Positions 1-62,078 of a stretch of 62,078 bases of DNA are shown piece after piece. Position 1 is the first letter of the stretch; each line of letters opens with the position of its first letter. Below the pieces are notes generated by a model that ran no database searches, was not told the DNA's origin, and worked only from the letters and a program-made list of their open reading frames with translations. Origin of the DNA: Pseudomonas sp. GM78. Lineage in GTDB: Bacteria; Pseudomonadota; Gammaproteobacteria; Pseudomonadales; Pseudomonadaceae. The stretch spans positions 1-62,078 of the forward strand of contig NZ_AKJF01000058.1 in the NCBI RefSeq assembly GCF_000282475.1, read 5' to 3'. A program made the translations under genes and the position numbers.

Positions 1-418
1 TCGGCTGCCACTGCAACCCGCCGTTCCAGTGCCTGAGCATGGTGAACAACGGGAAGCCGCTGCTGAGGTCCTGATGAACCCGCTCGGTGCACCACACCTC
101 ATGGGGGCAGCCTTCACGCAGGCTCAGCAGACCGGTGCAGTGATCGATCTGGCTGTCCAGCAGCACCACGCCGGCGATGGCGCTGTCACGCAAGCGGCGC
201 GCCGGTTGCAGTGGCGCAAAACCCTCGAGTTGCGCGCGGATGTCGGGTGAAGCATTGCACAGCACCCAGTCCACACCGTTGTCGCTCAGGGCAATCGAGG
301 ACTGCGTGCGACGCCGGGACCGCAGACTGCCATTGCGCACACCGGCGCACTGGCGGCAGTTGCAGTTCCACTGCGGGAAACCACCGCCAGCGGCGGAACC
401 GAGAACGCGGATGTGCAT
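1..418 (-). CDS. pqqB: PqqB, PQQ biosynthesis protein (5' part only, cut by window edge)
   Basis: The reverse strand reads from ATG at 418 without a stop to the window edge (139 codons). The N-terminus contains [13 protein letters not shown], followed by TQSSIALSD and [11 protein letters not shown], which are hallmarks of PqqB, a metallo-beta-lactamase-fold enzyme of pyrroloquinoline quinone biosynthesis. In the family it is thought to hydroxylate the PqqA-derived intermediate. It lies directly downstream of pqqA, as in other Pseudomonas pqq operons, and supplies the cofactor for the two quinoprotein dehydrogenases of this window. The C-terminal half and the rest of the operon lie outside the window. 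Confidence 0.95.
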
Positions 419-440
419 GGGCAATGCTCCAGAAGGCAGG

Positions 441-466
441 CCCGGCCAACGCAACGGCTGGCCGGG
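441..466 (-). promoter_or_regulatory. pqqA-pqqB intergenic hairpin
   Basis: CCCGGCCA (441-448) pairs perfectly with TGGCCGGG (459-466) around a 10-nt loop, between the stop of pqqA and the start of pqqB. There is no U-tract after the stem on the transcribed strand. It is therefore more likely an mRNA-stabilising or attenuating hairpin that keeps pqqA message in excess over pqqB than a full terminator. That role is inferred from its position. Confidence 0.6.
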
Positions 467-473
467 CGGACAA

Positions 474-545
474 TCAACGGTTGGCGAAATACATCGTCAC
501 TTCGAAGCCAATGCGCAGATCGGTAAACGCGGGTTTAGTCCACAT
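474..545 (-). CDS. pqqA: PqqA, PQQ precursor peptide
   Basis: This is a 23-codon ORF (ATG at 545, stop at 474-476). The peptide starts [19 protein letters not shown] and ends FANR, the canonical PqqA sequence. Glu15 and Tyr19 are the residues cross-linked by PqqE and excised to build PQQ. It stands 55 nt upstream of pqqB with a GC-rich hairpin between them. PQQ made from this peptide is the cofactor of PedE and PedH encoded nearby. Confidence 0.97.
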
Positions 546-676
546 GGGTCATTCCTCTTCTTGTGCCGGGCGATTCCGGTAGCACCATTAATGCACGGTG
601 CGCCGGGCGCCCGAATGCTACTTTCGAAGGAGGTTTGGGGGTGCATTGGTAGGGGGTGCTGACACACAAAAACAAT

Positions 677-764
677 GTAGGAGTGAGCCTGCTCGCGATG
701 AGGTCTGGACATTCAACGTTGATGTTGAATGTCGGACCGCTATCGCGAGCAGGCTCACTCCTAC
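677..764. repeat. REPIN (inverted REP pair), GTAGGAG type
   Basis: A perfect 23-bp inverted repeat (GTAGGAGTGAGCCTGCTCGCGAT at 677-699 and its complement at 742-764) encloses a second inverted repeat (GACATTCAAC/GTTGAATGTC). This is the two-REP arrangement typical of Pseudomonas REPINs. It lies between the pqqA promoter region and the 3' end of exaC. Confidence 0.85.
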
Positions 765-790
765 AGGGGGTTGTGGTGTTTTTGAAAGGG

Positions 791-2311
791 TTAGAAGAAT
801 CCGAGAGGATTAATGTCGTAGCTCACCAGCAGGTTCTTGGTCTGCTGATAATGGTCGAGCATCATCTTGTGGTTCTCCCGGCCGACGCCGGATTTCTTGT
901 AGCCACCAAACGCCGCATGCGCCGGGTACAGGTGGTAGCAGTTGGTCCACACGCGACCGGCCTTGATCGCCCGGCCCATGCGGTAGGCGCGGTTGATGTC
1001 GCGGGTCCAGAGGCCGGCGCCGAGGCCGAACTCGCTATCGTTGGCGATGGCCAGCGCTTCGGCTTCATCCTTGAAAGTGGTGACGCCCACCACCGGGCCG
1101 AAGATCTCTTCCTGGAACACGCGCATTTTGTTGTGGCCCTTGAGCAGCGTCGGCTGGATGTAATAGCCGCTGGACAGGTCGCCTTCCAGGCGTTCGGCCG
1201 CGCCGCCGGTGAGCAGCTCGGCGCCCTCCTCCTGGGCGATGGTCAGGTACGAAAGAATCTTGTCGTACTGCTGTTCCGATGCCTGGGCGCCGACCATGGT
1301 TTCGGTGTCCAGCGGGTTGCCGCGCTTGATCTTGACGATCTTCTTCATGACTTCGGCCATGAAAGGCTCGTAGATCGACTCCTGCACCAATGCCCGGGAC
1401 GGACAGGTGCACACTTCACCCTGGTTGAAGAACGCCAGCACCAGGCCTTCGGCGGCTTTTTCGATGAACGCAGGCTCGGCGTTCATGATGTCTTCGAAGA
1501 AGATGTTCGGCGACTTGCCGCCCAGTTCGACAGTGCTCGGAATGATGTTCTCGGCGGCGCAATGCATGATGTGCGCACCCACCGGGGTCGAGCCGGTGAA
1601 GGCGATCTTGGCGATGCGCTTGCTGGTGGCCAAAGCCTCGCCTGCTTCGCGACCGAAGCCCTGGACGATGTTCAGTACACCCGCCGGCAGCAAGTCGCCG
1701 ATCAGTTCGGCGAAGACCATGATCGACAGCGGCGTTTGCTCGGCGGGCTTGAGCACGATGCAGTTACCGGCGGCGAGCGCCGGCGCGAGTTTCCAGGCGG
1801 CCATCAGCAGCGGGAAGTTCCACGGAATGATCTGCCCGACCACGCCCAGGGGTTCGTGGAAGTGATAGGCGGTGGTCAGCTCGTTGATCTCGGCGGCGCC
1901 GCCTTCCTGGGCGCGGATGCAGCCGGCGAAGTAACGGAAATGGTCGGCTGCCAGTGGCACGTCGGCGTTGAGGGTTTCACGCACCGCCTTGCCGTTGTCC
2001 CAGGTTTCGGTGACGGCGAGGATTTCCAGGTTCTGCTCGATGCGATCGGCGATTTTCAGCAACACCAGTGAGCGGTCCTGGGCCGAGGTCTTGCCCCAGG
2101 CCTCAGCGGCGGCATGGGCGGCGTCGAGGGCCTTGTCGATGTCGGCGGCGCTGGAGCGCGGGAATTCGGCGATCACTTCGCCGTTGACCGGCGAGGTGTT
2201 GGTGAAGTACTCGCCATTGACCGGCGCGACGAATTCGCCGCCGATGAAGTTGCCGTAGCGTGGCTTGAACGTCACGACGGCGCCAGGTGTTCCGGGTTGG
2301 GCGTAGATCAT
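791..2311 (-). CDS. exaC: NAD-dependent aldehyde dehydrogenase (ExaC/PedI type)
   Basis: This 506-residue aldehyde dehydrogenase oxidises the aldehyde made by the quinoprotein alcohol dehydrogenases (acetaldehyde in the family prototype). Visible motifs are IIPWNFPL near residue 165, the catalytic Glu motif VELGGKSPN near 265, the catalytic cysteine in NQGEVCTC near 303, and the late [12 protein letters not shown]. The start at 2311 gives [10 protein letters not shown], matching the usual ExaC length; a longer frame reaches 2389 but has no support. It lies downstream of pedH on the same strand with a REPIN between, so it may be transcribed separately. The protein is cytoplasmic, with no signal peptide. 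Confidence 0.93.
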
Positions 2312-2440
2312 GGTGGGCCTCTGTCTGGGTCGATGCCTGTACAGGCGATGAACCGATACTAGAGAGCCCCGCGCGCCAGACGAATGCATCGTTGGCAGGA
2401 GGGGCTCTCGTTATTTGGTAGTAGGTTTCACACGATTCCT

Positions 2441-2530
2441 TGTGGGAGCGGGCTTGCCCGCGATAGCGGACTTGCAGTCGACATAAGTGTTGAATGTGCT
2501 GGCCTCATCGCGGGCAAGCCCGCTCCCACA
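2441..2530. repeat. REPIN, GTGGGAG type
   Basis: TGTGGGAGCGGGCTTGCCCG at 2441 onwards is mirrored by CGGGCAAGCCCGCTCCCACA ending at 2530. It lies in the 239-nt gap between pedH and exaC and may serve as an mRNA 3' end or attenuator. Confidence 0.85.
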
Positions 2531-2550
2531 GGTTTGTGTTGAACAAAGGA

Positions 2551-4326
2551 TCAGTGCTTGGCCACCAGGTCTTTTGGCAGCTTGAAGGTCCAGAGCATCC
2601 CGCCCTGGTTGAAGTCCTTCACCCGCTTGGCCACTTCGCCGCCCCACAGCGGCACGGCGCCGCCCCAGCCGGAGAGCACCGAGACGTACTGTTCGCCGTC
2701 CATTTCCCAGGTCACGGGTGAGCCGAGCACGCCGGAGCCGGTCTGGAATTCCCAGACTTTCTCGCCGGTCTTCGCGTTGAATGCCTGCAGGAAACCCTCC
2801 GGCGTGCCGGTGAACACCAGGTTGCCCTTGGTGGTCAGCACACCGCCCCACAGCGGCGCGAAGTTCTTGTGGCGCCAGACTTCCTTGCCGGTTTTCGGAT
2901 CGATTGCCCGCAATACGCCGATGTAGTCTTCATTCAAGGGTTTGATGGTGAAGCCGGCGCCGAGGAATGCCGCGCCTTTCTTGTAGGCGATGCCTTCGTT
3001 CCAGATATCCATGCCCCATTCGTTGGACGGCACGTAGAACAACCCGGTGTCGCGGTTGTAGGCCATCGGCATCCAGTTTTTCGCGCCGAGGAATGCCGGT
3101 GCTACGAACACCGAGCTGCCTTTGGCTTCGGTACCCGGTGCGCCCGGCCGGCTGGCTTCGTTGTAGATCGGCCGGCCGGTTTTATCCAGGCCGGTGGCCC
3201 AGGTGATCTTGTCCACGAACGGAAAACCACGGATGAATTTGCCGTTGGTGCGATCGAGCACGTAGAAGAAACCGTTACGGTCAGCGGTGGCCGCCGCCTT
3301 GATTTCCTTGCCGCCCTCGGTGTAGTTGAACGACACCAGTTCGTTGACGCCGTCATAGTCCCAACCGTCGTGGGGCGTGCTCTGGAAGTGCCACTTGATG
3401 GTGCCGTCGTCCGGGTTGAGCGCCAGGCGCGACGACGAGTAGAGGTTGTCGCCAGGGCGCAGGTGCGAGTTCCAGGGTGCCGGGTTGCCGGTGCCAAACA
3501 GCAGCAGGTTGGTTTCCGGATCGTAATAACCACCGAGCCACGGTGCCGCGCCGCCGGTCTTCCACAGGTCGCCCGGCCAGCTCTTGCCTGCCTCGCCACC
3601 GGAAATGCCGTTTTCCACGGCTTTGCCGTCCTTGTAGACGTAACCCATATGGCCTTCGACCGTCGGCCGGGACCATAGCAACGTACCGTTTTTCGGGTCG
3701 TAGGCTTCGATCTTGCCCACCACCCCGAACTCGCCACCGGCTACGCCGGTAATCAGCTTGCCGTTGATCACCAGCGGCGCGGCGCTGATCGAGTAGCCTT
3801 CCTTGTGGTCGGCGACTTTCTTGCTCCAGACCACCTTGCCGGTGTCTTTGTTGAGCGCCACGAGCTTGGCGTCGAGGGTGCCGAAGATCACCAGGTCGCC
3901 GTACAGCGCGACACCACGGTTGATCACGTCGCAGCAGGGACGAATGTCATCCGGCAGGCGCGCGTCATATTGCCAGAGTTTCTTGCCGGTGCGTGCATCC
4001 ACGGCGAATACCCGTGAATAGGAACCGGTCATGTACATCACACCGTCCTTGACCATCGGCTGCGCTTGCTGGCCGCGCTGCTTTTCCCCGCCGAAGGAGA
4101 ATGCCCACGCCGGTCGCAGGTCCTTGACGTTGTCGACGTTGAGAATGTTCAGCGGGCTGTAGCGCTGTCCCTGCACACCCAAACCGTTGGTGACGATCTG
4201 TTCGGGGTTTTTCGGGTCCTGGAGAATGTCCTGGTCGGAAACCCCGGCCAATGCCTGACCGGACAACAGCATGGCACTGAGCAACAGGCTCAAGACGAAG
4301 GGCTGGCGACGTGCGGGTTGAGTCAT
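2551..4326 (-). CDS. pedH: Lanthanide-type PQQ-dependent alcohol dehydrogenase (PedH)
   Basis: This is a 591-residue periplasmic quinoprotein with a Sec signal peptide cleaved after SGQALA (about residue 27) and an eight-bladed propeller. The vicinal disulfide Cys131-Cys132 (RPCCDV) is present. The catalytic motif is [10 protein letters not shown]: Asp323 is the base, and the extra Asp325 two residues on is the signature of lanthanide-dependent XoxF/PedH enzymes. Tryptophan-docking repeats of the form AxDxxTGKxxW are clear. ATG at 4326 is preceded by AGAGGAAG and leaves the signal peptide intact; the longer frame to 4515 runs through the REPIN and is rejected. It oxidises primary alcohols, passing electrons to cytochrome c550. 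Confidence 0.93.
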
Positions 4327-4436
4327 GACGGCTTCCTCTGCAGTTTTTGTTATTTCCGGGAAATTTTCCCGGTGTGGTGCAGATTCTTGGGCGCCGCCGC
4401 CCGGACAACAATTGCCCGCAATGTGGAGATTTCTAG

Positions 4437-4446
4437 TTCCTTGGTA
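4437..4446. promoter_or_regulatory. TTCCTTGGTA element upstream of pedH
   Basis: This 10-bp sequence in the pedH upstream region matches the inverted repeat TACYTTGGTA seen before other genes of this locus (7758, 12771, 16699 and 22000). The half-site TTGGTA is intact and the left half is degenerate. It is a candidate site for a NarL-family regulator (PedR1 or PedR2). Confidence 0.4.
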
Positions 4447-4478
4447 CAGGTTCGGTAGTGATGGACAACACTGCCCCC

Positions 4479-4568
4479 TGTGGGAGCGGGCTTGCCCGCG
4501 ATGGCGGCTGCACATTCAACACATTTGTCGACTGATAGTTCGCTATCGCGGGCAAGCCCGCTCCCACA
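4479..4568. repeat. REPIN, GTGGGAG type
   Basis: TGTGGGAGCGGGCTTGCCCG (4479 onwards) and its complement ending at 4568 form an inverted pair. It lies between the pedH promoter region and the 3' end of the downstream-facing metallohydrolase gene. Confidence 0.85.
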
Positions 4569-4583
4569 GGGTATCGGTATGTT

Positions 4584-5522
4584 TCAATGAATGGCGCCAG
4601 TGTCGACACGCGTCATCTGCGCACGCTCATACCGCGGGTACAAATGACTGACGCTGCGAATCAGCTCATAGCGGCTCAGGCTGACCCCGGCGAATCGTTC
4701 GGGAATGGGGCTGCGGATCATCTCGGCCATGTCGTTGCCATGGGCCGCGCCCTCGCGCATCAGTTGATCGAGCCAGCCCAGGTAATCGCGCATCTGCACG
4801 AAGGGTTGCGGATCGCTGGCGACCGGTCCGTGGCCAGGCACGATCTGCCTCCAGGGCAACCCCTGCAAGGTCGCGATATCGGCCAGCCACACCGAGAGCC
4901 CCGGACTGTTGGGCGTGGTCAGTGCTCGCTGATAAAACACCAGGTCCCCGGCAAACAGCACGCCGGTTCGCTGGTCGAGAATAGCCAGATCCGCGCCCGT
5001 ATGCCCACCCAGGCTCAGCAAGCGCAAATCGTGGTTCCCAAAACTTTCCACACCGGGCGTCAGCGTCCGGGTCGGCAACAGCACTTCGGTGCCGCGCATC
5101 CAGTCGCCCACCAGCCGATACATGTTCTCGGCCATGGCATCGCCCTGCTTTTGCAAGAGCTCGCTGGTGCCGGCCAAGGCGCCAATCGGCACGTCGGCAA
5201 ACGCCTGGTTGCCCAGCACATGGTCGGGGTGATGATGGGTCAACAGGACCTGGATCACCGGCTTGTCGGTGGTCGCCGCAATGGCCCGGCGCATGGCCTC
5301 GCCATAACGTTTGGACGGTCCGGTATCGATCACCACCACGCCACGCTCGGTGACGATGAACGCCGTGTTGACGATGTTACCGCCATTGTCCTTGGCGAAA
5401 TTGTCGGTGCTGCCTTCCAGCAACCAGGTGTCTTCGGCGATCTGCCGGGGCTTGAGCGAATAGTCGAGATCGGCCATGGCTGGCAGGCCCAGGCCGATGA
5501 ACAACAGCAGCATCCAGCGCAT
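4584..5522 (-). CDS. Quinoprotein-associated periplasmic zinc metallohydrolase
   Basis: This is a 312-residue metallo-beta-lactamase-fold protein with an N-terminal signal sequence (MRWMLLLFIGLGLPAMA). The metal-binding motif THHHPDH is near residue 100, followed by GGHTGAD, FAGDLVF and PGHGP. Proteins of this type sit beside PQQ alcohol dehydrogenases in many bacteria as quinoprotein relay metallohydrolases; their exact substrate is not established. The start at 5522 is chosen because it begins the signal peptide; the longer frame to 5885 overlaps the SoxYZ-like gene. It is the last gene of a minus-strand run that starts with the cytochrome gene. Confidence 0.82.
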   Translation of the reverse strand: MRWMLLLFIGLGLPAMADLDYSLKPRQIAEDTWLLEGSTDNFAKDNGGNIVNTAFIVTERGVVVIDTGPSKRYGEAMRRAIAATTDKPVIQVLLTHHHPDHVLGNQAFADVPIGALAGTSELLQKQGDAMAENMYRLVGDWMRGTEVLLPTRTLTPGVESFGNHDLRLLSLGGHTGADLAILDQRTGVLFAGDLVFYQRALTTPNSPGLSVWLADIATLQGLPWRQIVPGHGPVASDPQPFVQMRDYLGWLDQLMREGAAHGNDMAEMIRSPIPERFAGVSLSRYELIRSVSHLYPRYERAQMTRVDTGAIH

Positions 5523-5538
5523 GACAGGCTCCTTGCAT

Positions 5539-6300
5539 TCAGGGGATCGACGCATCGAATTGATTGCCGCTGTTATCGCGCAGCAACAGGCGCGTCTGCC
5601 CTGCCCCTTCGAGATCAAAGGCCAGGCTGGGGTTTTCGCTGACGGCGGGGAACAGTTCGAGGCGCGCCAGCAATTGATCGCGCTGATCGCGCAGCTCGGC
5701 ATGGTTGAGGAAAAATTCCGGGATGCCACTGACCATGCCGTTGTCCATCGGATGCGCCACCTGCAAGCGCAGACGATTGAAGTCCTGGCGCGGATAGCGA
5801 CCGCCCAGTACTTCGCCGATGTGCTCTTCCCAACCCTGTTGAGTACGTACCACGCTCGGCGCAGTGCACCCGCCACCCGCCGCATCGATCAGGGTCGAAC
5901 CGACATGCCACACGCCGTCACGGGTCAGCACCGCCGCGCGCAAGGGCGTGGCCTGTTCGACACGGATGCGGATCGACAGCCACGGCAACACACCGGCCAG
6001 CGGTTCGAAATCGACGATTTTCGGCAAGGGATTGAGTTCCGCCCAGGCGAGGATTTTCACCACCTCGCCCTTGAATGCCCGGGCGTCGATTTCAATCGGC
6101 ACCTGTCGGGCATCTTCGGCGAACGGCGGCGCCAGCAGCTTGACCCGCTCGTCGAACACGAAGGGTGCATCGCCGAGCATTTGCTTGTGATAGAAGCCCC
6201 ACATCACCGACGGCACCGGGTCTTTGCCGGGATCGACAGCGGCAGCATTGGCCGCCAGGCTCAAACAGCAGGCCAACAGACAACTCCTTTGCCAATTCAT
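5539..6300 (-). CDS. Quinoprotein dehydrogenase-associated SoxYZ-like carrier
   Basis: This is a 253-residue secreted protein (signal peptide to about SLAANAAA). The N-terminal SoxY-like half carries a Gly-rich cysteine segment (AGGGCTAPS, near residue 145) that resembles the SoxY swinging-arm cysteine. The C-terminal part resembles SoxZ. In the family such fused carriers accompany PQQ dehydrogenases; what they carry is not known. It sits between the metallohydrolase and the substrate-binding protein gene with gaps of under 20 nt, so co-transcription is likely. Confidence 0.82.
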   Translation of the reverse strand: MNWQRSCLLACCLSLAANAAAVDPGKDPVPSVMWGFYHKQMLGDAPFVFDERVKLLAPPFAEDARQVPIEIDARAFKGEVVKILAWAELNPLPKIVDFEPLAGVLPWLSIRIRVEQATPLRAAVLTRDGVWHVGSTLIDAAGGGCTAPSVVRTQQGWEEHIGEVLGGRYPRQDFNRLRLQVAHPMDNGMVSGIPEFFLNHAELRDQRDQLLARLELFPAVSENPSLAFDLEGAGQTRLLLRDNSGNQFDASIP

Positions 6301-6309
6301 CGCCTGCTC

Positions 6310-7185
6310 CTATTGGTACATTTCGGGCACGTCGTAGCGCAGGCCGTAATGGCCGTAGATGGTGTTCACCGAGCCCTCGCGGATCAGGCTTTCCAGCGCC
6401 TCCTCCACGGCATAGGCCAGTTGCCGGTTGCTTTCGTGCACCGCCATGCCGATCTCCCAGAGCTGCTTGCCCATGTTCGGATACGCATTCTCTGCCAGGG
6501 CGAGTTGCGGGTCGGCGGCTTCATGCACTTGCCAGTCGATCTCGCCGCGCATCGCCATGACCGCGTCAACCTCGCCGGCCTTCATCGCGGCAAACGCCTG
6601 GGGCACACCCGGATAGTGGCGGGTCTTGCCGGCGAGCATGCCGTTGAACACCGAGGTCAGGTAGAACGACGGCACGCTGTCAACCTCGACGCCGATCGGG
6701 TGCTGCTCGAACACCGCGACGCTGGCGACCTTGTCCAGTCGGCGCTGGTCGTAGGCGACTTGCCATTGCTCATTCTGGTAGGGGCCGAACATCACTACAT
6801 GGCCGTTTTCCATCTCGCCGAACTCGTTGCGTTTCTGTGCGTAATCCTTGTCGTAAGGCACCCGCATCATCAGGTCGGCCAGTTGCTGATTGTGCAGTGG
6901 GCTGGCACGCCAGATGTAATCGCGCAGGTCGTCGTCGAGCTTCTCACCAGCGGGTGCCCAGATCAGCGTCAGGCGCACGCCCAGTGCCTTGGCCAACGCC
7001 TGGGCCAGTTCCACGTCAACGCCTCGGGGCTGCCCGGCCTGCTCGAAACTGTAGGGAGCGAAGTCCTTGTAGACCGCCACCTTCAACTCCCCGGCTGCGA
7101 TCATTTCGTCATAGTTGCGAACCTGCGCCTGCACCGACTGGCAGCACAGCCACACAGCACTGATCAACACCGCGAGCAGGCGCAT
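6310..7185 (-). CDS. Periplasmic substrate-binding-like protein of the quinoprotein locus (PedG-like)
   Basis: This 291-residue protein has a signal peptide (MRLLAVLISAVWLCCQSVQA) and the fold of family 3 solute-binding proteins: ELKVAVYKDFAPYSFE, then RGVDVELAQALAKALG. Family members beside PQQ dehydrogenases (MoxJ/PedG type) are thought to help maturation or electron transfer rather than import, since no cognate importer is adjacent. It is separated by 3 nt from the cytochrome gene and by 9 nt from the SoxYZ-like gene. Confidence 0.82.
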   Translation of the reverse strand: MRLLAVLISAVWLCCQSVQAQVRNYDEMIAAGELKVAVYKDFAPYSFEQAGQPRGVDVELAQALAKALGVRLTLIWAPAGEKLDDDLRDYIWRASPLHNQQLADLMMRVPYDKDYAQKRNEFGEMENGHVVMFGPYQNEQWQVAYDQRRLDKVASVAVFEQHPIGVEVDSVPSFYLTSVFNGMLAGKTRHYPGVPQAFAAMKAGEVDAVMAMRGEIDWQVHEAADPQLALAENAYPNMGKQLWEIGMAVHESNRQLAYAVEEALESLIREGSVNTIYGHYGLRYDVPEMYQ

Positions 7186-7188
7186 GGG

Positions 7189-7650
7189 TCACTCCTCGAC
7201 GTGGACGCTGTCCAGGTAGGTGCGCACCGCCCACAAGGCTTCCTGACTCAGGTAGTCGGCCATCTTCGGCATGTACACCCGGCCGTCACGCACCGCGCCA
7301 TTGCGCACTCGCTCCACGAACCATTCATCACCCGACTCACCGACATCGAGCATGCGCAAATCCGGGGCGATACCACCGGACTTGGCTTCCAGGCCATGGC
7401 AGGCCGCGCAGTTCTGGTTGTAGGCCGACGCGCCGATCTCCACCGCTTTGTCGTGCTCCGGGGCGGTGCGATAGGGGTTCACGGCGGCCCAGCCGTCGGC
7501 GTCGAGTTGCACGCCGACCTCCTTGATCGGGGTCAGGCCCTGGGTGGCGACGGCCTGCGGCACCACATTGCCGTGGGCCCAGGCGGAACCCGCACTGATA
7601 AGACCGGCCAACAGCCCGGTCACGAGCAAGGCGTTGCGTTTTGTTGTCAT
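7189..7650 (-). CDS. pedF: Cytochrome c550, electron acceptor of the quinoprotein alcohol dehydrogenase
   Basis: This is a 153-residue periplasmic mono-haem cytochrome c. The signal peptide ends near SAWA (residue 25), the haem-binding CAACH is at residues 81-85, and the likely axial methionine is in VYMPKMADY. It accepts electrons from PedE or PedH and passes them towards the terminal oxidase. It is divergent from pedE across a 254-nt region that carries a TTGGTA inverted-repeat element. It heads the minus-strand run cytochrome, binding protein, SoxYZ-like, metallohydrolase. Confidence 0.92.
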   Translation of the reverse strand: MTTKRNALLVTGLLAGLISAGSAWAHGNVVPQAVATQGLTPIKEVGVQLDADGWAAVNPYRTAPEHDKAVEIGASAYNQNCAACHGLEAKSGGIAPDLRMLDVGESGDEWFVERVRNGAVRDGRVYMPKMADYLSQEALWAVRTYLDSVHVEE

Positions 7651-7757
7651 TGTTATGCCCTCAGGATTGCACGCAAAACCTCTTGGCAGAGGCTATGGCA
7701 GCCATCTTAGAAACCCCTGCGCTGCGGCCCCATGCTGCTTTGGTGGCCGGCGTCTAA

Positions 7758-7767
7758 TCCCTTGGTA
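7758..7767. promoter_or_regulatory. TCCCTTGGTA element in the pedE-pedF divergent promoter
   Basis: The element sits between pedF and pedE with further TTGGNR-like half-sites at 7739-7744 and 7775-7780. It matches the shared TACYTTGGTA inverted repeat at 9 of 10 positions if the first base pair is relaxed. It is a candidate binding site for PedR1 or PedR2. Confidence 0.45.
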
Positions 7768-7904
7768 GTAAGGCCTTGGATGGACTGCCAAATCAGGTGG
7801 CCCATGGGAATTTTTCCCGGCAACGGCGGGACATTTTCCGTATCCGCCAGTCGCCTCGGCGCCCCACCCTGTGCAGGTCAAAACCTCCACTGGGAACTGC
7901 AACC

Positions 7905-9791
7905 ATGACAATAAGATCGCTACCCGCCCTTTCCCCCCTGACCGTCGCCGTACAGGCATTTTTGCTGGTCGGCAGCCTGTCCCTGAGCGCTACCGCTCAT
8001 GCCGAAACCGCACCGGCGACCCGTAATGTGAGCTGGGAAGACATCGCCAACGATCACCTGACCACCAAGGATGTGCTGCAATACGGCATGGGCACCAATG
8101 CCCAGCGCTGGAGCCCTTTGGCCCAGGTCAACGACAAGAACGTGTTCAAGTTGACCCCGGCCTGGTCCTATTCGTTTGGCGACGAGAAACAGCGCGGCCA
8201 GGAATCCCAGGCGATCGTCAGCGACGGCGTGGTCTACGTCACCGGGTCGTATTCGCGGGTATTCGCCCTGGATGCCAAGACCGGCAAACGCCTGTGGACC
8301 TACAACCATCGCCTGCCGGACAACATTCGCCCGTGCTGCGACGTGGTCAACCGTGGCGCGGCGATCTTCGGCGACAAGATCTACTTCGGCACCCTCGATG
8401 CGCGGCTGATCGCCCTGGACAAGAACACCGGCAAAGTGCTGTGGAACAAGAAGTTTGGCGACCACGCCGCCGGCTACACCATGACCGGCGCCCCCGTGCT
8501 GATCAAGGACAAGACCAGCGGCAAGGTGCTGCTGATCCATGGCAGTTCCGGCGATGAATTCGGCGTGGTCGGCCAGCTCTACGCCCGCGATCCGGACACC
8601 GGCGACGAAGTCTGGATGCGGCCTTTCGTCGAAGGCCACATGGGGCGCCTGAATGGCAAGGACAGTACGCCGACCGGCGACGTCAAGGCGCCGTCGTGGC
8701 CGAACGATCCGACCACTGAAACCGGCAAGGTCGAGGCCTGGAGCCATGGCGGCGGCGCGCCTTGGCAGAGCGCCAGCTTCGATGCCGAAAGCAACACCAT
8801 CATCGTCGGCGCCGGCAACCCGGGCCCGTGGAACACCTGGGCGCGCACCTCCAAGGACGGCAACCCGCACGACTACGACAGCCTCTACACCTCAGGCCAG
8901 GTCGGCGTCGACCCGAGCACCGGCGAGGTGAAATGGTTCTACCAGCACACGCCGAACGATGCCTGGGACTTCTCCGGCAACAACGAGCTGGTGCTGTTCG
9001 ATTACAAGGACAAGGACGGCAAGACGGTCAAGGCCACCGGCCACGCCGACCGCAACGGTTTCTTCTATGTGGTCGACCGCAACAACGGCAAATTGCAGAA
9101 CGCCTTCCCCTTTGTCGACAACATCACCTGGGCCAGCCACATCGACCTCAAGACCGGCCGCCCGGTGGAGAACGAAGGCCAGCGTCCGGCCAAGCCGTTG
9201 CCGGGGGAAACCAAGGGCAAGCCGGTGGAAGTCTCGCCGCCGTTCCTCGGCGGCAAGAACTGGAACCCCATGGCCTTCAGCCAGGACACCGGGCTGTTCT
9301 ACATTCCGGGCAATCAGTGGAAAGAGGAGTACTGGACCGAGGAGGTCAACTACAAGAAAGGCTCGGCGTACCTGGGCATGGGTTTCCGCATCAAGCGCAT
9401 GTACGACGATCACGTCGGCACCCTGCGGGCGATGAACCCGACCACCGGCAAGGTGGTCTGGGAGCACAAGGAACACCTGCCGTTGTGGGCCGGCGTGCTG
9501 GCGACCAAGGGCAACCTGGTATTCACCGGAACCGGCGACGGTTTCTTCAAGGCCTTCGATGCGAAGACCGGCAAGGAGCTGTGGAAATTCCAGACCGGCA
9601 GCGGCATCGTCTCGCCGCCGATCACCTGGGAACAGGACGGCGAGCAATACATCGGCGTGACGGTCGGTTATGGCGGCGCGGTGCCGTTATGGGGTGGCGA
9701 CATGGCGGAGCTGACCAAACCGGTGGCCCAGGGCGGATCGTTCTGGGTGTTCAAGATTCCGAGCTGGGATAACAAGCTGGCGAAGCAGTAA
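7905..9791 (+). CDS. pedE: Calcium-type PQQ-dependent alcohol dehydrogenase (PedE/ExaA)
   Basis: This is a 628-residue periplasmic quinoprotein with a signal peptide cleaved after AHA (residue 33). It has the vicinal Cys144-Cys145 pair (RPCCDV). The catalytic motif is AWDFSGNNEL, with Asp355 as base and Ser357 at the position where lanthanide enzymes have Asp, so the Ca2+ form is predicted. It is about 37 residues longer than PedH because of inserts near 245-275 and 315-330. ATG at 7905 begins the signal peptide. It oxidises ethanol and other alcohols to aldehydes. The promoter region is shared with pedF. Confidence 0.95.
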   Translation: MTIRSLPALSPLTVAVQAFLLVGSLSLSATAHAETAPATRNVSWEDIANDHLTTKDVLQYGMGTNAQRWSPLAQVNDKNVFKLTPAWSYSFGDEKQRGQESQAIVSDGVVYVTGSYSRVFALDAKTGKRLWTYNHRLPDNIRPCCDVVNRGAAIFGDKIYFGTLDARLIALDKNTGKVLWNKKFGDHAAGYTMTGAPVLIKDKTSGKVLLIHGSSGDEFGVVGQLYARDPDTGDEVWMRPFVEGHMGRLNGKDSTPTGDVKAPSWPNDPTTETGKVEAWSHGGGAPWQSASFDAESNTIIVGAGNPGPWNTWARTSKDGNPHDYDSLYTSGQVGVDPSTGEVKWFYQHTPNDAWDFSGNNELVLFDYKDKDGKTVKATGHADRNGFFYVVDRNNGKLQNAFPFVDNITWASHIDLKTGRPVENEGQRPAKPLPGETKGKPVEVSPPFLGGKNWNPMAFSQDTGLFYIPGNQWKEEYWTEEVNYKKGSAYLGMGFRIKRMYDDHVGTLRAMNPTTGKVVWEHKEHLPLWAGVLATKGNLVFTGTGDGFFKAFDAKTGKELWKFQTGSGIVSPPITWEQDGEQYIGVTVGYGGAVPLWGGDMAELTKPVAQGGSFWVFKIPSWDNKLAKQ

Positions 9792-9837
9792 GGCAGTCCA
9801 ATGGGCAAGCTCACTTCTACAGGATCACCGCAAACCC

Positions 9838-9860
9838 TGTGGGAGCGGGCTTGCCCGCGA
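9838..9860 (+). repeat. Single REP element, GTGGGAG type
   Basis: TGTGGGAGCGGGCTTGCCCG matches the left arm of the GTGGGAG REPINs, but the right arm is missing. A degenerate inverted REP (GGGCAAGCTCACTTCTACAG, from about 9803) precedes it. It lies 3' of pedE and just before the pentapeptide-repeat gene. Confidence 0.7.
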
Positions 9861-9892
9861 AGGCGCACTCAACCACACCCGGGAATTCCACC

Positions 9893-10540
9893 ATGAAATA
9901 CCTGCCCCTGTTTCTTCTTCTGACCCTGCCGCTGGTCCACGCCGACGAAGGCGACGACACCCCACTGATCATCAACGGCTGCACCATCGCCGAACACAGC
10001 CAGTGCCCCGGCGCCAATCTCAAGGGCGCCAACCTGCGCAACCAGGACCTGCGCAACATGAACCTCAGCGGCGCCGACCTGCGCGAGGCCGACCTGCGCC
10101 ACGCCCGCCTCGACCTGGCCAACCTGGAAAAAGCCCAACTGCAAGGCGCCAACCTGACCCGCGCCAGCCTGCAACAAAGCAATGCGCGCCTGGCTGATTT
10201 CACCGGCGCCACGCTGGTGGCGATCCAGGGCTGGGGGCTGTTCGCCCAGGGCGCGCAATTGGCCAACGCCGATCTCAGCGCCGCCTACCTGCAATTCGCC
10301 CGCCTCTCCGGAGCCAAACTGCACAACAGCAACCTACGCGCCGCCGACCTGGAAATGACCTGGCTGAGCAAGGCCGACCTCAAGGACGCCAACCTCAGCG
10401 ACGCCAACCTGCAAGAGGCCAAGTTGGGCGAAAGCAACCTGGAACACGCCAACCTCAGCGGCTCGCGCCAGCACTATGCGAATTTTCAGGATGCGAACAT
10501 GGAGGGATGCACGGGGTGCCCGACGACCTGGGAGAAATGA
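9893..10540 (+). CDS. Secreted pentapeptide-repeat protein (PedD-like)
   Basis: This 215-residue protein has a short signal peptide (MKYLPLFLLLTLPLVHA) followed by about 30 A(D/N)LxX pentapeptide repeats. They are interrupted near residues 105-120 by GATLVAIQGWGLFAQG and would form a right-handed quadrilateral beta-helix. Two cysteines near the N-terminus (NGCTIAEHSQC) and a CTGC at the C-terminus could form disulfides. A pentapeptide protein sits downstream of the quinoprotein gene in other Pseudomonas ped loci; its role is unknown. Confidence 0.85.
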   Translation: MKYLPLFLLLTLPLVHADEGDDTPLIINGCTIAEHSQCPGANLKGANLRNQDLRNMNLSGADLREADLRHARLDLANLEKAQLQGANLTRASLQQSNARLADFTGATLVAIQGWGLFAQGAQLANADLSAAYLQFARLSGAKLHNSNLRAADLEMTWLSKADLKDANLSDANLQEAKLGESNLEHANLSGSRQHYANFQDANMEGCTGCPTTWEK

Positions 10541-10553
10541 GCACTGGCCCTCT

Positions 10554-10651
10554 GTAGGAGCGAGCCTGCTCGCGATGAACCTGAGGGCGCCGCGGGGTGT
10601 CAGGTTTCCAACGTTATCGTTCACGACCATCGCGAGCAGGCTCGCTCCTAC
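10554..10651. repeat. REPIN, GTAGGAG type
   Basis: GTAGGAGCGAGCCTGCTCGC at 10554 is mirrored by GCGAGCAGGCTCGCTCCTAC ending at 10651. It lies between the convergent pentapeptide-repeat and pedR2 genes, where it may act as a bidirectional transcript end. Confidence 0.85.
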
Positions 10652-10679
10652 AGGGGGGCGGCGGTGTCTGTGTAGCGCG

Positions 10680-11318
10680 TCAACCGGCCTTGCGCACCAC
10701 CCCCATATCAATCCCCAGATGCACCAGCTCGGCATGGGAGCTCACCTGCAACTTGCTCTTGAGCAATGTCAGGTGATTGGAGACCGTCTTGCTGCTGATG
10801 CTCAACTGCTCGGCAATCTGCCGCGCCGGGGTGCCTTTGGCGAGCATCACGAAAATCTCCAGCTCGCGCTGGGTCATGCTCTGCAAGCGCGGGTCGCTGG
10901 CATCCTGTTGCGCATGGCAGGCCAGTTGAGTGGCCAGCGGCTGTTCGATGTAGGCGTGGCCGGCGAGCACGCGGCGCACCGCCTCGATCAACACTTCCGG
11001 CGCCGAGCTTTTGGTCAGGTAGCCCGATGCCCCGGCCTCCAGTGCCTGGCGCACCAGGGGCAGTTCATCGTGCATGCTGAAAAACAGCACCCGCAGTTGC
11101 GGCAGGCGCTGGCGCAAACGCCGGGTGGTTTCCAGGCCACTGATGCCCGGCAAGCCGAAGTCCATGATCACCAGATGCGGCACACTCTCCTGGACCCGCA
11201 GCAACGCCTCCTCGCCCGTTGCCGCCTCGCATACTTGCATCGCCGGCAACAGCGCTCGCAACAGGCTGGCGTAGCCCTGGCGGACTACCGCATGGTCATC
11301 GACCAGCAGAATACTCAT
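10680..11318 (-). CDS. pedR2: NarL/LuxR-family response regulator (PedR2-like)
   Basis: This is a 212-residue response regulator. The receiver domain has MSILLVDDHAVVR at the N-terminus, the phospho-acceptor Asp in LVIMDFGLPG (near 53), and the conserved Lys in YLTKSS (near 102). The C-terminal LuxR-type HTH includes TQRELEIFVMLAKG and KTVSNHLTLLKSKL. ATG at 11318 overlaps the stop of the kinase gene by 4 nt. In P. putida the equivalent PedS2/PedR2 system controls the calcium/lanthanide switch between PedE and PedH, which fits the presence of both enzymes here. Confidence 0.88.
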   Translation of the reverse strand: MSILLVDDHAVVRQGYASLLRALLPAMQVCEAATGEEALLRVQESVPHLVIMDFGLPGISGLETTRRLRQRLPQLRVLFFSMHDELPLVRQALEAGASGYLTKSSAPEVLIEAVRRVLAGHAYIEQPLATQLACHAQQDASDPRLQSMTQRELEIFVMLAKGTPARQIAEQLSISSKTVSNHLTLLKSKLQVSSHAELVHLGIDMGVVRKAG

Positions 11319-12577
11319 GAAACCTCCAAAGGCATGCTCAAGGCCAGCGCCCAACCGGCGCCGGGATGGCTGATGATGCGCAGATCACCGCCCAGGCTGC
11401 GGGCACGCTCGCGCATCGAATACAGCCCGACGCCGGGGCGCTGGGGTTGCGCGGCGCCGCGACCGTTATCGCGCACCAGCAGACGCAATCGTGCGCCGTG
11501 ATGTTGCAGGCGTACCCGCACCTGACTGGCGTCGGCATGCCGGGCGATGTTGGTCAGGGCTTCCTGCAGCAAGCGGTACAGGTGGGTTTTGTCTGGCGCC
11601 GAGAGCGTCGGTAGCTGCGCAGTGAGCCGCAGCCGACAATCGATGCCCTGCCGGCCCTGCCATTGCTCCACCAGCAACGTGATGGCTTCAGCCAACGGCA
11701 GATGTTGCAGGACCACCGGATAGAGGTTGTGCACCAGTGCCCGAAAGCCTTGCTGCAGGTGTTCGCAGTTGTGCTCCAGTTCGCGCATCGTGCGCTCGAC
11801 GGTCTGCGGTTGATCGGCCGCCAGGCGCAACAGGCACGCCTGGGCACGGATCCCGGCCAGGTACTGACCAAGATCGTCGTGCAGAGTCTGCGCCAGCTGC
11901 GTGCGTTCCTGTTCCTGCACCGCCAGCAACGCCTGGGTCAGCCGGGCGTTGTCGCTGCCGGCCTGTTCCAGCGCACCGGTCATGCGATTGAAATGCGTTG
12001 CCAGTTGCCGTGCCTCCGGCCCCCCTTCAGGGCGCAGGCGCACCTTGAGCTGCCCCGCGCACACCTGCTGCAACGCCCGCAGCAGCTCATCGAGCAAACC
12101 CATGCCCCGGCGCACGGCCCAGCGGATGGTCAGCAGACTGACCACCAGGGCCATCGCGCACAGGCTGAGCAGCTGTTGCAGGGAATCCCAGACTTCGTCG
12201 ATTTCATCACGCGGATCGACGGCAATCTGCACCCGTCGGCCATCCGCCAAATCGAGGACTTTTGCAGCATGACGGGCTTCGGCGAACAACAGCCGTCCCA
12301 ACCAGGCATCGAGCCCCTCCTGCACCGGTTGCAGCGGTTGTTCATCCGCCGCCAGCCAGTGCACGCGGACGTGGCGCAGGCCCTGGGTCAGCCGCGGTTG
12401 CAGGCTGACGGGGTCACGCTCGGCGGTTTCGCTCAGGTACTCGACCACCGCTTCGGCCGATTGCAGTTCACGCGCCACATCCTCCAGCGCCTGATGCACC
12501 AACAAGGCCATGCACGCCAGGGTGACCAGCACAAAAAAGCCGCAGACCCACAGATTGATCCGCCACAGGGCTGACAT
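11315..12577 (-). CDS. pedS2: Membrane sensor histidine kinase (PedS2-like, lanthanide switch)
   Basis: This 420-residue kinase has a TM helix at residues 7-28, a periplasmic domain of about 110 residues, a second TM near 137-155, HAMP, then a HisKA_3 dimerisation domain (QTLHDDLGQYLAG) and an HATPase (LLQEALTNIARHA, RDNGRGA). The periplasmic part contains an acidic cluster (DPRDEIDEVWD) just before TM2 that could bind a metal cation. It is translationally coupled to pedR2 and preceded by a tiny ORF ending 2 nt upstream. In P. putida the orthologous kinase responds to lanthanides; that role is inferred here. Confidence 0.85.
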   Translation of the reverse strand: MSALWRINLWVCGFFVLVTLACMALLVHQALEDVARELQSAEAVVEYLSETAERDPVSLQPRLTQGLRHVRVHWLAADEQPLQPVQEGLDAWLGRLLFAEARHAAKVLDLADGRRVQIAVDPRDEIDEVWDSLQQLLSLCAMALVVSLLTIRWAVRRGMGLLDELLRALQQVCAGQLKVRLRPEGGPEARQLATHFNRMTGALEQAGSDNARLTQALLAVQEQERTQLAQTLHDDLGQYLAGIRAQACLLRLAADQPQTVERTMRELEHNCEHLQQGFRALVHNLYPVVLQHLPLAEAITLLVEQWQGRQGIDCRLRLTAQLPTLSAPDKTHLYRLLQEALTNIARHADASQVRVRLQHHGARLRLLVRDNGRGAAQPQRPGVGLYSMRERARSLGGDLRIISHPGAGWALALSMPLEVS

Positions 12578-12579
12578 GC

Positions 12580-12702
12580 CTAGCGCCCCGGTGTCGCAGG
12601 CATGACCTGCAACGGCACGGGACGCGGGCCGTGGAGCCGGTCGACGCCGATCAGGGTAAGGATCAGCAGAAACGGCAGGAGCAGTGCCTTGACGATACGC
12701 AT
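12580..12702 (-). CDS. Small single-TM peptide encoded immediately upstream of pedS2
   Basis: This 40-codon ORF starts at ATG 12702 with a strong upstream GGAGGGGA and ends 2 nt before the pedS2 start. The peptide begins MRIVKALLLPFLLILTLIGV, so it has one hydrophobic segment (residues 4-20), followed by a basic/proline-rich tail (DRLHGPRPVP and onwards). It looks like a signal-anchored periplasmic miniprotein co-translated with the kinase. I do not recognise the family. It is too short for routine gene callers, but the RBS and tight spacing support it. Confidence 0.6.
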   Translation of the reverse strand: MRIVKALLLPFLLILTLIGVDRLHGPRPVPLQVMPATPGR

Positions 12703-12770
12703 GGTCAATCCCCTCCAGAGCAGTGGCCGTTGTTGATCATGCTAAAACCGCGCCGCCCGGTGCGGGCTAC

Positions 12771-12780
12771 TACCTTGGTA
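12771..12780. promoter_or_regulatory. TACCTTGGTA inverted-repeat element
   Basis: TACC-TT-GGTA lies in the divergent region between the pedS2 operon and the substrate-binding protein gene. A second TTGGTA half-site is at 12789-12794, 14 nt on. The TACC/GGTA symmetry is typical of NarL-family sites, so it is a candidate operator for PedR1 or PedR2. Confidence 0.5.
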
Positions 12781-12859
12781 CTGGCTGGTTGGTACTTTCT
12801 GCATATTTCCACGGCTGCATGGGCTTCCTATGCTGGCGCTACCTGTAATGGAGTGCCCC

Positions 12860-14044
12860 ATGCGCCAGCTTGCCCCTTACGCCTTGATCTACCTGCTGGC
12901 GATTGTCTGCGCCGCGGGGCTGGTCACCCAAAGCCAGGCGGCGGATGCGCCGTTGCAGGTGCGCATCGGCTACCTGGGTTACCGCCCGGATCCCGGCCCG
13001 CTGCTGTCGAACGTCATCCCCGAACCAGGCGATGCCGGGCTACGCGGTGCCGAACTGGCGATCACCGACAGCAACAGCACCGGGCGCTTTCTCAATCACG
13101 CCTACAGCCTGGTCAGCGCCAGCGTCGACAGCCCCGAAGCCTTGCTCAACGCAGCAAAATCCCAGCACGAGCAAGGCCTGCGCCTGTTCGTGGTGAACGC
13201 ACCTGCCAGCAGCCTGCGCCAACTCAGTGCAGCGCTGCCCGACAGCCTGTTATTCAACGCCGGCAGCCCCGACGACAGCCTGCGCAGCACCGACTGCCTG
13301 CCCAACGTGCTGCACAGCCTGCCAAGCCGGGCGATGCTCGCCGATGCGTTGGCGCAATTTCTGGTGCTGCGCAAATGGCAACGGGCGCTGCTGATTGTCG
13401 GCCCGACCCCGGACGATCAAGCCTATGCCGCAGCCCTGCGCCGCGCGGCCAAGCGCTTCGGCTTGCAACTGGTGGCGGAAAAACCCTGGAGCTTCGATAA
13501 CGACCAACGACGCAGCGCCCAGGCCGACATGCCGCTGTTCACCCAGACCGCCGAATACGACGTGGTGCTGGTGGCCGATGAGCGCGGCGATTTCGGTGAG
13601 TACGTGCCCTACCAGACCTGGTACCCGCGCCCGGTCGCCGGTACCCAGGGCCTGACCCCGGTGGGTTGGCACAAGACCGTGGAAACCTACGGCGCCGCAC
13701 AGTTGCAGAAGCGTTTCGAAGCCCTGGCCGGACGCTGGATGAATGACCGCGATTTCGCGGCGTGGATCGCCGTGCGCAGCATCGCCAGCGCCGTGAGCAA
13801 ATCGCGGCAGACCGAGCCTATGGCGATCCGCGACCTGGAAATCAGCGACCAGTTGCCGCTGGACGGTTTCAAGGGACGCAAGCTCAGTTACCGCCCGTGG
13901 AACGGCCAGCTGCGCCAACCGATTCCGATCGTGCAGCCGCGGGCCCTGGTCAGCACCTCGCCCCAGGACGGCTTCCTGCACCCCTTCAACGAGATGGACA
14001 GCCTGGGTTACGACAAACCCGAGGTCAGCTGCCGCTTTCCCTGA
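12860..14044 (+). CDS. PQQ-catabolism-associated ABC transporter substrate-binding protein
   Basis: This 394-residue protein has a signal peptide (to about SQAADAP) and the LivJ-like type I periplasmic-binding fold: QVRIGYLGYRPDPGP, then GLRGAELAITDSNSTGRF, then WQRALLIVGPTPDD. Family members occur only beside PQQ-linked alcohol oxidation ABC systems. ATG at 12860 has GGAG 6 nt upstream and is preferred over upstream ATGs at 12848 and 12830. It heads a plus-strand operon with a beta-propeller protein, ATPase, permease and probably the CxxxCW protein. The ligand is unknown. Confidence 0.85.
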   Translation: MRQLAPYALIYLLAIVCAAGLVTQSQAADAPLQVRIGYLGYRPDPGPLLSNVIPEPGDAGLRGAELAITDSNSTGRFLNHAYSLVSASVDSPEALLNAAKSQHEQGLRLFVVNAPASSLRQLSAALPDSLLFNAGSPDDSLRSTDCLPNVLHSLPSRAMLADALAQFLVLRKWQRALLIVGPTPDDQAYAAALRRAAKRFGLQLVAEKPWSFDNDQRRSAQADMPLFTQTAEYDVVLVADERGDFGEYVPYQTWYPRPVAGTQGLTPVGWHKTVETYGAAQLQKRFEALAGRWMNDRDFAAWIAVRSIASAVSKSRQTEPMAIRDLEISDQLPLDGFKGRKLSYRPWNGQLRQPIPIVQPRALVSTSPQDGFLHPFNEMDSLGYDKPEVSCRFP

Positions 14045-14072
14045 CTACAACAACTACAACAAGGAAACTGCC

Positions 14073-15032
14073 ATGCGCCGCACTCTGCTTTCTTGGGCCC
14101 TGCTACTCGCCGCTGGCCACGCCGCCGCCAGCACCGCCTGGGTCTCCAACGAAAAGGACAACAGCCTGAGCCTGATCGACATGCAGACCCTGCAAGTCAC
14201 CGACACCCTGACCGTCGGCCAGCGCCCCCGTGGCCTGCTGCTGTCCCATGACAACACGTTGCTGTACATCTGCGCCAGCGACTCGGACCGGGTGCAGGTG
14301 ATGGACGTGGCCACCCGCAAGATCATCAAGGAACTGCCCTCGGGCAAGGATCCCGAGCAATTCGCCTTGCACCCCAACAACCGCTGGCTGTACGTCTCCA
14401 ACGAAGACGATGCGCTGGTCACGGTGATCGACACCGAGACGTCCAAGGTGCTCGGGCAGATCAACGTCGGCGTCGAGCCCGAAGGCATGGCCGTCAGCCC
14501 CGATGGCAAGTGGGCGGTGAACACCAGCGAAACCACCAACATGCTGCACTGGATCGACACCAGCACCCAGACCCTGGCCGACAGCACGCTGGTGGATCAA
14601 CGACCGCGCTTCGTCGAATTCAACAACGACGGTTCGCAGCTCTGGGCCTCGGCGGAAATCGGTGGCACGGTGACGATTCTCGACGTCGCCAACCGTCACA
14701 TCCTCAAGACCCTGAACTTCCAGATCAAGGGCGTGCACCCGGATAAAGTGCAGCCGGTGGGCATCAAGCTCAGCGCCGACGGCAAGTACGCCTTCGTTGC
14801 CCTGGGCCCGGCCAACCACGTGGCGGTGATTGACGCCAAGACTTTCGAAATCCTCGATTACCTGCTGGTGGGCCGGCGTGTCTGGCAACTGGCGTTCACC
14901 CCGGACCAAAAGCAGTTGCTCGCCACCAACGGCGTCAGCGGCGATGTCTCGGTGATCGATGTCGATAACCTCAAGGTCAGCAAATCGGTGAAGGTCGGGC
15001 GTTATCCATGGGGCGTGGTGGTGACCCCATGA
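14073..15032 (+). CDS. PQQ-catabolism-associated secreted beta-propeller protein
   Basis: This 319-residue protein has a signal peptide (MRRTLLSWALLLAAGHAAAS) and seven YVTN/NHL-like propeller repeats, visible as recurring SPDGKWA, HPNNRWLYVSNE, SADGKYAFVA and TPDQKQLLATN units. It should be periplasmic. It is encoded between the binding protein and the ABC ATPase, and its stop overlaps the ATPase start (ATGA), so it is part of the same export/import module. The function in the family is not established. Confidence 0.85.
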   Translation: MRRTLLSWALLLAAGHAAASTAWVSNEKDNSLSLIDMQTLQVTDTLTVGQRPRGLLLSHDNTLLYICASDSDRVQVMDVATRKIIKELPSGKDPEQFALHPNNRWLYVSNEDDALVTVIDTETSKVLGQINVGVEPEGMAVSPDGKWAVNTSETTNMLHWIDTSTQTLADSTLVDQRPRFVEFNNDGSQLWASAEIGGTVTILDVANRHILKTLNFQIKGVHPDKVQPVGIKLSADGKYAFVALGPANHVAVIDAKTFEILDYLLVGRRVWQLAFTPDQKQLLATNGVSGDVSVIDVDNLKVSKSVKVGRYPWGVVVTP

Positions 15033-15757
15033 ACGCCCTGGAAGTCAACGACCTGAGCTTTGCCTACGGGCCTCGGGAGGCCTTGCGCCAGGTGAACTTC
15101 AGCCTGGCACCCGGGCGTTTCGCCGCGCTGCTGGGGCCCAACGGCGCCGGCAAATCAACCCTGATCGCGCTGCTGACCCGACTGTATGATCTGCAGCACG
15201 GCGACATCCGGGTCGGCGGCTGTTCATTGCGCAGCGCCCCGCGCCCAGCGCTGAAACAGCTGGGTGTGGTGTTCCAGCAAAGCACCCTGGACCTGGACCT
15301 GAGCGTCGAGCAGAACCTGCGTTATCACGCCGCGCTGCATGGCTTGTCCCGTCGCCAGACCGGCTTGCGGGTCGATGCGGAACTGGCTCGCCAGGCCCTG
15401 GGCGAGCGCCGTGGCGAACGGGTGCGCGAACTCAACGGCGGCCATCGCCGACGGGTGGAAATCGCCCGCGCCCTGCTGCATGAACCGCGCCTGTTGCTGC
15501 TCGACGAAGCCAGCGCCGGCCTCGACCCGGCCAGCCGCCTGGCGCTCAACCAGCACATTCGCACGCTGTGCCACGAGCAGCGCATCAGCGTGCTCTGGAC
15601 CACCCATTTGCTGGATGAGGTGCAGCCCGGCGATGACCTGTTCATCCTCCATCAGGGTCGTCTGGTCGCCAGCGGACAGGCCGACGCATTGAGCCTGGAA
15701 CACGGTGGCGACCTGGGCTCAGCCTTCACTCGCCTGACCACAGGAGCTGCCCGATGA
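15029..15757 (+). CDS. ABC transporter ATP-binding protein of the PQQ-alcohol locus
   Basis: This 242-residue ATPase has Walker A GPNGAGKST (near residue 36), a Q-loop in VVFQQST, Walker B LLLLDEAS and an H-loop TTHLLDE. The signature motif reads ELNGGHRRRVE rather than LSGGQ, a conspicuous deviation at the Ser and Gln positions. ATG at 15029 overlaps the upstream stop by 4 nt. It pairs with the permease encoded next to form an ABC-2 type transporter, which in this genomic context has been suggested to export toxic alcohol-oxidation by-products. Confidence 0.88.
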   Translation: MNALEVNDLSFAYGPREALRQVNFSLAPGRFAALLGPNGAGKSTLIALLTRLYDLQHGDIRVGGCSLRSAPRPALKQLGVVFQQSTLDLDLSVEQNLRYHAALHGLSRRQTGLRVDAELARQALGERRGERVRELNGGHRRRVEIARALLHEPRLLLLDEASAGLDPASRLALNQHIRTLCHEQRISVLWTTHLLDEVQPGDDLFILHQGRLVASGQADALSLEHGGDLGSAFTRLTTGAAR

Positions 15758-16545
15758 ACGCTTACTGGCAATGTTTGCGCGGTATCGTGCTGCGCGAGTG
15801 GCTGCGTTTCGTGCTGCAACGCACGCGGTTTCTCAGCGCCCTGGTGCGGCCGTTGCTGTGGCTCCTGGTGTTCGCCGCAGGTTTTCGCGCCGCACTGGGT
15901 ATCGCCATCATCGAACCCTACGACACCTACATTCCGTATGAGGTCTACATCATTCCGGGACTGGCCTGCATGATCCTGCTGTTCAACGGCATGCAGGGGT
16001 CACTGTCGATGGTCTACGACCGCGAGATGGGCAGCATGCGCGTGCTACTGACCAGCCCCCTGCCCCGGACCTTCCTGCTGTGCAGCAAGCTGCTGGCCAC
16101 CGCGCTGATTTCATTGCTGCAGGTGTATGCCTTCCTGGCGATCGCCTGGCTCTACGGCGTGCGACCGCCCGCCGTGGGTTTGCTGATCGGCCTGCCGGCG
16201 CTGTTGCTGGTGGCGTTGATGCTCAGTGCACTGGGCCTGTTGCTGTCGAACGCGATCCGCCAGCTGGAGAACTTCGCCGGGGTGATGAACTTCGTGATTT
16301 TCCCGCTGTTTTTCCTGTCTTCGGCGCTGTATCCACTGTGGAAAATGCGCGAGGCCAGCGAGTGGCTGTACTGGTTGTGCGCGGTGAACCCGTTCTCTCA
16401 TGCGGTTGAGCTGGTGCGCTTTGCGCTGTACGAGCGGTTCAATCCGCTGGCGCTGGTGGTGTGCGTGGGTCTGGCCCTGTTGTTCGCTCTGCTCGCCGTG
16501 CTCACCTTCAACCCGCAGCACGCCGCCCTGCGCAAATCCAGCTGA
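15754..16545 (+). CDS. ABC-2 type permease of the PQQ-alcohol locus
   Basis: This 263-residue integral membrane protein has six hydrophobic segments. The ABC-2 hallmarks include VYDREMGSMRVLLTSPLPRTFLL (residues about 87-109) and a C-terminal LYPLWKMREASEWLYWLCAVNPFSHAVELVR segment. The start overlaps the ATPase stop by 4 nt. The arrangement ATPase-permease suggests efflux rather than import, despite the linked periplasmic binding protein. A REPIN follows directly. Confidence 0.88.
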   Translation: MNAYWQCLRGIVLREWLRFVLQRTRFLSALVRPLLWLLVFAAGFRAALGIAIIEPYDTYIPYEVYIIPGLACMILLFNGMQGSLSMVYDREMGSMRVLLTSPLPRTFLLCSKLLATALISLLQVYAFLAIAWLYGVRPPAVGLLIGLPALLLVALMLSALGLLLSNAIRQLENFAGVMNFVIFPLFFLSSALYPLWKMREASEWLYWLCAVNPFSHAVELVRFALYERFNPLALVVCVGLALLFALLAVLTFNPQHAALRKSS

Positions 16546-16560
16546 CTGCACAATCCCCCC

Positions 16561-16650
16561 TGTGGGAGCGGGCTTGCCCGCGATGAGGCCCGCACATTCA
16601 ATATCAATGGCAACCGACAGACCGCTATCGCGGGCAAGCCCGCTCCCACA
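16561..16650. repeat. REPIN, GTGGGAG type
   Basis: TGTGGGAGCGGGCTTGCCCG (16561) and its complement ending at 16650 lie between the permease gene and the CxxxCW protein gene. Confidence 0.85.
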
Positions 16651-16698
16651 GTGATCCTCATGGTGTGCAGGATTAGCGCAAGAGACAGGAAAAATTAC

Positions 16699-16708
16699 TA
16701 CTTTAGTA
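16699..16708. promoter_or_regulatory. TACTTTAGTA inverted-repeat element
   Basis: This perfect inverted repeat TACT-TT-AGTA lies 81 nt upstream of the CxxxCW protein gene. It belongs to the same group as TACCTTGGTA at 12771 and TACTTGGGTA at 22000, and is a candidate NarL-family operator. Confidence 0.45.
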
Positions 16709-16789
16709 CTGCTTTCACCTATCTATCGTCGCATTCCCAACGCAGCGCGACTGGCATGTAATGGGTTCATAACTATAAGGACCTACCCC

Positions 16790-17347
16790 ATGCCGCGTGC
16801 CCGACGTCACCTGTTGCGTCCCACACTCGCTGCGTTGTCGCTGAGCCTGTGGCTGGGCGGTGCACACGCACAAACCCCGCTGTTTTCCGATGATGGTTAC
16901 CGCATCGACCTGTACCGCAGCCCGACACCGACCCAGCTGCAAGGCGCAACCATCGTCGACACCCCGGCCCTGCAAACGCTGCTGGGGCGAAACCCGCGCC
17001 CGGTGCTGATCGACGTCTACCGCCGCCAATGGCTGCAAGGCCGCTTTATCGAAGACCAGCCCCACGAAAACCTGCCCGGCAGCCATTGGCTGGCGAACAC
17101 CGGCGACGGTGAGCTGACGCCGCCATGGCAGGACTATTTCGCGGGCAATCTGAAAAAGCTGACCAGCGGCGACCCGACGCAACCGCTGGTCTTCTACTGC
17201 CGCTCCGACTGCTGGTTGAGCTGGAACGCGGTCAAACGCGCGGCCAGCCTGGGCTATAAGACTCTGTATTGGTATCGCGATGGCCTCGACGCCTGGCAAG
17301 CGGCCAGGCTGCCGGTCACGCCAGCCCTGCCCGAACCCTTTCCCTGA
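16790..17347 (+). CDS. PQQ-catabolism-associated CXXXCW-motif rhodanese-like protein
   Basis: This 185-residue secreted protein has a signal peptide ending near GGAHA. The C-terminal rhodanese-like domain has the motif FYCRSDCWLSWN (near residue 144), which gives the family its name, and lacks an ordinary single-Cys sulfurtransferase loop. It is periplasmic and may act in thiol or cofactor chemistry of the quinoprotein system; the function is not established. It is separated from the ABC genes by a REPIN and has its own candidate regulatory inverted repeat. Confidence 0.83.
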   Translation: MPRARRHLLRPTLAALSLSLWLGGAHAQTPLFSDDGYRIDLYRSPTPTQLQGATIVDTPALQTLLGRNPRPVLIDVYRRQWLQGRFIEDQPHENLPGSHWLANTGDGELTPPWQDYFAGNLKKLTSGDPTQPLVFYCRSDCWLSWNAVKRAASLGYKTLYWYRDGLDAWQAARLPVTPALPEPFP

Positions 17348-17403
17348 GCTTTACGCGTGCGTGTTGTTGCCACACCATAATCAAAATAATGAGGTGAAAG
17401 GCT

Positions 17404-18069
17404 ATGTACAAAATTCTGATTGCCGACGATCACCCGCTGTTTCGCGAAGCCATCCACAACGTCATCAGCGATGGCTTTGCCGGTAGCGAGGTGATGGAAA
17501 CCGCGGACCTGGACAGTGCCCTGGCCCTGACCCAGGAACACGATGACCTGGACCTGATCCTGCTCGACCTGAACATGCCCGGCATGCACGGGCTCAATGG
17601 CCTGATCAACCTGCGCAACGAAGCGCCGACCATTCCCGTGGTCATCGTCTCCGCCGAGCAGGACAAGCAGATCGTCCTGCAGGCCATCACCTACGGCGCG
17701 GTGGGTTTCATCACCAAATCCTCGCCCCGCGCGCAGATGACCGAGGCGATCCAGCAGATTCTCAACGGCAATGTCTACCTGCCCCCGGACATTATCCGTA
17801 CGGCAAAAAGCAGCACGCACCGGCGGATGAACGATGCCCCGAGCTTCCCGCCCGAACTGCTCCAGGCCCTGACCCGCAAGCAATTGCAGGTCCTGGAGCG
17901 CATGACCAAGGGCGAATCGAACAAACAGATCGCCTACACCCTGGAAATCGCCGAAACCACGGTCAAGGCCCACGTCTCGGCGATCCTGCGCAAGCTCAAC
18001 GTGCACAACCGGGTGCAGGCGATCCTGAGTGCCGGGGATATCGATTTCGGGTCTTATTTGCGCCGGTGA
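17404..18069 (+). CDS. pedR1: NarL/LuxR-family response regulator (PedR1/ErbR/AgmR)
   Basis: This is a 221-residue response regulator. The receiver domain starts [16 protein letters not shown], has phospho-acceptor Asp in [15 protein letters not shown] (near 56) and Lys in FITKSS, followed by a LuxR HTH ([20 protein letters not shown], then [13 protein letters not shown]). This sequence type is the ErbR/AgmR regulator, the master activator of PQQ ethanol oxidation and pqq genes in Pseudomonas. It converges on the kinase gene downstream. GAGG 8 nt before the ATG supports the start. Confidence 0.9.
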
Positions 18070-18092
18070 AACAGACAGTCCGCGTCGCTCCC

Positions 18093-18180
18093 ATCGCTGG
18101 CAAGCCAGCTCCCACAGGGATGTGTGGTGCTCACAAATCCTTGTGGGAGCTGCGGTGCGACGATTCGACTTGCCAGCGAT
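18093..18180. repeat. Divergent REPIN between pedR1 and nahK
   Basis: ATCGCTGGCAAGCCAGCTCCCACA (18093-18116) is partly mirrored by TGTGGGAGCTGCGGTGCGAC and then ACTTGCCAGCGAT (to 18180). The arms share the GTGGGAGCT/CCAGCGAT ends but the second arm has an insertion, so this is a degraded pair of a third REP type. It lies between convergent genes. Confidence 0.65.
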
Positions 18181-18205
18181 GAGGCCAGGAGCGGCACCCG
18201 AGAAT

Positions 18206-20839
18206 TCAAGGCCTGGCGAGCAAATGGCTCATCGCCGTCTTCAGCTTCATCGGCCGCACCGGTTTGTGCATCAGGGTATGGCCCAGTTCGCGGATCTGCT
18301 GTTTGAGCTCATTGCTGTAATTGGCGGTGATCATCATGGCCGGGATCGCGCAAGCACGGCGGGCATTGATCCGCGCGACGGCATCGACGCCGTTCTGGTC
18401 ATTGTCCAGGTGATAGTCGGCGATCAACAGGTCGGCACCGGCATGGTAGTTGTCCACCTGCCGCGCCAGGTCCTCTTCCGACAAGGCCGTCACCACGCGA
18501 CACCCCCACCCTTCCAGCAAGGTGCGCATGCCAGCGCAAATGGTCGCATCGTTGTCCAGCACCCAGACCCGCGCGCCGCGCAGCCGTTCGAGCATCGGTT
18601 CACTCATCAGCAGGCTCGGCAATGGCTTGGGCGCGGTGGCGCTCATCGGCACTTCCACTGAAAACATCGAACCCTTGCCCGGCCAAGAACGCACGTCAAT
18701 GCGGTGCCCGAGGATGCCGGCAATTTTCTCGACAATCGCCAGGCCCAGGCCCAACCCACGATCCTGATCGGGGCGCTGCACATCGCCGCGTTTGAACTCC
18801 TGGAAGATTTCTTCCAGGCGATTTTCCGCGATGCCCATCCCGCTGTCCCAGACCTGGATCGACAGGCTTTGGTGATGGCGCCGGCAACCCAGCACCACCC
18901 GACCGCTGTAGGTGTAGCGAATAGCGTTGCTCAACAGATTGCGCAGGATCCGCGCCAGCAACTGGATGTCGCTGCGCACCAGGGCCGAACAGGGGATGAA
19001 ATGCAGTTGCAGGCCTTCACTGCGCGCCACCTGGGTGTATTCGGCGGCAAGGTTATCCAGCAGTTCGTTCAAGGCGAATGGCGCGATGTCGGCCTTGATC
19101 ACCCCGGCATCGAGCTTGGAAATATCCACCAGGGTGCCCAGCAGGTTTTCCACGTCTTCCAGTGAGTTGCTGACGTTGCGCACCAGGTTCTCGTTGGCCA
19201 TCGGCTCGCGCCGCTCCAGCAAGGCACTGGTGAACAACCGCGCGGCGTTCAGCGGTTGCAGCAGGTCGTGGCTGACGGCGGCGAGAAACTTGGTTTTCGA
19301 CAGGTTGGCCTGTTCCGCTTCCAGCTTGGCCTCGCGCAAGCGCGACTCGACCCGACGACGCTCGTCGATTTCGCGCAGCAACTGGTCGTTGAGGGTGGTC
19401 AATTCGGCGGTGCGTTCGCGCACCCGCAGTTCGAGATTCTGATAAGCCTGGTGCAGCGCCTCGGCGGTACGGCGGCGTTCGGTGATGTCGCGGATCAACA
19501 CGAAGATCCCCACCACCTCGCCGCTGGCCAGGCGATTGGGCACATAGGAGCGCAACATGTAGCGCTCCTGGTTGTTGACGTTGGTCTCGGCGAATTCGAA
19601 GGTCACGCTCTCCCCGGCCAACGCTCGCGCCACGTACGACTCCAGTCGCTGGTAATGCTGCTCGCTGTGCACTTCGCGCAGGCTCTGGCCGAGCATCACG
19701 CCGCGCGGCCAGCAGTACCATTCTTCGTAGACCTTGTTGGTGAACTCGTAGACCAGATCGGCATTGAGGTAGGCGATCAACGCCGGCACGTGGTCGGTGA
19801 TCAGGCGGATCCAGCGCTCGCTTTCGCTCAGGGCTTCGGCGTGCTGGTAGCGTTCGGTGATGTCGGTGAAGGTGTTGACGAAGCCGCCGGTGGGCAACGG
19901 ATGGGTGCGGATTTCCAGGACCCGGCCGTCGCACAGGCGCTGTTCGCACTCCTGCACCGGCCGCCCGTTTGCGCCACGGCTGGCCGGGGTCAGCAGGGTC
20001 AATTCGCTGTCGGCGATGACTTCGGCAAACGGGCGATGGGCCGCCACCGGCGCCAGGCCGCTGAGCTCGAGGAAGCGTCGGTTCCACAGTTCGAGAATGC
20101 CCTCGGCGTTGACCATGGCCACCCCTTGGGACAAGTTGTCGACCGCCCGTTGCAGCAAGTGCGATTTCTGCGCCACCGCCTGCTCGCGGCGCACGGTTTC
20201 GCTGAGTTTGACGTCGGTGATGTCGGTGAACAGGATCACCCGCCCACCCTCCTGGGTCGGCCGTTCGCTGACCTGCAGCCAGCGACCGTCCTGCAAGCGA
20301 TACAGCAGGTTTTCGTCGGCATGCCCGCGAGGTTCTTCGGTAAACAGGCCGTTATTGAGCATCAGGCGCTTGACCTCGGTCAGGCGCATGCCGGCGTTGA
20401 TCCGCACCCGGCTGTTGCTCCAGAACGCCTTGAAGCGGCTGTTGAACAAGACAATGCGCTGCTCGGCATCGAACAGCACGAAGGCATCGGAAATGCTTTC
20501 GATGGCATCGATCAGGTGTTGATGGGCCGTTTCGGCGCGCAGGCGGGCGTCGCTGAGCAGATGGTTGCCGGCCTTGAGTTCGGCCATGGCCTGGTTCAAG
20601 GCATCGGTGCGTTCACGCACCTGCTCGGCCAGTACCACCGAATGCTGGAAGGCGGCGTACGGATCGTTGCCGCGGGTGACGCCGGACTCGATTCGCTCGA
20701 TCAGCGCCGCGTTGATGCGCTGCAGTTTCTGCTTATCGCGCTGCAGGACGGCGATTTGCGCCCGCAGTTCAGCGCCGTCCACGGGACCGGCCGCGGGCAA
20801 TGGCAACGCCGGTGAAGGTCTGGTTGATGTGCATGCCAT
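18206..20839 (-). CDS. nahK: Hybrid PAS sensor kinase NahK/ErcS'-like
   Basis: This frame of up to 877 residues is soluble. An N-terminal coiled coil (about 25-60) is followed by three PAS domains (about 100-480), a long coiled coil, HisKA with KFLAAVSHDLLQPLNAARLF, HATPase (RNLLSNAIRYT, GLGLGLAIV), and a C-terminal receiver with LLIADYHLDN. This architecture and the SHDLLQPLNA H-box fit the NahK/ErcS' family, and the adjacent FIST gene is NosP. The start is uncertain: ATG 20839 overlaps nosP by 71 nt, while GTG at 20782 (20 codons in) overlaps by only 14 nt and is more likely. Confidence 0.85.
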   Translation of the reverse strand: MACTSTRPSPALPLPAAGPVDGAELRAQIAVLQRDKQKLQRINAALIERIESGVTRGNDPYAAFQHSVVLAEQVRERTDALNQAMAELKAGNHLLSDARLRAETAHQHLIDAIESISDAFVLFDAEQRIVLFNSRFKAFWSNSRVRINAGMRLTEVKRLMLNNGLFTEEPRGHADENLLYRLQDGRWLQVSERPTQEGGRVILFTDITDVKLSETVRREQAVAQKSHLLQRAVDNLSQGVAMVNAEGILELWNRRFLELSGLAPVAAHRPFAEVIADSELTLLTPASRGANGRPVQECEQRLCDGRVLEIRTHPLPTGGFVNTFTDITERYQHAEALSESERWIRLITDHVPALIAYLNADLVYEFTNKVYEEWYCWPRGVMLGQSLREVHSEQHYQRLESYVARALAGESVTFEFAETNVNNQERYMLRSYVPNRLASGEVVGIFVLIRDITERRRTAEALHQAYQNLELRVRERTAELTTLNDQLLREIDERRRVESRLREAKLEAEQANLSKTKFLAAVSHDLLQPLNAARLFTSALLERREPMANENLVRNVSNSLEDVENLLGTLVDISKLDAGVIKADIAPFALNELLDNLAAEYTQVARSEGLQLHFIPCSALVRSDIQLLARILRNLLSNAIRYTYSGRVVLGCRRHHQSLSIQVWDSGMGIAENRLEEIFQEFKRGDVQRPDQDRGLGLGLAIVEKIAGILGHRIDVRSWPGKGSMFSVEVPMSATAPKPLPSLLMSEPMLERLRGARVWVLDNDATICAGMRTLLEGWGCRVVTALSEEDLARQVDNYHAGADLLIADYHLDNDQNGVDAVARINARRACAIPAMMITANYSNELKQQIRELGHTLMHKPVRPMKLKTAMSHLLARP

Positions 20840-21932
20840 TGAACTGTTCTCCGTAGGTGTTGAACCCCATCACCCGCTGTTCGCGCAAAAAACTGCCGAT
20901 CCGGTCCAGGCCGCCGTTGTCTTCCAGCTCCAGGCGCCTGAGGAAACAGTCACAACCAATGGTCAGCAACAGATCGCCGAGCCGTTGCTGCAAGCCGTCG
21001 AACAGGTTTTGCAGGTTCGGCAGCATCGGCCCTGGGGTCATGGCGGTGAGCACGATGCCGTTCTCCACCGCGCAATAAAAACTCAGGCTCAGGTCCGGAT
21101 GAACCTGCTGGATGGCGCGCACGTAATACTGCTCGTTGATCTTCACCGCCAAGGGGTGCGCGGCGAAGATCCGGTGGTCGAGCTCGCTCACCGGCACGCC
21201 GATGTGCCGGGCGTACTCGGCGGCGGCTGGCTCGGCATTGAGTTCGAAGACCTGCCGCGAGACGCTGTCGGCGCCGGTCACCACCAGTTTTTCCGCCCGC
21301 GGCAGAATGTGGTGGGTGGTGAACACTTCGAAGTCCAGCCAGGTATTGACCAGCACCACCACCGCCGCGCCGCTGTGAAACCCGCCGTCGAAGTAGACAT
21401 GGGTGTGGGTCAGGTAGTTGTCGTCACCGGCCGAGCCGCCAAAATGCGGAATGTCGCCCAATGCGGCACTCAAGGCGGCGAGGACCATTTCTTCGCGACT
21501 GGACAGGCCATCGAGCAACGTCAGGGCAAAGCTGTTGCCCTTGATGGGGGCCAGGGTGTTGCTGCGACAGCCGTTGACCAGGCGCTCGACCATCTGCTGC
21601 GCGTCGATCAGGCTGAAGTGCTCCATTTCGTCGATCAGTTCCAGGGCGATGGAAAAGTACCGATGATCAAAGCCCACCGCCGTCACGCAATTGCGCCCAT
21701 AACCCTGGGCCGTGATTTCGCCGGCGCTGGTGCAGCCCGCCAGGCGTATGCCGCCGAAGCCTTGCTGCAACGCCTGGCCCAGCCCCGGCAAATCGTACTC
21801 GGCGGAACAGAAGAACAGCACGAAGCCCAGGTGCGGATGCAGCAACTGCCGCGCCAACTCCTGCGCCACCTGCTGCGGATCGGTGGCCTGGGACATCGCA
21901 CTGACGATCCCTTCGTTCTGGACCTGCTCCAT
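20769..21932 (-). CDS. nosP: FIST-domain NO sensor NosP
   Basis: This 387-residue protein has an N-terminal FIST domain (LFFCSAEYDLPGL, LAGCTSAGEI, GGSAGDDN) and a C-terminal FIST_C domain (FYCAVENGIVLTAM, CDCFLRRLELE, FNTYGEQFNGMHINQTFTGVAI). NosP is a haem protein that senses nitric oxide and modulates the co-encoded kinase NahK in Pseudomonas; here the two genes overlap. ATG at 21932 gives the usual length of about 390. An inverted repeat TACTTGGGTA sits 68 nt upstream, which may place the pair under the alcohol regulators. Confidence 0.87.
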   Translation of the reverse strand: MEQVQNEGIVSAMSQATDPQQVAQELARQLLHPHLGFVLFFCSAEYDLPGLGQALQQGFGGIRLAGCTSAGEITAQGYGRNCVTAVGFDHRYFSIALELIDEMEHFSLIDAQQMVERLVNGCRSNTLAPIKGNSFALTLLDGLSSREEMVLAALSAALGDIPHFGGSAGDDNYLTHTHVYFDGGFHSGAAVVVLVNTWLDFEVFTTHHILPRAEKLVVTGADSVSRQVFELNAEPAAAEYARHIGVPVSELDHRIFAAHPLAVKINEQYYVRAIQQVHPDLSLSFYCAVENGIVLTAMTPGPMLPNLQNLFDGLQQRLGDLLLTIGCDCFLRRLELEDNGGLDRIGSFLREQRVMGFNTYGEQFNGMHINQTFTGVAIARGRSRGRR

Positions 21933-21999
21933 CGTCGCCCCCCGCAGGTGCGTGTGTGTGAGGCTCGAGTGTACGAAGCCTGCCAAGTGCTACGAATGC

Positions 22000-22009
22000 T
22001 ACTTGGGTA
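22000..22009. promoter_or_regulatory. TACTTGGGTA inverted-repeat element upstream of nosP
   Basis: CTACTTGGGTAG is palindromic in its outer four bases (CTAC/GTAG) and matches the TACYTTGGTA group found before pedH, pedE and the ABC operon. It is located 68 nt upstream of the nosP start. Confidence 0.4.
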
Positions 22010-22031
22010 GCAGGTAGCCGCTTCAATGGGA

Positions 22032-22112
22032 GTAGGAGCGAGCCTGCTCGCGATGGTGGGTCAGGTGGCACCTGTCTATCTGACACTCCATCGCGAGCAG
22101 GCTCGCTCCCAC
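22032..22112. repeat. REPIN, GTAGGAG type
   Basis: GTAGGAGCGAGCCTGCTCGC (22032) and its near-complement GCGAGCAGGCTCGCTCCCAC (ending about 22112) lie between the porin 3' end and the nosP promoter region. Confidence 0.82.
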
Positions 22113-22141
22113 AGTGGGTCTGTGTGATGTCTATTGATTTG

Positions 22142-23326
22142 TCACCAGGTCAACACCGCCCCCACCGCAAAGGTATCGGTGTCTTCGTTCTGCGCACTGT
22201 TGTCATGGCCGTTGATTTCGAACTGGTTGTACTCGGCCACCAGCTTGAGATTGTCGTTCACGTCATGGAACAGCGCGATGCCGCGGGTCTCGTAGTCCGC
22301 GCCACTGCCGACCACGCCGTTGCCATCGTCGTTGGTCTTGCCGTAGGACAACGCCAGGCGGTTCTTGCCCAGTTTGTAGGAGCCCTGCAGCAGGTAGCCG
22401 TCGCTGTCGACGTTGCGCAGAGTCGGTTCGCCCGCGTTGTTGGTGAAAAACGGATTGATGCCCTTGGCCTGGAAGCCCGACCCGGTCAGGGACAAGCCAC
22501 CCATTTTCGCCTGCACGCCATAACCGACGCCTTTGGAGGTGACGGTGTCGACGGTGGAATCGGTGTTGTCCGAGGTCTGGTAGCTGCCGTTGACCCAGCT
22601 GTAGATCTGCGCCCCGGCGAGGTCGAACTGGTAGGTGATCTCGCTCTCGGTGCGCGGGTTTTCCTGGTAGGCCTTGCCGGTCGGGCTGCTGTCATTGGTG
22701 TCCACCGGGTCCATGATGCCCACCGCCACACGCAAGCCGTCCATCACCGGTGTGCGGTAGGTAATCTGCGAGGTCGGGAACGGATAGGGATAACCGGTGC
22801 CGATGTTGCCGAACGACACCCCGCCGCCATCCACCAATCCAAGGGTATCGCTGACCTGGCCGTAACCGGCGAGCATCTCGTCGAGCAGGATGTTGGAGCG
22901 GGCAAACAGGCCGAAGTCCTTGCCGATCAGCACTTCGCCCCATCCCGGGTTGGCCACGGTGCCGTAGAACTGCCGCACATCGATGGCGGTGTCGGTGCCG
23001 TTGGTTTCACTGTCGTTGATGGTCACCCAGAAGGAGGCGCGGGCACCGAGCTTGAGGTCGTCGACCTGCTTGCCCATGTTGAAGCCCAGATAGTTGGGCA
23101 AAAAGCCCATTTTCACCCGCGATTGACGGCGGTCGAACTGGTCGCCGGCACGGTCGACATCGCTGTTCACATAGAAGGCGTTGATGTAGCCGTCGGTGGA
23201 GAACGTGGTCTGGTCCTTGTCGTACAGCATGATCTCGGCTTGGGCCGTGGCGCTCATGCCGAAGGAAGACAGGCTGGCGATCAACGCCGGTAAAAAACGA
23301 TGCGTGAAGTTCTTATTGTTGTGCAT
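22142..23326 (-). CDS. Outer-membrane porin (Gram-negative trimeric porin type)
   Basis: This 394-residue protein has a signal peptide (ending near ATAQA) and a beta-barrel pattern of alternating residues. It ends in VGAVLTW, a terminal aromatic typical of outer-membrane proteins. The N-terminal strand IMLYDKDQTTFSTDGYINAFYV and loops such as FGTVANPGWGEVLIGKDFG resemble Burkholderia/Pseudomonas general or aromatic-acid porins. ATG at 23326 begins the signal peptide. The substrate cannot be read from the sequence. It stands between the alcohol locus and the catabolic cluster and could belong to either. Confidence 0.85.
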   Translation of the reverse strand: MHNNKNFTHRFLPALIASLSSFGMSATAQAEIMLYDKDQTTFSTDGYINAFYVNSDVDRAGDQFDRRQSRVKMGFLPNYLGFNMGKQVDDLKLGARASFWVTINDSETNGTDTAIDVRQFYGTVANPGWGEVLIGKDFGLFARSNILLDEMLAGYGQVSDTLGLVDGGGVSFGNIGTGYPYPFPTSQITYRTPVMDGLRVAVGIMDPVDTNDSSPTGKAYQENPRTESEITYQFDLAGAQIYSWVNGSYQTSDNTDSTVDTVTSKGVGYGVQAKMGGLSLTGSGFQAKGINPFFTNNAGEPTLRNVDSDGYLLQGSYKLGKNRLALSYGKTNDDGNGVVGSGADYETRGIALFHDVNDNLKLVAEYNQFEINGHDNSAQNEDTDTFAVGAVLTW

Positions 23327-23653
23327 GGCGCGCTCCGCGACTGGGACGAGGTGTCGGAGGCGATTATCGAAAGCTGACGGGCGGCGCCATACGCTGCCTT
23401 GGGGGTGGTTTCGAGCTGCTTTGGAATGGCCGCAAGCGCGCGACAACTGTGGCGTAAGACCGCCTGTCGGCAGGGCTCACAACTTAGGGCGTAGGCCTGT
23501 ACACCCGCCTGGCATCCACAGGAACCGGGGTCGTCCATAAATAAAACCGATACCCGCTTAATGAGTTCACAGACGACGCTCGGGAAGCGCTTGGTTAAGG
23601 TCGATGCCACTACTCCCTGTAGCCGCACATACTAATAAAACAAGGGTTTGAAC
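23327..23653. other. Gene-free 327-nt spacer between porin and amidohydrolase
   Basis: This spacer holds the divergent promoters of the porin (minus) and the amidohydrolase (plus). I see no REP element, no copy of the 19-bp operator of the neighbouring cluster, and no credible short ORF. An AAGGG at 23643-23647 serves as ribosome-binding site for the amidohydrolase. Confidence 0.6.
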
Positions 23654-24658
23654 ATGACCACGCGCCTCGATGCATCCGGTTTTTCCCGCCGTTCGCTGCT
23701 CAAGACAAGCTCCATTGTGCTGACCGCCAGCGCCGCGCTGGGCCTGCCGATCCTCAGCCAGGCCGCCGCACGCCATAGTCAGCAAGGCGCAGAACACTCA
23801 TCAGGCATGGCCATGGATGCCCAGCTACTGAGTCTGTTTTCACAACCCAAGATCGACTGCCACCACCATGTGATCGACCCCGTCCAATACCCCTATCCCG
23901 CTGAATCCACTTACCAACCGGCAGGGCCTGAGGTCGGCCCTGCGGCGTATTACGAGCAAGTCATGCAAGCCTATGGCATTCGCCATTCAGTGATCGTGCA
24001 GCCGACCTCCGCTTATGGTTTCGACAACAGTTGCCTGCTGGACACGCTGGCTCGCAACAAGGGCCGCCACAAAGGTGTGGTCGTGGTGCCGAACGACGTT
24101 TCCAGCGAAACGCTCGCGCAATACAAGGCACAGGGCGTGGTCGGCGTCGCGCTCAATGCTGCGCTGCTGGGTCCCGAGCGCTTTGCGAAGGCCGACTCAC
24201 TGATGGAGCGCCTGGCCGAGCTGGACCTGTTTGCCCAGGTCCAGGTCAAAGACGACCAGTTGCTTGCGCTGCTGCCGTTACTGCAGCGCACGCGCGCCCG
24301 TGTGCTCATCGACCACTCCGGCCGGCCCGACGCCAGTGCCGGTTTGCAGCAGCCGGCCTTCCAGGCACTGCTGTCCCTGGCCGGCAACGGACGCACCTTC
24401 GTCAAGCTTTCCGGGCTGTCGCAATACTCCAAAATGAGCTACCCCTACACCGATGCCCAGCCCTACCAGCTGGCATTGCTGCAGGCCTTCACTGCCGAAA
24501 ATTGCATGTGGGGCACTGACTGGCCGTTCTTGCGCGCGCGTCAACACATGGAGTTGGGCACCGTCCTGACAACCTTCGGCGAGATGTTCCCGAGTGCCAG
24601 TGACCGCCACCAGATACTGTGGGAAACCCCAAGACGCCTGTTCGGGTTCACCGCCTGA
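23654..24658 (+). CDS. Tat-exported amidohydrolase-2 family protein
   Basis: This 334-residue protein has a twin-arginine signal (FSRRSLLKTSSIVLTASAALG) and a mature part with the amidohydrolase_2 TIM barrel: KIDCHHHVIDP (metal-binding HxH), VLIDHSGRPDAS and a late CMWGTDWPFLRARQH (metal Asp). Relatives include 2-pyrone-4,6-dicarboxylate lactonase and aromatic decarboxylases, mostly cytosolic, so export is unusual. ATG 23654 is chosen over TTG 23648 because AAGGG is too close to the latter. The substrate is unknown. It lacks the operator found upstream of the neighbouring catabolic operons. Confidence 0.82.
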   Translation: MTTRLDASGFSRRSLLKTSSIVLTASAALGLPILSQAAARHSQQGAEHSSGMAMDAQLLSLFSQPKIDCHHHVIDPVQYPYPAESTYQPAGPEVGPAAYYEQVMQAYGIRHSVIVQPTSAYGFDNSCLLDTLARNKGRHKGVVVVPNDVSSETLAQYKAQGVVGVALNAALLGPERFAKADSLMERLAELDLFAQVQVKDDQLLALLPLLQRTRARVLIDHSGRPDASAGLQQPAFQALLSLAGNGRTFVKLSGLSQYSKMSYPYTDAQPYQLALLQAFTAENCMWGTDWPFLRARQHMELGTVLTTFGEMFPSASDRHQILWETPRRLFGFTA

Positions 24659-24770
24659 TGTAAAAAGCCCGGATACTTCAGCCTGGCAGGCTAAAGAGGT
24701 GACCAACAAGCCCTGCCAGGCAGTGGCTACGCTGATATCATTCGAGAACTTACAAGCCGGGTGGAAAAAC

Positions 24771-24929
24771 ATGAACCGTCAGAAAAAACTGCAGCAGCTG
24801 TTCAAGGAGAAGGCCAAAAAGGCCAGCGCCAAACTGGCTCCGAAAAAGCCTAAGTACATTTGTAAGGCGGACCGATTGAAACTGGCTGCCGAAGCCAGTC
24901 AGGACTCGATCATTTCCTCAGAGAGTTGA
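24771..24929 (+). CDS. Small basic DUF2986-family protein
   Basis: This 52-residue protein is very rich in lysine and alanine (MNRQKKLQQLFKEKAKKASA, then KLAPKKPKYICKADRLK). This pattern is that of the DUF2986 family, common in gammaproteobacteria, of unknown function. ATG at 24771 is the first Met of the conserved core; an upstream in-frame ATG at 24594 would overlap the amidohydrolase. It is separated by 113 nt from the amidohydrolase gene and converges on the MFS gene. Confidence 0.75.
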   Translation: MNRQKKLQQLFKEKAKKASAKLAPKKPKYICKADRLKLAAEASQDSIISSES

Positions 24930-24962
24930 TCTACGAATCTTCTCATTGGCCGCCGGTTCAAT

Positions 24963-26141
24963 TTATCGAAGCGGCGCTAGCGCGTAGAGGCCTCTCAAAC
25001 GCTGCGCCAGCAGGCAGGTAAAGGCCAGTACCGGGATCAGTGCACAGCCGGCCGCCAGCCATAGCAGAGCGCCAAACCCCTGGCCGACCAGTTGCCCGGC
25101 CACGGCCGGGCCAGCCATGGAGCTCAAGGCAAAGGCTCCGGGAATCAACATGATCGAGCGACCGCTGCTGTCCAGGCGAGCAATCGCCGCGGTCTGGTAG
25201 ACACAGCCCCAGGTGAACCCCACCTCCCAGATCCAGGCACCGGCGGCATACATCAGGAAGCCCTCGGCGTTGCCCAGTAACATCAGCCCCGTTCCCAGTA
25301 CCGCCAGGACGATGACATGGGGCAAGCGTACGCCCAGTCTGTCGCCCACCACGGCCAGGACAAGCGCAGCTGCGCCGCCCAGTAACTTCAACACAGCGAA
25401 GACGATACCCAGTTCCGTTGGCTGCAGCGCCAGGCCATGGCCCAAACGTTCAAGGAACGCCCAAAGGCCGATTTGCCCCACGCCGAACAGGAAGAAAAAG
25501 GCCAGTGCGGCATAAGCCGCAGGCGGCAATCGAAAGCATGAGAGCAACGATCCACCGCGCAGTTGCTCTCTTGCTCCAATAAAGTCCTGGCGCTTTGGCA
25601 ATACCAATGCGCTGAGGCTCAACAACAGGATGATCGCGGCCAGCATCAAGGCCGCGCCGGCGTAGTGGAAATACGCAATCACCAGCGATGGCAAGGCGAA
25701 AAGCACGGCAGCCACCACCCCGAGCTCGATGCCCAGACGCATACCCAAGGCGCGTTCCTTGTTGGCCATTTCGCCCATGATGCGCATGCCGAGGCAGGTC
25801 ATCAGCGCGGCAAAAAAACCGATCACGGCCCACACCGGCAACTGCGCCGCAGCCGGTAGCCATGACGACATCCAGTACGCCGCCGCAGCCCCGACCGCAC
25901 AGCCCAGGGTCAACCAGCGCCAGTTCAAGCGGTCAATCAGCATCACGGCCACCAGCGTGCCGAGCAGGTAGCCGGCAAAACACACCGATCCCAGCAGGCC
26001 GATCTGTTGGACACTGAACCCAAGGCTGTCGACCATCGAACCGAGCAGGATAGGCAAGGTATTGAATGGCAAACCACCAATCGTCGAGGCAAAGCTGGCG
26101 GCCAGCATGATCGCCAGTGTTTTACGGCCACTCATGTTCAT
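24963..26141 (-). CDS. MFS transporter linked to the Rieske oxygenase gene
   Basis: This 392-residue protein has twelve hydrophobic segments and no obvious signal peptide. The N-terminal half has a GSVCFAGYLLGTLVAVMLIDRLNWRW-like motif A region (residues about 50-75). It is encoded 24 nt downstream of the KshA-like oxygenase gene on the same strand, so the two are probably co-transcribed from the operator at 27274. It probably imports or exports the oxygenase substrate or product; the direction cannot be deduced. Confidence 0.83.
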   Translation of the reverse strand: MNMSGRKTLAIMLAASFASTIGGLPFNTLPILLGSMVDSLGFSVQQIGLLGSVCFAGYLLGTLVAVMLIDRLNWRWLTLGCAVGAAAAYWMSSWLPAAAQLPVWAVIGFFAALMTCLGMRIMGEMANKERALGMRLGIELGVVAAVLFALPSLVIAYFHYAGAALMLAAIILLLSLSALVLPKRQDFIGAREQLRGGSLLSCFRLPPAAYAALAFFFLFGVGQIGLWAFLERLGHGLALQPTELGIVFAVLKLLGGAAALVLAVVGDRLGVRLPHVIVLAVLGTGLMLLGNAEGFLMYAAGAWIWEVGFTWGCVYQTAAIARLDSSGRSIMLIPGAFALSSMAGPAVAGQLVGQGFGALLWLAAGCALIPVLAFTCLLAQRLRGLYALAPLR

Positions 26142-26165
26142 TTTGCGTTCCTGCCCGGGTGGTTA

Positions 26166-27203
26166 TCAGCGCTGGCCGACGGTGATGATTTCGCGGCGTT
26201 CGGCCATGGCGGCCGGCACGCTTTCTTCGTCCATGAAAAACTGGTCGTACCATTCACGCAGTTGGTAGACCGGGCCATCCCCTTCAGCCAGGACCGGGTT
26301 GTTGACCCGAATCTTGTGCGCCCAGATGTCCACGTCCTGATAGAACGACTCGCGGTTGCGCATCACATAGTCCTGAGCCAGGGCGCGGTTCTGCTCCTCG
26401 CTCCAGCCCGGGATTTTTTTCACCATGCAACCAAAGCGCAGTTCGAAACTGTTGCCATTGATCGGCACGTGGCAGTTGAGCAGGATCGAGTGGATTTCCA
26501 TGCCTTCGAACACCGCGCGCATGCGGGTGAAATGGGTCGCCGGCCCGTAGTAAGCCGACTCGGCCACCAGGTCGCCGCCCAGTCGCTCGGAGTCACCGTG
26601 GAAAATCTGCTGGGCGATGTGGCCTTCGAAAACGTTGGCGAAGTACTTGGTCGGAGTGCCGTGAACCGGGCCGAAATGCTGGGCATCCGCCAGGTTGTCG
26701 ACCAGTTCCCGCGGGTTGGTCTCGATGATCAGCTTGTCCATGTGCCAGTCGTGCAGCCATTCGTCGCTGTCCTGCTCGGGCAGATGAGGAATCACCACCT
26801 CGTCTGCCGGGGCCTTGCCTTGCGGGTTATTCCAGACGAACAGAAGTCTGTTCTCTTCACAGGTCAGCCAGCTGCGGGTCTTGGCTTTGGGCGGGATGCG
26901 CTTGCAGTACGGGATCTCCACGCACTTGCCGCTCGCGTCGTATTGCCAGTGGTGAAATGGGCAGACCACGCGGTCGTTTTCCAGGGTACCGCGCGACAGG
27001 TCGGCGCCCATGTGCGGGCAATGCGCATCGATGACGCTGATCTGGCCGCTGGACGTGGCAAACGCCAGCAAGCGCGTGCCAAAGATATCCAGTGTGTGCA
27101 ATTGGCCGTCACGGTAGTCGGCCGCTTCACCCAGGCAGTGCCAGCCTCGACCAAAGCGAGGGGCCAGAGCATTTTCGACATTGATTGCAGCGAGCTTGGT
27201 CAT
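26166..27203 (-). CDS. kshA: KshA-like Rieske non-haem iron oxygenase
   Basis: This 345-residue oxygenase component has a Rieske [2Fe-2S] motif, CPHMGADLSRG followed by CPFHHW (near residues 62-85). The mononuclear iron site is NLADAQHFGPVH (two His, near 170-180) with a downstream Asp. GRGWHCLGEAADYRDGQ, the middle GHIAQQ and the C-terminal DGPVYQLREWYDQFF align well, by my recollection, with 3-ketosteroid 9-alpha-hydroxylase KshA. Reductase KshB is not in the window. The start is supported by context: the operator lies 70 nt upstream. Confidence 0.78.
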   Translation of the reverse strand: MTKLAAINVENALAPRFGRGWHCLGEAADYRDGQLHTLDIFGTRLLAFATSSGQISVIDAHCPHMGADLSRGTLENDRVVCPFHHWQYDASGKCVEIPYCKRIPPKAKTRSWLTCEENRLLFVWNNPQGKAPADEVVIPHLPEQDSDEWLHDWHMDKLIIETNPRELVDNLADAQHFGPVHGTPTKYFANVFEGHIAQQIFHGDSERLGGDLVAESAYYGPATHFTRMRAVFEGMEIHSILLNCHVPINGNSFELRFGCMVKKIPGWSEEQNRALAQDYVMRNRESFYQDVDIWAHKIRVNNPVLAEGDGPVYQLREWYDQFFMDEESVPAAMAERREIITVGQR

Positions 27204-27273
27204 TGTTATTGTTCCTCGTGTGGAAATCCCCGATTACTTGCCCGGTCAATCTTCACCGAGCAGATGCCGGAGC

Positions 27274-27292
27274 TCATCCTCCGCATGGACTA
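27274..27292 (-). promoter_or_regulatory. 19-bp cluster operator before the kshA-like gene
   Basis: On the transcribed strand it reads TAGTCCATGCGGAGGATGA, matching TAGTCYNNNNGGACGATGW at all but one defined position. It lies 70 nt upstream of the oxygenase start. It is one of eight such elements in the window. Confidence 0.65.
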
Positions 27293-27324
27293 GATGAGCC
27301 TTCCACCGCGACTTCTCCAGACTG

Positions 27325-28164
27325 TCAGCGCCAGTCCGCGACGATCCCATGCTCCAGGGCAAAGGGCTGAGCAGCAATCGTGCGCCGCTGAAAATCCACC
27401 GCCTGCCCGGCCGTCGCCAGCCACACCATGACCGCGGCCGGCACCTGGGGGGGAGCGGTGCCGATGCGCATGGCCAGCAAGCCGCTCTCACCAATCGTGG
27501 CCTTCAGTGCGTCGGTGGTGACCACCCCGGGATTGAGCGTGAAGGCGCGAATCCCCTGCTTGCCCAGCTCGGCGGCAAGCACCCCGGACACCCGGGAAAC
27601 CGCAGCCTTGCCTGCCCCATAGGCGTACCCCCAGCCGCCGTCGGCGGCGGCCACGGGCGGGTCGCCCTCGCCGGCCCCGGAGGTCACGTTGATCACCACC
27701 CCCGAACCCCGTTCGAGCATGGCCGCCAGCACCGTCTGGGTGAGCAGTAACGGCGCCAGTATGTAGCCCTTGAATACCCGTTCCATGGTCTGCGCCTGCA
27801 GTGTCATGAACGCCGCATTCAAATCGTTGCCCTGGTAAATGGCGTTATTGACCAGCACATCGATGCGCCCGAACGCTGCCAGCACGGCCTGCCCGGCCGC
27901 GACCACCGAGGCGCTGTCGAGCAGGTCCATGGGCACCACCAGCGCCTCGCGCCCCAACTCGCGGATGGCCGCCGCGGTGCTGTTGAGGCTGCCGGGCAAG
28001 GGCACGCCCTGGGCATCGCACAAGCGATGGCTGGCGTGCTCGCCCTCCTCCAATGTGCGGGCACTGATCGCCACATCAAATCCGGCCCGGGCAAAAGCCA
28101 ATGCCGTCTCCCGGCCGATACCGCGGCTGGCGCCGGTAATGAATGCCACCTTGGTCATGGTCAT
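27325..28164 (-). CDS. Short-chain dehydrogenase/reductase, unassigned
   Basis: This 279-residue SDR has an N-terminal cofactor motif TGASRGIG (residues 10-17), the NNA motif (VLVNNAIYQG) and the active-site YAYGAGK. The segment EHASHRLCDAQGVPLPGSL between the second strand and helix is an insert of about 15 residues rare in classical SDRs. It follows the 3-alpha-HSD-like gene by 17 nt, so both are probably transcribed from the operator at 29006. A hydroxysteroid or hydroxyacyl substrate is plausible from context only. Confidence 0.82.
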   Translation of the reverse strand: MTMTKVAFITGASRGIGRETALAFARAGFDVAISARTLEEGEHASHRLCDAQGVPLPGSLNSTAAAIRELGREALVVPMDLLDSASVVAAGQAVLAAFGRIDVLVNNAIYQGNDLNAAFMTLQAQTMERVFKGYILAPLLLTQTVLAAMLERGSGVVINVTSGAGEGDPPVAAADGGWGYAYGAGKAAVSRVSGVLAAELGKQGIRAFTLNPGVVTTDALKATIGESGLLAMRIGTAPPQVPAAVMVWLATAGQAVDFQRRTIAAQPFALEHGIVADWR

Positions 28165-28181
28165 GCTCTCTGTGGCAAGGG

Positions 28182-28946
28182 TCAGAAACTGGCCGGGCGG
28201 ACCATGGCATCCATACCGCCATCGACAAAGATCACGCTGCCGTGGACAAAGCTGGCCTGTGCGGACTGCAGGAACGCCACCACTTGAGCGATTTCCTCGG
28301 GGTGACCGGAGCGCCCCAGCGGTGCGACGAACTCACGTACGGCCTTGGCAAAACGCGGGTCGTTCAGCGACGCCTGGTGCAACGGCGTCTCGACCGCTCC
28401 CGGCGCCACCACATTCAGGCGAATGCCCTGTTTGGCCCAGGCCACCGCCTTGCTGCGGGCATTGCGGGTCACCGCGTACTTGGAGCTGGCATAGGCGACG
28501 TGGGACAGCCCCAGGGCATTGGCATGTTCCAGCGCCAGGGTTTCGTTGCCGGCGAGCATGGCCGCGACCATCGGCTGCTGATCGGGCTTGGCGTGGGTGG
28601 CGGCAATCGAGCCGATCACCACGGCGGCCGGCTTGTCGCCCTTGGCCAGGGCATCGGCCAGACCGTCGAGCAGCTCACTGACGCCGAAGTAATTGACCGC
28701 GATAATGATATCGGACGTCGCGCTGGAACCTACCCCGGCGCAGCAGACCAGGCCGTCGAGCACGCCTGCGCTTTGCTCAAGCACCGCACTGATGGCTGCC
28801 TGGCGTCCGGCCGGGCTGGACAGGTCGGCGATGACCTCGGCGTTTGCCCGATCGATACCGATGATACGGTGCCCTGCCGCGCGTAGCGCCTGGCAGACTG
28901 CCGCGCCAATACCGGATGCAGAACCGCTGACCGCTGTAACTGGCAT
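28182..28946 (-). CDS. hsdA: 3-alpha-hydroxysteroid dehydrogenase-like SDR (HsdA type)
   Basis: This 254-residue SDR has SGSASGIGAAVCQ for NAD binding, IIGIDRANAEVIADLSSPAG, VNYFGVSELLDGL, active-site YASSKYA, and a C-terminus GGMDAMVRPASF. These correspond segment by segment, from memory, to the 3-alpha-hydroxysteroid dehydrogenase/carbonyl reductase of Comamonas testosteroni (IADLS, VNYFGATEL, and a similar end). It would oxidise the 3-hydroxyl of steroids to the ketone. ATG at 28946 follows AGGAAG by 6 nt. It is preceded by the operator at 29006 and the luxR terminator. Confidence 0.8.
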   Translation of the reverse strand: MPVTAVSGSASGIGAAVCQALRAAGHRIIGIDRANAEVIADLSSPAGRQAAISAVLEQSAGVLDGLVCCAGVGSSATSDIIIAVNYFGVSELLDGLADALAKGDKPAAVVIGSIAATHAKPDQQPMVAAMLAGNETLALEHANALGLSHVAYASSKYAVTRNARSKAVAWAKQGIRLNVVAPGAVETPLHQASLNDPRFAKAVREFVAPLGRSGHPEEIAQVVAFLQSAQASFVHGSVIFVDGGMDAMVRPASF

Positions 28947-29005
28947 AACGTTCTTCCTCATTAAATAACGGTGTCGGCTAGTATTGGGGCCGCACAAAGC
29001 CGCCA

Positions 29006-29024
29006 ACATCGTCCGCACGGACTA
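29006..29024 (-). promoter_or_regulatory. 19-bp cluster operator before hsdA-like gene
   Basis: It reads TAGTCCGTGCGGACGATGT on the transcribed strand, a perfect match to the consensus, with GTCC-N4-GGAC symmetry. It is 59 nt upstream of the start. A CAATAC hexamer 24 nt after GGAC could be the -10 box. Confidence 0.72.
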
Positions 29025-29025
29025 A

Positions 29026-29059
29026 AACGCCCCGATCTTGCGAGCAAGAACGGGGCGTT
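29026..29059 (-). terminator. Rho-independent terminator of the LuxR-type regulator gene
   Basis: AACGCCCCG (29026-29034) pairs with CGGGGCGTT (29051-29059). An inner stem TCTTGC/GCAAGA extends the hairpin. On the minus strand the stem is followed by TTTTAG. The T-run merges directly into the operator of the next gene. Confidence 0.72.
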
Positions 29060-29078
29060 CGGTTGACAAGGACCATGT

Positions 29079-30329
29079 TCAGGCGCGGTTGCGTACCGGC
29101 TGAGCCAGCTTCAACGCCGGCGTTTGCGGCTTATCGCTTGCCAGCATCGCCAACTTGGGCTTTCCCAGGGCAACCACACTGTTGAGGATGATGCGCACCA
29201 ACTCCGTTTGGCGGCGGACCCCGGTCTTCGAGAAAATCGAGCGCAAGTGCGCCCGGGCAGTGTTACGACGCACATTCAGCACTTCGGCGGCTTCTTCGAG
29301 GGACAGGCCGTTGGCCAACTCCATGGCCAATGCGGTTTCGGCCCGCGTCAGGTTGAACAGTTGCTTGGTCACCGTTTCACTGGCCATGGAACGGCCGACG
29401 GCGTCGCGGATGTACACCACCACCACAGGTTTGCTCTTGCCTTCGGCCCAGTCCTGGGTCGGAATCGCCTCGACGACGACGCCCAGGTTGATCTGTCCCG
29501 ATGGCCTGGACACCGCCATCGCTTCAGCCGCCGTGCTGACCTGCTCACTGCTCGCTTCGCGCGCGAAGGCATTACGCACCAGGCGCTGCAGTTCGCGATT
29601 ATCGGTGGGGTAAGTGGCCTCAAGACGACCGCCGACCAGCTTGAGTCCATCAGCCTGCTTGAGCAATTCGCTGGCCACGGGGTTCAGGCGCAGCACGCTG
29701 CCGTTCTGGTCAAGGACGATGGTGGCCACTGACAAGCGGCTGATGGCCTGGGAGTACAACTCACCGATCGATTCGCTGCGATCGAGCAGATTGTGCACAT
29801 GCATCGCACGGCGCAAGTGCGGCAGGAGCATTTCGCACAAGGTGCGTTCGGAGGCGGTGAATTTCGGCGCGGCTTTCGGCCGGGTGATGCGAAAGCGCAG
29901 CTTGCCGCCATCGGGTGTGGAAACATCGGCACCCATGATGTGGAAGGTGTCGTGGAGGGTGCCATAGGTCTTGTAGTAAACCGAACTGGTCCACTGCGCC
30001 TCGGTCATCAAGTCGTCGACCGTGAACACCTGGTCGATCGGCGGGTTGCTGAAGGGCGTGACCGATTGTTGATAAGGCCAGTAACTCACCTCTCCATCAC
30101 CTTCGATGTCGCCGACGACAATCATCAGGCCCAGGTCCGGCTGCTCAGGCACTCGCAGGATCAAGGTGACATAGTTGGCCTGGAACAAGCTGCGGACATG
30201 GCGCAGGGTCTTGGCCATCAACTTGTGATCCAGCGAGCCGTCGTAGAACTCGCCGATGAGCCTGTCATATTCAGCCAGCTCCACGCCCATTTCTGCCAGG
30301 GCCTGAACACTCAAACTGGAATTTTCCAT
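29079..30329 (-). CDS. LuxR-type transcriptional regulator, TeiR/TesR-like
   Basis: This is a 416-residue regulator. The N-terminal half (1-200) resembles a GAF/PAS-like sensor, a PAS segment lies near 205-300 (ATIVLDQNGSVLRLNPVASELL), and a LuxR HTH is at about 330-390 (LTRAETALAMELANGLSLEE, then RRNTARAHLRSIFSKTGV). The protein lacks an N-terminal receiver domain. This layout, in a steroid-type cluster, is that of the TeiR/TesR activator of Comamonas testosteroni. It is the only regulator seen in the catabolic region and so the best candidate for the 19-bp operators. The gene follows MMPL by 48 nt. Confidence 0.8.
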   Translation of the reverse strand: MENSSLSVQALAEMGVELAEYDRLIGEFYDGSLDHKLMAKTLRHVRSLFQANYVTLILRVPEQPDLGLMIVVGDIEGDGEVSYWPYQQSVTPFSNPPIDQVFTVDDLMTEAQWTSSVYYKTYGTLHDTFHIMGADVSTPDGGKLRFRITRPKAAPKFTASERTLCEMLLPHLRRAMHVHNLLDRSESIGELYSQAISRLSVATIVLDQNGSVLRLNPVASELLKQADGLKLVGGRLEATYPTDNRELQRLVRNAFAREASSEQVSTAAEAMAVSRPSGQINLGVVVEAIPTQDWAEGKSKPVVVVYIRDAVGRSMASETVTKQLFNLTRAETALAMELANGLSLEEAAEVLNVRRNTARAHLRSIFSKTGVRRQTELVRIILNSVVALGKPKLAMLASDKPQTPALKLAQPVRNRA

Positions 30330-30377
30330 CGCTCGTTTCCTCGCGGGACACAGCTCAGGCCATGCCCGTTTTTATTG

Positions 30378-32768
30378 TTATGATTCGAACGCTTGCGCAT
30401 TCGGCGCGCGGCCTGTTCTGGCCGCCACCAATGGCTTGCCCTGATTGAACCAGGCGGCCAGCGCCGGTAGCAGGAAAATCGCCCCAAGCACATTGACCAG
30501 AAACATGAACGATAGCAATACCCCCATGTCGGCCTGAAACTTCAGCGGCGCAAAGGCCCAGGTGCAGACCCCGATCGACATGGTCAGGGCGGTGAAAACC
30601 GCCGCCGTTCCGCGCTGGCACATGGCCCGGTAGAACGCATTACGCAGGTCGGCGCCGTCGGCCATTTCATGCTGGATCCGTTCATAGAGGTAAATCCCGT
30701 AGTCCACCCCTACTCCGACCCCGAGCGCCATCACCGGCAGTGTCGCCACCTTCAGGCCGATGCCGAGCATGGCCATCAGCGCGTTGCACAGCACCGCAAC
30801 AATGGCCAGCGGAACCAGGATGCACAGCACCGCGCGCAATGAGCTAAACGTCAGCCAGCAAAACAGCAGCACCGAGCCGAACAACGCCACCAGCATCAGC
30901 ACCTCGGCGCGCTTGACCGCGTCATTGGACGCCGCCATCACCCCCACGTTGCCACCGCCCAGGAGGAACTTGATTTCCGGGACCTGGACCTGGTCGATGA
31001 TCCGCTTGGCCTCCTTGACCACATGGGACACCGTCGCGCCATCGTGATCGGAGAGGAACACCAGGATCTGCATCTGCTGGCAGCCATCGGTCACCAGGCC
31101 GTCATCGGGCATATAGGCCCGGGCACCCTGGCTCAGTCCCCGGGACGAGCCCGGAATGGCCGCCCAGCGAGGGTTGCCTTCGTTGTTGCCAGCAATCACC
31201 GTCTTGCCAAAACCGGCCACACTCTGCACCGACTGCACCCCCGTGACGCTGCGCATCTTGAAGTCGAAGGCCTCGACGGCACGCATCACCGTCGGCGACA
31301 GACAGGCCTCTTCCAGGCCCTGGGCCTCGACGAACACCGCCAGCACATCGAGGCCGATGGAATAGCTGCCGACAATCTTCGCGTTGTCCTGGTTGTAACG
31401 CGACTCGGCGCGCAACTCCGGCGCACCGGCACCGATGTCACCGACTTCCAGCTGCCGCGCCTTGAGCACCGCGACGCCGAGCAACATCAGGCTGAGCACC
31501 AGCACCGCCAGCGCCGGACGCGGCTCGGCCAGTGCCGACAGCCGCCACCACAGCGGGTGCCTGCCCTGCTGCTGGACGCGCCCCTTGGCCAGCACGCTAC
31601 GCTCGAGGCGCAAATGGGAAATGATGATCGGCAACATCATCTTGTTGGTGATGATCATCAGCATCACACCGATGCAGGCGGTCACGCCCAGTTCATGCAC
31701 GATCGGGATGTCGATCAGCATGATCACGGCAAAACCCAGGGCATTCATCAGCAGCGCCAGGGAACCGGGAATGAAGATGTTGCAGAAAGCCAGGCGCGCC
31801 GCCTGCACCGAGTCCTTTCCGGCCAGGACTTCCTGCTTCCAGGCATTGGTCATCTGCACGGCGTGCGAGACGCCGATGGAGAAGATCAGGAACGGCACCA
31901 GAATCGACATCGGGTCGATGCCCAGGCCCATCAGCGGCAGCAGTCCCAGGAGCCAGACCACCGGTAGCAAGGCCACCAGCAAGGCCACCACGGTCAGGCG
32001 CAGCGACCGCGAGTAGATCCACAGCAGCAGGCCGGTGATCAGGAAGGCGACGACAAAAAAACCGATCACTGTCATCAGGCCTTCGACCACATCGCCCACC
32101 AGCTTGGCGAAGCCGACGATGTTGATTTCCACCTGGTCGCTGGCGTATTTGGCGCGGATGTCTTCCAGGCTCCGGGACACGTCCACATAACTGACCGCCT
32201 TGCCGGTCTGCGGGTCGACGTCCTGCAGGTCGGCACGCACCATGGCCGACTTCAGGTCGTTAGCCACCAGCCGTCCGACCTGCCCGGAGCGGGCGGCGTT
32301 GCTGCGCACCTGGGCCAGGTCCTCGGCAGTTCCGGTAAAGCGTGGCGGCACGACTACATCGCCGAAAAAGCCTTCTTCGGTGATTTCGATGTAGCGCACA
32401 TTGGCGGTAAACAACGAGGTGACGCTGGCGCGGCTGACCCCGTTGATGAAGAACACATCGTCAGTGACCTTACGCAGCGTGTCGAGGAACTGCGGGTTAT
32501 AGATATCCCCTTCGCCTTTCCATTTCACACTGACCAGAAAACGGTTGGCCCCGGTGAAATACTGACTGAAACCGAGGAAGTTGAGCATGTACTCATGCCT
32601 TACCGGGATCTGCTTGTTGAAGCCAGGATCGAGCTGGGTGTGCGTGGCGCTGTACCCCAGGCCCAGGGTCAGCAGCACAAACACCGACAGCAGCAGTTTG
32701 CGTTGCCCAAGCAACAGGTCGGCACAGCGCTCGACCATGCGGTCGACCCAGGATTTACCGTGTTTCAT
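30378..32768 (-). CDS. MMPL/RND-family lipid transporter
   Basis: This 796-residue protein has two repeats of one TM plus a large periplasmic domain plus five TMs (about twelve TMs in all). It has a sterol-sensing/MMPL core with LVPFLIFSIGVSHAVQM and GVGVGVDYGIYLYERI. Such proteins move lipids and hydrophobic molecules across the inner membrane. ATG at 32768 overlaps the YCF48 gene stop by 14 nt; a longer frame to 32867 is rejected. RND, YCF48-type and DUF1302 genes recur together beside lipid and steroid catabolic genes of gammaproteobacteria. Confidence 0.85.
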   Translation of the reverse strand: MKHGKSWVDRMVERCADLLLGQRKLLLSVFVLLTLGLGYSATHTQLDPGFNKQIPVRHEYMLNFLGFSQYFTGANRFLVSVKWKGEGDIYNPQFLDTLRKVTDDVFFINGVSRASVTSLFTANVRYIEITEEGFFGDVVVPPRFTGTAEDLAQVRSNAARSGQVGRLVANDLKSAMVRADLQDVDPQTGKAVSYVDVSRSLEDIRAKYASDQVEINIVGFAKLVGDVVEGLMTVIGFFVVAFLITGLLLWIYSRSLRLTVVALLVALLPVVWLLGLLPLMGLGIDPMSILVPFLIFSIGVSHAVQMTNAWKQEVLAGKDSVQAARLAFCNIFIPGSLALLMNALGFAVIMLIDIPIVHELGVTACIGVMLMIITNKMMLPIIISHLRLERSVLAKGRVQQQGRHPLWWRLSALAEPRPALAVLVLSLMLLGVAVLKARQLEVGDIGAGAPELRAESRYNQDNAKIVGSYSIGLDVLAVFVEAQGLEEACLSPTVMRAVEAFDFKMRSVTGVQSVQSVAGFGKTVIAGNNEGNPRWAAIPGSSRGLSQGARAYMPDDGLVTDGCQQMQILVFLSDHDGATVSHVVKEAKRIIDQVQVPEIKFLLGGGNVGVMAASNDAVKRAEVLMLVALFGSVLLFCWLTFSSLRAVLCILVPLAIVAVLCNALMAMLGIGLKVATLPVMALGVGVGVDYGIYLYERIQHEMADGADLRNAFYRAMCQRGTAAVFTALTMSIGVCTWAFAPLKFQADMGVLLSFMFLVNVLGAIFLLPALAAWFNQGKPLVAARTGRAPNAQAFES

Positions 32769-33753
32769 GACGCTGCTCCCCTTTGCCCAGCACGGCAACG
32801 CTGTTGCCGCTGCCCTGATACACACCACGTTCACCGGCCACCAGCACCTGGTCGCCCTCCACCACAACAGCTGAGGTCAAGGTCCCAAGCCCGGGTTGCC
32901 GGCTGGTGCCGAGCAGGTGGCCCTGGCCATCGAGGCGCACCATCGAACTGCCCGCGCCGACAATCAGTACCCCGCCGTTGTCCGGTAGCAGCACATGACC
33001 ATAGAGCGGTTGCGTGTTGCCGACCTTGATGGCCTGCCATTGCTCGCCGAAGTCATCGGTGACGAAGACATGACCGCGCATACCGTAGGTCACCCAACGC
33101 TGGGAACTCAGGCGGACCACGCCAAACAGCGAGCCGTTGTAGAACGTCGGCAACTGTTGCCAGTGCTGGCCGTTATCGGCACTGCGCAGGACCAGGCCCT
33201 GCTCGCCGACCAGCATGCGACGGCCATCACTGCCGCCATCCATGGCATTGAGGTGAGAGCGATCGACTTCCAGCGCCAGCACTTGCCAGCTCTGCCCGGC
33301 ATCGTCGGACTGGTAGAACTTGCCGTAGCTGCCGAACACAAAGACCTGGTCACCGCCAGCCGCCCAAACGCCCAGCAATGGCTCACCGGCTTCGGGCTCG
33401 TAGCGAACCTCATGCCAGCTGCTGCCCTCGTCGGAGGAACGCAGGATCAAGCCATCCTGGCCAACGGCAATCAGTTGCCCGGCGCTCAATGCGGTAATGG
33501 CGGTGAGGGAAATCTGCCGGCGCGGCTCGACACTGGCCTGCCGCCAGGCATGGCCGCGGTCATCGCTGATCAAAATGGTGCCGCGTTCGCCCACCGCCAC
33601 CTGGCGCTTGCCCAGGTTGAGCAGGCCATTGATTTGCATGCGGTCGGTGTTCAGCGCCGTTTCGCCGACGCTCGCGCCCTCACGCGGGGTAAACGCCAGC
33701 GTGACGATTGCGGCAACCGCAATGCACACCAGGTAAGCGATCAACTGGCGCAT
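32755..33753 (-). CDS. YCF48/BNR beta-propeller envelope protein
   Basis: This 332-residue protein has an N-terminal membrane anchor (MRQLIAYLVCIAVAAIVTLAF) and Asp-box repeats with the patterns SDDRGHAWRQ, SSDEGSSWHE, SDDAGQSWQV, SADNGQHWQQ and TDDFGEQWQA. It fits the YCF48 propeller family that accompanies MMPL transporters. It is translated together with the MMPL gene. Its operator at 33909 is 155 nt upstream, farther than for other operons, so the true start could be earlier or the leader longer. Confidence 0.84.
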   Translation of the reverse strand: MRQLIAYLVCIAVAAIVTLAFTPREGASVGETALNTDRMQINGLLNLGKRQVAVGERGTILISDDRGHAWRQASVEPRRQISLTAITALSAGQLIAVGQDGLILRSSDEGSSWHEVRYEPEAGEPLLGVWAAGGDQVFVFGSYGKFYQSDDAGQSWQVLALEVDRSHLNAMDGGSDGRRMLVGEQGLVLRSADNGQHWQQLPTFYNGSLFGVVRLSSQRWVTYGMRGHVFVTDDFGEQWQAIKVGNTQPLYGHVLLPDNGGVLIVGAGSSMVRLDGQGHLLGTSRQPGLGTLTSAVVVEGDQVLVAGERGVYQGSGNSVAVLGKGEQRHETR

Positions 33754-33908
33754 GGGCGACTCCTTGCAGCAACATCCAGGCGCTCGACAATAGACATACA
33801 GCCCACCCTCTTATTCTTGTAGAAGTGAATCACCGCACCCACGAGGTGCGGCGCTTGCAACCGCTCTTGACTGAGGTGTGTAGATAGTCGTCCTGCCCGG
33901 CTCCCGGG

Positions 33909-33927
33909 GCATCGTCCAAATGGCCTA
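33909..33927 (-). promoter_or_regulatory. 19-bp cluster operator before YCF48-MMPL-luxR operon
   Basis: It reads TAGGCCATTTGGACGATGC on the transcribed strand, two mismatches from consensus. TATCTA or GACTAT about 24-27 nt after GGAC is a possible -10 box. It lies in the 202-nt gap after the thiolase gene. Confidence 0.6.
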
Positions 33928-33955
33928 CCCCGGTGCCGAACGACCCAATCCGTGA

Positions 33956-35176
33956 TCAAGGAAGTTCGAACAGGCCCGCCGCGCCCATGCCGCCGCCAAT
34001 GCACATGGCCACGACCACATAGCGCGCGCCGCGGCGACGCCCTTCAAGCAGGGCGTGACCGACCATGCGCGCACCGGACATGCCGAACGGGTGACCGATG
34101 GAAATGGCCCCGCCATTGACGTTCAGGCGCTCCGGAGGAATGCCCAGGGCGTCGCGGCAATGCAGCACCTGGCAGGCAAAGGCTTCGTTGATTTCCCACA
34201 GACCGATATCAGCCACGCTCAGGCCAAAGCGCTTGAGCAGCTTGGGCACCGCGACCACCGGGCCGATACCCATCTCCTCCGGCGCGCAGCCGGCCACGGC
34301 GATGCCTCGGTAGATGCCCAGCGGCTGCAGGCCCAGCGCCGCCGCTTGCCCGCGGCTCATCAGCAAGCTGGCCGAGGCGCCATCGGAAAACTGCGAGGCG
34401 TTGCCGGCGGTAATGAACTCACCCTGCACGACCCATTGACCGTGCTTCCAGACCGGTTTCAGGGCGGCCAGGTCTTCGCGTCGGGTCGATGGCCGGTTGC
34501 ATTCATCGCGATCGGCCAGCACCTGTTCATGGCCCTCTGGCTGACCTTCCTTGTCGAACAGCTGCTTGCGCGCCTGCAACGGCACAATTTCGCCATCGAA
34601 CAAACCATCACGCTGGGCAGCCGCCGTGCGTTGCTGGCTTTGCAGCGCATAATCGTCCTGGGCGGCACGGCTGATACCGTAGCGCTGCGAGACAATCTCG
34701 GCGGTTTCGATCATCGGAATGTAGGCGCTGGGCATACGTGCCAGCACCGCCTCCGACTGATTGCGGTAGGTGTTCTTGTGTTTGTTCTGGGTCAGCGACA
34801 GCGACTCGACGCCGCCGGCGATGGCAATGCTCATTTCACCGGCCAGGATGTTCTTCGCCGCCATGCCGATACTCATCAGGCCGGAGGCACACATGCGATC
34901 CAGGGCCATGCCCGGCACACTGTCCGGCAACCCGCCGGTGTAGGCGCAGAGCCTGCCGATGTTGTAGCCCTGGGTGCCCTGCTGCACGGCTGCGCCCATG
35001 ATCACATCGTCCACCGAACCCGGATCGATACCGGCACGTTCCACCACGGCCCGCACCACATGGCCGCCGAGCACCGGGGCTTCGGTGTCGTTGAACGAGC
35101 CGCGGAAGGATTTGGCCAGCGCGGTACGCGCGGTGGCAACGATTACAACGTCATTCTTGTCCATGCAAAGGCTCAC
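33956..35176 (-). CDS. fadA6: Acetyl-CoA acetyltransferase, FadA6-like thiolase
   Basis: This 406-residue thiolase has active-site Cys in [12 protein letters not shown] (near 93-95), the [10 protein letters not shown] motif, [11 protein letters not shown] with the active His (near 355), and [10 protein letters not shown] with the second Cys (near 388). It is the last of three genes with ipdF and a MaoC gene. In actinobacteria FadA6 performs thiolysis late in HIP (ring C/D) degradation, and the association with ipdF favours that role. A thiolase on other beta-ketoacyl-CoAs is not excluded. Confidence 0.8.
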
Positions 35177-35643
35177 TCGGTAATGGGATTGAAGGTGTAG
35201 CGACTGATGGTGTCGACCACGCAGCCGGGGCGCTCGGCGCCCTCGATTTCAACGCTGATGCGCACCACCAGCTGCACGGCGCTGCCGATCATCTCGGCGC
35301 TGGTCACCTGGCCTCGGCCGCGCACCCGCGCGCCGACTTTCACCGCGGCGGGAAAGCGCACGCGGTCGGTGCCGTAGTTGACCCCCATGGCCATGTTGTC
35401 GATGCTCATGAGCTGCGGCATGAACAGGTTGGCCAGCGCCAGGGTCAGGTAGCCATGGGCGATGCATGCCCCGAACGGCCCGTTGGCGGCGCGCTCGGGA
35501 TCGACGTGTATCCACTGTTGGTCGCCGGTCGCATCGGCGAACAGGTTGACCCGCTCCTGGGTCAACTGCAGCCAGTCGGTGACGCCCAGGTCCAGGCCCT
35601 GGGCCTTGAGCATTTGCTCGGCACTGCTGAATCGGGTGCTCAT
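35173..35643 (-). CDS. MaoC-family enoyl-CoA hydratase
   Basis: This 156-residue single-domain hot-dog protein has the R-specific hydratase motif [18 protein letters not shown] (Asp/His pair near 37-46) and [19 protein letters not shown]. It hydrates trans-2-enoyl-CoAs. It overlaps the thiolase start by 4 nt and follows ipdF by about 10 nt. In this cluster the substrate is probably a steroid-derived CoA ester. Confidence 0.83.
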
Positions 35644-35653
35644 GGGGATGTCC

Positions 35654-36439
35654 TCAAGCCTGTTGCGAACTGACCGACAGCACTTCGCCGACCATGTAGG
35701 AGGCGTAGTCGCTGGCCAGGAAAATCATCACGTTGGCGACCTCCCAGACTTCGGCGGCACGGCCGAAGGCTTCACGGTCGGCCAGCTTCGCCAGCATTTC
35801 TTCGCTGGAGGCCTTTTTGAGAAATTCATGCAAGGCAATCGAAGGCGACACCGCGTTGATGCGCACCCCGCTTTCGGCAGCTTCCAGTGCGCTGCAACGA
35901 GTCAGGGCCATGACCCCGGCCTTGGCGGCGGCGTAGTGCGCCTGTTCCTTCTGCGCACGCCAGCCGAGCACCGAGGCGTTGTTGACGATGGCGCCCGTAC
36001 CGCGACGTTCCATGTGCGGCAACATCGCGCGGGTCATGCGGAAGGTGCCGGTGAGCGTCACATCGATGACCCGCAGCCATTCCTCATCGCTCATCTCGGT
36101 CACCCGCTTCGAACCACCGAGGCCGGCGTTGTTGATCAGCACATCGACACCGCCAAGGGCCTGCTCGGCGGCGGCGACCAGCGCCTGCACCTCGGCCTCG
36201 ACGGTGACGTTGCACAACTGGCCGTACACCGCCTGCAAGCCGGTGTCGGCCTTGAGCTGCTCGACCGCCTGCTCCAGGCGCCGGGGATGCACATCGGAAA
36301 TCATCAGGGCGCGGCAGCCTTCCTCGGCACAGCGCCGGGCCGCGGCGTAACCGATGCCTGCGCCAGCGGCGGCAGTGATGAGAACGGATTTGCCAGCCAG
36401 CAACTGGTGGCCAAGAACATAGGGAGGGGCTTGTTTCAC
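35654..36439 (-). CDS. ipdF: IpdF-like (5R)-hydroxyacyl-CoA dehydrogenase of ring C/D degradation
   Basis: This 261-residue SDR has TAAAGAGIGYAAARRCAEEG, NNAGLGGSKRVTEM, IVNNASVLGWRAQKEQAHYA with active-site YAAAK, RCSALEAAESGVRINAVSPS, and FGRAAEVWEVANVMIFLASD. These segments match Mycobacterium IpdF nearly word for word as I recall it. IpdF oxidises the 5-hydroxyl of the HIP-CoA derivative. The operator at 36500 is 60 nt upstream with TATACC 24 nt after its core. It is the first gene of the operon with MaoC and the thiolase. Confidence 0.88.
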   Translation of the reverse strand: MKQAPPYVLGHQLLAGKSVLITAAAGAGIGYAAARRCAEEGCRALMISDVHPRRLEQAVEQLKADTGLQAVYGQLCNVTVEAEVQALVAAAEQALGGVDVLINNAGLGGSKRVTEMSDEEWLRVIDVTLTGTFRMTRAMLPHMERRGTGAIVNNASVLGWRAQKEQAHYAAAKAGVMALTRCSALEAAESGVRINAVSPSIALHEFLKKASSEEMLAKLADREAFGRAAEVWEVANVMIFLASDYASYMVGEVLSVSSQQA

Positions 36440-36499
36440 GATCTATACCTCTGACAGAAAACACGATGTCGACAGGTATAAAGGCCGCCGGGAGCGGGC

Positions 36500-36518
36500 A
36501 CATCGTCAAAACGGACGG
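36500..36518 (-). promoter_or_regulatory. 19-bp cluster operator before ipdF
   Basis: It reads CCGTCCGTTTTGACGATGT on the transcribed strand; the right half GACGATGT is intact and the left half GTCC is preserved. TATACC follows at the expected -10 distance. Confidence 0.6.
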
Positions 36519-36573
36519 GGTGGGGTGGGTGGGGTGAGTATTGGCGGGGGTCTACAAGGGAATGCATTTCGAA

Positions 36574-36674
36574 TGTGGAAGCGAGCCTGCTCGCGAAAAA
36601 CGCCCAGACAACACGATCATTCAGACAGGTCGCGTTATCGTTGACGTCTATCGCAAGCAGGCTCGCGCCTACAC
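36574..36674. repeat. Degenerate REPIN, GTAGGAG type
   Basis: GTGGAAGCGAGCCTGCTCGC (from 36575) is mirrored imperfectly by GCAAGCAGGCTCGCGCCTAC (ending 36672). It separates the ipdF operator from the end of the large ipd operon, where it may help end transcription. Confidence 0.75.
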
Positions 36675-36685
36675 GGAGGACGGAC

Positions 36686-37564
36686 TCAACTGCCCCAGAC
36701 CTTCTGGGCCTTGGGCGCTTCGTCAAGGATCGCATCGACTGCCGCGCCCACTTCCGCTACCTGCCAGCGCGCACCCTTGTCGCGGGTAACGCCCGTGCGC
36801 CAACCGTCGCCGAGGGAGATTCGCCCACCCTGGCTTTCGAACAACTGGCCGCTGACATGCCCGGACGCTTCGCTGCCCAGCCACACCACCAGAGGGGCGA
36901 CGTTCTCCGCCGCCCAGGCATCGAAGCTGTCGTCTTCGGGTTTCTTGACCATATCCGGCATGGCGCTTTCGGTCATCGCCGTGCGCGCCGCCGGGGCCAA
37001 TGCGTTGGCCGTAACGCCATAGCGCCGCAGTTCCGCCGCCTGCACCAGGGTCAGGGATGCGATGCCACCCTTGGCCGCCGAGTAGTTCGATTGCCCGATC
37101 GAGCCCTGCAGGCCGGCCCCGGAACTGGTATTGATAATGCGCGCGGCCACCGGTGTACCGGCCTTGGCCAGGTCACGCCAGCGCCGCCCGAGAATATTGG
37201 CCAGGCAGTAATGCCCCTTCAGGTGCACGCGCATCACCATGTCCCAGTCCTCTTCCGAGAGGCTGATGAACATCCGGTCACGCAGGACCCCGGCATTGTT
37301 GACCAGCACATGGACTTCGCCGAAGGCCGCGAGCGCGGCGTCGACGATGCCCTGGGCGCTGCTCAGGGTGGTGATATCGCCATCGCTGGCGATCGCCTGG
37401 CCACCGTTCGAGCAAATCTCGTCGACCACGGCTTCGGCCGCCTCGCGCCGAATATCATTGACCACGACGTTGGCGCCTTCGGCAGCGAAGGCCAGCGCAT
37501 AGGCGCGGCCGAGCCCGCCTCCGGCACCGGTGATGATCACGGTACGACCTGCACAGATTCCCAT
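36686..37564 (-). CDS. 17-beta-HSD type 4-like SDR (beta-oxidation dehydrogenase)
   Basis: This 292-residue SDR has TGAGGGLGRAYALAFAAEGANVVVND, NNAGVLRDRMFISLSEEDWD, and active-site SNYSAAKGG. These are typical of the dehydrogenase domain of peroxisomal multifunctional enzyme type 2 and of mycobacterial Hsd4A. It would oxidise a 3-hydroxyacyl-CoA of the steroid side chain or ring. The long frame to 37684 is not used: ATG at 37564 starts the Rossmann fold. It is the last gene of the large operon, 34 nt after the FadA5-like thiolase. Confidence 0.82.
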   Translation of the reverse strand: MGICAGRTVIITGAGGGLGRAYALAFAAEGANVVVNDIRREAAEAVVDEICSNGGQAIASDGDITTLSSAQGIVDAALAAFGEVHVLVNNAGVLRDRMFISLSEEDWDMVMRVHLKGHYCLANILGRRWRDLAKAGTPVAARIINTSSGAGLQGSIGQSNYSAAKGGIASLTLVQAAELRRYGVTANALAPAARTAMTESAMPDMVKKPEDDSFDAWAAENVAPLVVWLGSEASGHVSGQLFESQGGRISLGDGWRTGVTRDKGARWQVAEVGAAVDAILDEAPKAQKVWGS

Positions 37565-37598
37565 GGAGTGTTTTCCTGTTCCTGAGTGTGGGGCGGCT

Positions 37599-38750
37599 TC
37601 AGAGCCGTTCGATAATGCTGACGTTGGCCTGGCCACCGCCTTCGCACATGGTTTGCAGGCCGTAGCGCCCCCCCGTGCGTTCAAGCGAGTGCAGCAGCGT
37701 GGTCATCAATCGCGCACCGGTCGCACCCAGCGGATGGCCGAGGGCGATGGCGCCGCCATTGACGTTGGTACGGGCCGGATCGTAATCGAGCTCCTTGGCC
37801 CAGGCCATGACCACCGAGGCAAAGGCCTCGTTGATCTCCACCAGGTCGATGTCCGCCATGCCCATGCCGGCTTTCTTCAGCGCCGCACGGGTGGCCGCAA
37901 TCGGTGCGGTGAGGTGCCAGATCGGATCATCACCCAGTACCGACAAGTGATGGATACGCGCCCTGGGCGTCAGCCCGTAGCGTTTGAGTGCCGCTTCCGA
38001 GACCACCAGCAACGCTGCCGAGGCATCGCAGGTCTGGCTCGACACTGCCGCGGTGATCGACGGAAACTGCGGGCTCACCGGCTCCAGGCTGGCCATCTTT
38101 TCCAGGCTGCTGACCCGCGGTGTTTCATCAAAGGCCAGGCCTTCACAGGCCACGATCTCACTGGCGAAATAACCGGCCTCGGCGGCCGCGAGGGCGCGTC
38201 GATGGCTTTCCAGGGCGAACCCTTCCATGTCCGCGCGGCTGATCTGCCAGTGATCGGCGATGCGCTGGGCGGCGTAGAACTGGTTGACCGGCTGGTTGCC
38301 AAAACGTGCCTGCCAGCCCTTGCTGCCGGAAAACGGGTCGCTGAACCCCAGGGGCTGACCCGCGAGCATCGCCGACGAGATCGGGATCTGGGTCATGGTC
38401 TGCACGCCGCCCACCGCCACCACGTCCTGCATGCCACTCATCACCGCCTGGGCGGCAAAGTGCAACGCCTGCTGGGACGAACCGCACTGACGGTCAACGG
38501 TAGTGCCCGGAACATTCAGCGGCAGGCCCGCGGCCAGCCAGCTGGTGCGGGCAATGTCGCCCGCTTGCGAACCGATGGCATCGACACAACCGAAGATCAC
38601 GTCGTCATAGTCTTCGGCGGGAATCGCGTTGCGTTCAACCAGCGCCTTCAATACATGGGCACCCAGGTCGATGGCATGCACATGGGCCAGGCTACCCTTG
38701 CGCTTGCCCGTGGGGCTGCGCAGGGCATCGACTATATACGCTTGGGGCAT
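37599..38750 (-). CDS. FadA5-like thiolase
   Basis: This 383-residue thiolase has active-site Cys in [16 protein letters not shown] (near 91), [36 protein letters not shown] (active His) and [17 protein letters not shown] (second Cys). The wording around GSSQQA and [21 protein letters not shown] is close, from memory, to FadA5, the sterol side-chain thiolase of Mycobacterium. It would release acetyl-CoA from 3-oxo-steroid-CoA esters. It is co-transcribed with two acyl-CoA dehydrogenases and the SDR. Confidence 0.82.
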
Positions 38751-38753
38751 GGC

Positions 38754-39812
38754 TCAGTCCTCGAAGGTGGCGCCCGGTCCAAGCCGGGCTTCGTCGCTGA
38801 GCACATAGGCGGCGACGCGGGATTTGTGGGTGGCGCGGTCGCCCCAGGACGGGTCCAGCGCCCAGGCACGTTTCATGAACATTTGCAGGTCGACTTCCCA
38901 GGTGTAACCCATGGCGCCATGGACCTGGATGCCATGGCGCGCCGCCAGCCAGCTGGCGTCGCAGCAAGCGAGCCGGGCTTGCGAGACGTAGACGTCGGCG
39001 CCCCGCTCACCCTTGGCCAGGGCGTGGGCCGCGCGATAGAGCACCGGCTTGGCGAACTCGATCTTGCTGGCGATATCGGCCAGGTGATGCTTGACCGCCT
39101 GGAAACTGCCGATTGGCTTGCCGAATTGCTTGCGCTGGGCCACGTAGTCCACCGACAGGTCAAGGATCCGCTGGGCCAGCCCCAACAGTTGGCCGGCCAC
39201 CGACAAGGCGCCACGATTCAGGGTCTGGGCCCACAAGGCACGGCCTTGCTCTCCACCGACCAGCAGGGTCTCGGGGCCAGGCTGCCAGCTCACCTGGCCC
39301 AGGCGACGGGACGCGTCGATACTGGCGTTGGCCTGCACATCGACCTGCGAGCGTGGCACCGCATGCACTTCATCGCCATGGGCCAGGATCAGCCACTCGG
39401 CCATGTCCGCATCGGGCACCAGCGGGTTGATCGGGTGCCCGATCGCCATGCGCACGCTGCCATCGGCGATGCGTGGCAGCAGGCTGGCCTTGAGCGGGTT
39501 GTCCGCCGGCAGGCCATTGAGCAGGCCGGTAATCACATAAGCGGTATCGGCCAGCGAGTCGGGGATGGCGTAGTAACCCAGTTCCTGGGTCATCAACGAC
39601 CAGGCCACATCGTCCATGCCCAGGCCGCCGAACTGCTCGGGCACCGACAAGGCTGTCAGGCCCTGCTCGGCAATCTTGCCGCGCAACTCTGCCGAGCGCC
39701 CGGCGTCGGTTTCCCAGATTTCGCGCAGCATCTCGGGGGCCGCCTCGGTCATCAGGAAACGGCTGATGGCTTCACGAAAGGTGAACTGGTCATCGGTAAA
39801 GGTAAAGTCCAT
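38754..39812 (-). CDS. Acyl-CoA dehydrogenase, small partner subunit
   Basis: This 352-residue acyl-CoA dehydrogenase is shorter than the 385-residue norm. It has RKQFGKPIGSFQAVKHHLAD (FAD and dimer contact) and HGAMGYTWEVDLQMFMKRAW but a weak acyl-binding middle domain. Steroid-CoA dehydrogenases are typically alpha2beta2 heterotetramers made of two adjacent unequal genes, and the neighbour 9 nt upstream is the larger partner. FadE/IpdE and ChsE types cannot be told apart by eye. Confidence 0.82.
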   Translation of the reverse strand: MDFTFTDDQFTFREAISRFLMTEAAPEMLREIWETDAGRSAELRGKIAEQGLTALSVPEQFGGLGMDDVAWSLMTQELGYYAIPDSLADTAYVITGLLNGLPADNPLKASLLPRIADGSVRMAIGHPINPLVPDADMAEWLILAHGDEVHAVPRSQVDVQANASIDASRRLGQVSWQPGPETLLVGGEQGRALWAQTLNRGALSVAGQLLGLAQRILDLSVDYVAQRKQFGKPIGSFQAVKHHLADIASKIEFAKPVLYRAAHALAKGERGADVYVSQARLACCDASWLAARHGIQVHGAMGYTWEVDLQMFMKRAWALDPSWGDRATHKSRVAAYVLSDEARLGPGATFED

Positions 39813-39821
39813 GGCCGGCTC

Positions 39822-40982
39822 CTATTTCGGCAGGCCGAGCATCCGCTCGGCGATGATGTTGCGCTGGATTTCGTTGGTGCCGGCGTAGATCGGCCCGGCC
39901 TGGGCGAACAGGAAACCGTCGAGCCAGCCACCGCCCGGCGACTGCGGTGCGCTGTTCAACAATTCGCCGCGGGAGGCGAGGATGCGCATGGCGGTGTCAT
40001 GCATCTTCAGGTCGAGTTCCGACCAGATAATCTTGTTGATGCTCGACTCGGCACCAATCTGCGCCCCCTGACTCAAGCGCCCGACGGTGTGATAGGACGA
40101 CAGCGCATACCCTTCGGCGCCCAGCCAGGCATCGACCACTGCCTCACGAATGCCCGGGTCGCGATCGGCGCTCTCGCGGTGGGCGTGGTACAGCTGCACC
40201 AGCTTGCGCGCCGTGGCCTGGAAGCGAGCCGGCGAGCGCAACAGCAAGCCGCGCTCAAAACCTGCAGTGGCCATTGCCACATGCCAGCCCTGGCCTTCGG
40301 CACCAATGCAGTTTTCCACCGGCACCCGCACATCGTCGAAGAACACCTCAGCGAAGGTGTTCTTGCCGTTCAGGGCCCGGATCGGGCGAATGGTCACCCC
40401 CGGGGCATCGAGCGGCACCATTACGAACGACAGGCCGTTGTGCCGGGTCGAGGCCGGGTCACTGCGAAACAGGCCAAACAGCCAATCGGCAAACAAGGCG
40501 CGGCTGGACCAGGTTTTTTGTCCGTTGAGCACATAGTGGTCGCCATCGCGGATGGCCTTGCTGGTGATCGCTGCCATATCGGAGCCGGCATTCGGTTCCG
40601 ACCAGCCCTGGGCCCACATGTCTACACTCGAGGCCATGCGCGGCAAGAAGCGCTGTTTCTGCGCCTCGGTGCCGAACTCCATCAGGGTCGGCCCGAGCAG
40701 CAGCTGGCCGTTCTGGTTGATGCGCATCGGCGCATCGGCGCCGTAGTATTCCTCTTCGAAAATCAGCCACTCGATCAGGTCACAATCCCGGCCCCCGTAC
40801 TCCTTGGGCCACATGACCATCGACAGGCGTTGCTCGAACAGCTTCGCTTCCCAGGCACGGTGTTGCTCGAAGCCTTCACGGGTGTCGTAGTTGGCCAAGG
40901 GTGCCGTTGGCTGATTGGCCGCCAGCCACTCGCGGACTTCCTGGCGAAAGGCCTTTTGTTTCGGGGTATAAGCTAGTTCCAT
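39822..40982 (-). CDS. Acyl-CoA dehydrogenase, large partner subunit (FadE30/IpdE-like)
   Basis: This 386-residue protein has an N-terminal helical domain, QGWSEPNAGSDMAAITSKA and GQKTWSSRA in the middle domain, and C-terminal GPIYAGTNEIQRNIIAERML. In the last motif Ala stands where medium-chain enzymes have the catalytic Glu (YEGT), so the base must come from elsewhere, as in isovaleryl-type or heteromeric dehydrogenases. It is paired with the 352-residue gene and lies just after echA20. It probably introduces a double bond into a ring C/D or side-chain CoA ester. Confidence 0.82.
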   Translation of the reverse strand: MELAYTPKQKAFRQEVREWLAANQPTAPLANYDTREGFEQHRAWEAKLFEQRLSMVMWPKEYGGRDCDLIEWLIFEEEYYGADAPMRINQNGQLLLGPTLMEFGTEAQKQRFLPRMASSVDMWAQGWSEPNAGSDMAAITSKAIRDGDHYVLNGQKTWSSRALFADWLFGLFRSDPASTRHNGLSFVMVPLDAPGVTIRPIRALNGKNTFAEVFFDDVRVPVENCIGAEGQGWHVAMATAGFERGLLLRSPARFQATARKLVQLYHAHRESADRDPGIREAVVDAWLGAEGYALSSYHTVGRLSQGAQIGAESSINKIIWSELDLKMHDTAMRILASRGELLNSAPQSPGGGWLDGFLFAQAGPIYAGTNEIQRNIIAERMLGLPK

Positions 40983-40991
40983 GGCAGCCTC

Positions 40992-41744
40992 TCAGAACTT
41001 CGCGTCGCGTTTTTCGACGAAGGCGCGGCGGGTTTCGGCAGAATCCGGACTGGTGTAGGCCTGCAGGGTGAAGCCCTGCTCCCAGCGGTACTTGTCTTCC
41101 AGGTTGCCGTCTTCGATACCGTTGAGGGCTTCTTTGGCAATCCGGATCATCGCCGGGCTCTTGGCGGCGATCTTGGCCGCGATTTCCAGCGCTGTTTCGC
41201 GCAACTGTTCCCTGGGCACCACGCGCTCGATAAAACCGTACTGCGCAGCCTCGGCGGCGCCGATCTTGTCGCCGGTGAAGAACAGGTAACGGACCTTCTG
41301 CACCGGGAACAATCGCTGCAGGTGCGCACCGCCTCCCATGGCCCCGCGATCCACTTCAGGCAAGGCGAAGGTGGCGCACTCGGAGGCCACGACAATGTCG
41401 GCGGCACCGGTGATGCCGATGCCACCACCCAGAACAAAGCCATGCACGGCGACGATCACCGGTACCGGGGTGCGGTGCACTGCCTTGAACGCCGCGTAGT
41501 TGCCGGCGTTGACCGCGATGATCCGATCGGGGTGGGCGTCCAGTTCCTTGATGTCGACACCGGCGCAAAAGCCGCGGCCCTCAGCGCGAATGACGATCAC
41601 CCGGACTTGAGGATTGGCACCCAGCGCCTGGACCTCCTCGGCCAGCTCCATCCATTCCTGGCTGTCCAGGGCGTTGACTGGCGGTTTGGCAAGCACCAAT
41701 TCGGCAATGCCCGCGTCGATCTGTGTAGTAAATGCTTGACTCAT
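40992..41744 (-). CDS. echA20: EchA20-like crotonase of ring C/D degradation
   Basis: This 250-residue crotonase has IVIRAEGRGFCAGVDIKELDAH, VAVHGFVLGGGIGITGAADIVVASE (oxyanion hole), FALPEVDRGAMGGGAHLQRL and a C-terminal RRAFVEKRDAKF. These segments correspond well, from memory, to EchA20, which opens ring D of the HIP-derived CoA ester. It lies in the same operon as ipdC, ipdB and ipdA. Confidence 0.87.
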   Translation of the reverse strand: MSQAFTTQIDAGIAELVLAKPPVNALDSQEWMELAEEVQALGANPQVRVIVIRAEGRGFCAGVDIKELDAHPDRIIAVNAGNYAAFKAVHRTPVPVIVAVHGFVLGGGIGITGAADIVVASECATFALPEVDRGAMGGGAHLQRLFPVQKVRYLFFTGDKIGAAEAAQYGFIERVVPREQLRETALEIAAKIAAKSPAMIRIAKEALNGIEDGNLEDKYRWEQGFTLQAYTSPDSAETRRAFVEKRDAKF

Positions 41745-41762
41745 GGTTGTCTTCTCCAGTGC

Positions 41763-42893
41763 TCAGCGGGCCTGCTCGATTGAAGATGGGCTGCAGTTTT
41801 CCTGCGCCCGCGCAGGCGTTTGTTCGTGTTGTCGGGCCATCAGGGCATCCAGGCAGCGTTCGGCTTGCCCGGCAATTTCCTCGATCACCTGCTGGCAGGT
41901 CTTCAGCTCACCGATGGCGGCGGCGACCTGGCCGCTGGGCAGAATCCCCTCGTCCGGCACGCCGTCGATCATCGAGCGCTGCAGCAACACCGGCTGGTTG
42001 GCGGCCATGACCGTTTGCGACACCGCACCGGGGTCTTCCTTGAGGGCCTGGCGTAGCACTGCGAACAAATGCCCAAGGCTCATGCCGGTTTGCTGTTTCC
42101 ATTTCCAGGCGCTGCGCAAGGCGATGCGCAGGCGACCGAGTGACCCGGCCTGCTCCAGGCGGTTGATGAACGGGTTGTCGATCATGCGGTGGCGCATGCC
42201 GTCGACCGCAGTGGTCACCCGGACCCGCTGCGGGTCGCTGACCTTGAGGTAATGCACCAGGGTGGCTGCAGGTGTCGGCGAGTCACGGGTCATGAGGAAC
42301 CTTGTGCCCATGGCAATGCCACAGGCTCCGGCGGCCAGCGCTGCGGCCAGGCCCCGTCCGGTGGAGTAACCCCCGGCGGCAATCACCGGCACCGACACCG
42401 CATCCAGTACTTGAGGCAGGAGGATCGAACTCGGCACACCACCGGTGTGCCCGCCGCCCTCACCGCCCTGGATGGTGATCATGTCCGCGCCCAGTTCCAC
42501 GGCCTTGAGGGCATGCTTGAGCGCCCCCACCGTCGGGATGCACAGCACCCCGGCCGCCTTGAACCGGGCAATGGTCTGTTTGTCCGGGCCTCGGCCATAA
42601 CTCACTGCGCGCAAGCGGTAGCGAATCGCGAGGTCGACGCACTGCCCGGCGTTCTCCTGGAACATGTGGAAGTTCAGGCCAAAATTGCTGCCACCGGTGG
42701 CGGCTATCACCTTCTGGATTTCGCCCTCCAGGACATCGCCAGCAATGGTTGCACCGGCGAGAAAACCGAAACCGCCAGCCCGGGTCGTGGCGATCACCAG
42801 GTTGGCGTCAGCGACCCAGCCCATGGCAGTTTGCACAATCGGATAGCGGCACCCCAGGGCTTCGGTCAGCGGCGTGCTCATCCAGCGGCTCAT
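41763..42893 (-). CDS. ipdC: IpdC-like flavin-dependent oxidoreductase (nitronate monooxygenase fold)
   Basis: This 376-residue FMN TIM-barrel protein has CRYPIVQTAMGWVADANLV, TIQGGEGGGHTGGVPSSILLP, AAGGYSTGRGLAAALAAGACGIAMGTRFLMT, and VTTAVDGMRHRMIDN. Database names for this fold are 2-nitropropane dioxygenase, but the sequence and the adjacent ipdA, ipdB and echA20 point to IpdC, needed for ring C/D breakdown. It overlaps the upstream crotonase gene by 4 nt. The C-terminal 15 residues are low-complexity. Confidence 0.87.
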   Translation of the reverse strand: MSRWMSTPLTEALGCRYPIVQTAMGWVADANLVIATTRAGGFGFLAGATIAGDVLEGEIQKVIAATGGSNFGLNFHMFQENAGQCVDLAIRYRLRAVSYGRGPDKQTIARFKAAGVLCIPTVGALKHALKAVELGADMITIQGGEGGGHTGGVPSSILLPQVLDAVSVPVIAAGGYSTGRGLAAALAAGACGIAMGTRFLMTRDSPTPAATLVHYLKVSDPQRVRVTTAVDGMRHRMIDNPFINRLEQAGSLGRLRIALRSAWKWKQQTGMSLGHLFAVLRQALKEDPGAVSQTVMAANQPVLLQRSMIDGVPDEGILPSGQVAAAIGELKTCQQVIEEIAGQAERCLDALMARQHEQTPARAQENCSPSSIEQAR

Positions 42894-43801
42894 GCCTGCT
42901 CTCCGCTGGCGGCAGCTTTGTTCGCCTGGGCCATGGCCTTGGCGTCGAAGCCGCCGAGTTTGTCACCCGACAGCAACTCGTTGTGCGCATGGGCGAAATG
43001 GTGCCAGGCAAAGGCGGCGTCCATGGCCGTGCGCTTGCCCTGCAGGTCTTCAACATGATTGATCGCCTGCTTGGTCAGGGCCAGGCCCATGCGCGGTTGA
43101 CGGGCAATGTTGGCCGCCAGCGCGTAGGTAGCCTGCTCCAGCGCCTCGCGAGGCAATACCCGATTGACCATGCCCATCTGGTAAGCGCGCTCGGCGCTCA
43201 TGCGATCACCGGTGAACAGAAACTCCTTGGCGATGCGCGGGTTGAGCTCATAGGGATGGGCAAAATACTCCACCCCCGGAATGCCCATGCGCACCACCGG
43301 GTCCTGGAAAAAAGCATCGTCGCTGGCCACGATCAGGTCGCAGACCCAGGCCAGCATCAGCCCCCCGGCGACACAGGCACCCTGGACCATGGCAATGGTC
43401 GGTTTGGGCAATTCGCGCCAGCGCCGGCACATGCCCAGGTACACCTCCTGCTCGCGGGCATAGAGCTGCTCGCCGCCAGGCTTATTGGTGTGGTCCCACC
43501 AGAGGTGCGCGCGCTCGAACGGTTTGTTGATGTCCCGTCCCGGCGTGCCGATGTCATGGCCGGCGGAAAAGTGCTTGCCGGCCCCACGCAGCACAATGAC
43601 CTTGACCGCATCATCGTTGACCGCCTGGCGCAACGCCGCGTCCAGCGCATAGGTCATCTGCGAGTTCTGCGCATTGTTGAAGCCTGGCCGGTTCATGGTC
43701 AGCGTGGCGATACCCTCCGCCACGGCGTACAACACCGGCTCCTGCGTTTCGTAGACCGAATGGTCTTCACGCTGGACGAATTCACTGTCAGGGCTGTTCA
43801 T
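42890..43801 (-). CDS. Enoyl-CoA hydratase/isomerase family protein, long form
   Basis: This is a 303-residue crotonase with an insert GRDINKPFERAHLWWDHTNK (near residues 89-108) between GKHFSAGHDIG and the oxyanion-hole VQGACVAGGLMLAWVCDL. It is thus about 45 residues longer than EchA20. The last 60 residues form an extended helical tail. It is encoded between ipdB and ipdC with an ATGA overlap, so a role in CoA-ester hydration or isomerisation in the same pathway is likely. I cannot name its ortholog. Confidence 0.82.
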   Translation of the reverse strand: MNSPDSEFVQREDHSVYETQEPVLYAVAEGIATLTMNRPGFNNAQNSQMTYALDAALRQAVNDDAVKVIVLRGAGKHFSAGHDIGTPGRDINKPFERAHLWWDHTNKPGGEQLYAREQEVYLGMCRRWRELPKPTIAMVQGACVAGGLMLAWVCDLIVASDDAFFQDPVVRMGIPGVEYFAHPYELNPRIAKEFLFTGDRMSAERAYQMGMVNRVLPREALEQATYALAANIARQPRMGLALTKQAINHVEDLQGKRTAMDAAFAWHHFAHAHNELLSGDKLGGFDAKAMAQANKAAASGEQA

Positions 43802-43817
43802 GCTCGTGTCCCTCGCG

Positions 43818-44621
43818 TTAAGCCGCGCGAATGCCGGCCGGGTTGCCCTTGATCGCCGAGCTGCGGTAATCGTGGGGATCGAGTCGACGGATCAGTGCCA
43901 ACTGCTCGGGAGTCGGGTGCACGGTTTCCTTGAGCGCCGACGACTTGAGCAACGGGAAGCCGGTGCATTCCTGCACCTGTTCGAAGCTCACGCCCGGGTG
44001 CAGGCTGCGCACCTGCACGGCACGGTCCGGGCCGTCGAAATCCATCACGCACAGGTCGGTGACGATCAGGCGAATGTCCATCAGGTCGCGGCGTACCCCT
44101 TGCGGCCAGCGCTCGGCCTTGAAGCCGACGCCGGAGACCATGTCCACTTCACCGCTGACGAACACCCGGGTGTTATGGTTGGGAACGAAGAACGAGTTGA
44201 TATGGTTGATGCTGTTGCCCGGCAGGCCACGGACACCGAGCATGGCGGCCTTGGGCTTGTGGTAATCACCCACGCAGGACAGGTTGCTCTGGCCCCAGCG
44301 GTCGATCTGGGTCGGGCCAATCATGGCGTGGCGACGACCACCCCAGACGCACTCGAACACCCGCTCGAAGTTCATCGAGCCCGAGTACCGCGGCACAAAA
44401 TCACCACGCGGACCCAGGGGGATTGGGTCCTCGACCAGGTAGGCCTCGCTGTCGGTCATCAGCAATTGCGGACTGTGGCTGAGCTTGGCCAGGCTCGCGC
44501 CCAGGCGCGGGATCACGCCAAGGCCCGAAGCAATCAACTCGCCGTTGTCGCGCCAGGCTTCGCTGGCCGCGACGATCATCAGTTCGGCGAGGGTAAATTC
44601 ACAGGTAGTCGACATTTTCAT
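43818..44621 (-). CDS. ipdB: IpdB-like beta subunit, CoA-transferase fold ring hydrolase
   Basis: This is a 267-residue family I CoA-transferase beta-like subunit: MIVAASEAWRDNGELIASGLG, then PRLGASLAKLSHSP, then GPTQIDRWGQSNLSCVGDY and RGLPGNSINHINSFFVPNHN. IpdA and IpdB together are not transferases but hydrolase partners that open ring C of COCHEA-CoA in Mycobacterium. Its gene follows ipdA by 5 nt. The subunit lacks the canonical transferase glutamate motif EN(G)xxG found in PcaJ-type enzymes. Confidence 0.87.
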   Translation of the reverse strand: MKMSTTCEFTLAELMIVAASEAWRDNGELIASGLGVIPRLGASLAKLSHSPQLLMTDSEAYLVEDPIPLGPRGDFVPRYSGSMNFERVFECVWGGRRHAMIGPTQIDRWGQSNLSCVGDYHKPKAAMLGVRGLPGNSINHINSFFVPNHNTRVFVSGEVDMVSGVGFKAERWPQGVRRDLMDIRLIVTDLCVMDFDGPDRAVQVRSLHPGVSFEQVQECTGFPLLKSSALKETVHPTPEQLALIRRLDPHDYRSSAIKGNPAGIRAA

Positions 44622-44626
44622 CTTCC

Positions 44627-45502
44627 TCAGAACACCGGCAGGGCCAGGGAGCCCATGCGTTCGGCACCGCCGTTTTTATCCAGATAAGCCACTTCGCCCG
44701 CCGCCACGTACTCCTCGACGTAGGCTTGCCAGCCGCCCTCCTCGCCAGCACTGGCGGCATAACGCTTGAGGTGGCTCAGGTCCCAGCCGTACTCGGGCTG
44801 GCAGGCGGTCGGGTGGGCGCCAAACGGGGCATGGATCACGCCGCTGACCAGGTAGCGTTCGAAGGTGTTGCAACGGGCCTGTTCGGTGCTCAACTCGAGG
44901 CGTTCATGCAGCTGTTCGCAAGACACGAAACACTGCCCGGCAGCGCGGGCGAACAGGTGATCGAAGTACGGGTCGGGGCCTGTGACCAGCGTGTTGCCCA
45001 AGCGGTCGGCGACGTTGACGTGAACAAAGGCGACATCCAGGTTCAGCGCCGGCATGGCCAGCAGCACCTCGCCGTCTGCATAGGGCGATTGAATGGTCTT
45101 GAGCTCAGGGTTGAGGCGCGTGACATCGGTGGCCAGGCCACAGCGGGTCGGCAAAAATGGCAGGCGCATGGCCGCCGCACGCAGTCCCCACTGGAACATG
45201 CCCTCATCGACTTCCATCAATTCCAGGCCACCGGCTTCCCGGGCCTTGCGGTAGTAGGGTTCCAGCGGGATGGCGTCGAGAGTGGCAAAGCCGAACACCA
45301 GCTTTTTCACCTTGCCCGCTGCGCAGAGCATGCCCACTTCCGGTCCGCCGTAGGCCACCACGGTCAGGTCCTTGACATCGGATCGCAGGATCTCGCGAAC
45401 CACCGCCATCGGCTTGCGCCGCGGGCCCCAACCACCGAAGCCGATGGTCATGCCATCACGCAGTTGCGCCACCGCGTCAGCCGCCGTCATTTGCTTGTTC
45501 AT
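44627..45502 (-). CDS. ipdA: IpdA-like alpha subunit, CoA-transferase fold ring hydrolase
   Basis: This 291-residue alpha-like subunit has VAQLRDGMTIGFGGWGPRRK, ILRSDVKDLTVVAYGGPEVG, MEVDEGMFQWGLRAAAMRLP and LPTRCGLATDVT. It aligns well, by recollection, with IpdA, including the GWG(P/S)RRKPM segment and DEGM with the glutamate used for catalysis. The stop of the extradiol gene overlaps its start (ATGA), linking ring A and ring C/D functions in one transcript. Confidence 0.88.
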   Translation of the reverse strand: MNKQMTAADAVAQLRDGMTIGFGGWGPRRKPMAVVREILRSDVKDLTVVAYGGPEVGMLCAAGKVKKLVFGFATLDAIPLEPYYRKAREAGGLELMEVDEGMFQWGLRAAAMRLPFLPTRCGLATDVTRLNPELKTIQSPYADGEVLLAMPALNLDVAFVHVNVADRLGNTLVTGPDPYFDHLFARAAGQCFVSCEQLHERLELSTEQARCNTFERYLVSGVIHAPFGAHPTACQPEYGWDLSHLKRYAASAGEEGGWQAYVEEYVAAGEVAYLDKNGGAERMGSLALPVF

Positions 45503-46404
45503 TGCTCATCTCCTTGTTGTTGGCCGACTGAAAAGTCATGCCCCCACAGGCTTACGCGGGTAAATTCGAAGGCCGAGTGTTCGGCCCAGTTCACTTGCAG
45601 GCCGCCGTAGCCGTACTCCAGGTCGAAGCCGGATGGGGTCTTCATGTAAAACGAGGTCATCAGATCGTTGAGGTGCTGGCCCAGGGTGGCCGACAGCGGC
45701 ACCTGATGGGCCAGGCGCCGGTCGTGGGCACGCCCCACTTCGGTCATCGAGCCCACTTCCACCATCACGTGCACACAGCCCGAAGGGACTGCGAACTCCG
45801 CGAGCGCCAACGAGTGGTGGCGACTGTTGCGGCAATGCAGAAAATGGATCCGGATCGGCGGCGCCAGCGGGTCGGGGCGAAAGTTGAAGATGTCCGACAG
45901 TTCGAACCCCAGCACATCCTTGGCGAATGCCAGGGTGGCATCGAAGTCCGGGGCCGGCAGCACCGTGTGCCCCAGGCCCATGTCACCGGTGATGAAACCC
46001 GGCACACCCTGGGGCGAGACAAATGGCAGGCAATCGGAGCGATGCCCCCAGCTCAGCTCGTGACGGTTGCCGGATGGGTCAAGGACACTGACCAGTGCCT
46101 GTACGCCACGCTGCTCGACCTCGGCGGCAGTGCCCGCCTGCCAGCGCACGCCGTTCTGCTCCAGTGCCTGTAATGCGGCGTTGAAAGCGCTTTCGCTGGC
46201 CAGCTCCCAGCCAGACGCCAGGTAACCCGCTTCGGCACCCTCGACGATGAGCATGCGAAAGGGTCGCTCGTCCATCTTCACGTACAGTCCGCCACCGGGT
46301 GCAGGCACGACCATCATGCCCAGCACGTCTTCGGCATAGCGTTGCCACTGACTGAGGTTTTTGATTTGAGCGACGAAGTAGCTCAACCCCCGGATATCCA
46401 TCAT
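45499..46404 (-). CDS. hsaC: HsaC/BphC-like extradiol ring-cleavage dioxygenase
   Basis: This 301-residue type I extradiol dioxygenase has two vicinal-oxygen-chelate domains. The iron ligands are His in GLGHTVL (near 147), His in RNSRHHSLAL (near 216) and Glu in GFDLEYGYGG (near 267). LSATLGQHLNDLMTSFYMKT is close to HsaC, which cleaves the catechol 3,4-DHSA. ATG at 46404 (ATGATG, with GGAG 8 nt before) is chosen because the longer frame to 46470 runs into the operator at 46467. It heads the ten-gene operon down to 36686. Confidence 0.87.
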   Translation of the reverse strand: MMDIRGLSYFVAQIKNLSQWQRYAEDVLGMMVVPAPGGGLYVKMDERPFRMLIVEGAEAGYLASGWELASESAFNAALQALEQNGVRWQAGTAAEVEQRGVQALVSVLDPSGNRHELSWGHRSDCLPFVSPQGVPGFITGDMGLGHTVLPAPDFDATLAFAKDVLGFELSDIFNFRPDPLAPPIRIHFLHCRNSRHHSLALAEFAVPSGCVHVMVEVGSMTEVGRAHDRRLAHQVPLSATLGQHLNDLMTSFYMKTPSGFDLEYGYGGLQVNWAEHSAFEFTRVSLWGHDFSVGQQQGDEQ

Positions 46405-46466
46405 GCCCTGCTCCTCAATGACTGGACCTTTGTTGGTCTTCATTGTGCTGAGGGGGGGCAACTGCA

Positions 46467-46485
46467 TCATCGTCCGTTGAGACTA
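46467..46485 (-). promoter_or_regulatory. 19-bp cluster operator before hsaC-ipd operon
   Basis: It reads TAGTCTCAACGGACGATGA on the transcribed strand, a full match to the consensus. CACAAT starts 24 nt after GGAC as a possible -10 box. It lies 62 nt before the hsaC-like start. Confidence 0.72.
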
Positions 46486-46548
46486 AGCATCTGATCTGCT
46501 GGGGAAAGAAAAAGGTGGTGACCCCGACACCGGAATATCCAATTCCTC

Positions 46549-46661
46549 GTGGGAGCGGGCTTGCTCGCGATGAGCCCGAAGGTGCCGGGTTTATCCAGCC
46601 AGCAGTCGTTAACGTTCACGACCATCGTCGGAACGCCGCCCGGAGCCGGCTCGCCCCCACA
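46549..46661. repeat. Degenerate REPIN, GTGGGAG type
   Basis: GTGGGAGCGGGCTTGCTCGC (46549) is only partly mirrored by GGAGCCGGCTCGCCCCCACA (ending 46661). Both arms have changes and the loop is enlarged, so the element looks old. Confidence 0.65.
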
Positions 46662-46702
46662 GGAAATTGCAGCAGGTTCAGCGAATGTGCACGAACACAC
46701 TA

Positions 46703-46990
46703 GCGTAGCGCGCCGGCTTGATGCCATGGTCGGCCCAGAGGCCGCCACCGCGAGGCTTTTGATCGCAGACGCCCCGTTAACCACGCTGGCCGAACGCAGG
46801 CATTGCGCAGTGGGTAAACCGGCAGGACGCCGGTTTAGCCGCGCTGGGCCAGGGATGGCCCATCGCGGCGACCCACGGAGCAATGCCGGAGAGAGGGCAC
46901 ACCGAGCCTTAGCGAGGTGCCGAGTGGTGGGGCAAAGAGCGCTTGGTTACTTGGCGCTTTTCCAAGTAACCCGCCGTAAGGGCGGAACCT
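46703..46990. repeat. Dispersed intergenic repeat of Pseudomonas
   Basis: This block of about 290 nt contains GGTAAACCGGCAGGACGCCG, then GCCGCGCTGGGCCAGGGATG, GGAGCAATGCCGGAGAGAGG, AGCGAGGTGCCGAGTGGTGG and TTACTTGGCGCTTTTCCAAG. I recognise it as a sequence present in several copies in fluorescent pseudomonads, often misannotated as small ORFs. The exact ends are uncertain. Its role is unknown. Confidence 0.55.
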
Positions 46991-47084
46991 ATTGAAGCCA
47001 TTACCGCAGAAACGGATATGTACACGAGACAAGGTCAAAAGATCGCTGCCTCGTTCCACGAGACAGCTCCTACAGGTTGGGTGG

Positions 47085-48041
47085 TCACATGTACAGAATC
47101 ACCAGGTCGTTGATCACCGAAGGGCGATCACTGCCAACCACATGAGTGTTCACTTCCAGCGTGAGCTGGGTCCCGCGCTTGACCCGCGCCACCTGCTTGA
47201 CCCTGGCCCGCGCATGTATCCGCGCACCGGCTGGCACCGGTGCCGGGAAGCGCAGGCGGTCCGAGCCGTAGTTGACCATGGTGCCAAAGCCGGTGATCTC
47301 ATAGCCCAGTTGCAGTTTGAGCCGCGATTGCAGCACCTGCACCAGCGCACCGTGGGCGATGGTGCCGCCAAACGGGCTGTCCTTGCGCGCACGCTCAGGA
47401 TCGGTATGAATCCAGTAGTCATCACCCGACAACAACGCGAAGGCATCGATCAAGGCCTGGTCGACAACAATTTCGTTGCTCCAGTCGCTGAAGGTTTCAC
47501 TGACCAGGCTCTGCAGTGCCACCTCATCGTCCATGGCAATCAGGCGCGCAGGTGCAACCTCAAGTTGTTCCACAGGTTGCGTTTGCGGCGCCCCGGCCCA
47601 GTGCTGCAGCGCGGCGCTGTCCTGCTCCATGCCGGTAAAGCGCAGTAACCGCGTGCCCTTTGCATCGACCTCGGCAAACACCGGTTTCAAACGCATGCCG
47701 ATGCGAATCTGGTCCTCTTCAAGCCCCACCAGCGTGGTATTGATCCGCACGCCTTCATCCAGCTCGATGACCGCCAGTTTCTGCGGCATTTCATCGGCGA
47801 AGTCCGGCAACGTGGGGATGCGCGCCACGGTAAAGCTGTACAGGCTGGCGCCACCGCTCACGTCACGCCAGGTCAGGTCGTGGGCCAGGCAACGCGGGCA
47901 GTGCCGACGCGGGTAAAACACCCAGTGTTCGCAGGCGTTGCACTGCTGGATCAACAGCCGTTGCGCTTTCAGGCCTTCCCAGTACGGTGCAGAAATATCG
48001 GTCGGTACCGGCATTGGTTTATTGTTCGACATGCTGGTCAT
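47085..48041 (-). CDS. DUF35 (zinc ribbon/OB-fold)-MaoC fusion, partner of the Ltp2-like aldolase
   Basis: This 318-residue protein has an N-terminal DUF35 domain with zinc-ribbon CNACEHWVFYPRRHCPRC (near 35-52) and the OB-fold segment WRDVSGGASLYSFTVARIP. The C-terminal MaoC-like half (from about 155) has FALLSGDDYWIHTDPERA and GGTIAHGALVQVLQSRL. In known retro-aldolases a DUF35 domain sits after the MaoC-like part (ChsH2 with Ltp2); here the order is reversed. The start at 48041 overlaps the aldolase stop (ATGA); ATG at 48032 is an alternative. Expected substrate: a hydroxyacyl-CoA of the side chain. Confidence 0.82.
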   Translation of the reverse strand: MTSMSNNKPMPVPTDISAPYWEGLKAQRLLIQQCNACEHWVFYPRRHCPRCLAHDLTWRDVSGGASLYSFTVARIPTLPDFADEMPQKLAVIELDEGVRINTTLVGLEEDQIRIGMRLKPVFAEVDAKGTRLLRFTGMEQDSAALQHWAGAPQTQPVEQLEVAPARLIAMDDEVALQSLVSETFSDWSNEIVVDQALIDAFALLSGDDYWIHTDPERARKDSPFGGTIAHGALVQVLQSRLKLQLGYEITGFGTMVNYGSDRLRFPAPVPAGARIHARARVKQVARVKRGTQLTLEVNTHVVGSDRPSVINDLVILYM

Positions 48042-49249
48042 GCTCCCTGAAGAATCAACGCGGCCTGCTCGCTCATCACGCCACCGGTCCCGGAGACGTA
48101 GACGGCGTCGCAACGCTCAAGCTGACGTTCGCCCGCTTCACCGCTGATCTGAGTGACGGCCTCGATCACCTGTGACATTCCCCCGGCGGCACCGGCCTGG
48201 CCGAAACTGAGCTGGCCACCGTGGGTGTTCATCGGGAAATCGCCGCGCCAGGTCAGGTCATGCTCGCGTACAAAGCGCATGCCCTCGCCCTTGGCACAGA
48301 AGCCGGCATCTTCCAGGGTCAACAACGCGGTGATGGTGTAGCAATCGTAGATTTGCGCCGCATCGACATCCGCCGGTTTGAGCCCGGCCATCTCGAAGGC
48401 GCGACGTGAGGCCGGACCAATCGGCGTGTTGAGCATGTCTTGCGCATACGAGGGCGACTTGAATGCCAGGTGCTCGCCGAAGCCTGTGATGAATGCCGGG
48501 CGTTTACGCGCACGGGCCGCGACTTCTTTGGAGGCAATGATCATTGCCGCACCGCCGGCCACGGGCATGACTATTTCGAGGATGTGCAGGGGGTCGGCCA
48601 CCCGCTTGCTCGCCAGCACCTGCTCGATGCTCAACGGCTGGCCATGGAACATCGCCTGGGGGTTGGCCAAGGCGTTGGTGCGCTGGTCAACCGCAATCTT
48701 GGCCATGGCCACTGGATCGTAACCGTACTGCGCGGCATAGCGCTGGGCAATCATGGCGTAGCCGGTATTCTGGCCCATGTGTCCGTAAGGCAAATCGAAT
48801 TCCGCCTCCGGTGCACCAAAGGCCGTACTGTGCCCCCCGTAGCGCATGGCACGGGCGATCGCGCCGGGATCTTCGTCGGGCCCCATCGGCGCCAGGCGCG
48901 CTGGCAGTACACACAGCACGGCCTGGCATAAGCCCAACTCGATCGCCGCGGCCGCTCGCCAGACCATGCCCACCGAGGTGCAACCTCCCAGGTCGACCAC
49001 TTCGGCAAAATTCAGGGTCAAGCCCAGGTACTCGGCGGCCATGGCCGGCACGAACACCGAAGCTTCATGAAAATGCGGGCCGTTGATCACCAGACCGTCG
49101 AGGTCCTCGGCACGCAATCCTGCGTCCCGCAGCGCTTGCGCCGCCAGGTCGGCCACCTGTTCGAGGTGGAACATCCTCGGCGCAGTGGCGTATTTTTCCG
49201 GTTTGTATTGTGCGGTGCCTACAATCGCCGCATGACCTTTCAGACCCAT
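48038..49249 (-). CDS. Lipid-transfer-protein-like thiolase-fold aldolase (Ltp2 type)
   Basis: This 403-residue thiolase-like protein is of the SCP-x/Ltp class: GHAAIVGTAQYKPEKYATAP, DLGGCTSVGMVWRAAAAIEL, a PYGHMGQNTGYAMIAQRY segment, and late MNTHGGQLSFGQAGAAGGMS and YVSGTGGVMSEQAALIL. It pairs with the DUF35-MaoC gene, as Ltp2 pairs with DUF35 proteins in steroid side-chain cleavage, where it performs a retro-aldol step releasing propanoyl-CoA. GGAGG 5 nt before ATG 49249 fixes the start. The operator at 49319 lies upstream. Confidence 0.83.
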   Translation of the reverse strand: MGLKGHAAIVGTAQYKPEKYATAPRMFHLEQVADLAAQALRDAGLRAEDLDGLVINGPHFHEASVFVPAMAAEYLGLTLNFAEVVDLGGCTSVGMVWRAAAAIELGLCQAVLCVLPARLAPMGPDEDPGAIARAMRYGGHSTAFGAPEAEFDLPYGHMGQNTGYAMIAQRYAAQYGYDPVAMAKIAVDQRTNALANPQAMFHGQPLSIEQVLASKRVADPLHILEIVMPVAGGAAMIIASKEVAARARKRPAFITGFGEHLAFKSPSYAQDMLNTPIGPASRRAFEMAGLKPADVDAAQIYDCYTITALLTLEDAGFCAKGEGMRFVREHDLTWRGDFPMNTHGGQLSFGQAGAAGGMSQVIEAVTQISGEAGERQLERCDAVYVSGTGGVMSEQAALILQGA

Positions 49250-49318
49250 GTATCCTCCGCTCGAAGGCTGTGCACTTGTGTTTTTGTCTTGCGACCATGC
49301 CACAACGCGTGCGGCAAG

Positions 49319-49337
49319 TGATCGTCCATTTGGACCA
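49319..49337 (-). promoter_or_regulatory. 19-bp cluster operator before ltp2-like gene
   Basis: It reads TGGTCCAAATGGACGATCA on the transcribed strand: a perfect GTCC-N4-GGAC inverted repeat with one mismatch in the GATG tail. It is 69 nt upstream of the start. Confidence 0.65.
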
Positions 49338-49387
49338 GAACACCGCCCAGCGCCAGGATCTTCCCGGCGTGGGCGCCTGCACGGTGA

Positions 49388-51064
49388 TCAGAAGCTGTAT
49401 TTCACCGAGAACGTGCCATAGTCACGGTCGGCCAGCAAACGCTTGACCGGGTCCGCGTCACCCAGGTAGCTGGTGACCCGCAGGGCGACTTCCAGGTTGC
49501 CCAAGTACTTGAAGGTGGTGCCCACGCTCAGCCGACGGTCGCCTTGCAGCCCGGAAATAGTCCCGGCCATTGGCGTGGCGCCGCTGAACACGTTGGAGAA
49601 ATTCACCGGCACTTCCAGGTCCCAGCCTTCGAACACGCCCGGGTAGCTGAAGGATGCCCCCACGGTGTAGGCGCTGGCGGTTTTGCTGCGCCAGCCCGTC
49701 GCGGTCTTGTAGGTGTAGTCATCGGACGGCTGCACCAGCGGGCGCATGGCCGGAATCAGACTGTTGCCCAGCGCCTGCAGGTTCGGTGCCGCCGAGGCAT
49801 CATCCACGCTGTCGACGCGCACATGCACGATCTCGGCCGTCAGCGCCGTCTGGCTCGCCCAAGGCCGGTCGCCGAGGATGCGGATGGCCGACAATTGCAT
49901 CTGCTGGCCCTTGCCGCGGGTTGGCGTCGGGCCCAGGCCTGTGTTGACCATCACCGGGGCACCATCGCGATAGGACCACTCGCCACCGATCTGGGTTTCG
50001 CCGATCTTGGTCGAGGCACTGATCCCGGTCAGCTTGATGTCTTCAAAGTAGGTGATCCGATAGCCGTTCGGCACACCGGCGAACACGCCCGGGGCGACGG
50101 GAATGGGCTGATACCCCACCAGCGCGGTGGCGGGGTTCTTGTCATGATAATTGACATGGAACAGTGACAATTCCAGGGCCGGTACCGGGCGAAAGCGTAC
50201 CTGAACCCCCCACTGTCCACTGTCACGGGGTTCATCGGTGCCTTTGTAGTTGATCCGCGTGCCGTTGGCGTTGCGGATAAACTCACGCCCTGGCCCGACC
50301 ACATCACTGGTAGACAGGTAGCTGCCCACCGGCGGCAGTTCAGTCCCCATCCATTCGTATTGCACATACGCACCAAAGGTCAGCTGCGGGTTCAACCGAT
50401 AGGAAGCCGAGAATTGCCCGACCGGCAACAGCACTTCCTTGACCTCGACCCCTGGCTGGGCCGCCTTGACCGCGTCGGACGGGTTCTGCACGCCACTGAC
50501 ACCGGGGTAAAACAGACTTTCACCCCACGACTCGATGTGGCGTCCGGCCTTGACGTCGAGCATCGAATCATTATCGAAGCGCCAGCCGCTGAACACGTAG
50601 GCGTCGAGGAACTTGCTGCGTCCACCGCTGTAGTATTTGGTGTCACTGGTGAACTCATTGTGATCCCCGGTCTTGTTGACCGTGGACGGTGAGTCGTTGT
50701 CGTTGGAGCGATGGTAGACATCATCGTAGAACGTACTGGCACGCAGTACGGCGCCGTAGTTGTCCTTGCGCAGGATCATCTCGGCCAAGGCACCCACGCG
50801 GTTGGTGACCAGGCTGCCCTTGTCGAAGTTGCGGTCGCCGTCATCGGCGTTGAGCGTCAACAGGTTCTTGTCCGGGTCGGACAAGCGAACCCCTAGCCCG
50901 TAACTGGTCGTCACGGTCCAGTCAATCGTCGCCCCGTTGTCGAACTCGATGGTTTCACCTGACCATGCGGGTGTGGACACCAGTGCGATCGCCGCCACCA
51001 GACCCGATAACTCGAAGCCCGATACAGCTGGGCCTGCACCATTTTTGTTGTTTTTATTATTCAC
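49388..51064 (-). CDS. DUF1302 outer-membrane protein
   Basis: This 558-residue envelope protein of the DUF1302 family has a signal peptide (ALVSTPAWSG), the N-terminal EFDNGATIDWTVTTSYGLGVRL, many amphipathic beta strands, and a C-terminal SVKYSF with terminal Phe typical of an outer-membrane barrel. GTG at 51064 preceded by GAGAGG is chosen; an upstream ATG at 51127 lacks an RBS. DUF1302 genes travel with DUF1329, YCF48 and MMPL genes near lipid and steroid catabolic loci. No DUF1329 partner is seen in the window. It probably admits hydrophobic substrate. Confidence 0.82.
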   Translation of the reverse strand: MNNKNNKNGAGPAVSGFELSGLVAAIALVSTPAWSGETIEFDNGATIDWTVTTSYGLGVRLSDPDKNLLTLNADDGDRNFDKGSLVTNRVGALAEMILRKDNYGAVLRASTFYDDVYHRSNDNDSPSTVNKTGDHNEFTSDTKYYSGGRSKFLDAYVFSGWRFDNDSMLDVKAGRHIESWGESLFYPGVSGVQNPSDAVKAAQPGVEVKEVLLPVGQFSASYRLNPQLTFGAYVQYEWMGTELPPVGSYLSTSDVVGPGREFIRNANGTRINYKGTDEPRDSGQWGVQVRFRPVPALELSLFHVNYHDKNPATALVGYQPIPVAPGVFAGVPNGYRITYFEDIKLTGISASTKIGETQIGGEWSYRDGAPVMVNTGLGPTPTRGKGQQMQLSAIRILGDRPWASQTALTAEIVHVRVDSVDDASAAPNLQALGNSLIPAMRPLVQPSDDYTYKTATGWRSKTASAYTVGASFSYPGVFEGWDLEVPVNFSNVFSGATPMAGTISGLQGDRRLSVGTTFKYLGNLEVALRVTSYLGDADPVKRLLADRDYGTFSVKYSF

Positions 51065-51133
51065 ACTGCCTCTCCCGATTAACGACCTGATGGCCGCGCA
51101 AAGTGCAAGAACACCACTATTTCCCATGCCCGC

Positions 51134-52222
51134 TCAGAGCTGCCCTAGCACAGACTGAGCGGTGACACCTTCTGGCGTGCGTCCGTAACGGAACACGCCG
51201 GCTGTTTCTTCACGTACCAAGTGCCCTTGGGCGATGAGGTAATTGACATGGGCCAGGGTTTCGCCGATGGCCATCAATTCATCGAAGCGCCCCTTGACCG
51301 TCGGAAACAGCACCGCCATCAGTTGCACGGCACTGCGCGGCGCCGTGCAGGCATCCAGCAGGCGCTGCAAATGCTCCTGGTGATGGTCACGCAGTTGGTC
51401 AAGGCGCTGATGCAGGTTGAAAAACGGACGCTCATGCGCCGGCAGCACCAGCACGCTATCGGGCACGCTGCGCAGGCATTCGACCGAGTCCAGCCAGTCC
51501 CGCAACGGATCGGCATCGGGTTCGGTCACCTGGACGCAGACACTGGAAGTGATGCGCGGCAGCACTTGATCGCCCGAGATCAGCAGGCCGTCCTCGGCGC
51601 AGTACAGGCAGGCATGTTCCGGCGAATGGCCGCGGCCAATCCGCACCTGCCAGCGACGTCCGCCGATGGTCAGCTGACTGCCTTCGCTCAAACGCCTGAA
51701 GCTGGTTGGCACCTGCGGGCGAAAGTGCGCCGAACCGAGCAGCGGAAACAACGCCTCGGTCTGCTCGGTACTGAAACCGGCGCGCTGGTAATGCTCGCGA
51801 AAGGCCCAACTGCTGCTGACATCGCTCTGCGTGCCCAACTGATGCATGGCCTGGTATTCACTGGCGCTCATGAACACCGGGCAGCGGAAGCGATCGCTCA
51901 ACCAGCCGAGCACACCGACATGATCGGAGTGAAAGTGGGTGCAAATCACCGCGACCAGGGGCAAACCACCCAACGCCGTGTCGAACAGCCCTTCCCAGAC
52001 TTCGCGGGTCTGCGCATTGTTGAGCCCGGTATCGACCGCCACCCAGCCCTGGCCATGACGCAGCAGGTACAGATTGATATGGTCGAGCCCGAACGGCAGC
52101 GGCATGCGCAGCCACAGCAGCCCCTCGGCGACCTGCTGCACCGCGCCATTGGCGGGCGGCTGCGGCCAGGGAAAGCGCAGGCCCGAGCGCCACTCATGCC
52201 CTTGGGCATCAAGGTTACTCAT
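51134..52222 (-). CDS. Metallo-beta-lactamase-fold hydrolase
   Basis: This 362-residue protein has the metal-binding THFHSDHVG (near residue 99), GRGHSPEHACLYC, SGDQVLPR, and late VLPAHERPF. It overlaps the stop of the CoA ligase gene by 8 nt, which suggests translational coupling. A thioesterase or lactonase role in the steroid pathway is possible but not shown. The frame to 52342 is not used because the N-terminal extension has no family features. There is no signal peptide, so it is cytoplasmic. Confidence 0.8.
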   Translation of the reverse strand: MSNLDAQGHEWRSGLRFPWPQPPANGAVQQVAEGLLWLRMPLPFGLDHINLYLLRHGQGWVAVDTGLNNAQTREVWEGLFDTALGGLPLVAVICTHFHSDHVGVLGWLSDRFRCPVFMSASEYQAMHQLGTQSDVSSSWAFREHYQRAGFSTEQTEALFPLLGSAHFRPQVPTSFRRLSEGSQLTIGGRRWQVRIGRGHSPEHACLYCAEDGLLISGDQVLPRITSSVCVQVTEPDADPLRDWLDSVECLRSVPDSVLVLPAHERPFFNLHQRLDQLRDHHQEHLQRLLDACTAPRSAVQLMAVLFPTVKGRFDELMAIGETLAHVNYLIAQGHLVREETAGVFRYGRTPEGVTAQSVLGQL

Positions 52223-54077
52223 GGCTGTCACCCGCAAAGGCGGCCAAGCCAACCCGCTCAAGCGCCTGCGTGCTGTACGGCACATAGCTGCCGCAGCTTT
52301 CGTCGCGAATGAACAGTGGGTCGCTGAATGCCGTCGGTGCATAGCCCTGGCGCTGCAGGTCCACCTTGCGCAACTTGAAGGTGCTGGTCAGATCGGCAGC
52401 CGCTAAAACGCGCACGAACACCGGCGCGGCATAGCGCGGCAAACGCGCCTGCGTCAGCGTATAGAACGCTTCGGGATCGAAGGTTTGCCCTGGCTGCATC
52501 AAGACCGCCGCCATACCGGCCCGCCCCTCTTGCCCTGGCACCTGCACACCATAGATATTGATCAGTTCAAGCCCGGCAAAGTCCCCCAGCGCAGCCGCCA
52601 CCTCCAGGGTGGAGACGTTCTCGCTCTTCCAGCGGAAGGTGTCGCCGATGCGGTCGATAAAGTAGAGGTAGCCGTCCTCATCAAAACGCAACAGGTCACC
52701 CGAGCTCCAGTAGGCGTCCCCTTGGCTGAACACATTGCGGCGAATCTTGCTGTCGGTGGCCTCGGCCGAGGTGTAGCCCTCGAAGCGCCCGCCGCCGATT
52801 TCCGGATGGCTGATGATCAAGCCCAGGGCTTCGCCCACCTCACCCTCTTCGCACAGCTGGTAAAAGCCGTGTTCGTCCCGTGGATAGCTGTCGGTTTCAA
52901 CGTCATAGCGCACCAGGCGCAGGTTGCTCTTGTCCCAGAACGGCACACGACCGCAGGCGCCCAGGTAATTGTCGACGTTGACCACGTTGGTGTTGGATTC
53001 GGTGGAGCCCCACCCCTCGAACACCTGGATCGCGCCGAAGCGCTGTACCCAGTTCTGCCAGGTCTCTCGGGATAACCCGGCGCCGAGCATGCAGCGCAGC
53101 CCGTGCTCACGCTCGCCGGCGACCGCGGGTTGGTTGAGCAGGTAGCGACAGATTTCACCTATGTACTGGAACACGCTGATGTGGTGCTTGCGTACGTCGC
53201 TCCAAAACTCCCGGACACTGAATTTGCGCCGCACCACAATCGCCGCGCCGGTTTTCAGCGCGGTAGAGGTCACCGACGTGGCGGCCGCACCGTGGTACAG
53301 CGGCAGGCAGCAATAGAACACGTCCTGGGGCGTGGTCTGCAGGGTGACTTCCATGATGTCGCCCGTCGACATCCAGCGCATGTGGCTGTAACGCGCAGCT
53401 TTGGGCAGGCCCGTCGTGCCCGAGGTAAAAATCAACAAGCTTGGGGTCTCGGCGCTGAGGTCGGCGCGCAGGTCCCGTGGGAATGGCGTGTCCGGTGCCT
53501 TGGCCAGCGCTTCACCCAGGCGGGTATCGACGTGCGCGGGCATGGCGCCCGTCCATGGCTGCTCGGCATCCTCCACCAGCCACAAGGGCAACGGCGGCAA
53601 GCCTTCGGTCGCGAGGAAATTGCCCAGCACCTCTTCGCCGACGATCACCGCCTTGGCGGCAATGGCCTCCAGGGCATGCACCAGTGGCCGCCCGCTAACC
53701 TGGGTGTTGACGAAACCCACCACCACACCCAGTTTGACCAGGCCGAACCAGCTGCAGAAAAATTCCGGGCGGTTCTCCATGGCCAGCGCGCAGACATCCC
53801 CGGGGCGCAGGCCGCGGGCATGAAAGACGTGGGCCAGGCGGTCAGCCTCGGCATTGATCCTGGCAAAACTCAGGCGCTGCTCGCCATAGATGATGAAGGG
53901 CCGCTCGCCATGGCGCCGGGCTTGCTCCTCGAGGCGATCGGCCAGGGTATAGCGATCCGCCGGTTTGATGCGCGCGCTGGCTTCGGCCCGGCGATCGAGG
54001 ATGGCCTGGGTCTGCTCGCGCGGCACCACGCCGCGGTCGGCACTGGACAGCAGGCTTGCGTTGTTGAAATTGTTCAT
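52215..54077 (-). CDS. FATP/very-long-chain-type acyl-CoA synthetase
   Basis: This 620-residue AMP-forming ligase has a P-loop-like LLIFTSGTTGLPKAARYSHM (near 208-228), GWGSTESN (A5), and YWSSGDLLRFDEDGYLYFIDRIGDTFRWKSENVST, the signature of fatty-acid transport/very-long-chain ligases that include bile acid and sterol acid CoA ligases. ATG at 54077 has GGAGGT before it. It would activate the side-chain or ring-derived carboxylic acid. It is coupled to the metallohydrolase gene. Confidence 0.84.
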   Translation of the reverse strand: MNNFNNASLLSSADRGVVPREQTQAILDRRAEASARIKPADRYTLADRLEEQARRHGERPFIIYGEQRLSFARINAEADRLAHVFHARGLRPGDVCALAMENRPEFFCSWFGLVKLGVVVGFVNTQVSGRPLVHALEAIAAKAVIVGEEVLGNFLATEGLPPLPLWLVEDAEQPWTGAMPAHVDTRLGEALAKAPDTPFPRDLRADLSAETPSLLIFTSGTTGLPKAARYSHMRWMSTGDIMEVTLQTTPQDVFYCCLPLYHGAAATSVTSTALKTGAAIVVRRKFSVREFWSDVRKHHISVFQYIGEICRYLLNQPAVAGEREHGLRCMLGAGLSRETWQNWVQRFGAIQVFEGWGSTESNTNVVNVDNYLGACGRVPFWDKSNLRLVRYDVETDSYPRDEHGFYQLCEEGEVGEALGLIISHPEIGGGRFEGYTSAEATDSKIRRNVFSQGDAYWSSGDLLRFDEDGYLYFIDRIGDTFRWKSENVSTLEVAAALGDFAGLELINIYGVQVPGQEGRAGMAAVLMQPGQTFDPEAFYTLTQARLPRYAAPVFVRVLAAADLTSTFKLRKVDLQRQGYAPTAFSDPLFIRDESCGSYVPYSTQALERVGLAAFAGDSHE

Positions 54078-54115
54078 CCCTACCTCCGATAAATCCTGTT
54101 GTTCAAGCACTCGCC

Positions 54116-55192
54116 TCAGGCTCGACCCGGATAGTCCGAATAGCCTTGCGCGCCTTGGGTATAAAGGGTCTTGCGGTCGAAACCGGCCAGTGGCAGACCG
54201 GCGCGCAGGCGCTCGACCAGGTCCGGGTTGCCGATAAAATGCCGGGCGAACGACACGGCGGAGCCCTGCCCGCCTTCAAGTGCCGCAGTGGCTGAAGGCC
54301 CGTCGAATCCGTCGTTGAGAATCAGCGCGCTGGTGCTATGCCGACGGGCCAGGTCAAAGGCATCCAGCTGCGCCAGCGGCGAACGCATGATGTGCAGGTA
54401 GGCCAGGCCAAGCGGTTCGATCTGGCGGCACAGGGCTTGCGCGGTGCCGGCCGGGTCAGCGTCGCTGATGTCGTTGTACGGGTTGCCCGGGCACATCCGC
54501 AGTCCCACGCGTCCAGGTCCGATGGCGCTGGCCATGGCTGCCAGTACCTCGGCCGCAAAGCGCACACGGTTCTCGACCGTGCCGCCATAACCATCGCTGC
54601 GCCGGTTGCTGCTCGACGCCATGAATTGCATGGGCAGGTAGCCGCTGGTGCAATGCAGCTCGACCCCCTCGAAGCCCGCTTCGCGGGCATTCAGGGCGGC
54701 GCGTCGGTATTGCTCGATCACCTCGGCGATCGCTTCCAGGCTCAGCGCCTCGGGCTCATCGGTATCGACCAGACCGGCGCCGTCACTGAACACCCCGTCA
54801 CTGAATAGTTGCGTGCGCGCGCGGATGGCCGAAGGCGCGACGGTGCGCGCCCCGATCGGTTTGTTTTGCCAGCAGGCGACACGGCCCACATGCATCAACT
54901 GCAACACCATCCGCCCACCGGCGTCGTTCACCGCGCGGGTCACCTGGCGCCATCCCTCGATCTGCGCACTGTCATAGATGGCCGGCGTGCGGCAATACCC
55001 CAGACCATCGGCTGACGGTGCCGTGCCTTCGGCAATGATCAACCCGGCACTGGCGCGCTGGCGGTAGTAATCGACCATTTCTGCCGTCGGCACCGCGTGC
55101 ACGCTGGCGCGGCTGCGGGTCATTGGCGCCATGACGATACGGTTGCTCAGCTCCAGCTCGCCCAGGCGCAGGGGTTCAAACAAAATGCTCAT
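54116..55192 (-). CDS. Old yellow enzyme family flavin reductase with altered active site
   Basis: This 358-residue FMN-dependent TIM barrel has RIVMAPMTRSRA, the substrate-pocket motif ELHCTSGYLPMQF and SSNRRSDGYGGTVENRVRF. In classical family members the pocket reads HxxN or HxxH; here the second residue is Ser (HCTS). It is likely to reduce an activated C=C of a steroid enone or enoyl derivative. It is encoded 9 nt downstream of the BaiE-like dehydratase. Confidence 0.83.
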   Translation of the reverse strand: MSILFEPLRLGELELSNRIVMAPMTRSRASVHAVPTAEMVDYYRQRASAGLIIAEGTAPSADGLGYCRTPAIYDSAQIEGWRQVTRAVNDAGGRMVLQLMHVGRVACWQNKPIGARTVAPSAIRARTQLFSDGVFSDGAGLVDTDEPEALSLEAIAEVIEQYRRAALNAREAGFEGVELHCTSGYLPMQFMASSSNRRSDGYGGTVENRVRFAAEVLAAMASAIGPGRVGLRMCPGNPYNDISDADPAGTAQALCRQIEPLGLAYLHIMRSPLAQLDAFDLARRHSTSALILNDGFDGPSATAALEGGQGSAVSFARHFIGNPDLVERLRAGLPLAGFDRKTLYTQGAQGYSDYPGRA

Positions 55193-55201
55193 CGCAAATC
55201 C

Positions 55202-55837
55202 TCAGCGCACACGAATCTTCGGTGCCGCAGCACCGCGTCGCAGGGTGGCTAGAAAGTGTTCCAGGGGCGCAGCCGGAGCGACGTCTGGCAGTTGGTCCTT
55301 GTCCGGGCGCCTGGCCCAGAACTCGACCCAGGACGGGAACAGGTCATGGAAGGTGCCGGCATAGGGTTCACGACCCGGCCAGCGCATTTTTCGCTCACCG
55401 ATGGGCGGCTTGTTGAGGTCGCTGGCGTACCAGTAGCACGGTAGTCGGCGGCGGAAATACCAACGGCCATCGATGCGCTGGTAGTCATCCCAATAGAGCA
55501 TTTGCATGGTGACCCACTCAGGGCCCGTCTCATGCTCGTTCTTGGAATACACCACGCCCACGGCGTTATCGGCATCGAGCAGTTCGATGATGTGCTGGCC
55601 CAGGTGATGGGACGTGCCGCTGAACTGATCGCGCAACGTGGCATCGACCCACGCCTTGAGGTGCGCACGGCCGGTCTTTTCGCGCCCCACGCGAATGTCT
55701 TCGGCAAACAGGTTGACGTGGGCATCGAGGTCGCGCATGTCCAGTGACAGCGAGTACTTGGCCGCCAGTTGACGGATTTCTTCAATCGACTCAAGCCGAT
55801 CGATACGGGCCAGCAAAGTGTTGGGCTCCATGCTCAT
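55202..55837 (-). CDS. SnoaL/NTF2-fold dehydratase-like protein (BaiE/Hsh2 type)
   Basis: This 211-residue protein has an alpha+beta-barrel SnoaL core. Tyr28 and Asp33 (AKYSLSLDM) and a His in SHHLGQH (77-82) match in spacing the Tyr30, Asp35 and His83 catalytic residues that I recall for BaiE, the bile acid 7-alpha-dehydratase. Such an enzyme would eliminate a ring hydroxyl. A C-terminal extension of about 60 residues is absent from BaiE. The start at 55837 (MSMEPNT) abuts the SDR stop. Ketosteroid-isomerase-like chemistry is the alternative. Confidence 0.72.
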   Translation of the reverse strand: MSMEPNTLLARIDRLESIEEIRQLAAKYSLSLDMRDLDAHVNLFAEDIRVGREKTGRAHLKAWVDATLRDQFSGTSHHLGQHIIELLDADNAVGVVYSKNEHETGPEWVTMQMLYWDDYQRIDGRWYFRRRLPCYWYASDLNKPPIGERKMRWPGREPYAGTFHDLFPSWVEFWARRPDKDQLPDVAPAAPLEHFLATLRRGAAAPKIRVR

Positions 55838-56610
55838 CACTCCAGCACCGTGTAGAGTTCCGAGCTGCGCCCGCCATCCACCGGCACACATGCACCGGTG
55901 ATGTAGGACGCCTCGTCACTGGCCAGGAACAAAATCGCGTTGGCCACTTCCTGCGGCTGGCCGATGCGCCGCAGCGGAATCAACTTCTCGGTGTTGCCAC
56001 GTGCCTTTTCGTCGGACAGCATGCCGGCCGTTGCCGGGGTTTCGACGACGCCGGGAATCACCACATTGCAGCGGATCTTGTTGGCGGCCCCTTCACTGGC
56101 GGCCGCGCGGCTGAAGTTGATCACCGCCGCCTTGGCCGCCGAATAGCCGGCCATCCAGGGCGTACCGAACAGTCCGCAGATGGAGGCGATGTTGACGATG
56201 GCACCGCCGCCCTGGGCTTTCATCAGCGCCATGGCCGTGCGCGTGCCCCAGAAGGTGCCGTCCACGGTGGTGCTGAAGTTGGCGTGCCAATCGGCGGTTG
56301 TGGTGCTGTCGATGGCGCCCCAGGTGTAGGCCATGGCGTTGTTGACGAGGATATCCAGGCGCCCGTGAAGGCGCGCCGCCGCTTCGATCGCGCCGACGAA
56401 AGCACATTCGTCGCTGACATCGGCGACACTCCAGTGCGCTTGGCCCCCCGCGTCGCGAATAGCACTCGCCACCGCTTGCAATGGCGCCTGATTACGCCCG
56501 CAGAGCACCACGGTGGCGCCCTCTTCGGCAAAGCGCCGAGCGGTGGCCGCACCGATGCCGGAACCGGCACCGGTAATAAAAGCGATCTTGCCTTGCAGTC
56601 GTCTGCTCAT
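55837..56610 (-). CDS. Short-chain dehydrogenase/reductase (hydroxysteroid-type context)
   Basis: This 257-residue SDR has TGAGSGIGAATARRFAEEGA, NNAMAYTWGAID, active-site GYSAAKAAVINFSRAAASEG, and C-terminal EASYITGACVPVDGG. NNAM replaces NNAG. ATG at 56610 is preferred; 18 nt upstream there is only a TTG. It lies between the other SDR and the dehydratase gene, so a ring-hydroxyl dehydrogenase role (7- or 12-position) is inferred from context only. Confidence 0.82.
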   Translation of the reverse strand: MSRRLQGKIAFITGAGSGIGAATARRFAEEGATVVLCGRNQAPLQAVASAIRDAGGQAHWSVADVSDECAFVGAIEAAARLHGRLDILVNNAMAYTWGAIDSTTTADWHANFSTTVDGTFWGTRTAMALMKAQGGGAIVNIASICGLFGTPWMAGYSAAKAAVINFSRAAASEGAANKIRCNVVIPGVVETPATAGMLSDEKARGNTEKLIPLRRIGQPQEVANAILFLASDEASYITGACVPVDGGRSSELYTVLE

Positions 56611-56624
56611 TCCCTGCTCCCGGT

Positions 56625-57359
56625 TCAAATGAAGGCCATGCCGCCGTTGACGGCGAGGTTCTGACCGGTGATGAAGCTGGCGTCTTCGCTGGCCAGAAAC
56701 ACCGCGACACGGGCAATCTCATCGGTTTCGCCCATACGCCCCAGGGGGATGGCCTTGAGCATGCTCTGCATCCAGTCATCGGGGATGCCAGCCATCATCG
56801 GTGTGTTGGTCGGGCCGGGTACCAGGGTGTTGACGCGGATACCGCTGGCCGCCAACTCCCGTGCCATGCTGCGGGTCAGGCCCATTACCCCGGCCTTGGC
56901 TGCGCAGTAATGGCTTGGGCCTTCACCGGTCATCGCCGCCGTGCTGGAAATATTGATGACGGCGCCGCGGCTGCCGTGCTTTTGCATCAGGCGCACACCT
57001 TCACGGCTGCACAGGAAAGTGCCCGTGAGATTGACGCCAATGACCCGCTGCCAATGTTCGTCAGGGGTGTCGACAAAGCTGTCGACCGAGCCGACGCCGG
57101 CGTTATTGACCAGGATGTCGAGACCGCCAAAACGGCCCTCGATGACTTCCATGGCCGCTGCCACCGAGGCACTGTCGGCGACGTTGCAAGCCAGGGCCAG
57201 CGCCTGTTCGCCGAGGCCTTCGATGGTCTGCCGGGCTGCCTGCAGGTTGATGTCGGCCGCCACCACCCGAGCGCCGGCCTGGGCAAAGCACTGGGCAATC
57301 GCCCGGCCCATACCTTGGCCGGCACCCGTGATCAGGGCCACTTTGTTCGCTAGCTTCAT
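56625..57359 (-). CDS. Short-chain dehydrogenase/reductase heading the dehydratase operon
   Basis: This 244-residue SDR has TGAGQGMGRAIAQCFAQAGA, VNNAGVGSVDSF, active-site HYCAAKAGVMG, and C-terminal DASFITGQNLAVNGGMAFI. It is the first gene of a run of seven (two SDRs, dehydratase, flavin reductase, CoA ligase, metallohydrolase, DUF1302). The operator at 57455 lies 95 nt upstream and faces it. Confidence 0.83.
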   Translation of the reverse strand: MKLANKVALITGAGQGMGRAIAQCFAQAGARVVAADINLQAARQTIEGLGEQALALACNVADSASVAAAMEVIEGRFGGLDILVNNAGVGSVDSFVDTPDEHWQRVIGVNLTGTFLCSREGVRLMQKHGSRGAVINISSTAAMTGEGPSHYCAAKAGVMGLTRSMARELAASGIRVNTLVPGPTNTPMMAGIPDDWMQSMLKAIPLGRMGETDEIARVAVFLASEDASFITGQNLAVNGGMAFI

Positions 57360-57454
57360 CGTTGTTCTCCCGCGCCTTGGCTACCCCGATCACCGGCACT
57401 GCCTGGCCTGATGATCGAGCACGGGATGAATCATTAACCCTGTTCAAAACCGCA

Positions 57455-57473
57455 ACATCGTCCGATAAGACTA
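57455..57473 (-). promoter_or_regulatory. 19-bp cluster operator, minus-strand copy of the divergent pair
   Basis: It reads TAGTCTTATCGGACGATGT on the transcribed strand, a full match to the consensus, before the minus-strand SDR operon. A second copy faces the opposite way 34 nt to the right. Confidence 0.72.
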
Positions 57474-57507
57474 CGCCGCGGCGGTTGCTCGACGGCCCGC
57501 ATGCGAG

Positions 57508-57526
57508 TGGTCTGAATGGACGATGT
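57508..57526 (+). promoter_or_regulatory. 19-bp cluster operator, plus-strand copy of the divergent pair
   Basis: It reads TGGTCTGAATGGACGATGT on the plus strand and faces the MFS gene, whose start is 59 nt away. GACACT begins 24 nt after GGAC. Confidence 0.7.
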
Positions 57527-57585
57527 GCCTGACCTTGATTCGGGCGACACTCCTGATCACTAGAACAAAACCGGGAGCACCCGTT

Positions 57586-58920
57586 GTGAACTCTTCCATC
57601 CGCGTCACCTGGCATACCCACTACGCACTGTTCGTGCTGGCCGTGATTTACATCTTCAACTACATCGATCGGCTGTTGATGGCGATCCTGATCGAGCCGG
57701 TCAAGGCCGAGTTCGGTATCTCCGACACCGGCATCGGCCTGCTTTCGGGCGTGACCTTCGCGGTGTTCTACACCCTGTTCGGATTCCCGCTGGGACGCCT
57801 CTCCGACCGCATCGGGCCCAAGCCCGTGATTGCCGCCTGCTGTATTGCCTGGAGTTTCATGACCATGGCCTGCGGCCTGGCCACCAGCTTCTGGCTGCTG
57901 GTCCTGGCGCGGATCGGCGTAGCGATCGGCGAAGCCGGAGGCACGGCGCCTTCGGTCGCGATGATTTCGCAGCTGTACCCGGCAAAAAACCGCTCGACCG
58001 CCCTGTCCATCCTCATGCTGGGTTCAAGCTTCGGCGCCATTTTCGGCCTTGGTTTTGGTGGCTGGATCGCCCAGCACTACGGCTGGCGTTCGGCGTTCGT
58101 GATCGTTGGCGTGCCAGGCATCGTGCTCGGCCTGTTGCTGTGCCTCACGGTGCGCGCCCCGGCCGTTGCAAGCCAGGCGCGAACCCAGGTTGAAGTGATC
58201 CAGGATGGCTGGGCCAAAACCATGGCCAAGCTGATGGAAACCCCTTCATTCCTGTGGCTGGTGCTGACCGGCGCCTCCAGCGCCATTGCCGGTTATGCGA
58301 TAGGCACCTGGAGCCCGAGCTTTCTGATCCGCTCTCACGGTTTGAACCTGCAGGACGCGGGTTTTCTGGTGGGTGTGGTTGGCGGCACTGGCGCCACGTT
58401 CGGCACCCTGGCCTGCGGCATCATTTCCGACCGCATGGCCCGCCGCGATGCCGGCTGGCAGATTGGCGTGCCGTTGCTCGCCACCCTGGTCAGCATTCCG
58501 TTCGGGCTGGCGTATTTCCTCTGGCCAACCGGCATCCTGTTTCATCTGGGCAGTACCCCGGTGCCCACCGCGTTCGTGTTCTATGCCGGTTTTGCCTTCT
58601 TCGGCACCTGGTGGGCGACTCCGTGCCTGGGCGCCGTGACCCATTTGTTCCCCGCTGCGCGCCTGGCCCAGGCCACGTCGATCTTCGTCATGGCCATGAC
58701 CCTGCTGGGGGTTGGCGTCGGCCCATTGTTGATCGGGGTGCTCAGCGACCTGTTCGCACCGACCCTGGGCACCGAAGCCCTGCGCTACGCCCTGGCTTCA
58801 TCGATCTCGATGCTGATGCTGTCGACCGTCTTCCTGGGCCTGGCCCTGCCCCGCTACCGCGCTCAAATAATGCGATCGGCACCGCCGATGACCGCCCCTG
58901 AAACTGCAGTAACCGCCTGA
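57586..58920 (+). CDS. MFS transporter heading the hydrolase operon
   Basis: This 444-residue protein has twelve TMs; the N-terminus has YIFNYIDRLLMAILIEPVKAEFG and the motif GFPLGRLSDRIGPKPV. These are typical of the anion:cation/sialate-type and spinster-like MFS transporters often linked to steroid and aromatic acid catabolism. GTG at 57586 with GGGAG 9 nt before is the start; a longer frame to 57523 runs through the operator and is rejected. It overlaps the hydrolase frame by one base. Confidence 0.83.
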   Translation: MNSSIRVTWHTHYALFVLAVIYIFNYIDRLLMAILIEPVKAEFGISDTGIGLLSGVTFAVFYTLFGFPLGRLSDRIGPKPVIAACCIAWSFMTMACGLATSFWLLVLARIGVAIGEAGGTAPSVAMISQLYPAKNRSTALSILMLGSSFGAIFGLGFGGWIAQHYGWRSAFVIVGVPGIVLGLLLCLTVRAPAVASQARTQVEVIQDGWAKTMAKLMETPSFLWLVLTGASSAIAGYAIGTWSPSFLIRSHGLNLQDAGFLVGVVGGTGATFGTLACGIISDRMARRDAGWQIGVPLLATLVSIPFGLAYFLWPTGILFHLGSTPVPTAFVFYAGFAFFGTWWATPCLGAVTHLFPAARLAQATSIFVMAMTLLGVGVGPLLIGVLSDLFAPTLGTEALRYALASSISMLMLSTVFLGLALPRYRAQIMRSAPPMTAPETAVTA

Positions 58921-58937
58921 TGAATGGAGATTCGAAG

Positions 58938-59768
58938 ATGTCAGAACAAGACCTACCCTTGCCCATTGGCCATTTCGTCACCCTCGACAGTGGCTTGCGC
59001 CTGCACTACCTGGATGAAGGCAGCGGCCCTGTCGTGGTCTGGTTACACGGCAGTGGGCCAGGCGCCAGTGGCTACAGCAACTTCAAGGGCAATTACCCCG
59101 ACTTTGTCGCCGCCGGCTTTCGCAACCTGGTGATCGACCTGCCCGGCTTCGGCCGCTCGGACAAACCCGACAACGTCCAGTACAACCTGGACTTCTTCGT
59201 CAATGCGGTGTCCGGCCTGCTCAACGCCCTCGACGTGCAGCGCTGCACCCTGCTGGGCAATTCACTGGGCGGCGCCATCGCCATCGGCCTTGGCCTGGCG
59301 CAGCCGCAGCTGCTCGAAAAGCTGATCCTGATGGCACCCGGCGGTGTCGAGGAACGGGAAACCTACTTCGCCAAGATCGGCATTCAGCGCATGGTCGAAC
59401 TGTTCAATGCAGGCCCGCTCGATATCGACAAGATGCGCCAGATCATGAGCCTGCAACTGTTCGATGCCTCGCAGCTGCCCGACAGCCTGCTGGCCGAGCG
59501 CGTCGCGGTCGCCCGACACCAGCCGCACTGCCTGTTCTCGACCATGATGGTGCCAAACATGACCGAGCGCCTTGAAGAGCTGCGCGTCCCCATTCTTGGC
59601 TTCTGGGGCACCAACGACAACTTCAACCCGGTCGGCGGCGCCATGAAAGTGCTCGACAACGCCCCGGACGCCCGCTTTATTGTGCTCAATCGTTGCGGAC
59701 ATTGGGTTCAGGTGGAGCACCGCGAGCTGTTCAACCGTTCCTGCCTCGAGTTCCTGCGCCAAGCCTGA
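58938..59768 (+). CDS. hsaD: HsaD/BphD-like meta-cleavage product C-C hydrolase
   Basis: This 276-residue alpha/beta hydrolase has oxyanion-region HGSGPGASGYSNFKGNYP, nucleophile Ser in LLGNSLGGAIA (near 109), acid Asp in FWGTNDNFNPV (near 223), and catalytic His in NRCGHWVQVEHREL (near 252). The GSGPGA(S/T)GYSNF signature is that of the MCP hydrolases HsaD, BphD and TesD. It would cleave the product of the HsaC-like dioxygenase. ATG at 58938 follows GGAGA; ATG at 58920 is an alternative overlapping the MFS stop. Confidence 0.86.
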   Translation: MSEQDLPLPIGHFVTLDSGLRLHYLDEGSGPVVVWLHGSGPGASGYSNFKGNYPDFVAAGFRNLVIDLPGFGRSDKPDNVQYNLDFFVNAVSGLLNALDVQRCTLLGNSLGGAIAIGLGLAQPQLLEKLILMAPGGVEERETYFAKIGIQRMVELFNAGPLDIDKMRQIMSLQLFDASQLPDSLLAERVAVARHQPHCLFSTMMVPNMTERLEELRVPILGFWGTNDNFNPVGGAMKVLDNAPDARFIVLNRCGHWVQVEHRELFNRSCLEFLRQA

Positions 59769-59830
59769 ATATCCTGCGACAGCGGCAGCCTTGCCGCTGT
59801 CGCTCGAACGGGCCTTCACTAAGGGCTGAC

Positions 59831-61966
59831 ATGACAATGACAAAATTTCCCCACTTGCTCGCCCCCGGCAACATTGGTCCCCTCCAACTGCGTAACCGCA
59901 TCATCATGGCGCCCATGGGCTCCAACTTTGCCGAAGCTGATGGACACTGTGGCGAACGTATCCAGGCCTACTATGAAGCGCGTGCCGAGGGTGGTGCCGG
60001 GCTGTTGATCATGGGCGTGTGCGCCATCGCCTTTCCCGCCGGCACCGCCGAACCGTACCAGGTCGGGGTTTCCTCCGATGAGTTCATTCCGGGCCTGAGC
60101 CGCCTGGCCGAGCGCGTGCACAAGCACGGTGCGAAGATCGCCATGCAACTGCAGCACGCCGGCAAGAACGCCATACGCGACATGGCCGCGGGCCGTCCGC
60201 TGTGGGTGCCGTCGATTCCACCGGCCAGCAGCTCGGACATGATGCAAGCCTTGACTCCCGAGGAGCTTGCCTCGTTCGTCAGCGCCGTGCGCGGTCGCAA
60301 AGGCGGGATAGAGATGCGGGTGATGGACCAGGACGACATCGCACAGATGGTCGAATGGTTTGCCGCCGCCGCCGAACGGGCGCAACGCGCCGGTTTCGAT
60401 GGCGTGGAGATCCACGCCGCGCACAACTACATCATCGCCGGCTTTCTGTCGGCGTATTACAACCGCCGTGATGACGCGTATGGGGGTTCGCTGGAAAATC
60501 GTGCGCGCTTGCTGCTTGAAGTACTGGCCGCCGTGCGCGCTCGGGTGGGTGCAGGCTTTGGCGTCTGGCTGCGCCTGGACGCCGAAGAGATGCTCACCCC
60601 CGGCGGCATCACCCTCGACGATGCAAAGGCGGTAGCGCGCCTGGCTGAAGGCGCTGGCGCCGATGCGGTCAGCGTCTCGGCCTATGCCGCAACCACCAGT
60701 GGCGTGGCGTTTACCGAGGCGCCGCTGGTGCAAAAGCCTGGCGCCTTTCTCGAATGGACAGCGGCCATCAAGCAGTGTGTGAGCATTCCAGTGATTGCCG
60801 TCGGGCGTATCGAGCCCGAAACCGGCGAAACGGCCATTGCCGCTGAGCAGTGCGATTTCATCGCCATGGGTCGCAAATTGCTGGCCGATCCGCAGCTGCC
60901 GAACAAGCTGGTATCCGGTCAGCTGCTGGCTATTCGCCCGTGCATTTATTGCTACGTGTGCGTCAGCCAGATCTTTATCAATGAGCGGGTCAAATGCGCG
61001 GTCAACCCACAAACCGGGCATGAAGCCGAGCGAATCATCGTTCCGGCGGCCACCGCGCAGCATGTGGCGGTGATCGGTGGTGGCCCGGCGGGCCTTGAAG
61101 CGGCGCGCGTGGCGGCCTTGCGCGGACATCGGGTGACGCTGTTCGAACGCAGTGACCGCTTGGGTGGCACGCTGTTCTTTGCCGCCCTGGCCTACCCCGA
61201 GAACGGCCGTCTGCTGGACAACTTGCTGTACCAGGTACAGCAATTGCCCATTGATGTGCATTTGCAGACCTGTGTGGACGCGGCCTTGCTGCGTGACCTG
61301 GGCGTCGATCAGGTGATTGTCGCCACCGGCGCTCAACGCGCGGCCCCGGACATCCCCGGGGCCGATCAGAATCACGTGTGGAGTGGCGATGAACTGCGTC
61401 GCTTGATGACCGGCGACCGTGCCGAGGACATCGCCAAGCGCAAGCTATCGCTGACGCAGCGCACCTTGATGAAGGCCGGCAACCTGATCGGTGTCACCAA
61501 CAGCACCGAGGCCATGCAAAAGTTGTCGCGGGTGTGGATGCCCTTGGGCAAGCGCGTGACCATTATCGGTGGTGGGCTGGTGGGGCTGGAACTGGCGGAG
61601 TTCCTGATCGCCCGCGGGCGTCAGGTCTGTGTGCTGGAAAGCACCGGCCACCTGGGCCGGGAACTGGCGATCGTGCGCCGCTGGCGTGTGCTGCATGGCA
61701 TCCGCGTGCATGGCGGTCAGCTGCTGACCGGCGTGACGGTGACCGCCATCGAGGGCAATCGCGTCCGTTATCAAACGGCCGAAGGTGAAGCCGCCGAGGT
61801 ACGCGGTGACTCGGTGGTGCTGGCCAGCGGTGCAACACCTGACACCACCCTGGGTGATGCGCTGGGCAACGCTGGATTCAAGGTTGTCAGTATTGGTGAT
61901 TGCCAGAGCGTGGGTTACATCGAAGGCGCCATCGCAACCGGCAACCGCGCCGGACGAGAAGCCTGA
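59831..61966 (+). CDS. NADH:flavin oxidoreductase/2,4-dienoyl-CoA reductase-like (BaiCD/enoate reductase type)
   Basis: This 711-residue protein has an N-terminal OYE-like TIM barrel (RIIMAPMGSNFAEADG, VEIHAAHNYIIAGFLS, YNRRDDAYGG), a [4Fe-4S] site C-x2-C-x2-C with a late Cys (CIYCYVCVSQIF, then VKCAVNP), and FAD/NAD Rossmann motifs VAVIGGGPAGLEAARVAALR and VTIIGGGLVGLELAEFLIAR. This is the layout of enoate reductases, dienoyl-CoA reductase and steroid enone reductases BaiCD/BaiH. It is about 40 residues longer than usual. It follows the hydrolase by 62 nt and probably reduces a ring or chain double bond. Confidence 0.85.
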   Translation: MTMTKFPHLLAPGNIGPLQLRNRIIMAPMGSNFAEADGHCGERIQAYYEARAEGGAGLLIMGVCAIAFPAGTAEPYQVGVSSDEFIPGLSRLAERVHKHGAKIAMQLQHAGKNAIRDMAAGRPLWVPSIPPASSSDMMQALTPEELASFVSAVRGRKGGIEMRVMDQDDIAQMVEWFAAAAERAQRAGFDGVEIHAAHNYIIAGFLSAYYNRRDDAYGGSLENRARLLLEVLAAVRARVGAGFGVWLRLDAEEMLTPGGITLDDAKAVARLAEGAGADAVSVSAYAATTSGVAFTEAPLVQKPGAFLEWTAAIKQCVSIPVIAVGRIEPETGETAIAAEQCDFIAMGRKLLADPQLPNKLVSGQLLAIRPCIYCYVCVSQIFINERVKCAVNPQTGHEAERIIVPAATAQHVAVIGGGPAGLEAARVAALRGHRVTLFERSDRLGGTLFFAALAYPENGRLLDNLLYQVQQLPIDVHLQTCVDAALLRDLGVDQVIVATGAQRAAPDIPGADQNHVWSGDELRRLMTGDRAEDIAKRKLSLTQRTLMKAGNLIGVTNSTEAMQKLSRVWMPLGKRVTIIGGGLVGLELAEFLIARGRQVCVLESTGHLGRELAIVRRWRVLHGIRVHGGQLLTGVTVTAIEGNRVRYQTAEGEAAEVRGDSVVLASGATPDTTLGDALGNAGFKVVSIGDCQSVGYIEGAIATGNRAGREA

Positions 61967-62078
61967 AACCCCGACTATAGGAGCGCAATGCTGTTCACTT
62001 AAGCATGGGGTTGTATTTAAGAACTGGATTGGGGGGATATCCATTGCTGCGGTAACGGCCACTTATGGTTTCGCCCTT

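Follow-up and report, generated by a model that had tools for sequence, protein, structure and literature searches.

A conserved operator and fixed -10 element as the probable target of a TesR/TeiR-type LuxR-family regulator in the steroid catabolic cluster of Pseudomonas sp. GM78

The title of a 2004 paper by Horinouchi reportedly names a tesB-to-tesR gene cluster. According to excerpts of three papers, TeiR/TesR has been described since 2004 as a LuxR-type positive regulator required for the induction of steroid genes (PMC6678751, PMC6895838, PMC8700777), while TeiR is also reported as a membrane protein acting via kinase activity, which is another mechanism (PMC6678751). The tesB-to-tesR cluster of Comamonas testosteroni is published, as an excerpt of a further paper indicates (PMC13101464). 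The partial texts returned by our literature search contained neither an operator nor a promoter architecture for TesR/TeiR, nor any operator of the kind described here. Excerpts on KstR and KstR2 of actinobacteria describe a comparable arrangement, with one regulator and one operator serving steroid catabolism over several operons (PMC4810484, PMC8399759), but these are TetR-type repressors, a protein family unrelated to LuxR-type regulators and of opposite logic. For steroid degradation in proteobacteria, an operator has been published for EdcR of Caenibius tardaugens; as excerpted, it differs in having its own palindrome (TnnCnnTACnAnTnGTAnnGnnA), in being bound by a repressor of estrogen genes and in overlapping the -10 element (PMC8700777). 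One of the excerpts repeats the statement that tesR-like genes occur only in C. testosteroni (PMC6895838), and another already records a pair of TeiR-like genes for P. stutzeri Chol1 (PMC8399759); the data presented here speak against such a confinement.

The window, meaning the whole stretch of 62,078 nucleotides from Pseudomonas sp. GM78 that was analyzed, contains a steroid/bile-acid catabolic block of 29 co-directional genes on the minus strand (24963..57359) and a divergent plus-strand unit encoding an MFS transporter and an HsaD-like hydrolase (57586..59768). A pattern scan recovered all eight 19-bp sites that an earlier sequence-only reading had put forward as operators. Seven of them are on the minus strand and precede the kshA-like and MFS genes (27274..27292), the HsdA-like SDR genes (29006..29024), the YCF48-MMPL-luxR operon with the regulator gene (33909..33927), the ipdF-like SDR, MaoC and thiolase genes (36500..36518), the hsaC/tesB-like, ipdA, ipdB and C/D-ring genes (46467..46485), the ltp2-like and ChsH2/MaoC genes (49319..49337) and the SDR-SDR-BaiE/SteC-like-OYE-CoA ligase-MBL-DUF1302 operon (57455..57473). 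The eighth, on the plus strand and divergent from the last of these, precedes the MFS-hsaD-like operon (57508..57526). A site had been proposed before every operon, and this is true of the 29-gene block as listed: the six gaps longer than 48 nt carry one site each, the seventh gap above 25 nt, a single 48-nt gap, carries none, and further sites lie at the head of the block and at the divergent unit, one each. The block is thereby split into seven transcription units. Distances to the downstream gene likewise agreed with the earlier description, with 70, 59, 155, 60, 62 or 65, 69, 95 and 59 nt (in coordinate order) between operator end and start codon, where starts were ribosome-binding-site-supported codons that we picked among the listed frames.

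The consensus printed in the earlier reading captured a real pattern but was too strict, being exact in just three of the eight sites (29006, 46467 and 57455); 27274 and 57508 deviate at one position, 33909 and 49319 at two and 36500 at three. T[A/c/g]GTCY-N4-[G/t/a]GACGATG[A/T] describes the operator better. Allowing up to three mismatches to the 19-bp consensus, the window holds 10 matches compared with 2.09 expected, a number reached in none of 100 shuffles. A held-out matrix built from 33 sites of other lineages, which had nevertheless been selected beforehand with a window-derived matrix, returned exactly the eight sites as the top eight of the 62-kb window, at 17.5, 24.2, 19.1, 15.4, 30.7, 18.3, 31.1 and 21.7 bits in coordinate order, with 36500 as the weakest and the next candidate at 7.6. 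Its training set omitted seven further matches of at least 19.5 (in L113, L115, L119, L120 and L232). Two three-mismatch matches in the window, 13563 and 51219, were rejected as chance, the latter scoring 7.6 with the held-out matrix and the former falling outside its top 12.

Downstream of the operators, a -10-like hexamer lies at a constant 19-bp spacing, corresponding to operator positions 39-44. Similarity to TATAAT averaged 3.25 of 6 at position 39; elsewhere among the offsets from 22 to 65 that were tested, the averages ranged from 0.8 to 2.1. A40 and T44 were both present in 39 of 55 promoter groups compared with 1 of 22 control sites; here, controls were loci judged off-cluster or from regulator-negative genomes and were set aside by place rather than by their -10, positives include one likely chance site (L102), and L038 was counted in the first -10 comparison and omitted from the 55 groups. 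In the window, A40 occurs at all eight sites and A40 together with T44 at six. The minus-strand hexamers are GAAGAT (27249..27254), CAATAC (28981..28986; without T44, with AATACT one base further on), GACTAT (33884..33889), TATACC (36475..36480; without T44), CACAAT (46442..46447), CATGGT (49294..49299) and AATGAT (57430..57435), belonging to the sites from 27274 to 57455 in order, and the 57508 site is followed by GACACT on the plus strand (57546..57551). The -35 region is poor: at 17-bp spacing it agrees with TTGACA in 2.55 of 6 letters, and these matches are due to the ATG of the operator itself.

Class II activator-dependent promoters carry an operator centered near -41.5 to -42.5 at constant spacing to the -10, and in class II activation of the LuxR/FixJ type the lux box is centered near -42.5. 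Because the -10 stands at a constant 19-bp spacing and no good -35 is present, the dyad center would fall near -42.5, pointing to the same class II activator geometry. The likeness to the LuxR/FixJ type thus covers a dyad center about 42.5 bp upstream of the predicted start, the lack of a good -35 and the constant spacing to a weak -10, whereas the dyad itself, T.GTCY-N4-RGAC.A, is a different sequence, and the start is one predicted from the -10. The lux box is also longer than this dyad. Operator position and the weak or missing -35 are those expected of a class II sigma-70 promoter, and transcript starts probably lie where the -10 would place them.

Two other readings of this architecture were considered. 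The conserved upstream block at a constant distance from a -10-like block could be an alternative (ECF-type) sigma factor promoter with GGACGATG as its -35, which we consider most improbable: the conserved GTCY-N4-RGAC block is a dyad; about 24 bp separate GGAC at positions 11-14 from the -10 at 39-44, too long for ECF promoters, in which some 16-18 bp lie between -35 and -10; the -10 is similar to the TATAAT of sigma-70; and presence of the element tracks the LuxR gene. A repressor whose dyad blocks RNA polymerase at the -35 region until released by steroid is very unlikely in our view. It would account for the overlap of the dyad with the -35 position, and a LuxR-type repressor of a C. testosteroni steroid gene has been reported in excerpts of two papers (PMC6678751, PMC8700777). 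However, the poor -35 and rigid spacing to the -10 are as with an activator, and TeiR/TesR is reported as a positive regulator in those excerpts that treat it.

The sites are very probably operators of a LuxR-family activator of the TesR/TeiR type, and each forms one half of an operator plus -10 unit. The most likely candidate for this activator is the 416-aa protein encoded at 29079..30329 on the minus strand. This protein carries a GerE HTH at residues 327-380 (PF00196, 24.2 bits, Pfam cut-off 23.5), and its gene lies among those of the 9,10-seco steroid pathway. TeiR/TesR-type proteins are roughly 390-420 aa long. A PDB sequence search with the regulator gave no match at E 0.01. Gene order and homology suggest that it is most likely of the TesR/TeiR type: like TesR/TeiR it is LuxR-type with a C-terminal HTH and encoded within a steroid cluster, and in three Burkholderiaceae-like genomes a run beginning with HsaC/TesB ends with a 43-47% identical homologue, as in the published tesB-to-tesR order, whereas in the window the gene stands behind YCF48-MMPL.

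Co-occurrence across genomes supports the earlier proposal of this protein as the likely reader of the sites. Of the 68 Pseudomonas genomes with a regulator match, 67 had at least two sites (403 sites), compared with 2 of 74 without a match (20 sites; Fisher 5e-37, with genome kinship ignored). IpdA was found in 21 of 149 Pseudomonas genomes, unlisted genomes being taken as among G001-G148, and all 21 have a strong regulator match. In a Burkholderiaceae-like family, all 13 positive genomes (33 sites) but none of 27 without a regulator match contained TAGTCYNNNN[AGT]GACGATGW; this pattern was picked after the matches were known, the zero was counted by eye, and G788-G795 were taken to lie within the searched set. 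Allowing C at position 11 added three sites, in three of these 27 genomes. The stricter pattern was used because the looser TNGTCYNNNNNGACGATGW has a high background, with matches in 19 of the 27. In three IpdA-positive genomes without a regulator match, the numbers of loose matches were 0, 0 and 1, and no site was present in the parts of their sequence that we inspected.

Outside GM78, 50 sites in 20 loci scored at least 19.5, and 42 of them stand no more than 350 nt ahead of a gene resembling a steroid-cluster query, including HsaC, HsaA, IpdF, KshA, KstD, HsaB, HsaD and others; the MMPL, ChsH and second CoA ligase queries were out of frame and thus unable to match. HsaC homologues in Vibrio and Burkholderiaceae are preceded by sites very similar to the 46467 operator. 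Some loci speak against the assignment. Burkholderia arboris (L119) and Cupriavidus (L120), the latter with steroid genes present, have only one site each at 19.5 or above plus weaker candidates. No site was found in G225, whose regulator is 37% identical and has a similar recognition helix, nor a convincing set in Sphingobium relatives with 32-35% regulator identity, where the plasmids gave a single weak site (18.2), some 54 nt ahead of a KshA gene in L121, and nothing consistent, and were excluded from the counts.

Alternatively, a different transcription factor of the clusters could use the sites, with the LuxR gene merely a frequent neighbor. LuxR binding of the sites is a prediction, and since the genomes were picked for carrying the LuxR gene, other conserved cluster genes co-occur as well. 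We nevertheless regard this explanation as unlikely, since three genomes retain the pathway gene IpdA with neither regulator match nor motif, and the recognition helix (NTARAHLRSIFSKTGVRRQ) and the operator remain nearly invariant while the other parts of the protein diverge to about 43% identity. Further, the annotation of Vibrio L117 and L124 adds one HTH protein near hsaA and PhnR, besides LuxR and a toxin-antitoxin pair.

For the LuxR-family activator we propose the following mechanism. The promoter unit would consist of the imperfect dyad T[A]GTCY-N4-[G]GACGATG[W], 19 bp and a weak -10. A regulator dimer on the dyad near -42.5 would make up for the absent -35 contact and bring in RNA polymerase by class II activation, with a steroid or steroid catabolite as the presumed inducer. 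All eight window units and at least four units of a second cluster on contig C133 would be switched on jointly. As the regulator gene is itself within one of the site-bearing units (YCF48-MMPL-luxR), the circuit may be positively autoregulated. A broader reading, to which we give an even chance, is that a family of LuxR-type activators that sense steroids, numbering up to four per Pseudomonas genome and with overall identity as low as about 40% but a near-constant recognition helix, shares a single operator plus -10 unit across Gammaproteobacteria and Betaproteobacteria. If so, steroid, bile-acid and side-chain modules would be cross-wired via the common box, and a horizontally acquired module bearing it would be plugged in at once.

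The fixed -10 element and the second cluster go beyond the earlier reading, which had expected the regulon and its operon borders to be readable from DNA. Both the gaps of the block and a genome-wide scan bear this out: all six perfect matches to operator plus -10 in the 7.29-Mb genome lie in the two steroid clusters, so the combined motif is not as common at unrelated genes. So precise a unit lets the regulon, operon borders and predicted starts be read from DNA alone, points to new steroid genes in genomes that lack annotation and is a source of ready-made parts for steroid biosensors. With the 19-bp pattern alone, all four exact matches and 9 of 12 with up to one mismatch lie on the window contig or C133. 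At up to two mismatches, 45 genome matches did not exceed the 61 of a reversed-pattern control, and loose matching with this pattern alone therefore carries no signal. This lack of excess is what an artefact of chance or composition in a GC-rich genome would produce, but the held-out ranking, the fixed -10, the cross-genus conservation and the regulator co-occurrence leave that explanation a vanishingly small probability. Matches with up to one mismatch on C59, C62 and C66 were rejected, scoring below 14, 16.4 and 17.2 on the first matrix compared with at least 22.2 for window sites; they also lie in long open frames, a weak argument because true sites here fall in long chance frames too. C12:20246 (25.8 on the first matrix) was taken as probably a chance match, having non-steroid genes beside it and lacking the -10 letters. 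Judged by eye, this match adjoins the start of a decarboxylase-like frame.

We found all eight operator sites that the sequence-only reading had placed in the window (27274, 29006, 33909, 36500, 46467, 49319, 57455 on the minus strand and 57508 on the plus strand), and every one points toward the next gene. The printed consensus, TAGTCYNNNNGGACGATGW, held in part, being exact in three of the eight sites and one to three mismatches away from the remainder. Allowing up to three mismatches, it matched the 62 kb window 10 times against 2.09 expected, and none of 100 shuffles gave 10. Distances from the operator end to the start supported by a ribosome-binding site were, as described, 59-95 nt, or 155 nt for YCF48. 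Within the 29-gene catabolic block on the minus strand (24963-57359), all six gaps longer than 48 nt carry one site and one further operator stands at its head, which bears out the proposed site before each operon. Two small frames, neither with a Pfam match, lie in the roughly 600-base gap (46486-47085) that separates the hsaC operator from ChsH2/MaoC. A plus-strand frame 3' of hsaD (59693-61966), with FMN-oxidoreductase and pyridine-nucleotide reductase architecture, possibly belongs to the MFS-hsaD unit.

Alignment of 60 promoter groups on the operator revealed a second conserved block, xA[t/a]AAT, at operator positions 39-44, with little conservation elsewhere downstream. In a stricter set of 55 groups, these positions agreed with TATAAT at a mean of 3.25 of 6 bases, whereas means of 0.8-2.1 were obtained for the remaining offsets in the 22-65 range tested. 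A40 and T44 occurred together in 39 of the 55 groups but in only 1 of 22 control sites (Fisher 6e-8); six of the eight window sites carry both and all eight carry A40. A -10 element at this place would put the start near position 51 and the centre of the dyad, at 8.5, close to -42.5. The right end of the operator occupies the -35 position, where no good hexamer was found. Our best reading of the operators is that a TesR/TeiR-type dimer would occupy the dyad and, once bound, would act as a class II activator, its binding, its direction of control and its inducer all being putative. TeiR/TesR is described as a positive and required regulator in passages of PMC6678751, PMC6895838 and PMC8700777, and a passage of PMC8399759 quotes unpublished work in which deletion of a TeiR-like gene delayed cholate degradation in P. 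stutzeri Chol1. TeiR has also been viewed as a kinase (in a passage of PMC6678751). Among the top matches listed from open-access literature, no paper appeared to describe this operator. Within that literature the operator and promoter unit is new, for a regulator of a known kind.

Across the 7.29 Mb genome (235 contigs), TAGTCYNNNNGGACGATGW had four exact matches (three in the window, one on contig C133) and 12 with at most one mismatch (five in the window, four on C133, three elsewhere); at up to two mismatches there was no excess (45 vs 61 for the reversed pattern). The combined operator and -10 pattern matched perfectly at six places, three in the window and three on C133, which speaks against a motif equally common at unrelated genes, the outcome named beforehand as refuting. 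With at most one mismatch, 12 of 21 matches fell on these two contigs; with at most two, there were 210 vs 75 for the reversed pattern, mostly outside both contigs among the matches listed. C133 (45,166 bases; stretches L041, L031 and L032) has four operators, and two weaker sites on it are oriented divergently, as scored with a matrix trained on other lineages. It encodes a flavin reductase, an HsaA-like acyl-CoA-dehydrogenase-fold protein, two KstD-like flavoproteins, an enoyl-CoA hydratase, several acyl-CoA dehydrogenases, a thiolase, CoA ligases and DUF1329. It looks like a second steroid/side-chain catabolic cluster, with pathway names interpreted from Pfam matches, and its operators probably share a regulon with the window cluster. 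One operator-like site on another contig (C12:20246-20264; L038:3247-3265) scored 25.8 on the first, window-derived matrix, lacks a -10, adjoins the start of a decarboxylase-like frame and is perhaps due to chance.

For the matrix applied to C133, the 33 training sites came from other lineages, represented by two Pseudomonas genomes in which the regulator is 41-42% identical, by Vibrio alfacsensis and Caballeronia, and by three genomes of Burkholderiaceae-like type. This held-out matrix placed all eight window sites ahead of everything else in the window, with scores from 31.1 down to 15.4 and the next match at 7.6. The maxima of 40 Markov-made windows averaged 9.3 and reached 20.7, a single extreme that four of the eight sites still beat. 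With the -10 columns included, seven exceeded the largest shuffled maximum of 16.0; site 36500 scored 15.2, below it. The operator finding is real and stronger than first stated.

Using the window-derived matrix, we obtained 62 sites scoring at least 19.5 in 23 loci, 12 of them from the own genome; for 42 of the other 50, a protein homologous to one of the window or C133 is encoded no more than 350 nt downstream. HsaC homologues are preceded by operators in Vibrio, in Caballeronia, in Pseudomonas of either regulator group and in three Burkholderiaceae-like genomes. For HsaA homologues this holds in Pseudomonas, Vibrio, Caballeronia and one Burkholderiaceae-like genome, and for those of IpdF, KshA, KstD, HsaD, DUF1302 and DUF1329 in at least one lineage. 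Outside the own genome, the HsaB-like homologues preceded by an operator are only 28-32% identical. The hsaC operator reads TAGTCTCAACGGACGATGA in the window and TAGTCTCAACGGACGATGT in several Burkholderiaceae-like genomes. Loci L119 and L120 had one site each at this threshold, and L121 (Sphingobium) and L226 none. A weak operator-like site does lie about 54 nt 5' of a KshA gene on the Sphingobium plasmid (L121:14718-14736), where the regulator is 35% identical. On the Vibrio alfacsensis plasmid NZ_CP140104.1 (174 kb, ca. 99 kb examined; L117 and L124), a steroid-type cluster has four operators and a TesR-like regulator of 52% identity; PEP-CTERM/exosortase genes are found on the plasmid as well.

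The LuxR-type protein encoded at 29079-30329 (minus strand) had been put forward as the likely reader of these sites, and the motif indeed tracks its gene across Pseudomonas and Burkholderiaceae-like genomes, which argues for this role. Its best named relatives are in Pseudomonas putida W15Oct28 (90%), arcuscaelestis (88%) and bubulae/parafragi (81%). The regulator was found in 77 of 398 Pseudomonas genomes (E 1e-10 or better): the own genome, 68 others with strong matches (E below 1e-60) and 8 in which the match is weak (best E ca. 4e-21). We counted exact matches to TRGTCYNNNNKGACGATGW in all 68 strong-regulator genomes and in 74 without a regulator match. At least two sites were present in 67 of the 68 (403 sites in total), compared with 2 of the 74 (20 sites). 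IpdA, a C/D-ring gene, occurred in 21 of 149 Pseudomonas genomes (by inference G000-G148), all 21 with a strong regulator match, and strong matches up to G148 were confined to these. In a family taken as Burkholderiaceae on the basis of its TctC expansion, 13 of 399 genomes encode the regulator (E 1e-40). All 13 contain TAGTCYNNNN[AGT]GACGATGW (33 sites), whereas the motif is absent from the 27 others scanned, three of which match once C is permitted at position 11. Three IpdA-positive genomes of other families, without the regulator at E 1e-25, gave 0, 0 and 1 loose motif matches, and the stretches around IpdA, two of the three including an HsaC homologue, held no operator (best scores 1.0, 4.3 and 4.7). 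Genome G225 contains no TRGTCYNNNNKGACGATGW site; its 37%-identical regulator (C21:98351-99466), similar in recognition helix, may recognise a different box or regulate a different pathway. One Pseudomonas genome (G204) encodes four TesR-like regulators on three contigs (C6, C22 and C35), each with the operator.

Three Burkholderiaceae-like genomes (G783, G906 and G1121, with two overlapping stretches covering it in each) share the run HsaC-IpdA-IpdB-EchA20-IpdC-ECH-ACAD-ACAD-FadA6-SDR-...-IpdF-MaoC-thiolase-regulator, with OYE, BaiE/SteC-like and SDR genes immediately upstream in G906 and G1121. This is in agreement with the content of the C. testosteroni TA441 steA-tesR cluster as described in a passage of PMC13101464. 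The window's regulator likewise follows IpdF-MaoC-thiolase, with YCF48-MMPL interposed. Among 56 regulators aligned without weighting, the recognition helix stays near-identical down to ca. 43% overall identity, and column conservation is 0.96 for residues 361-380 vs 0.40-0.74 for 20-residue blocks of 1-320. A search pattern caught the helix in 12 of 18 further copies or distant matches and in none of the other 6. Matches of 37-41% identity have the helix altered at a few places, and copies of 55-69% identity retain NTARAHLR[S/A]IFSKTGVRRQ.
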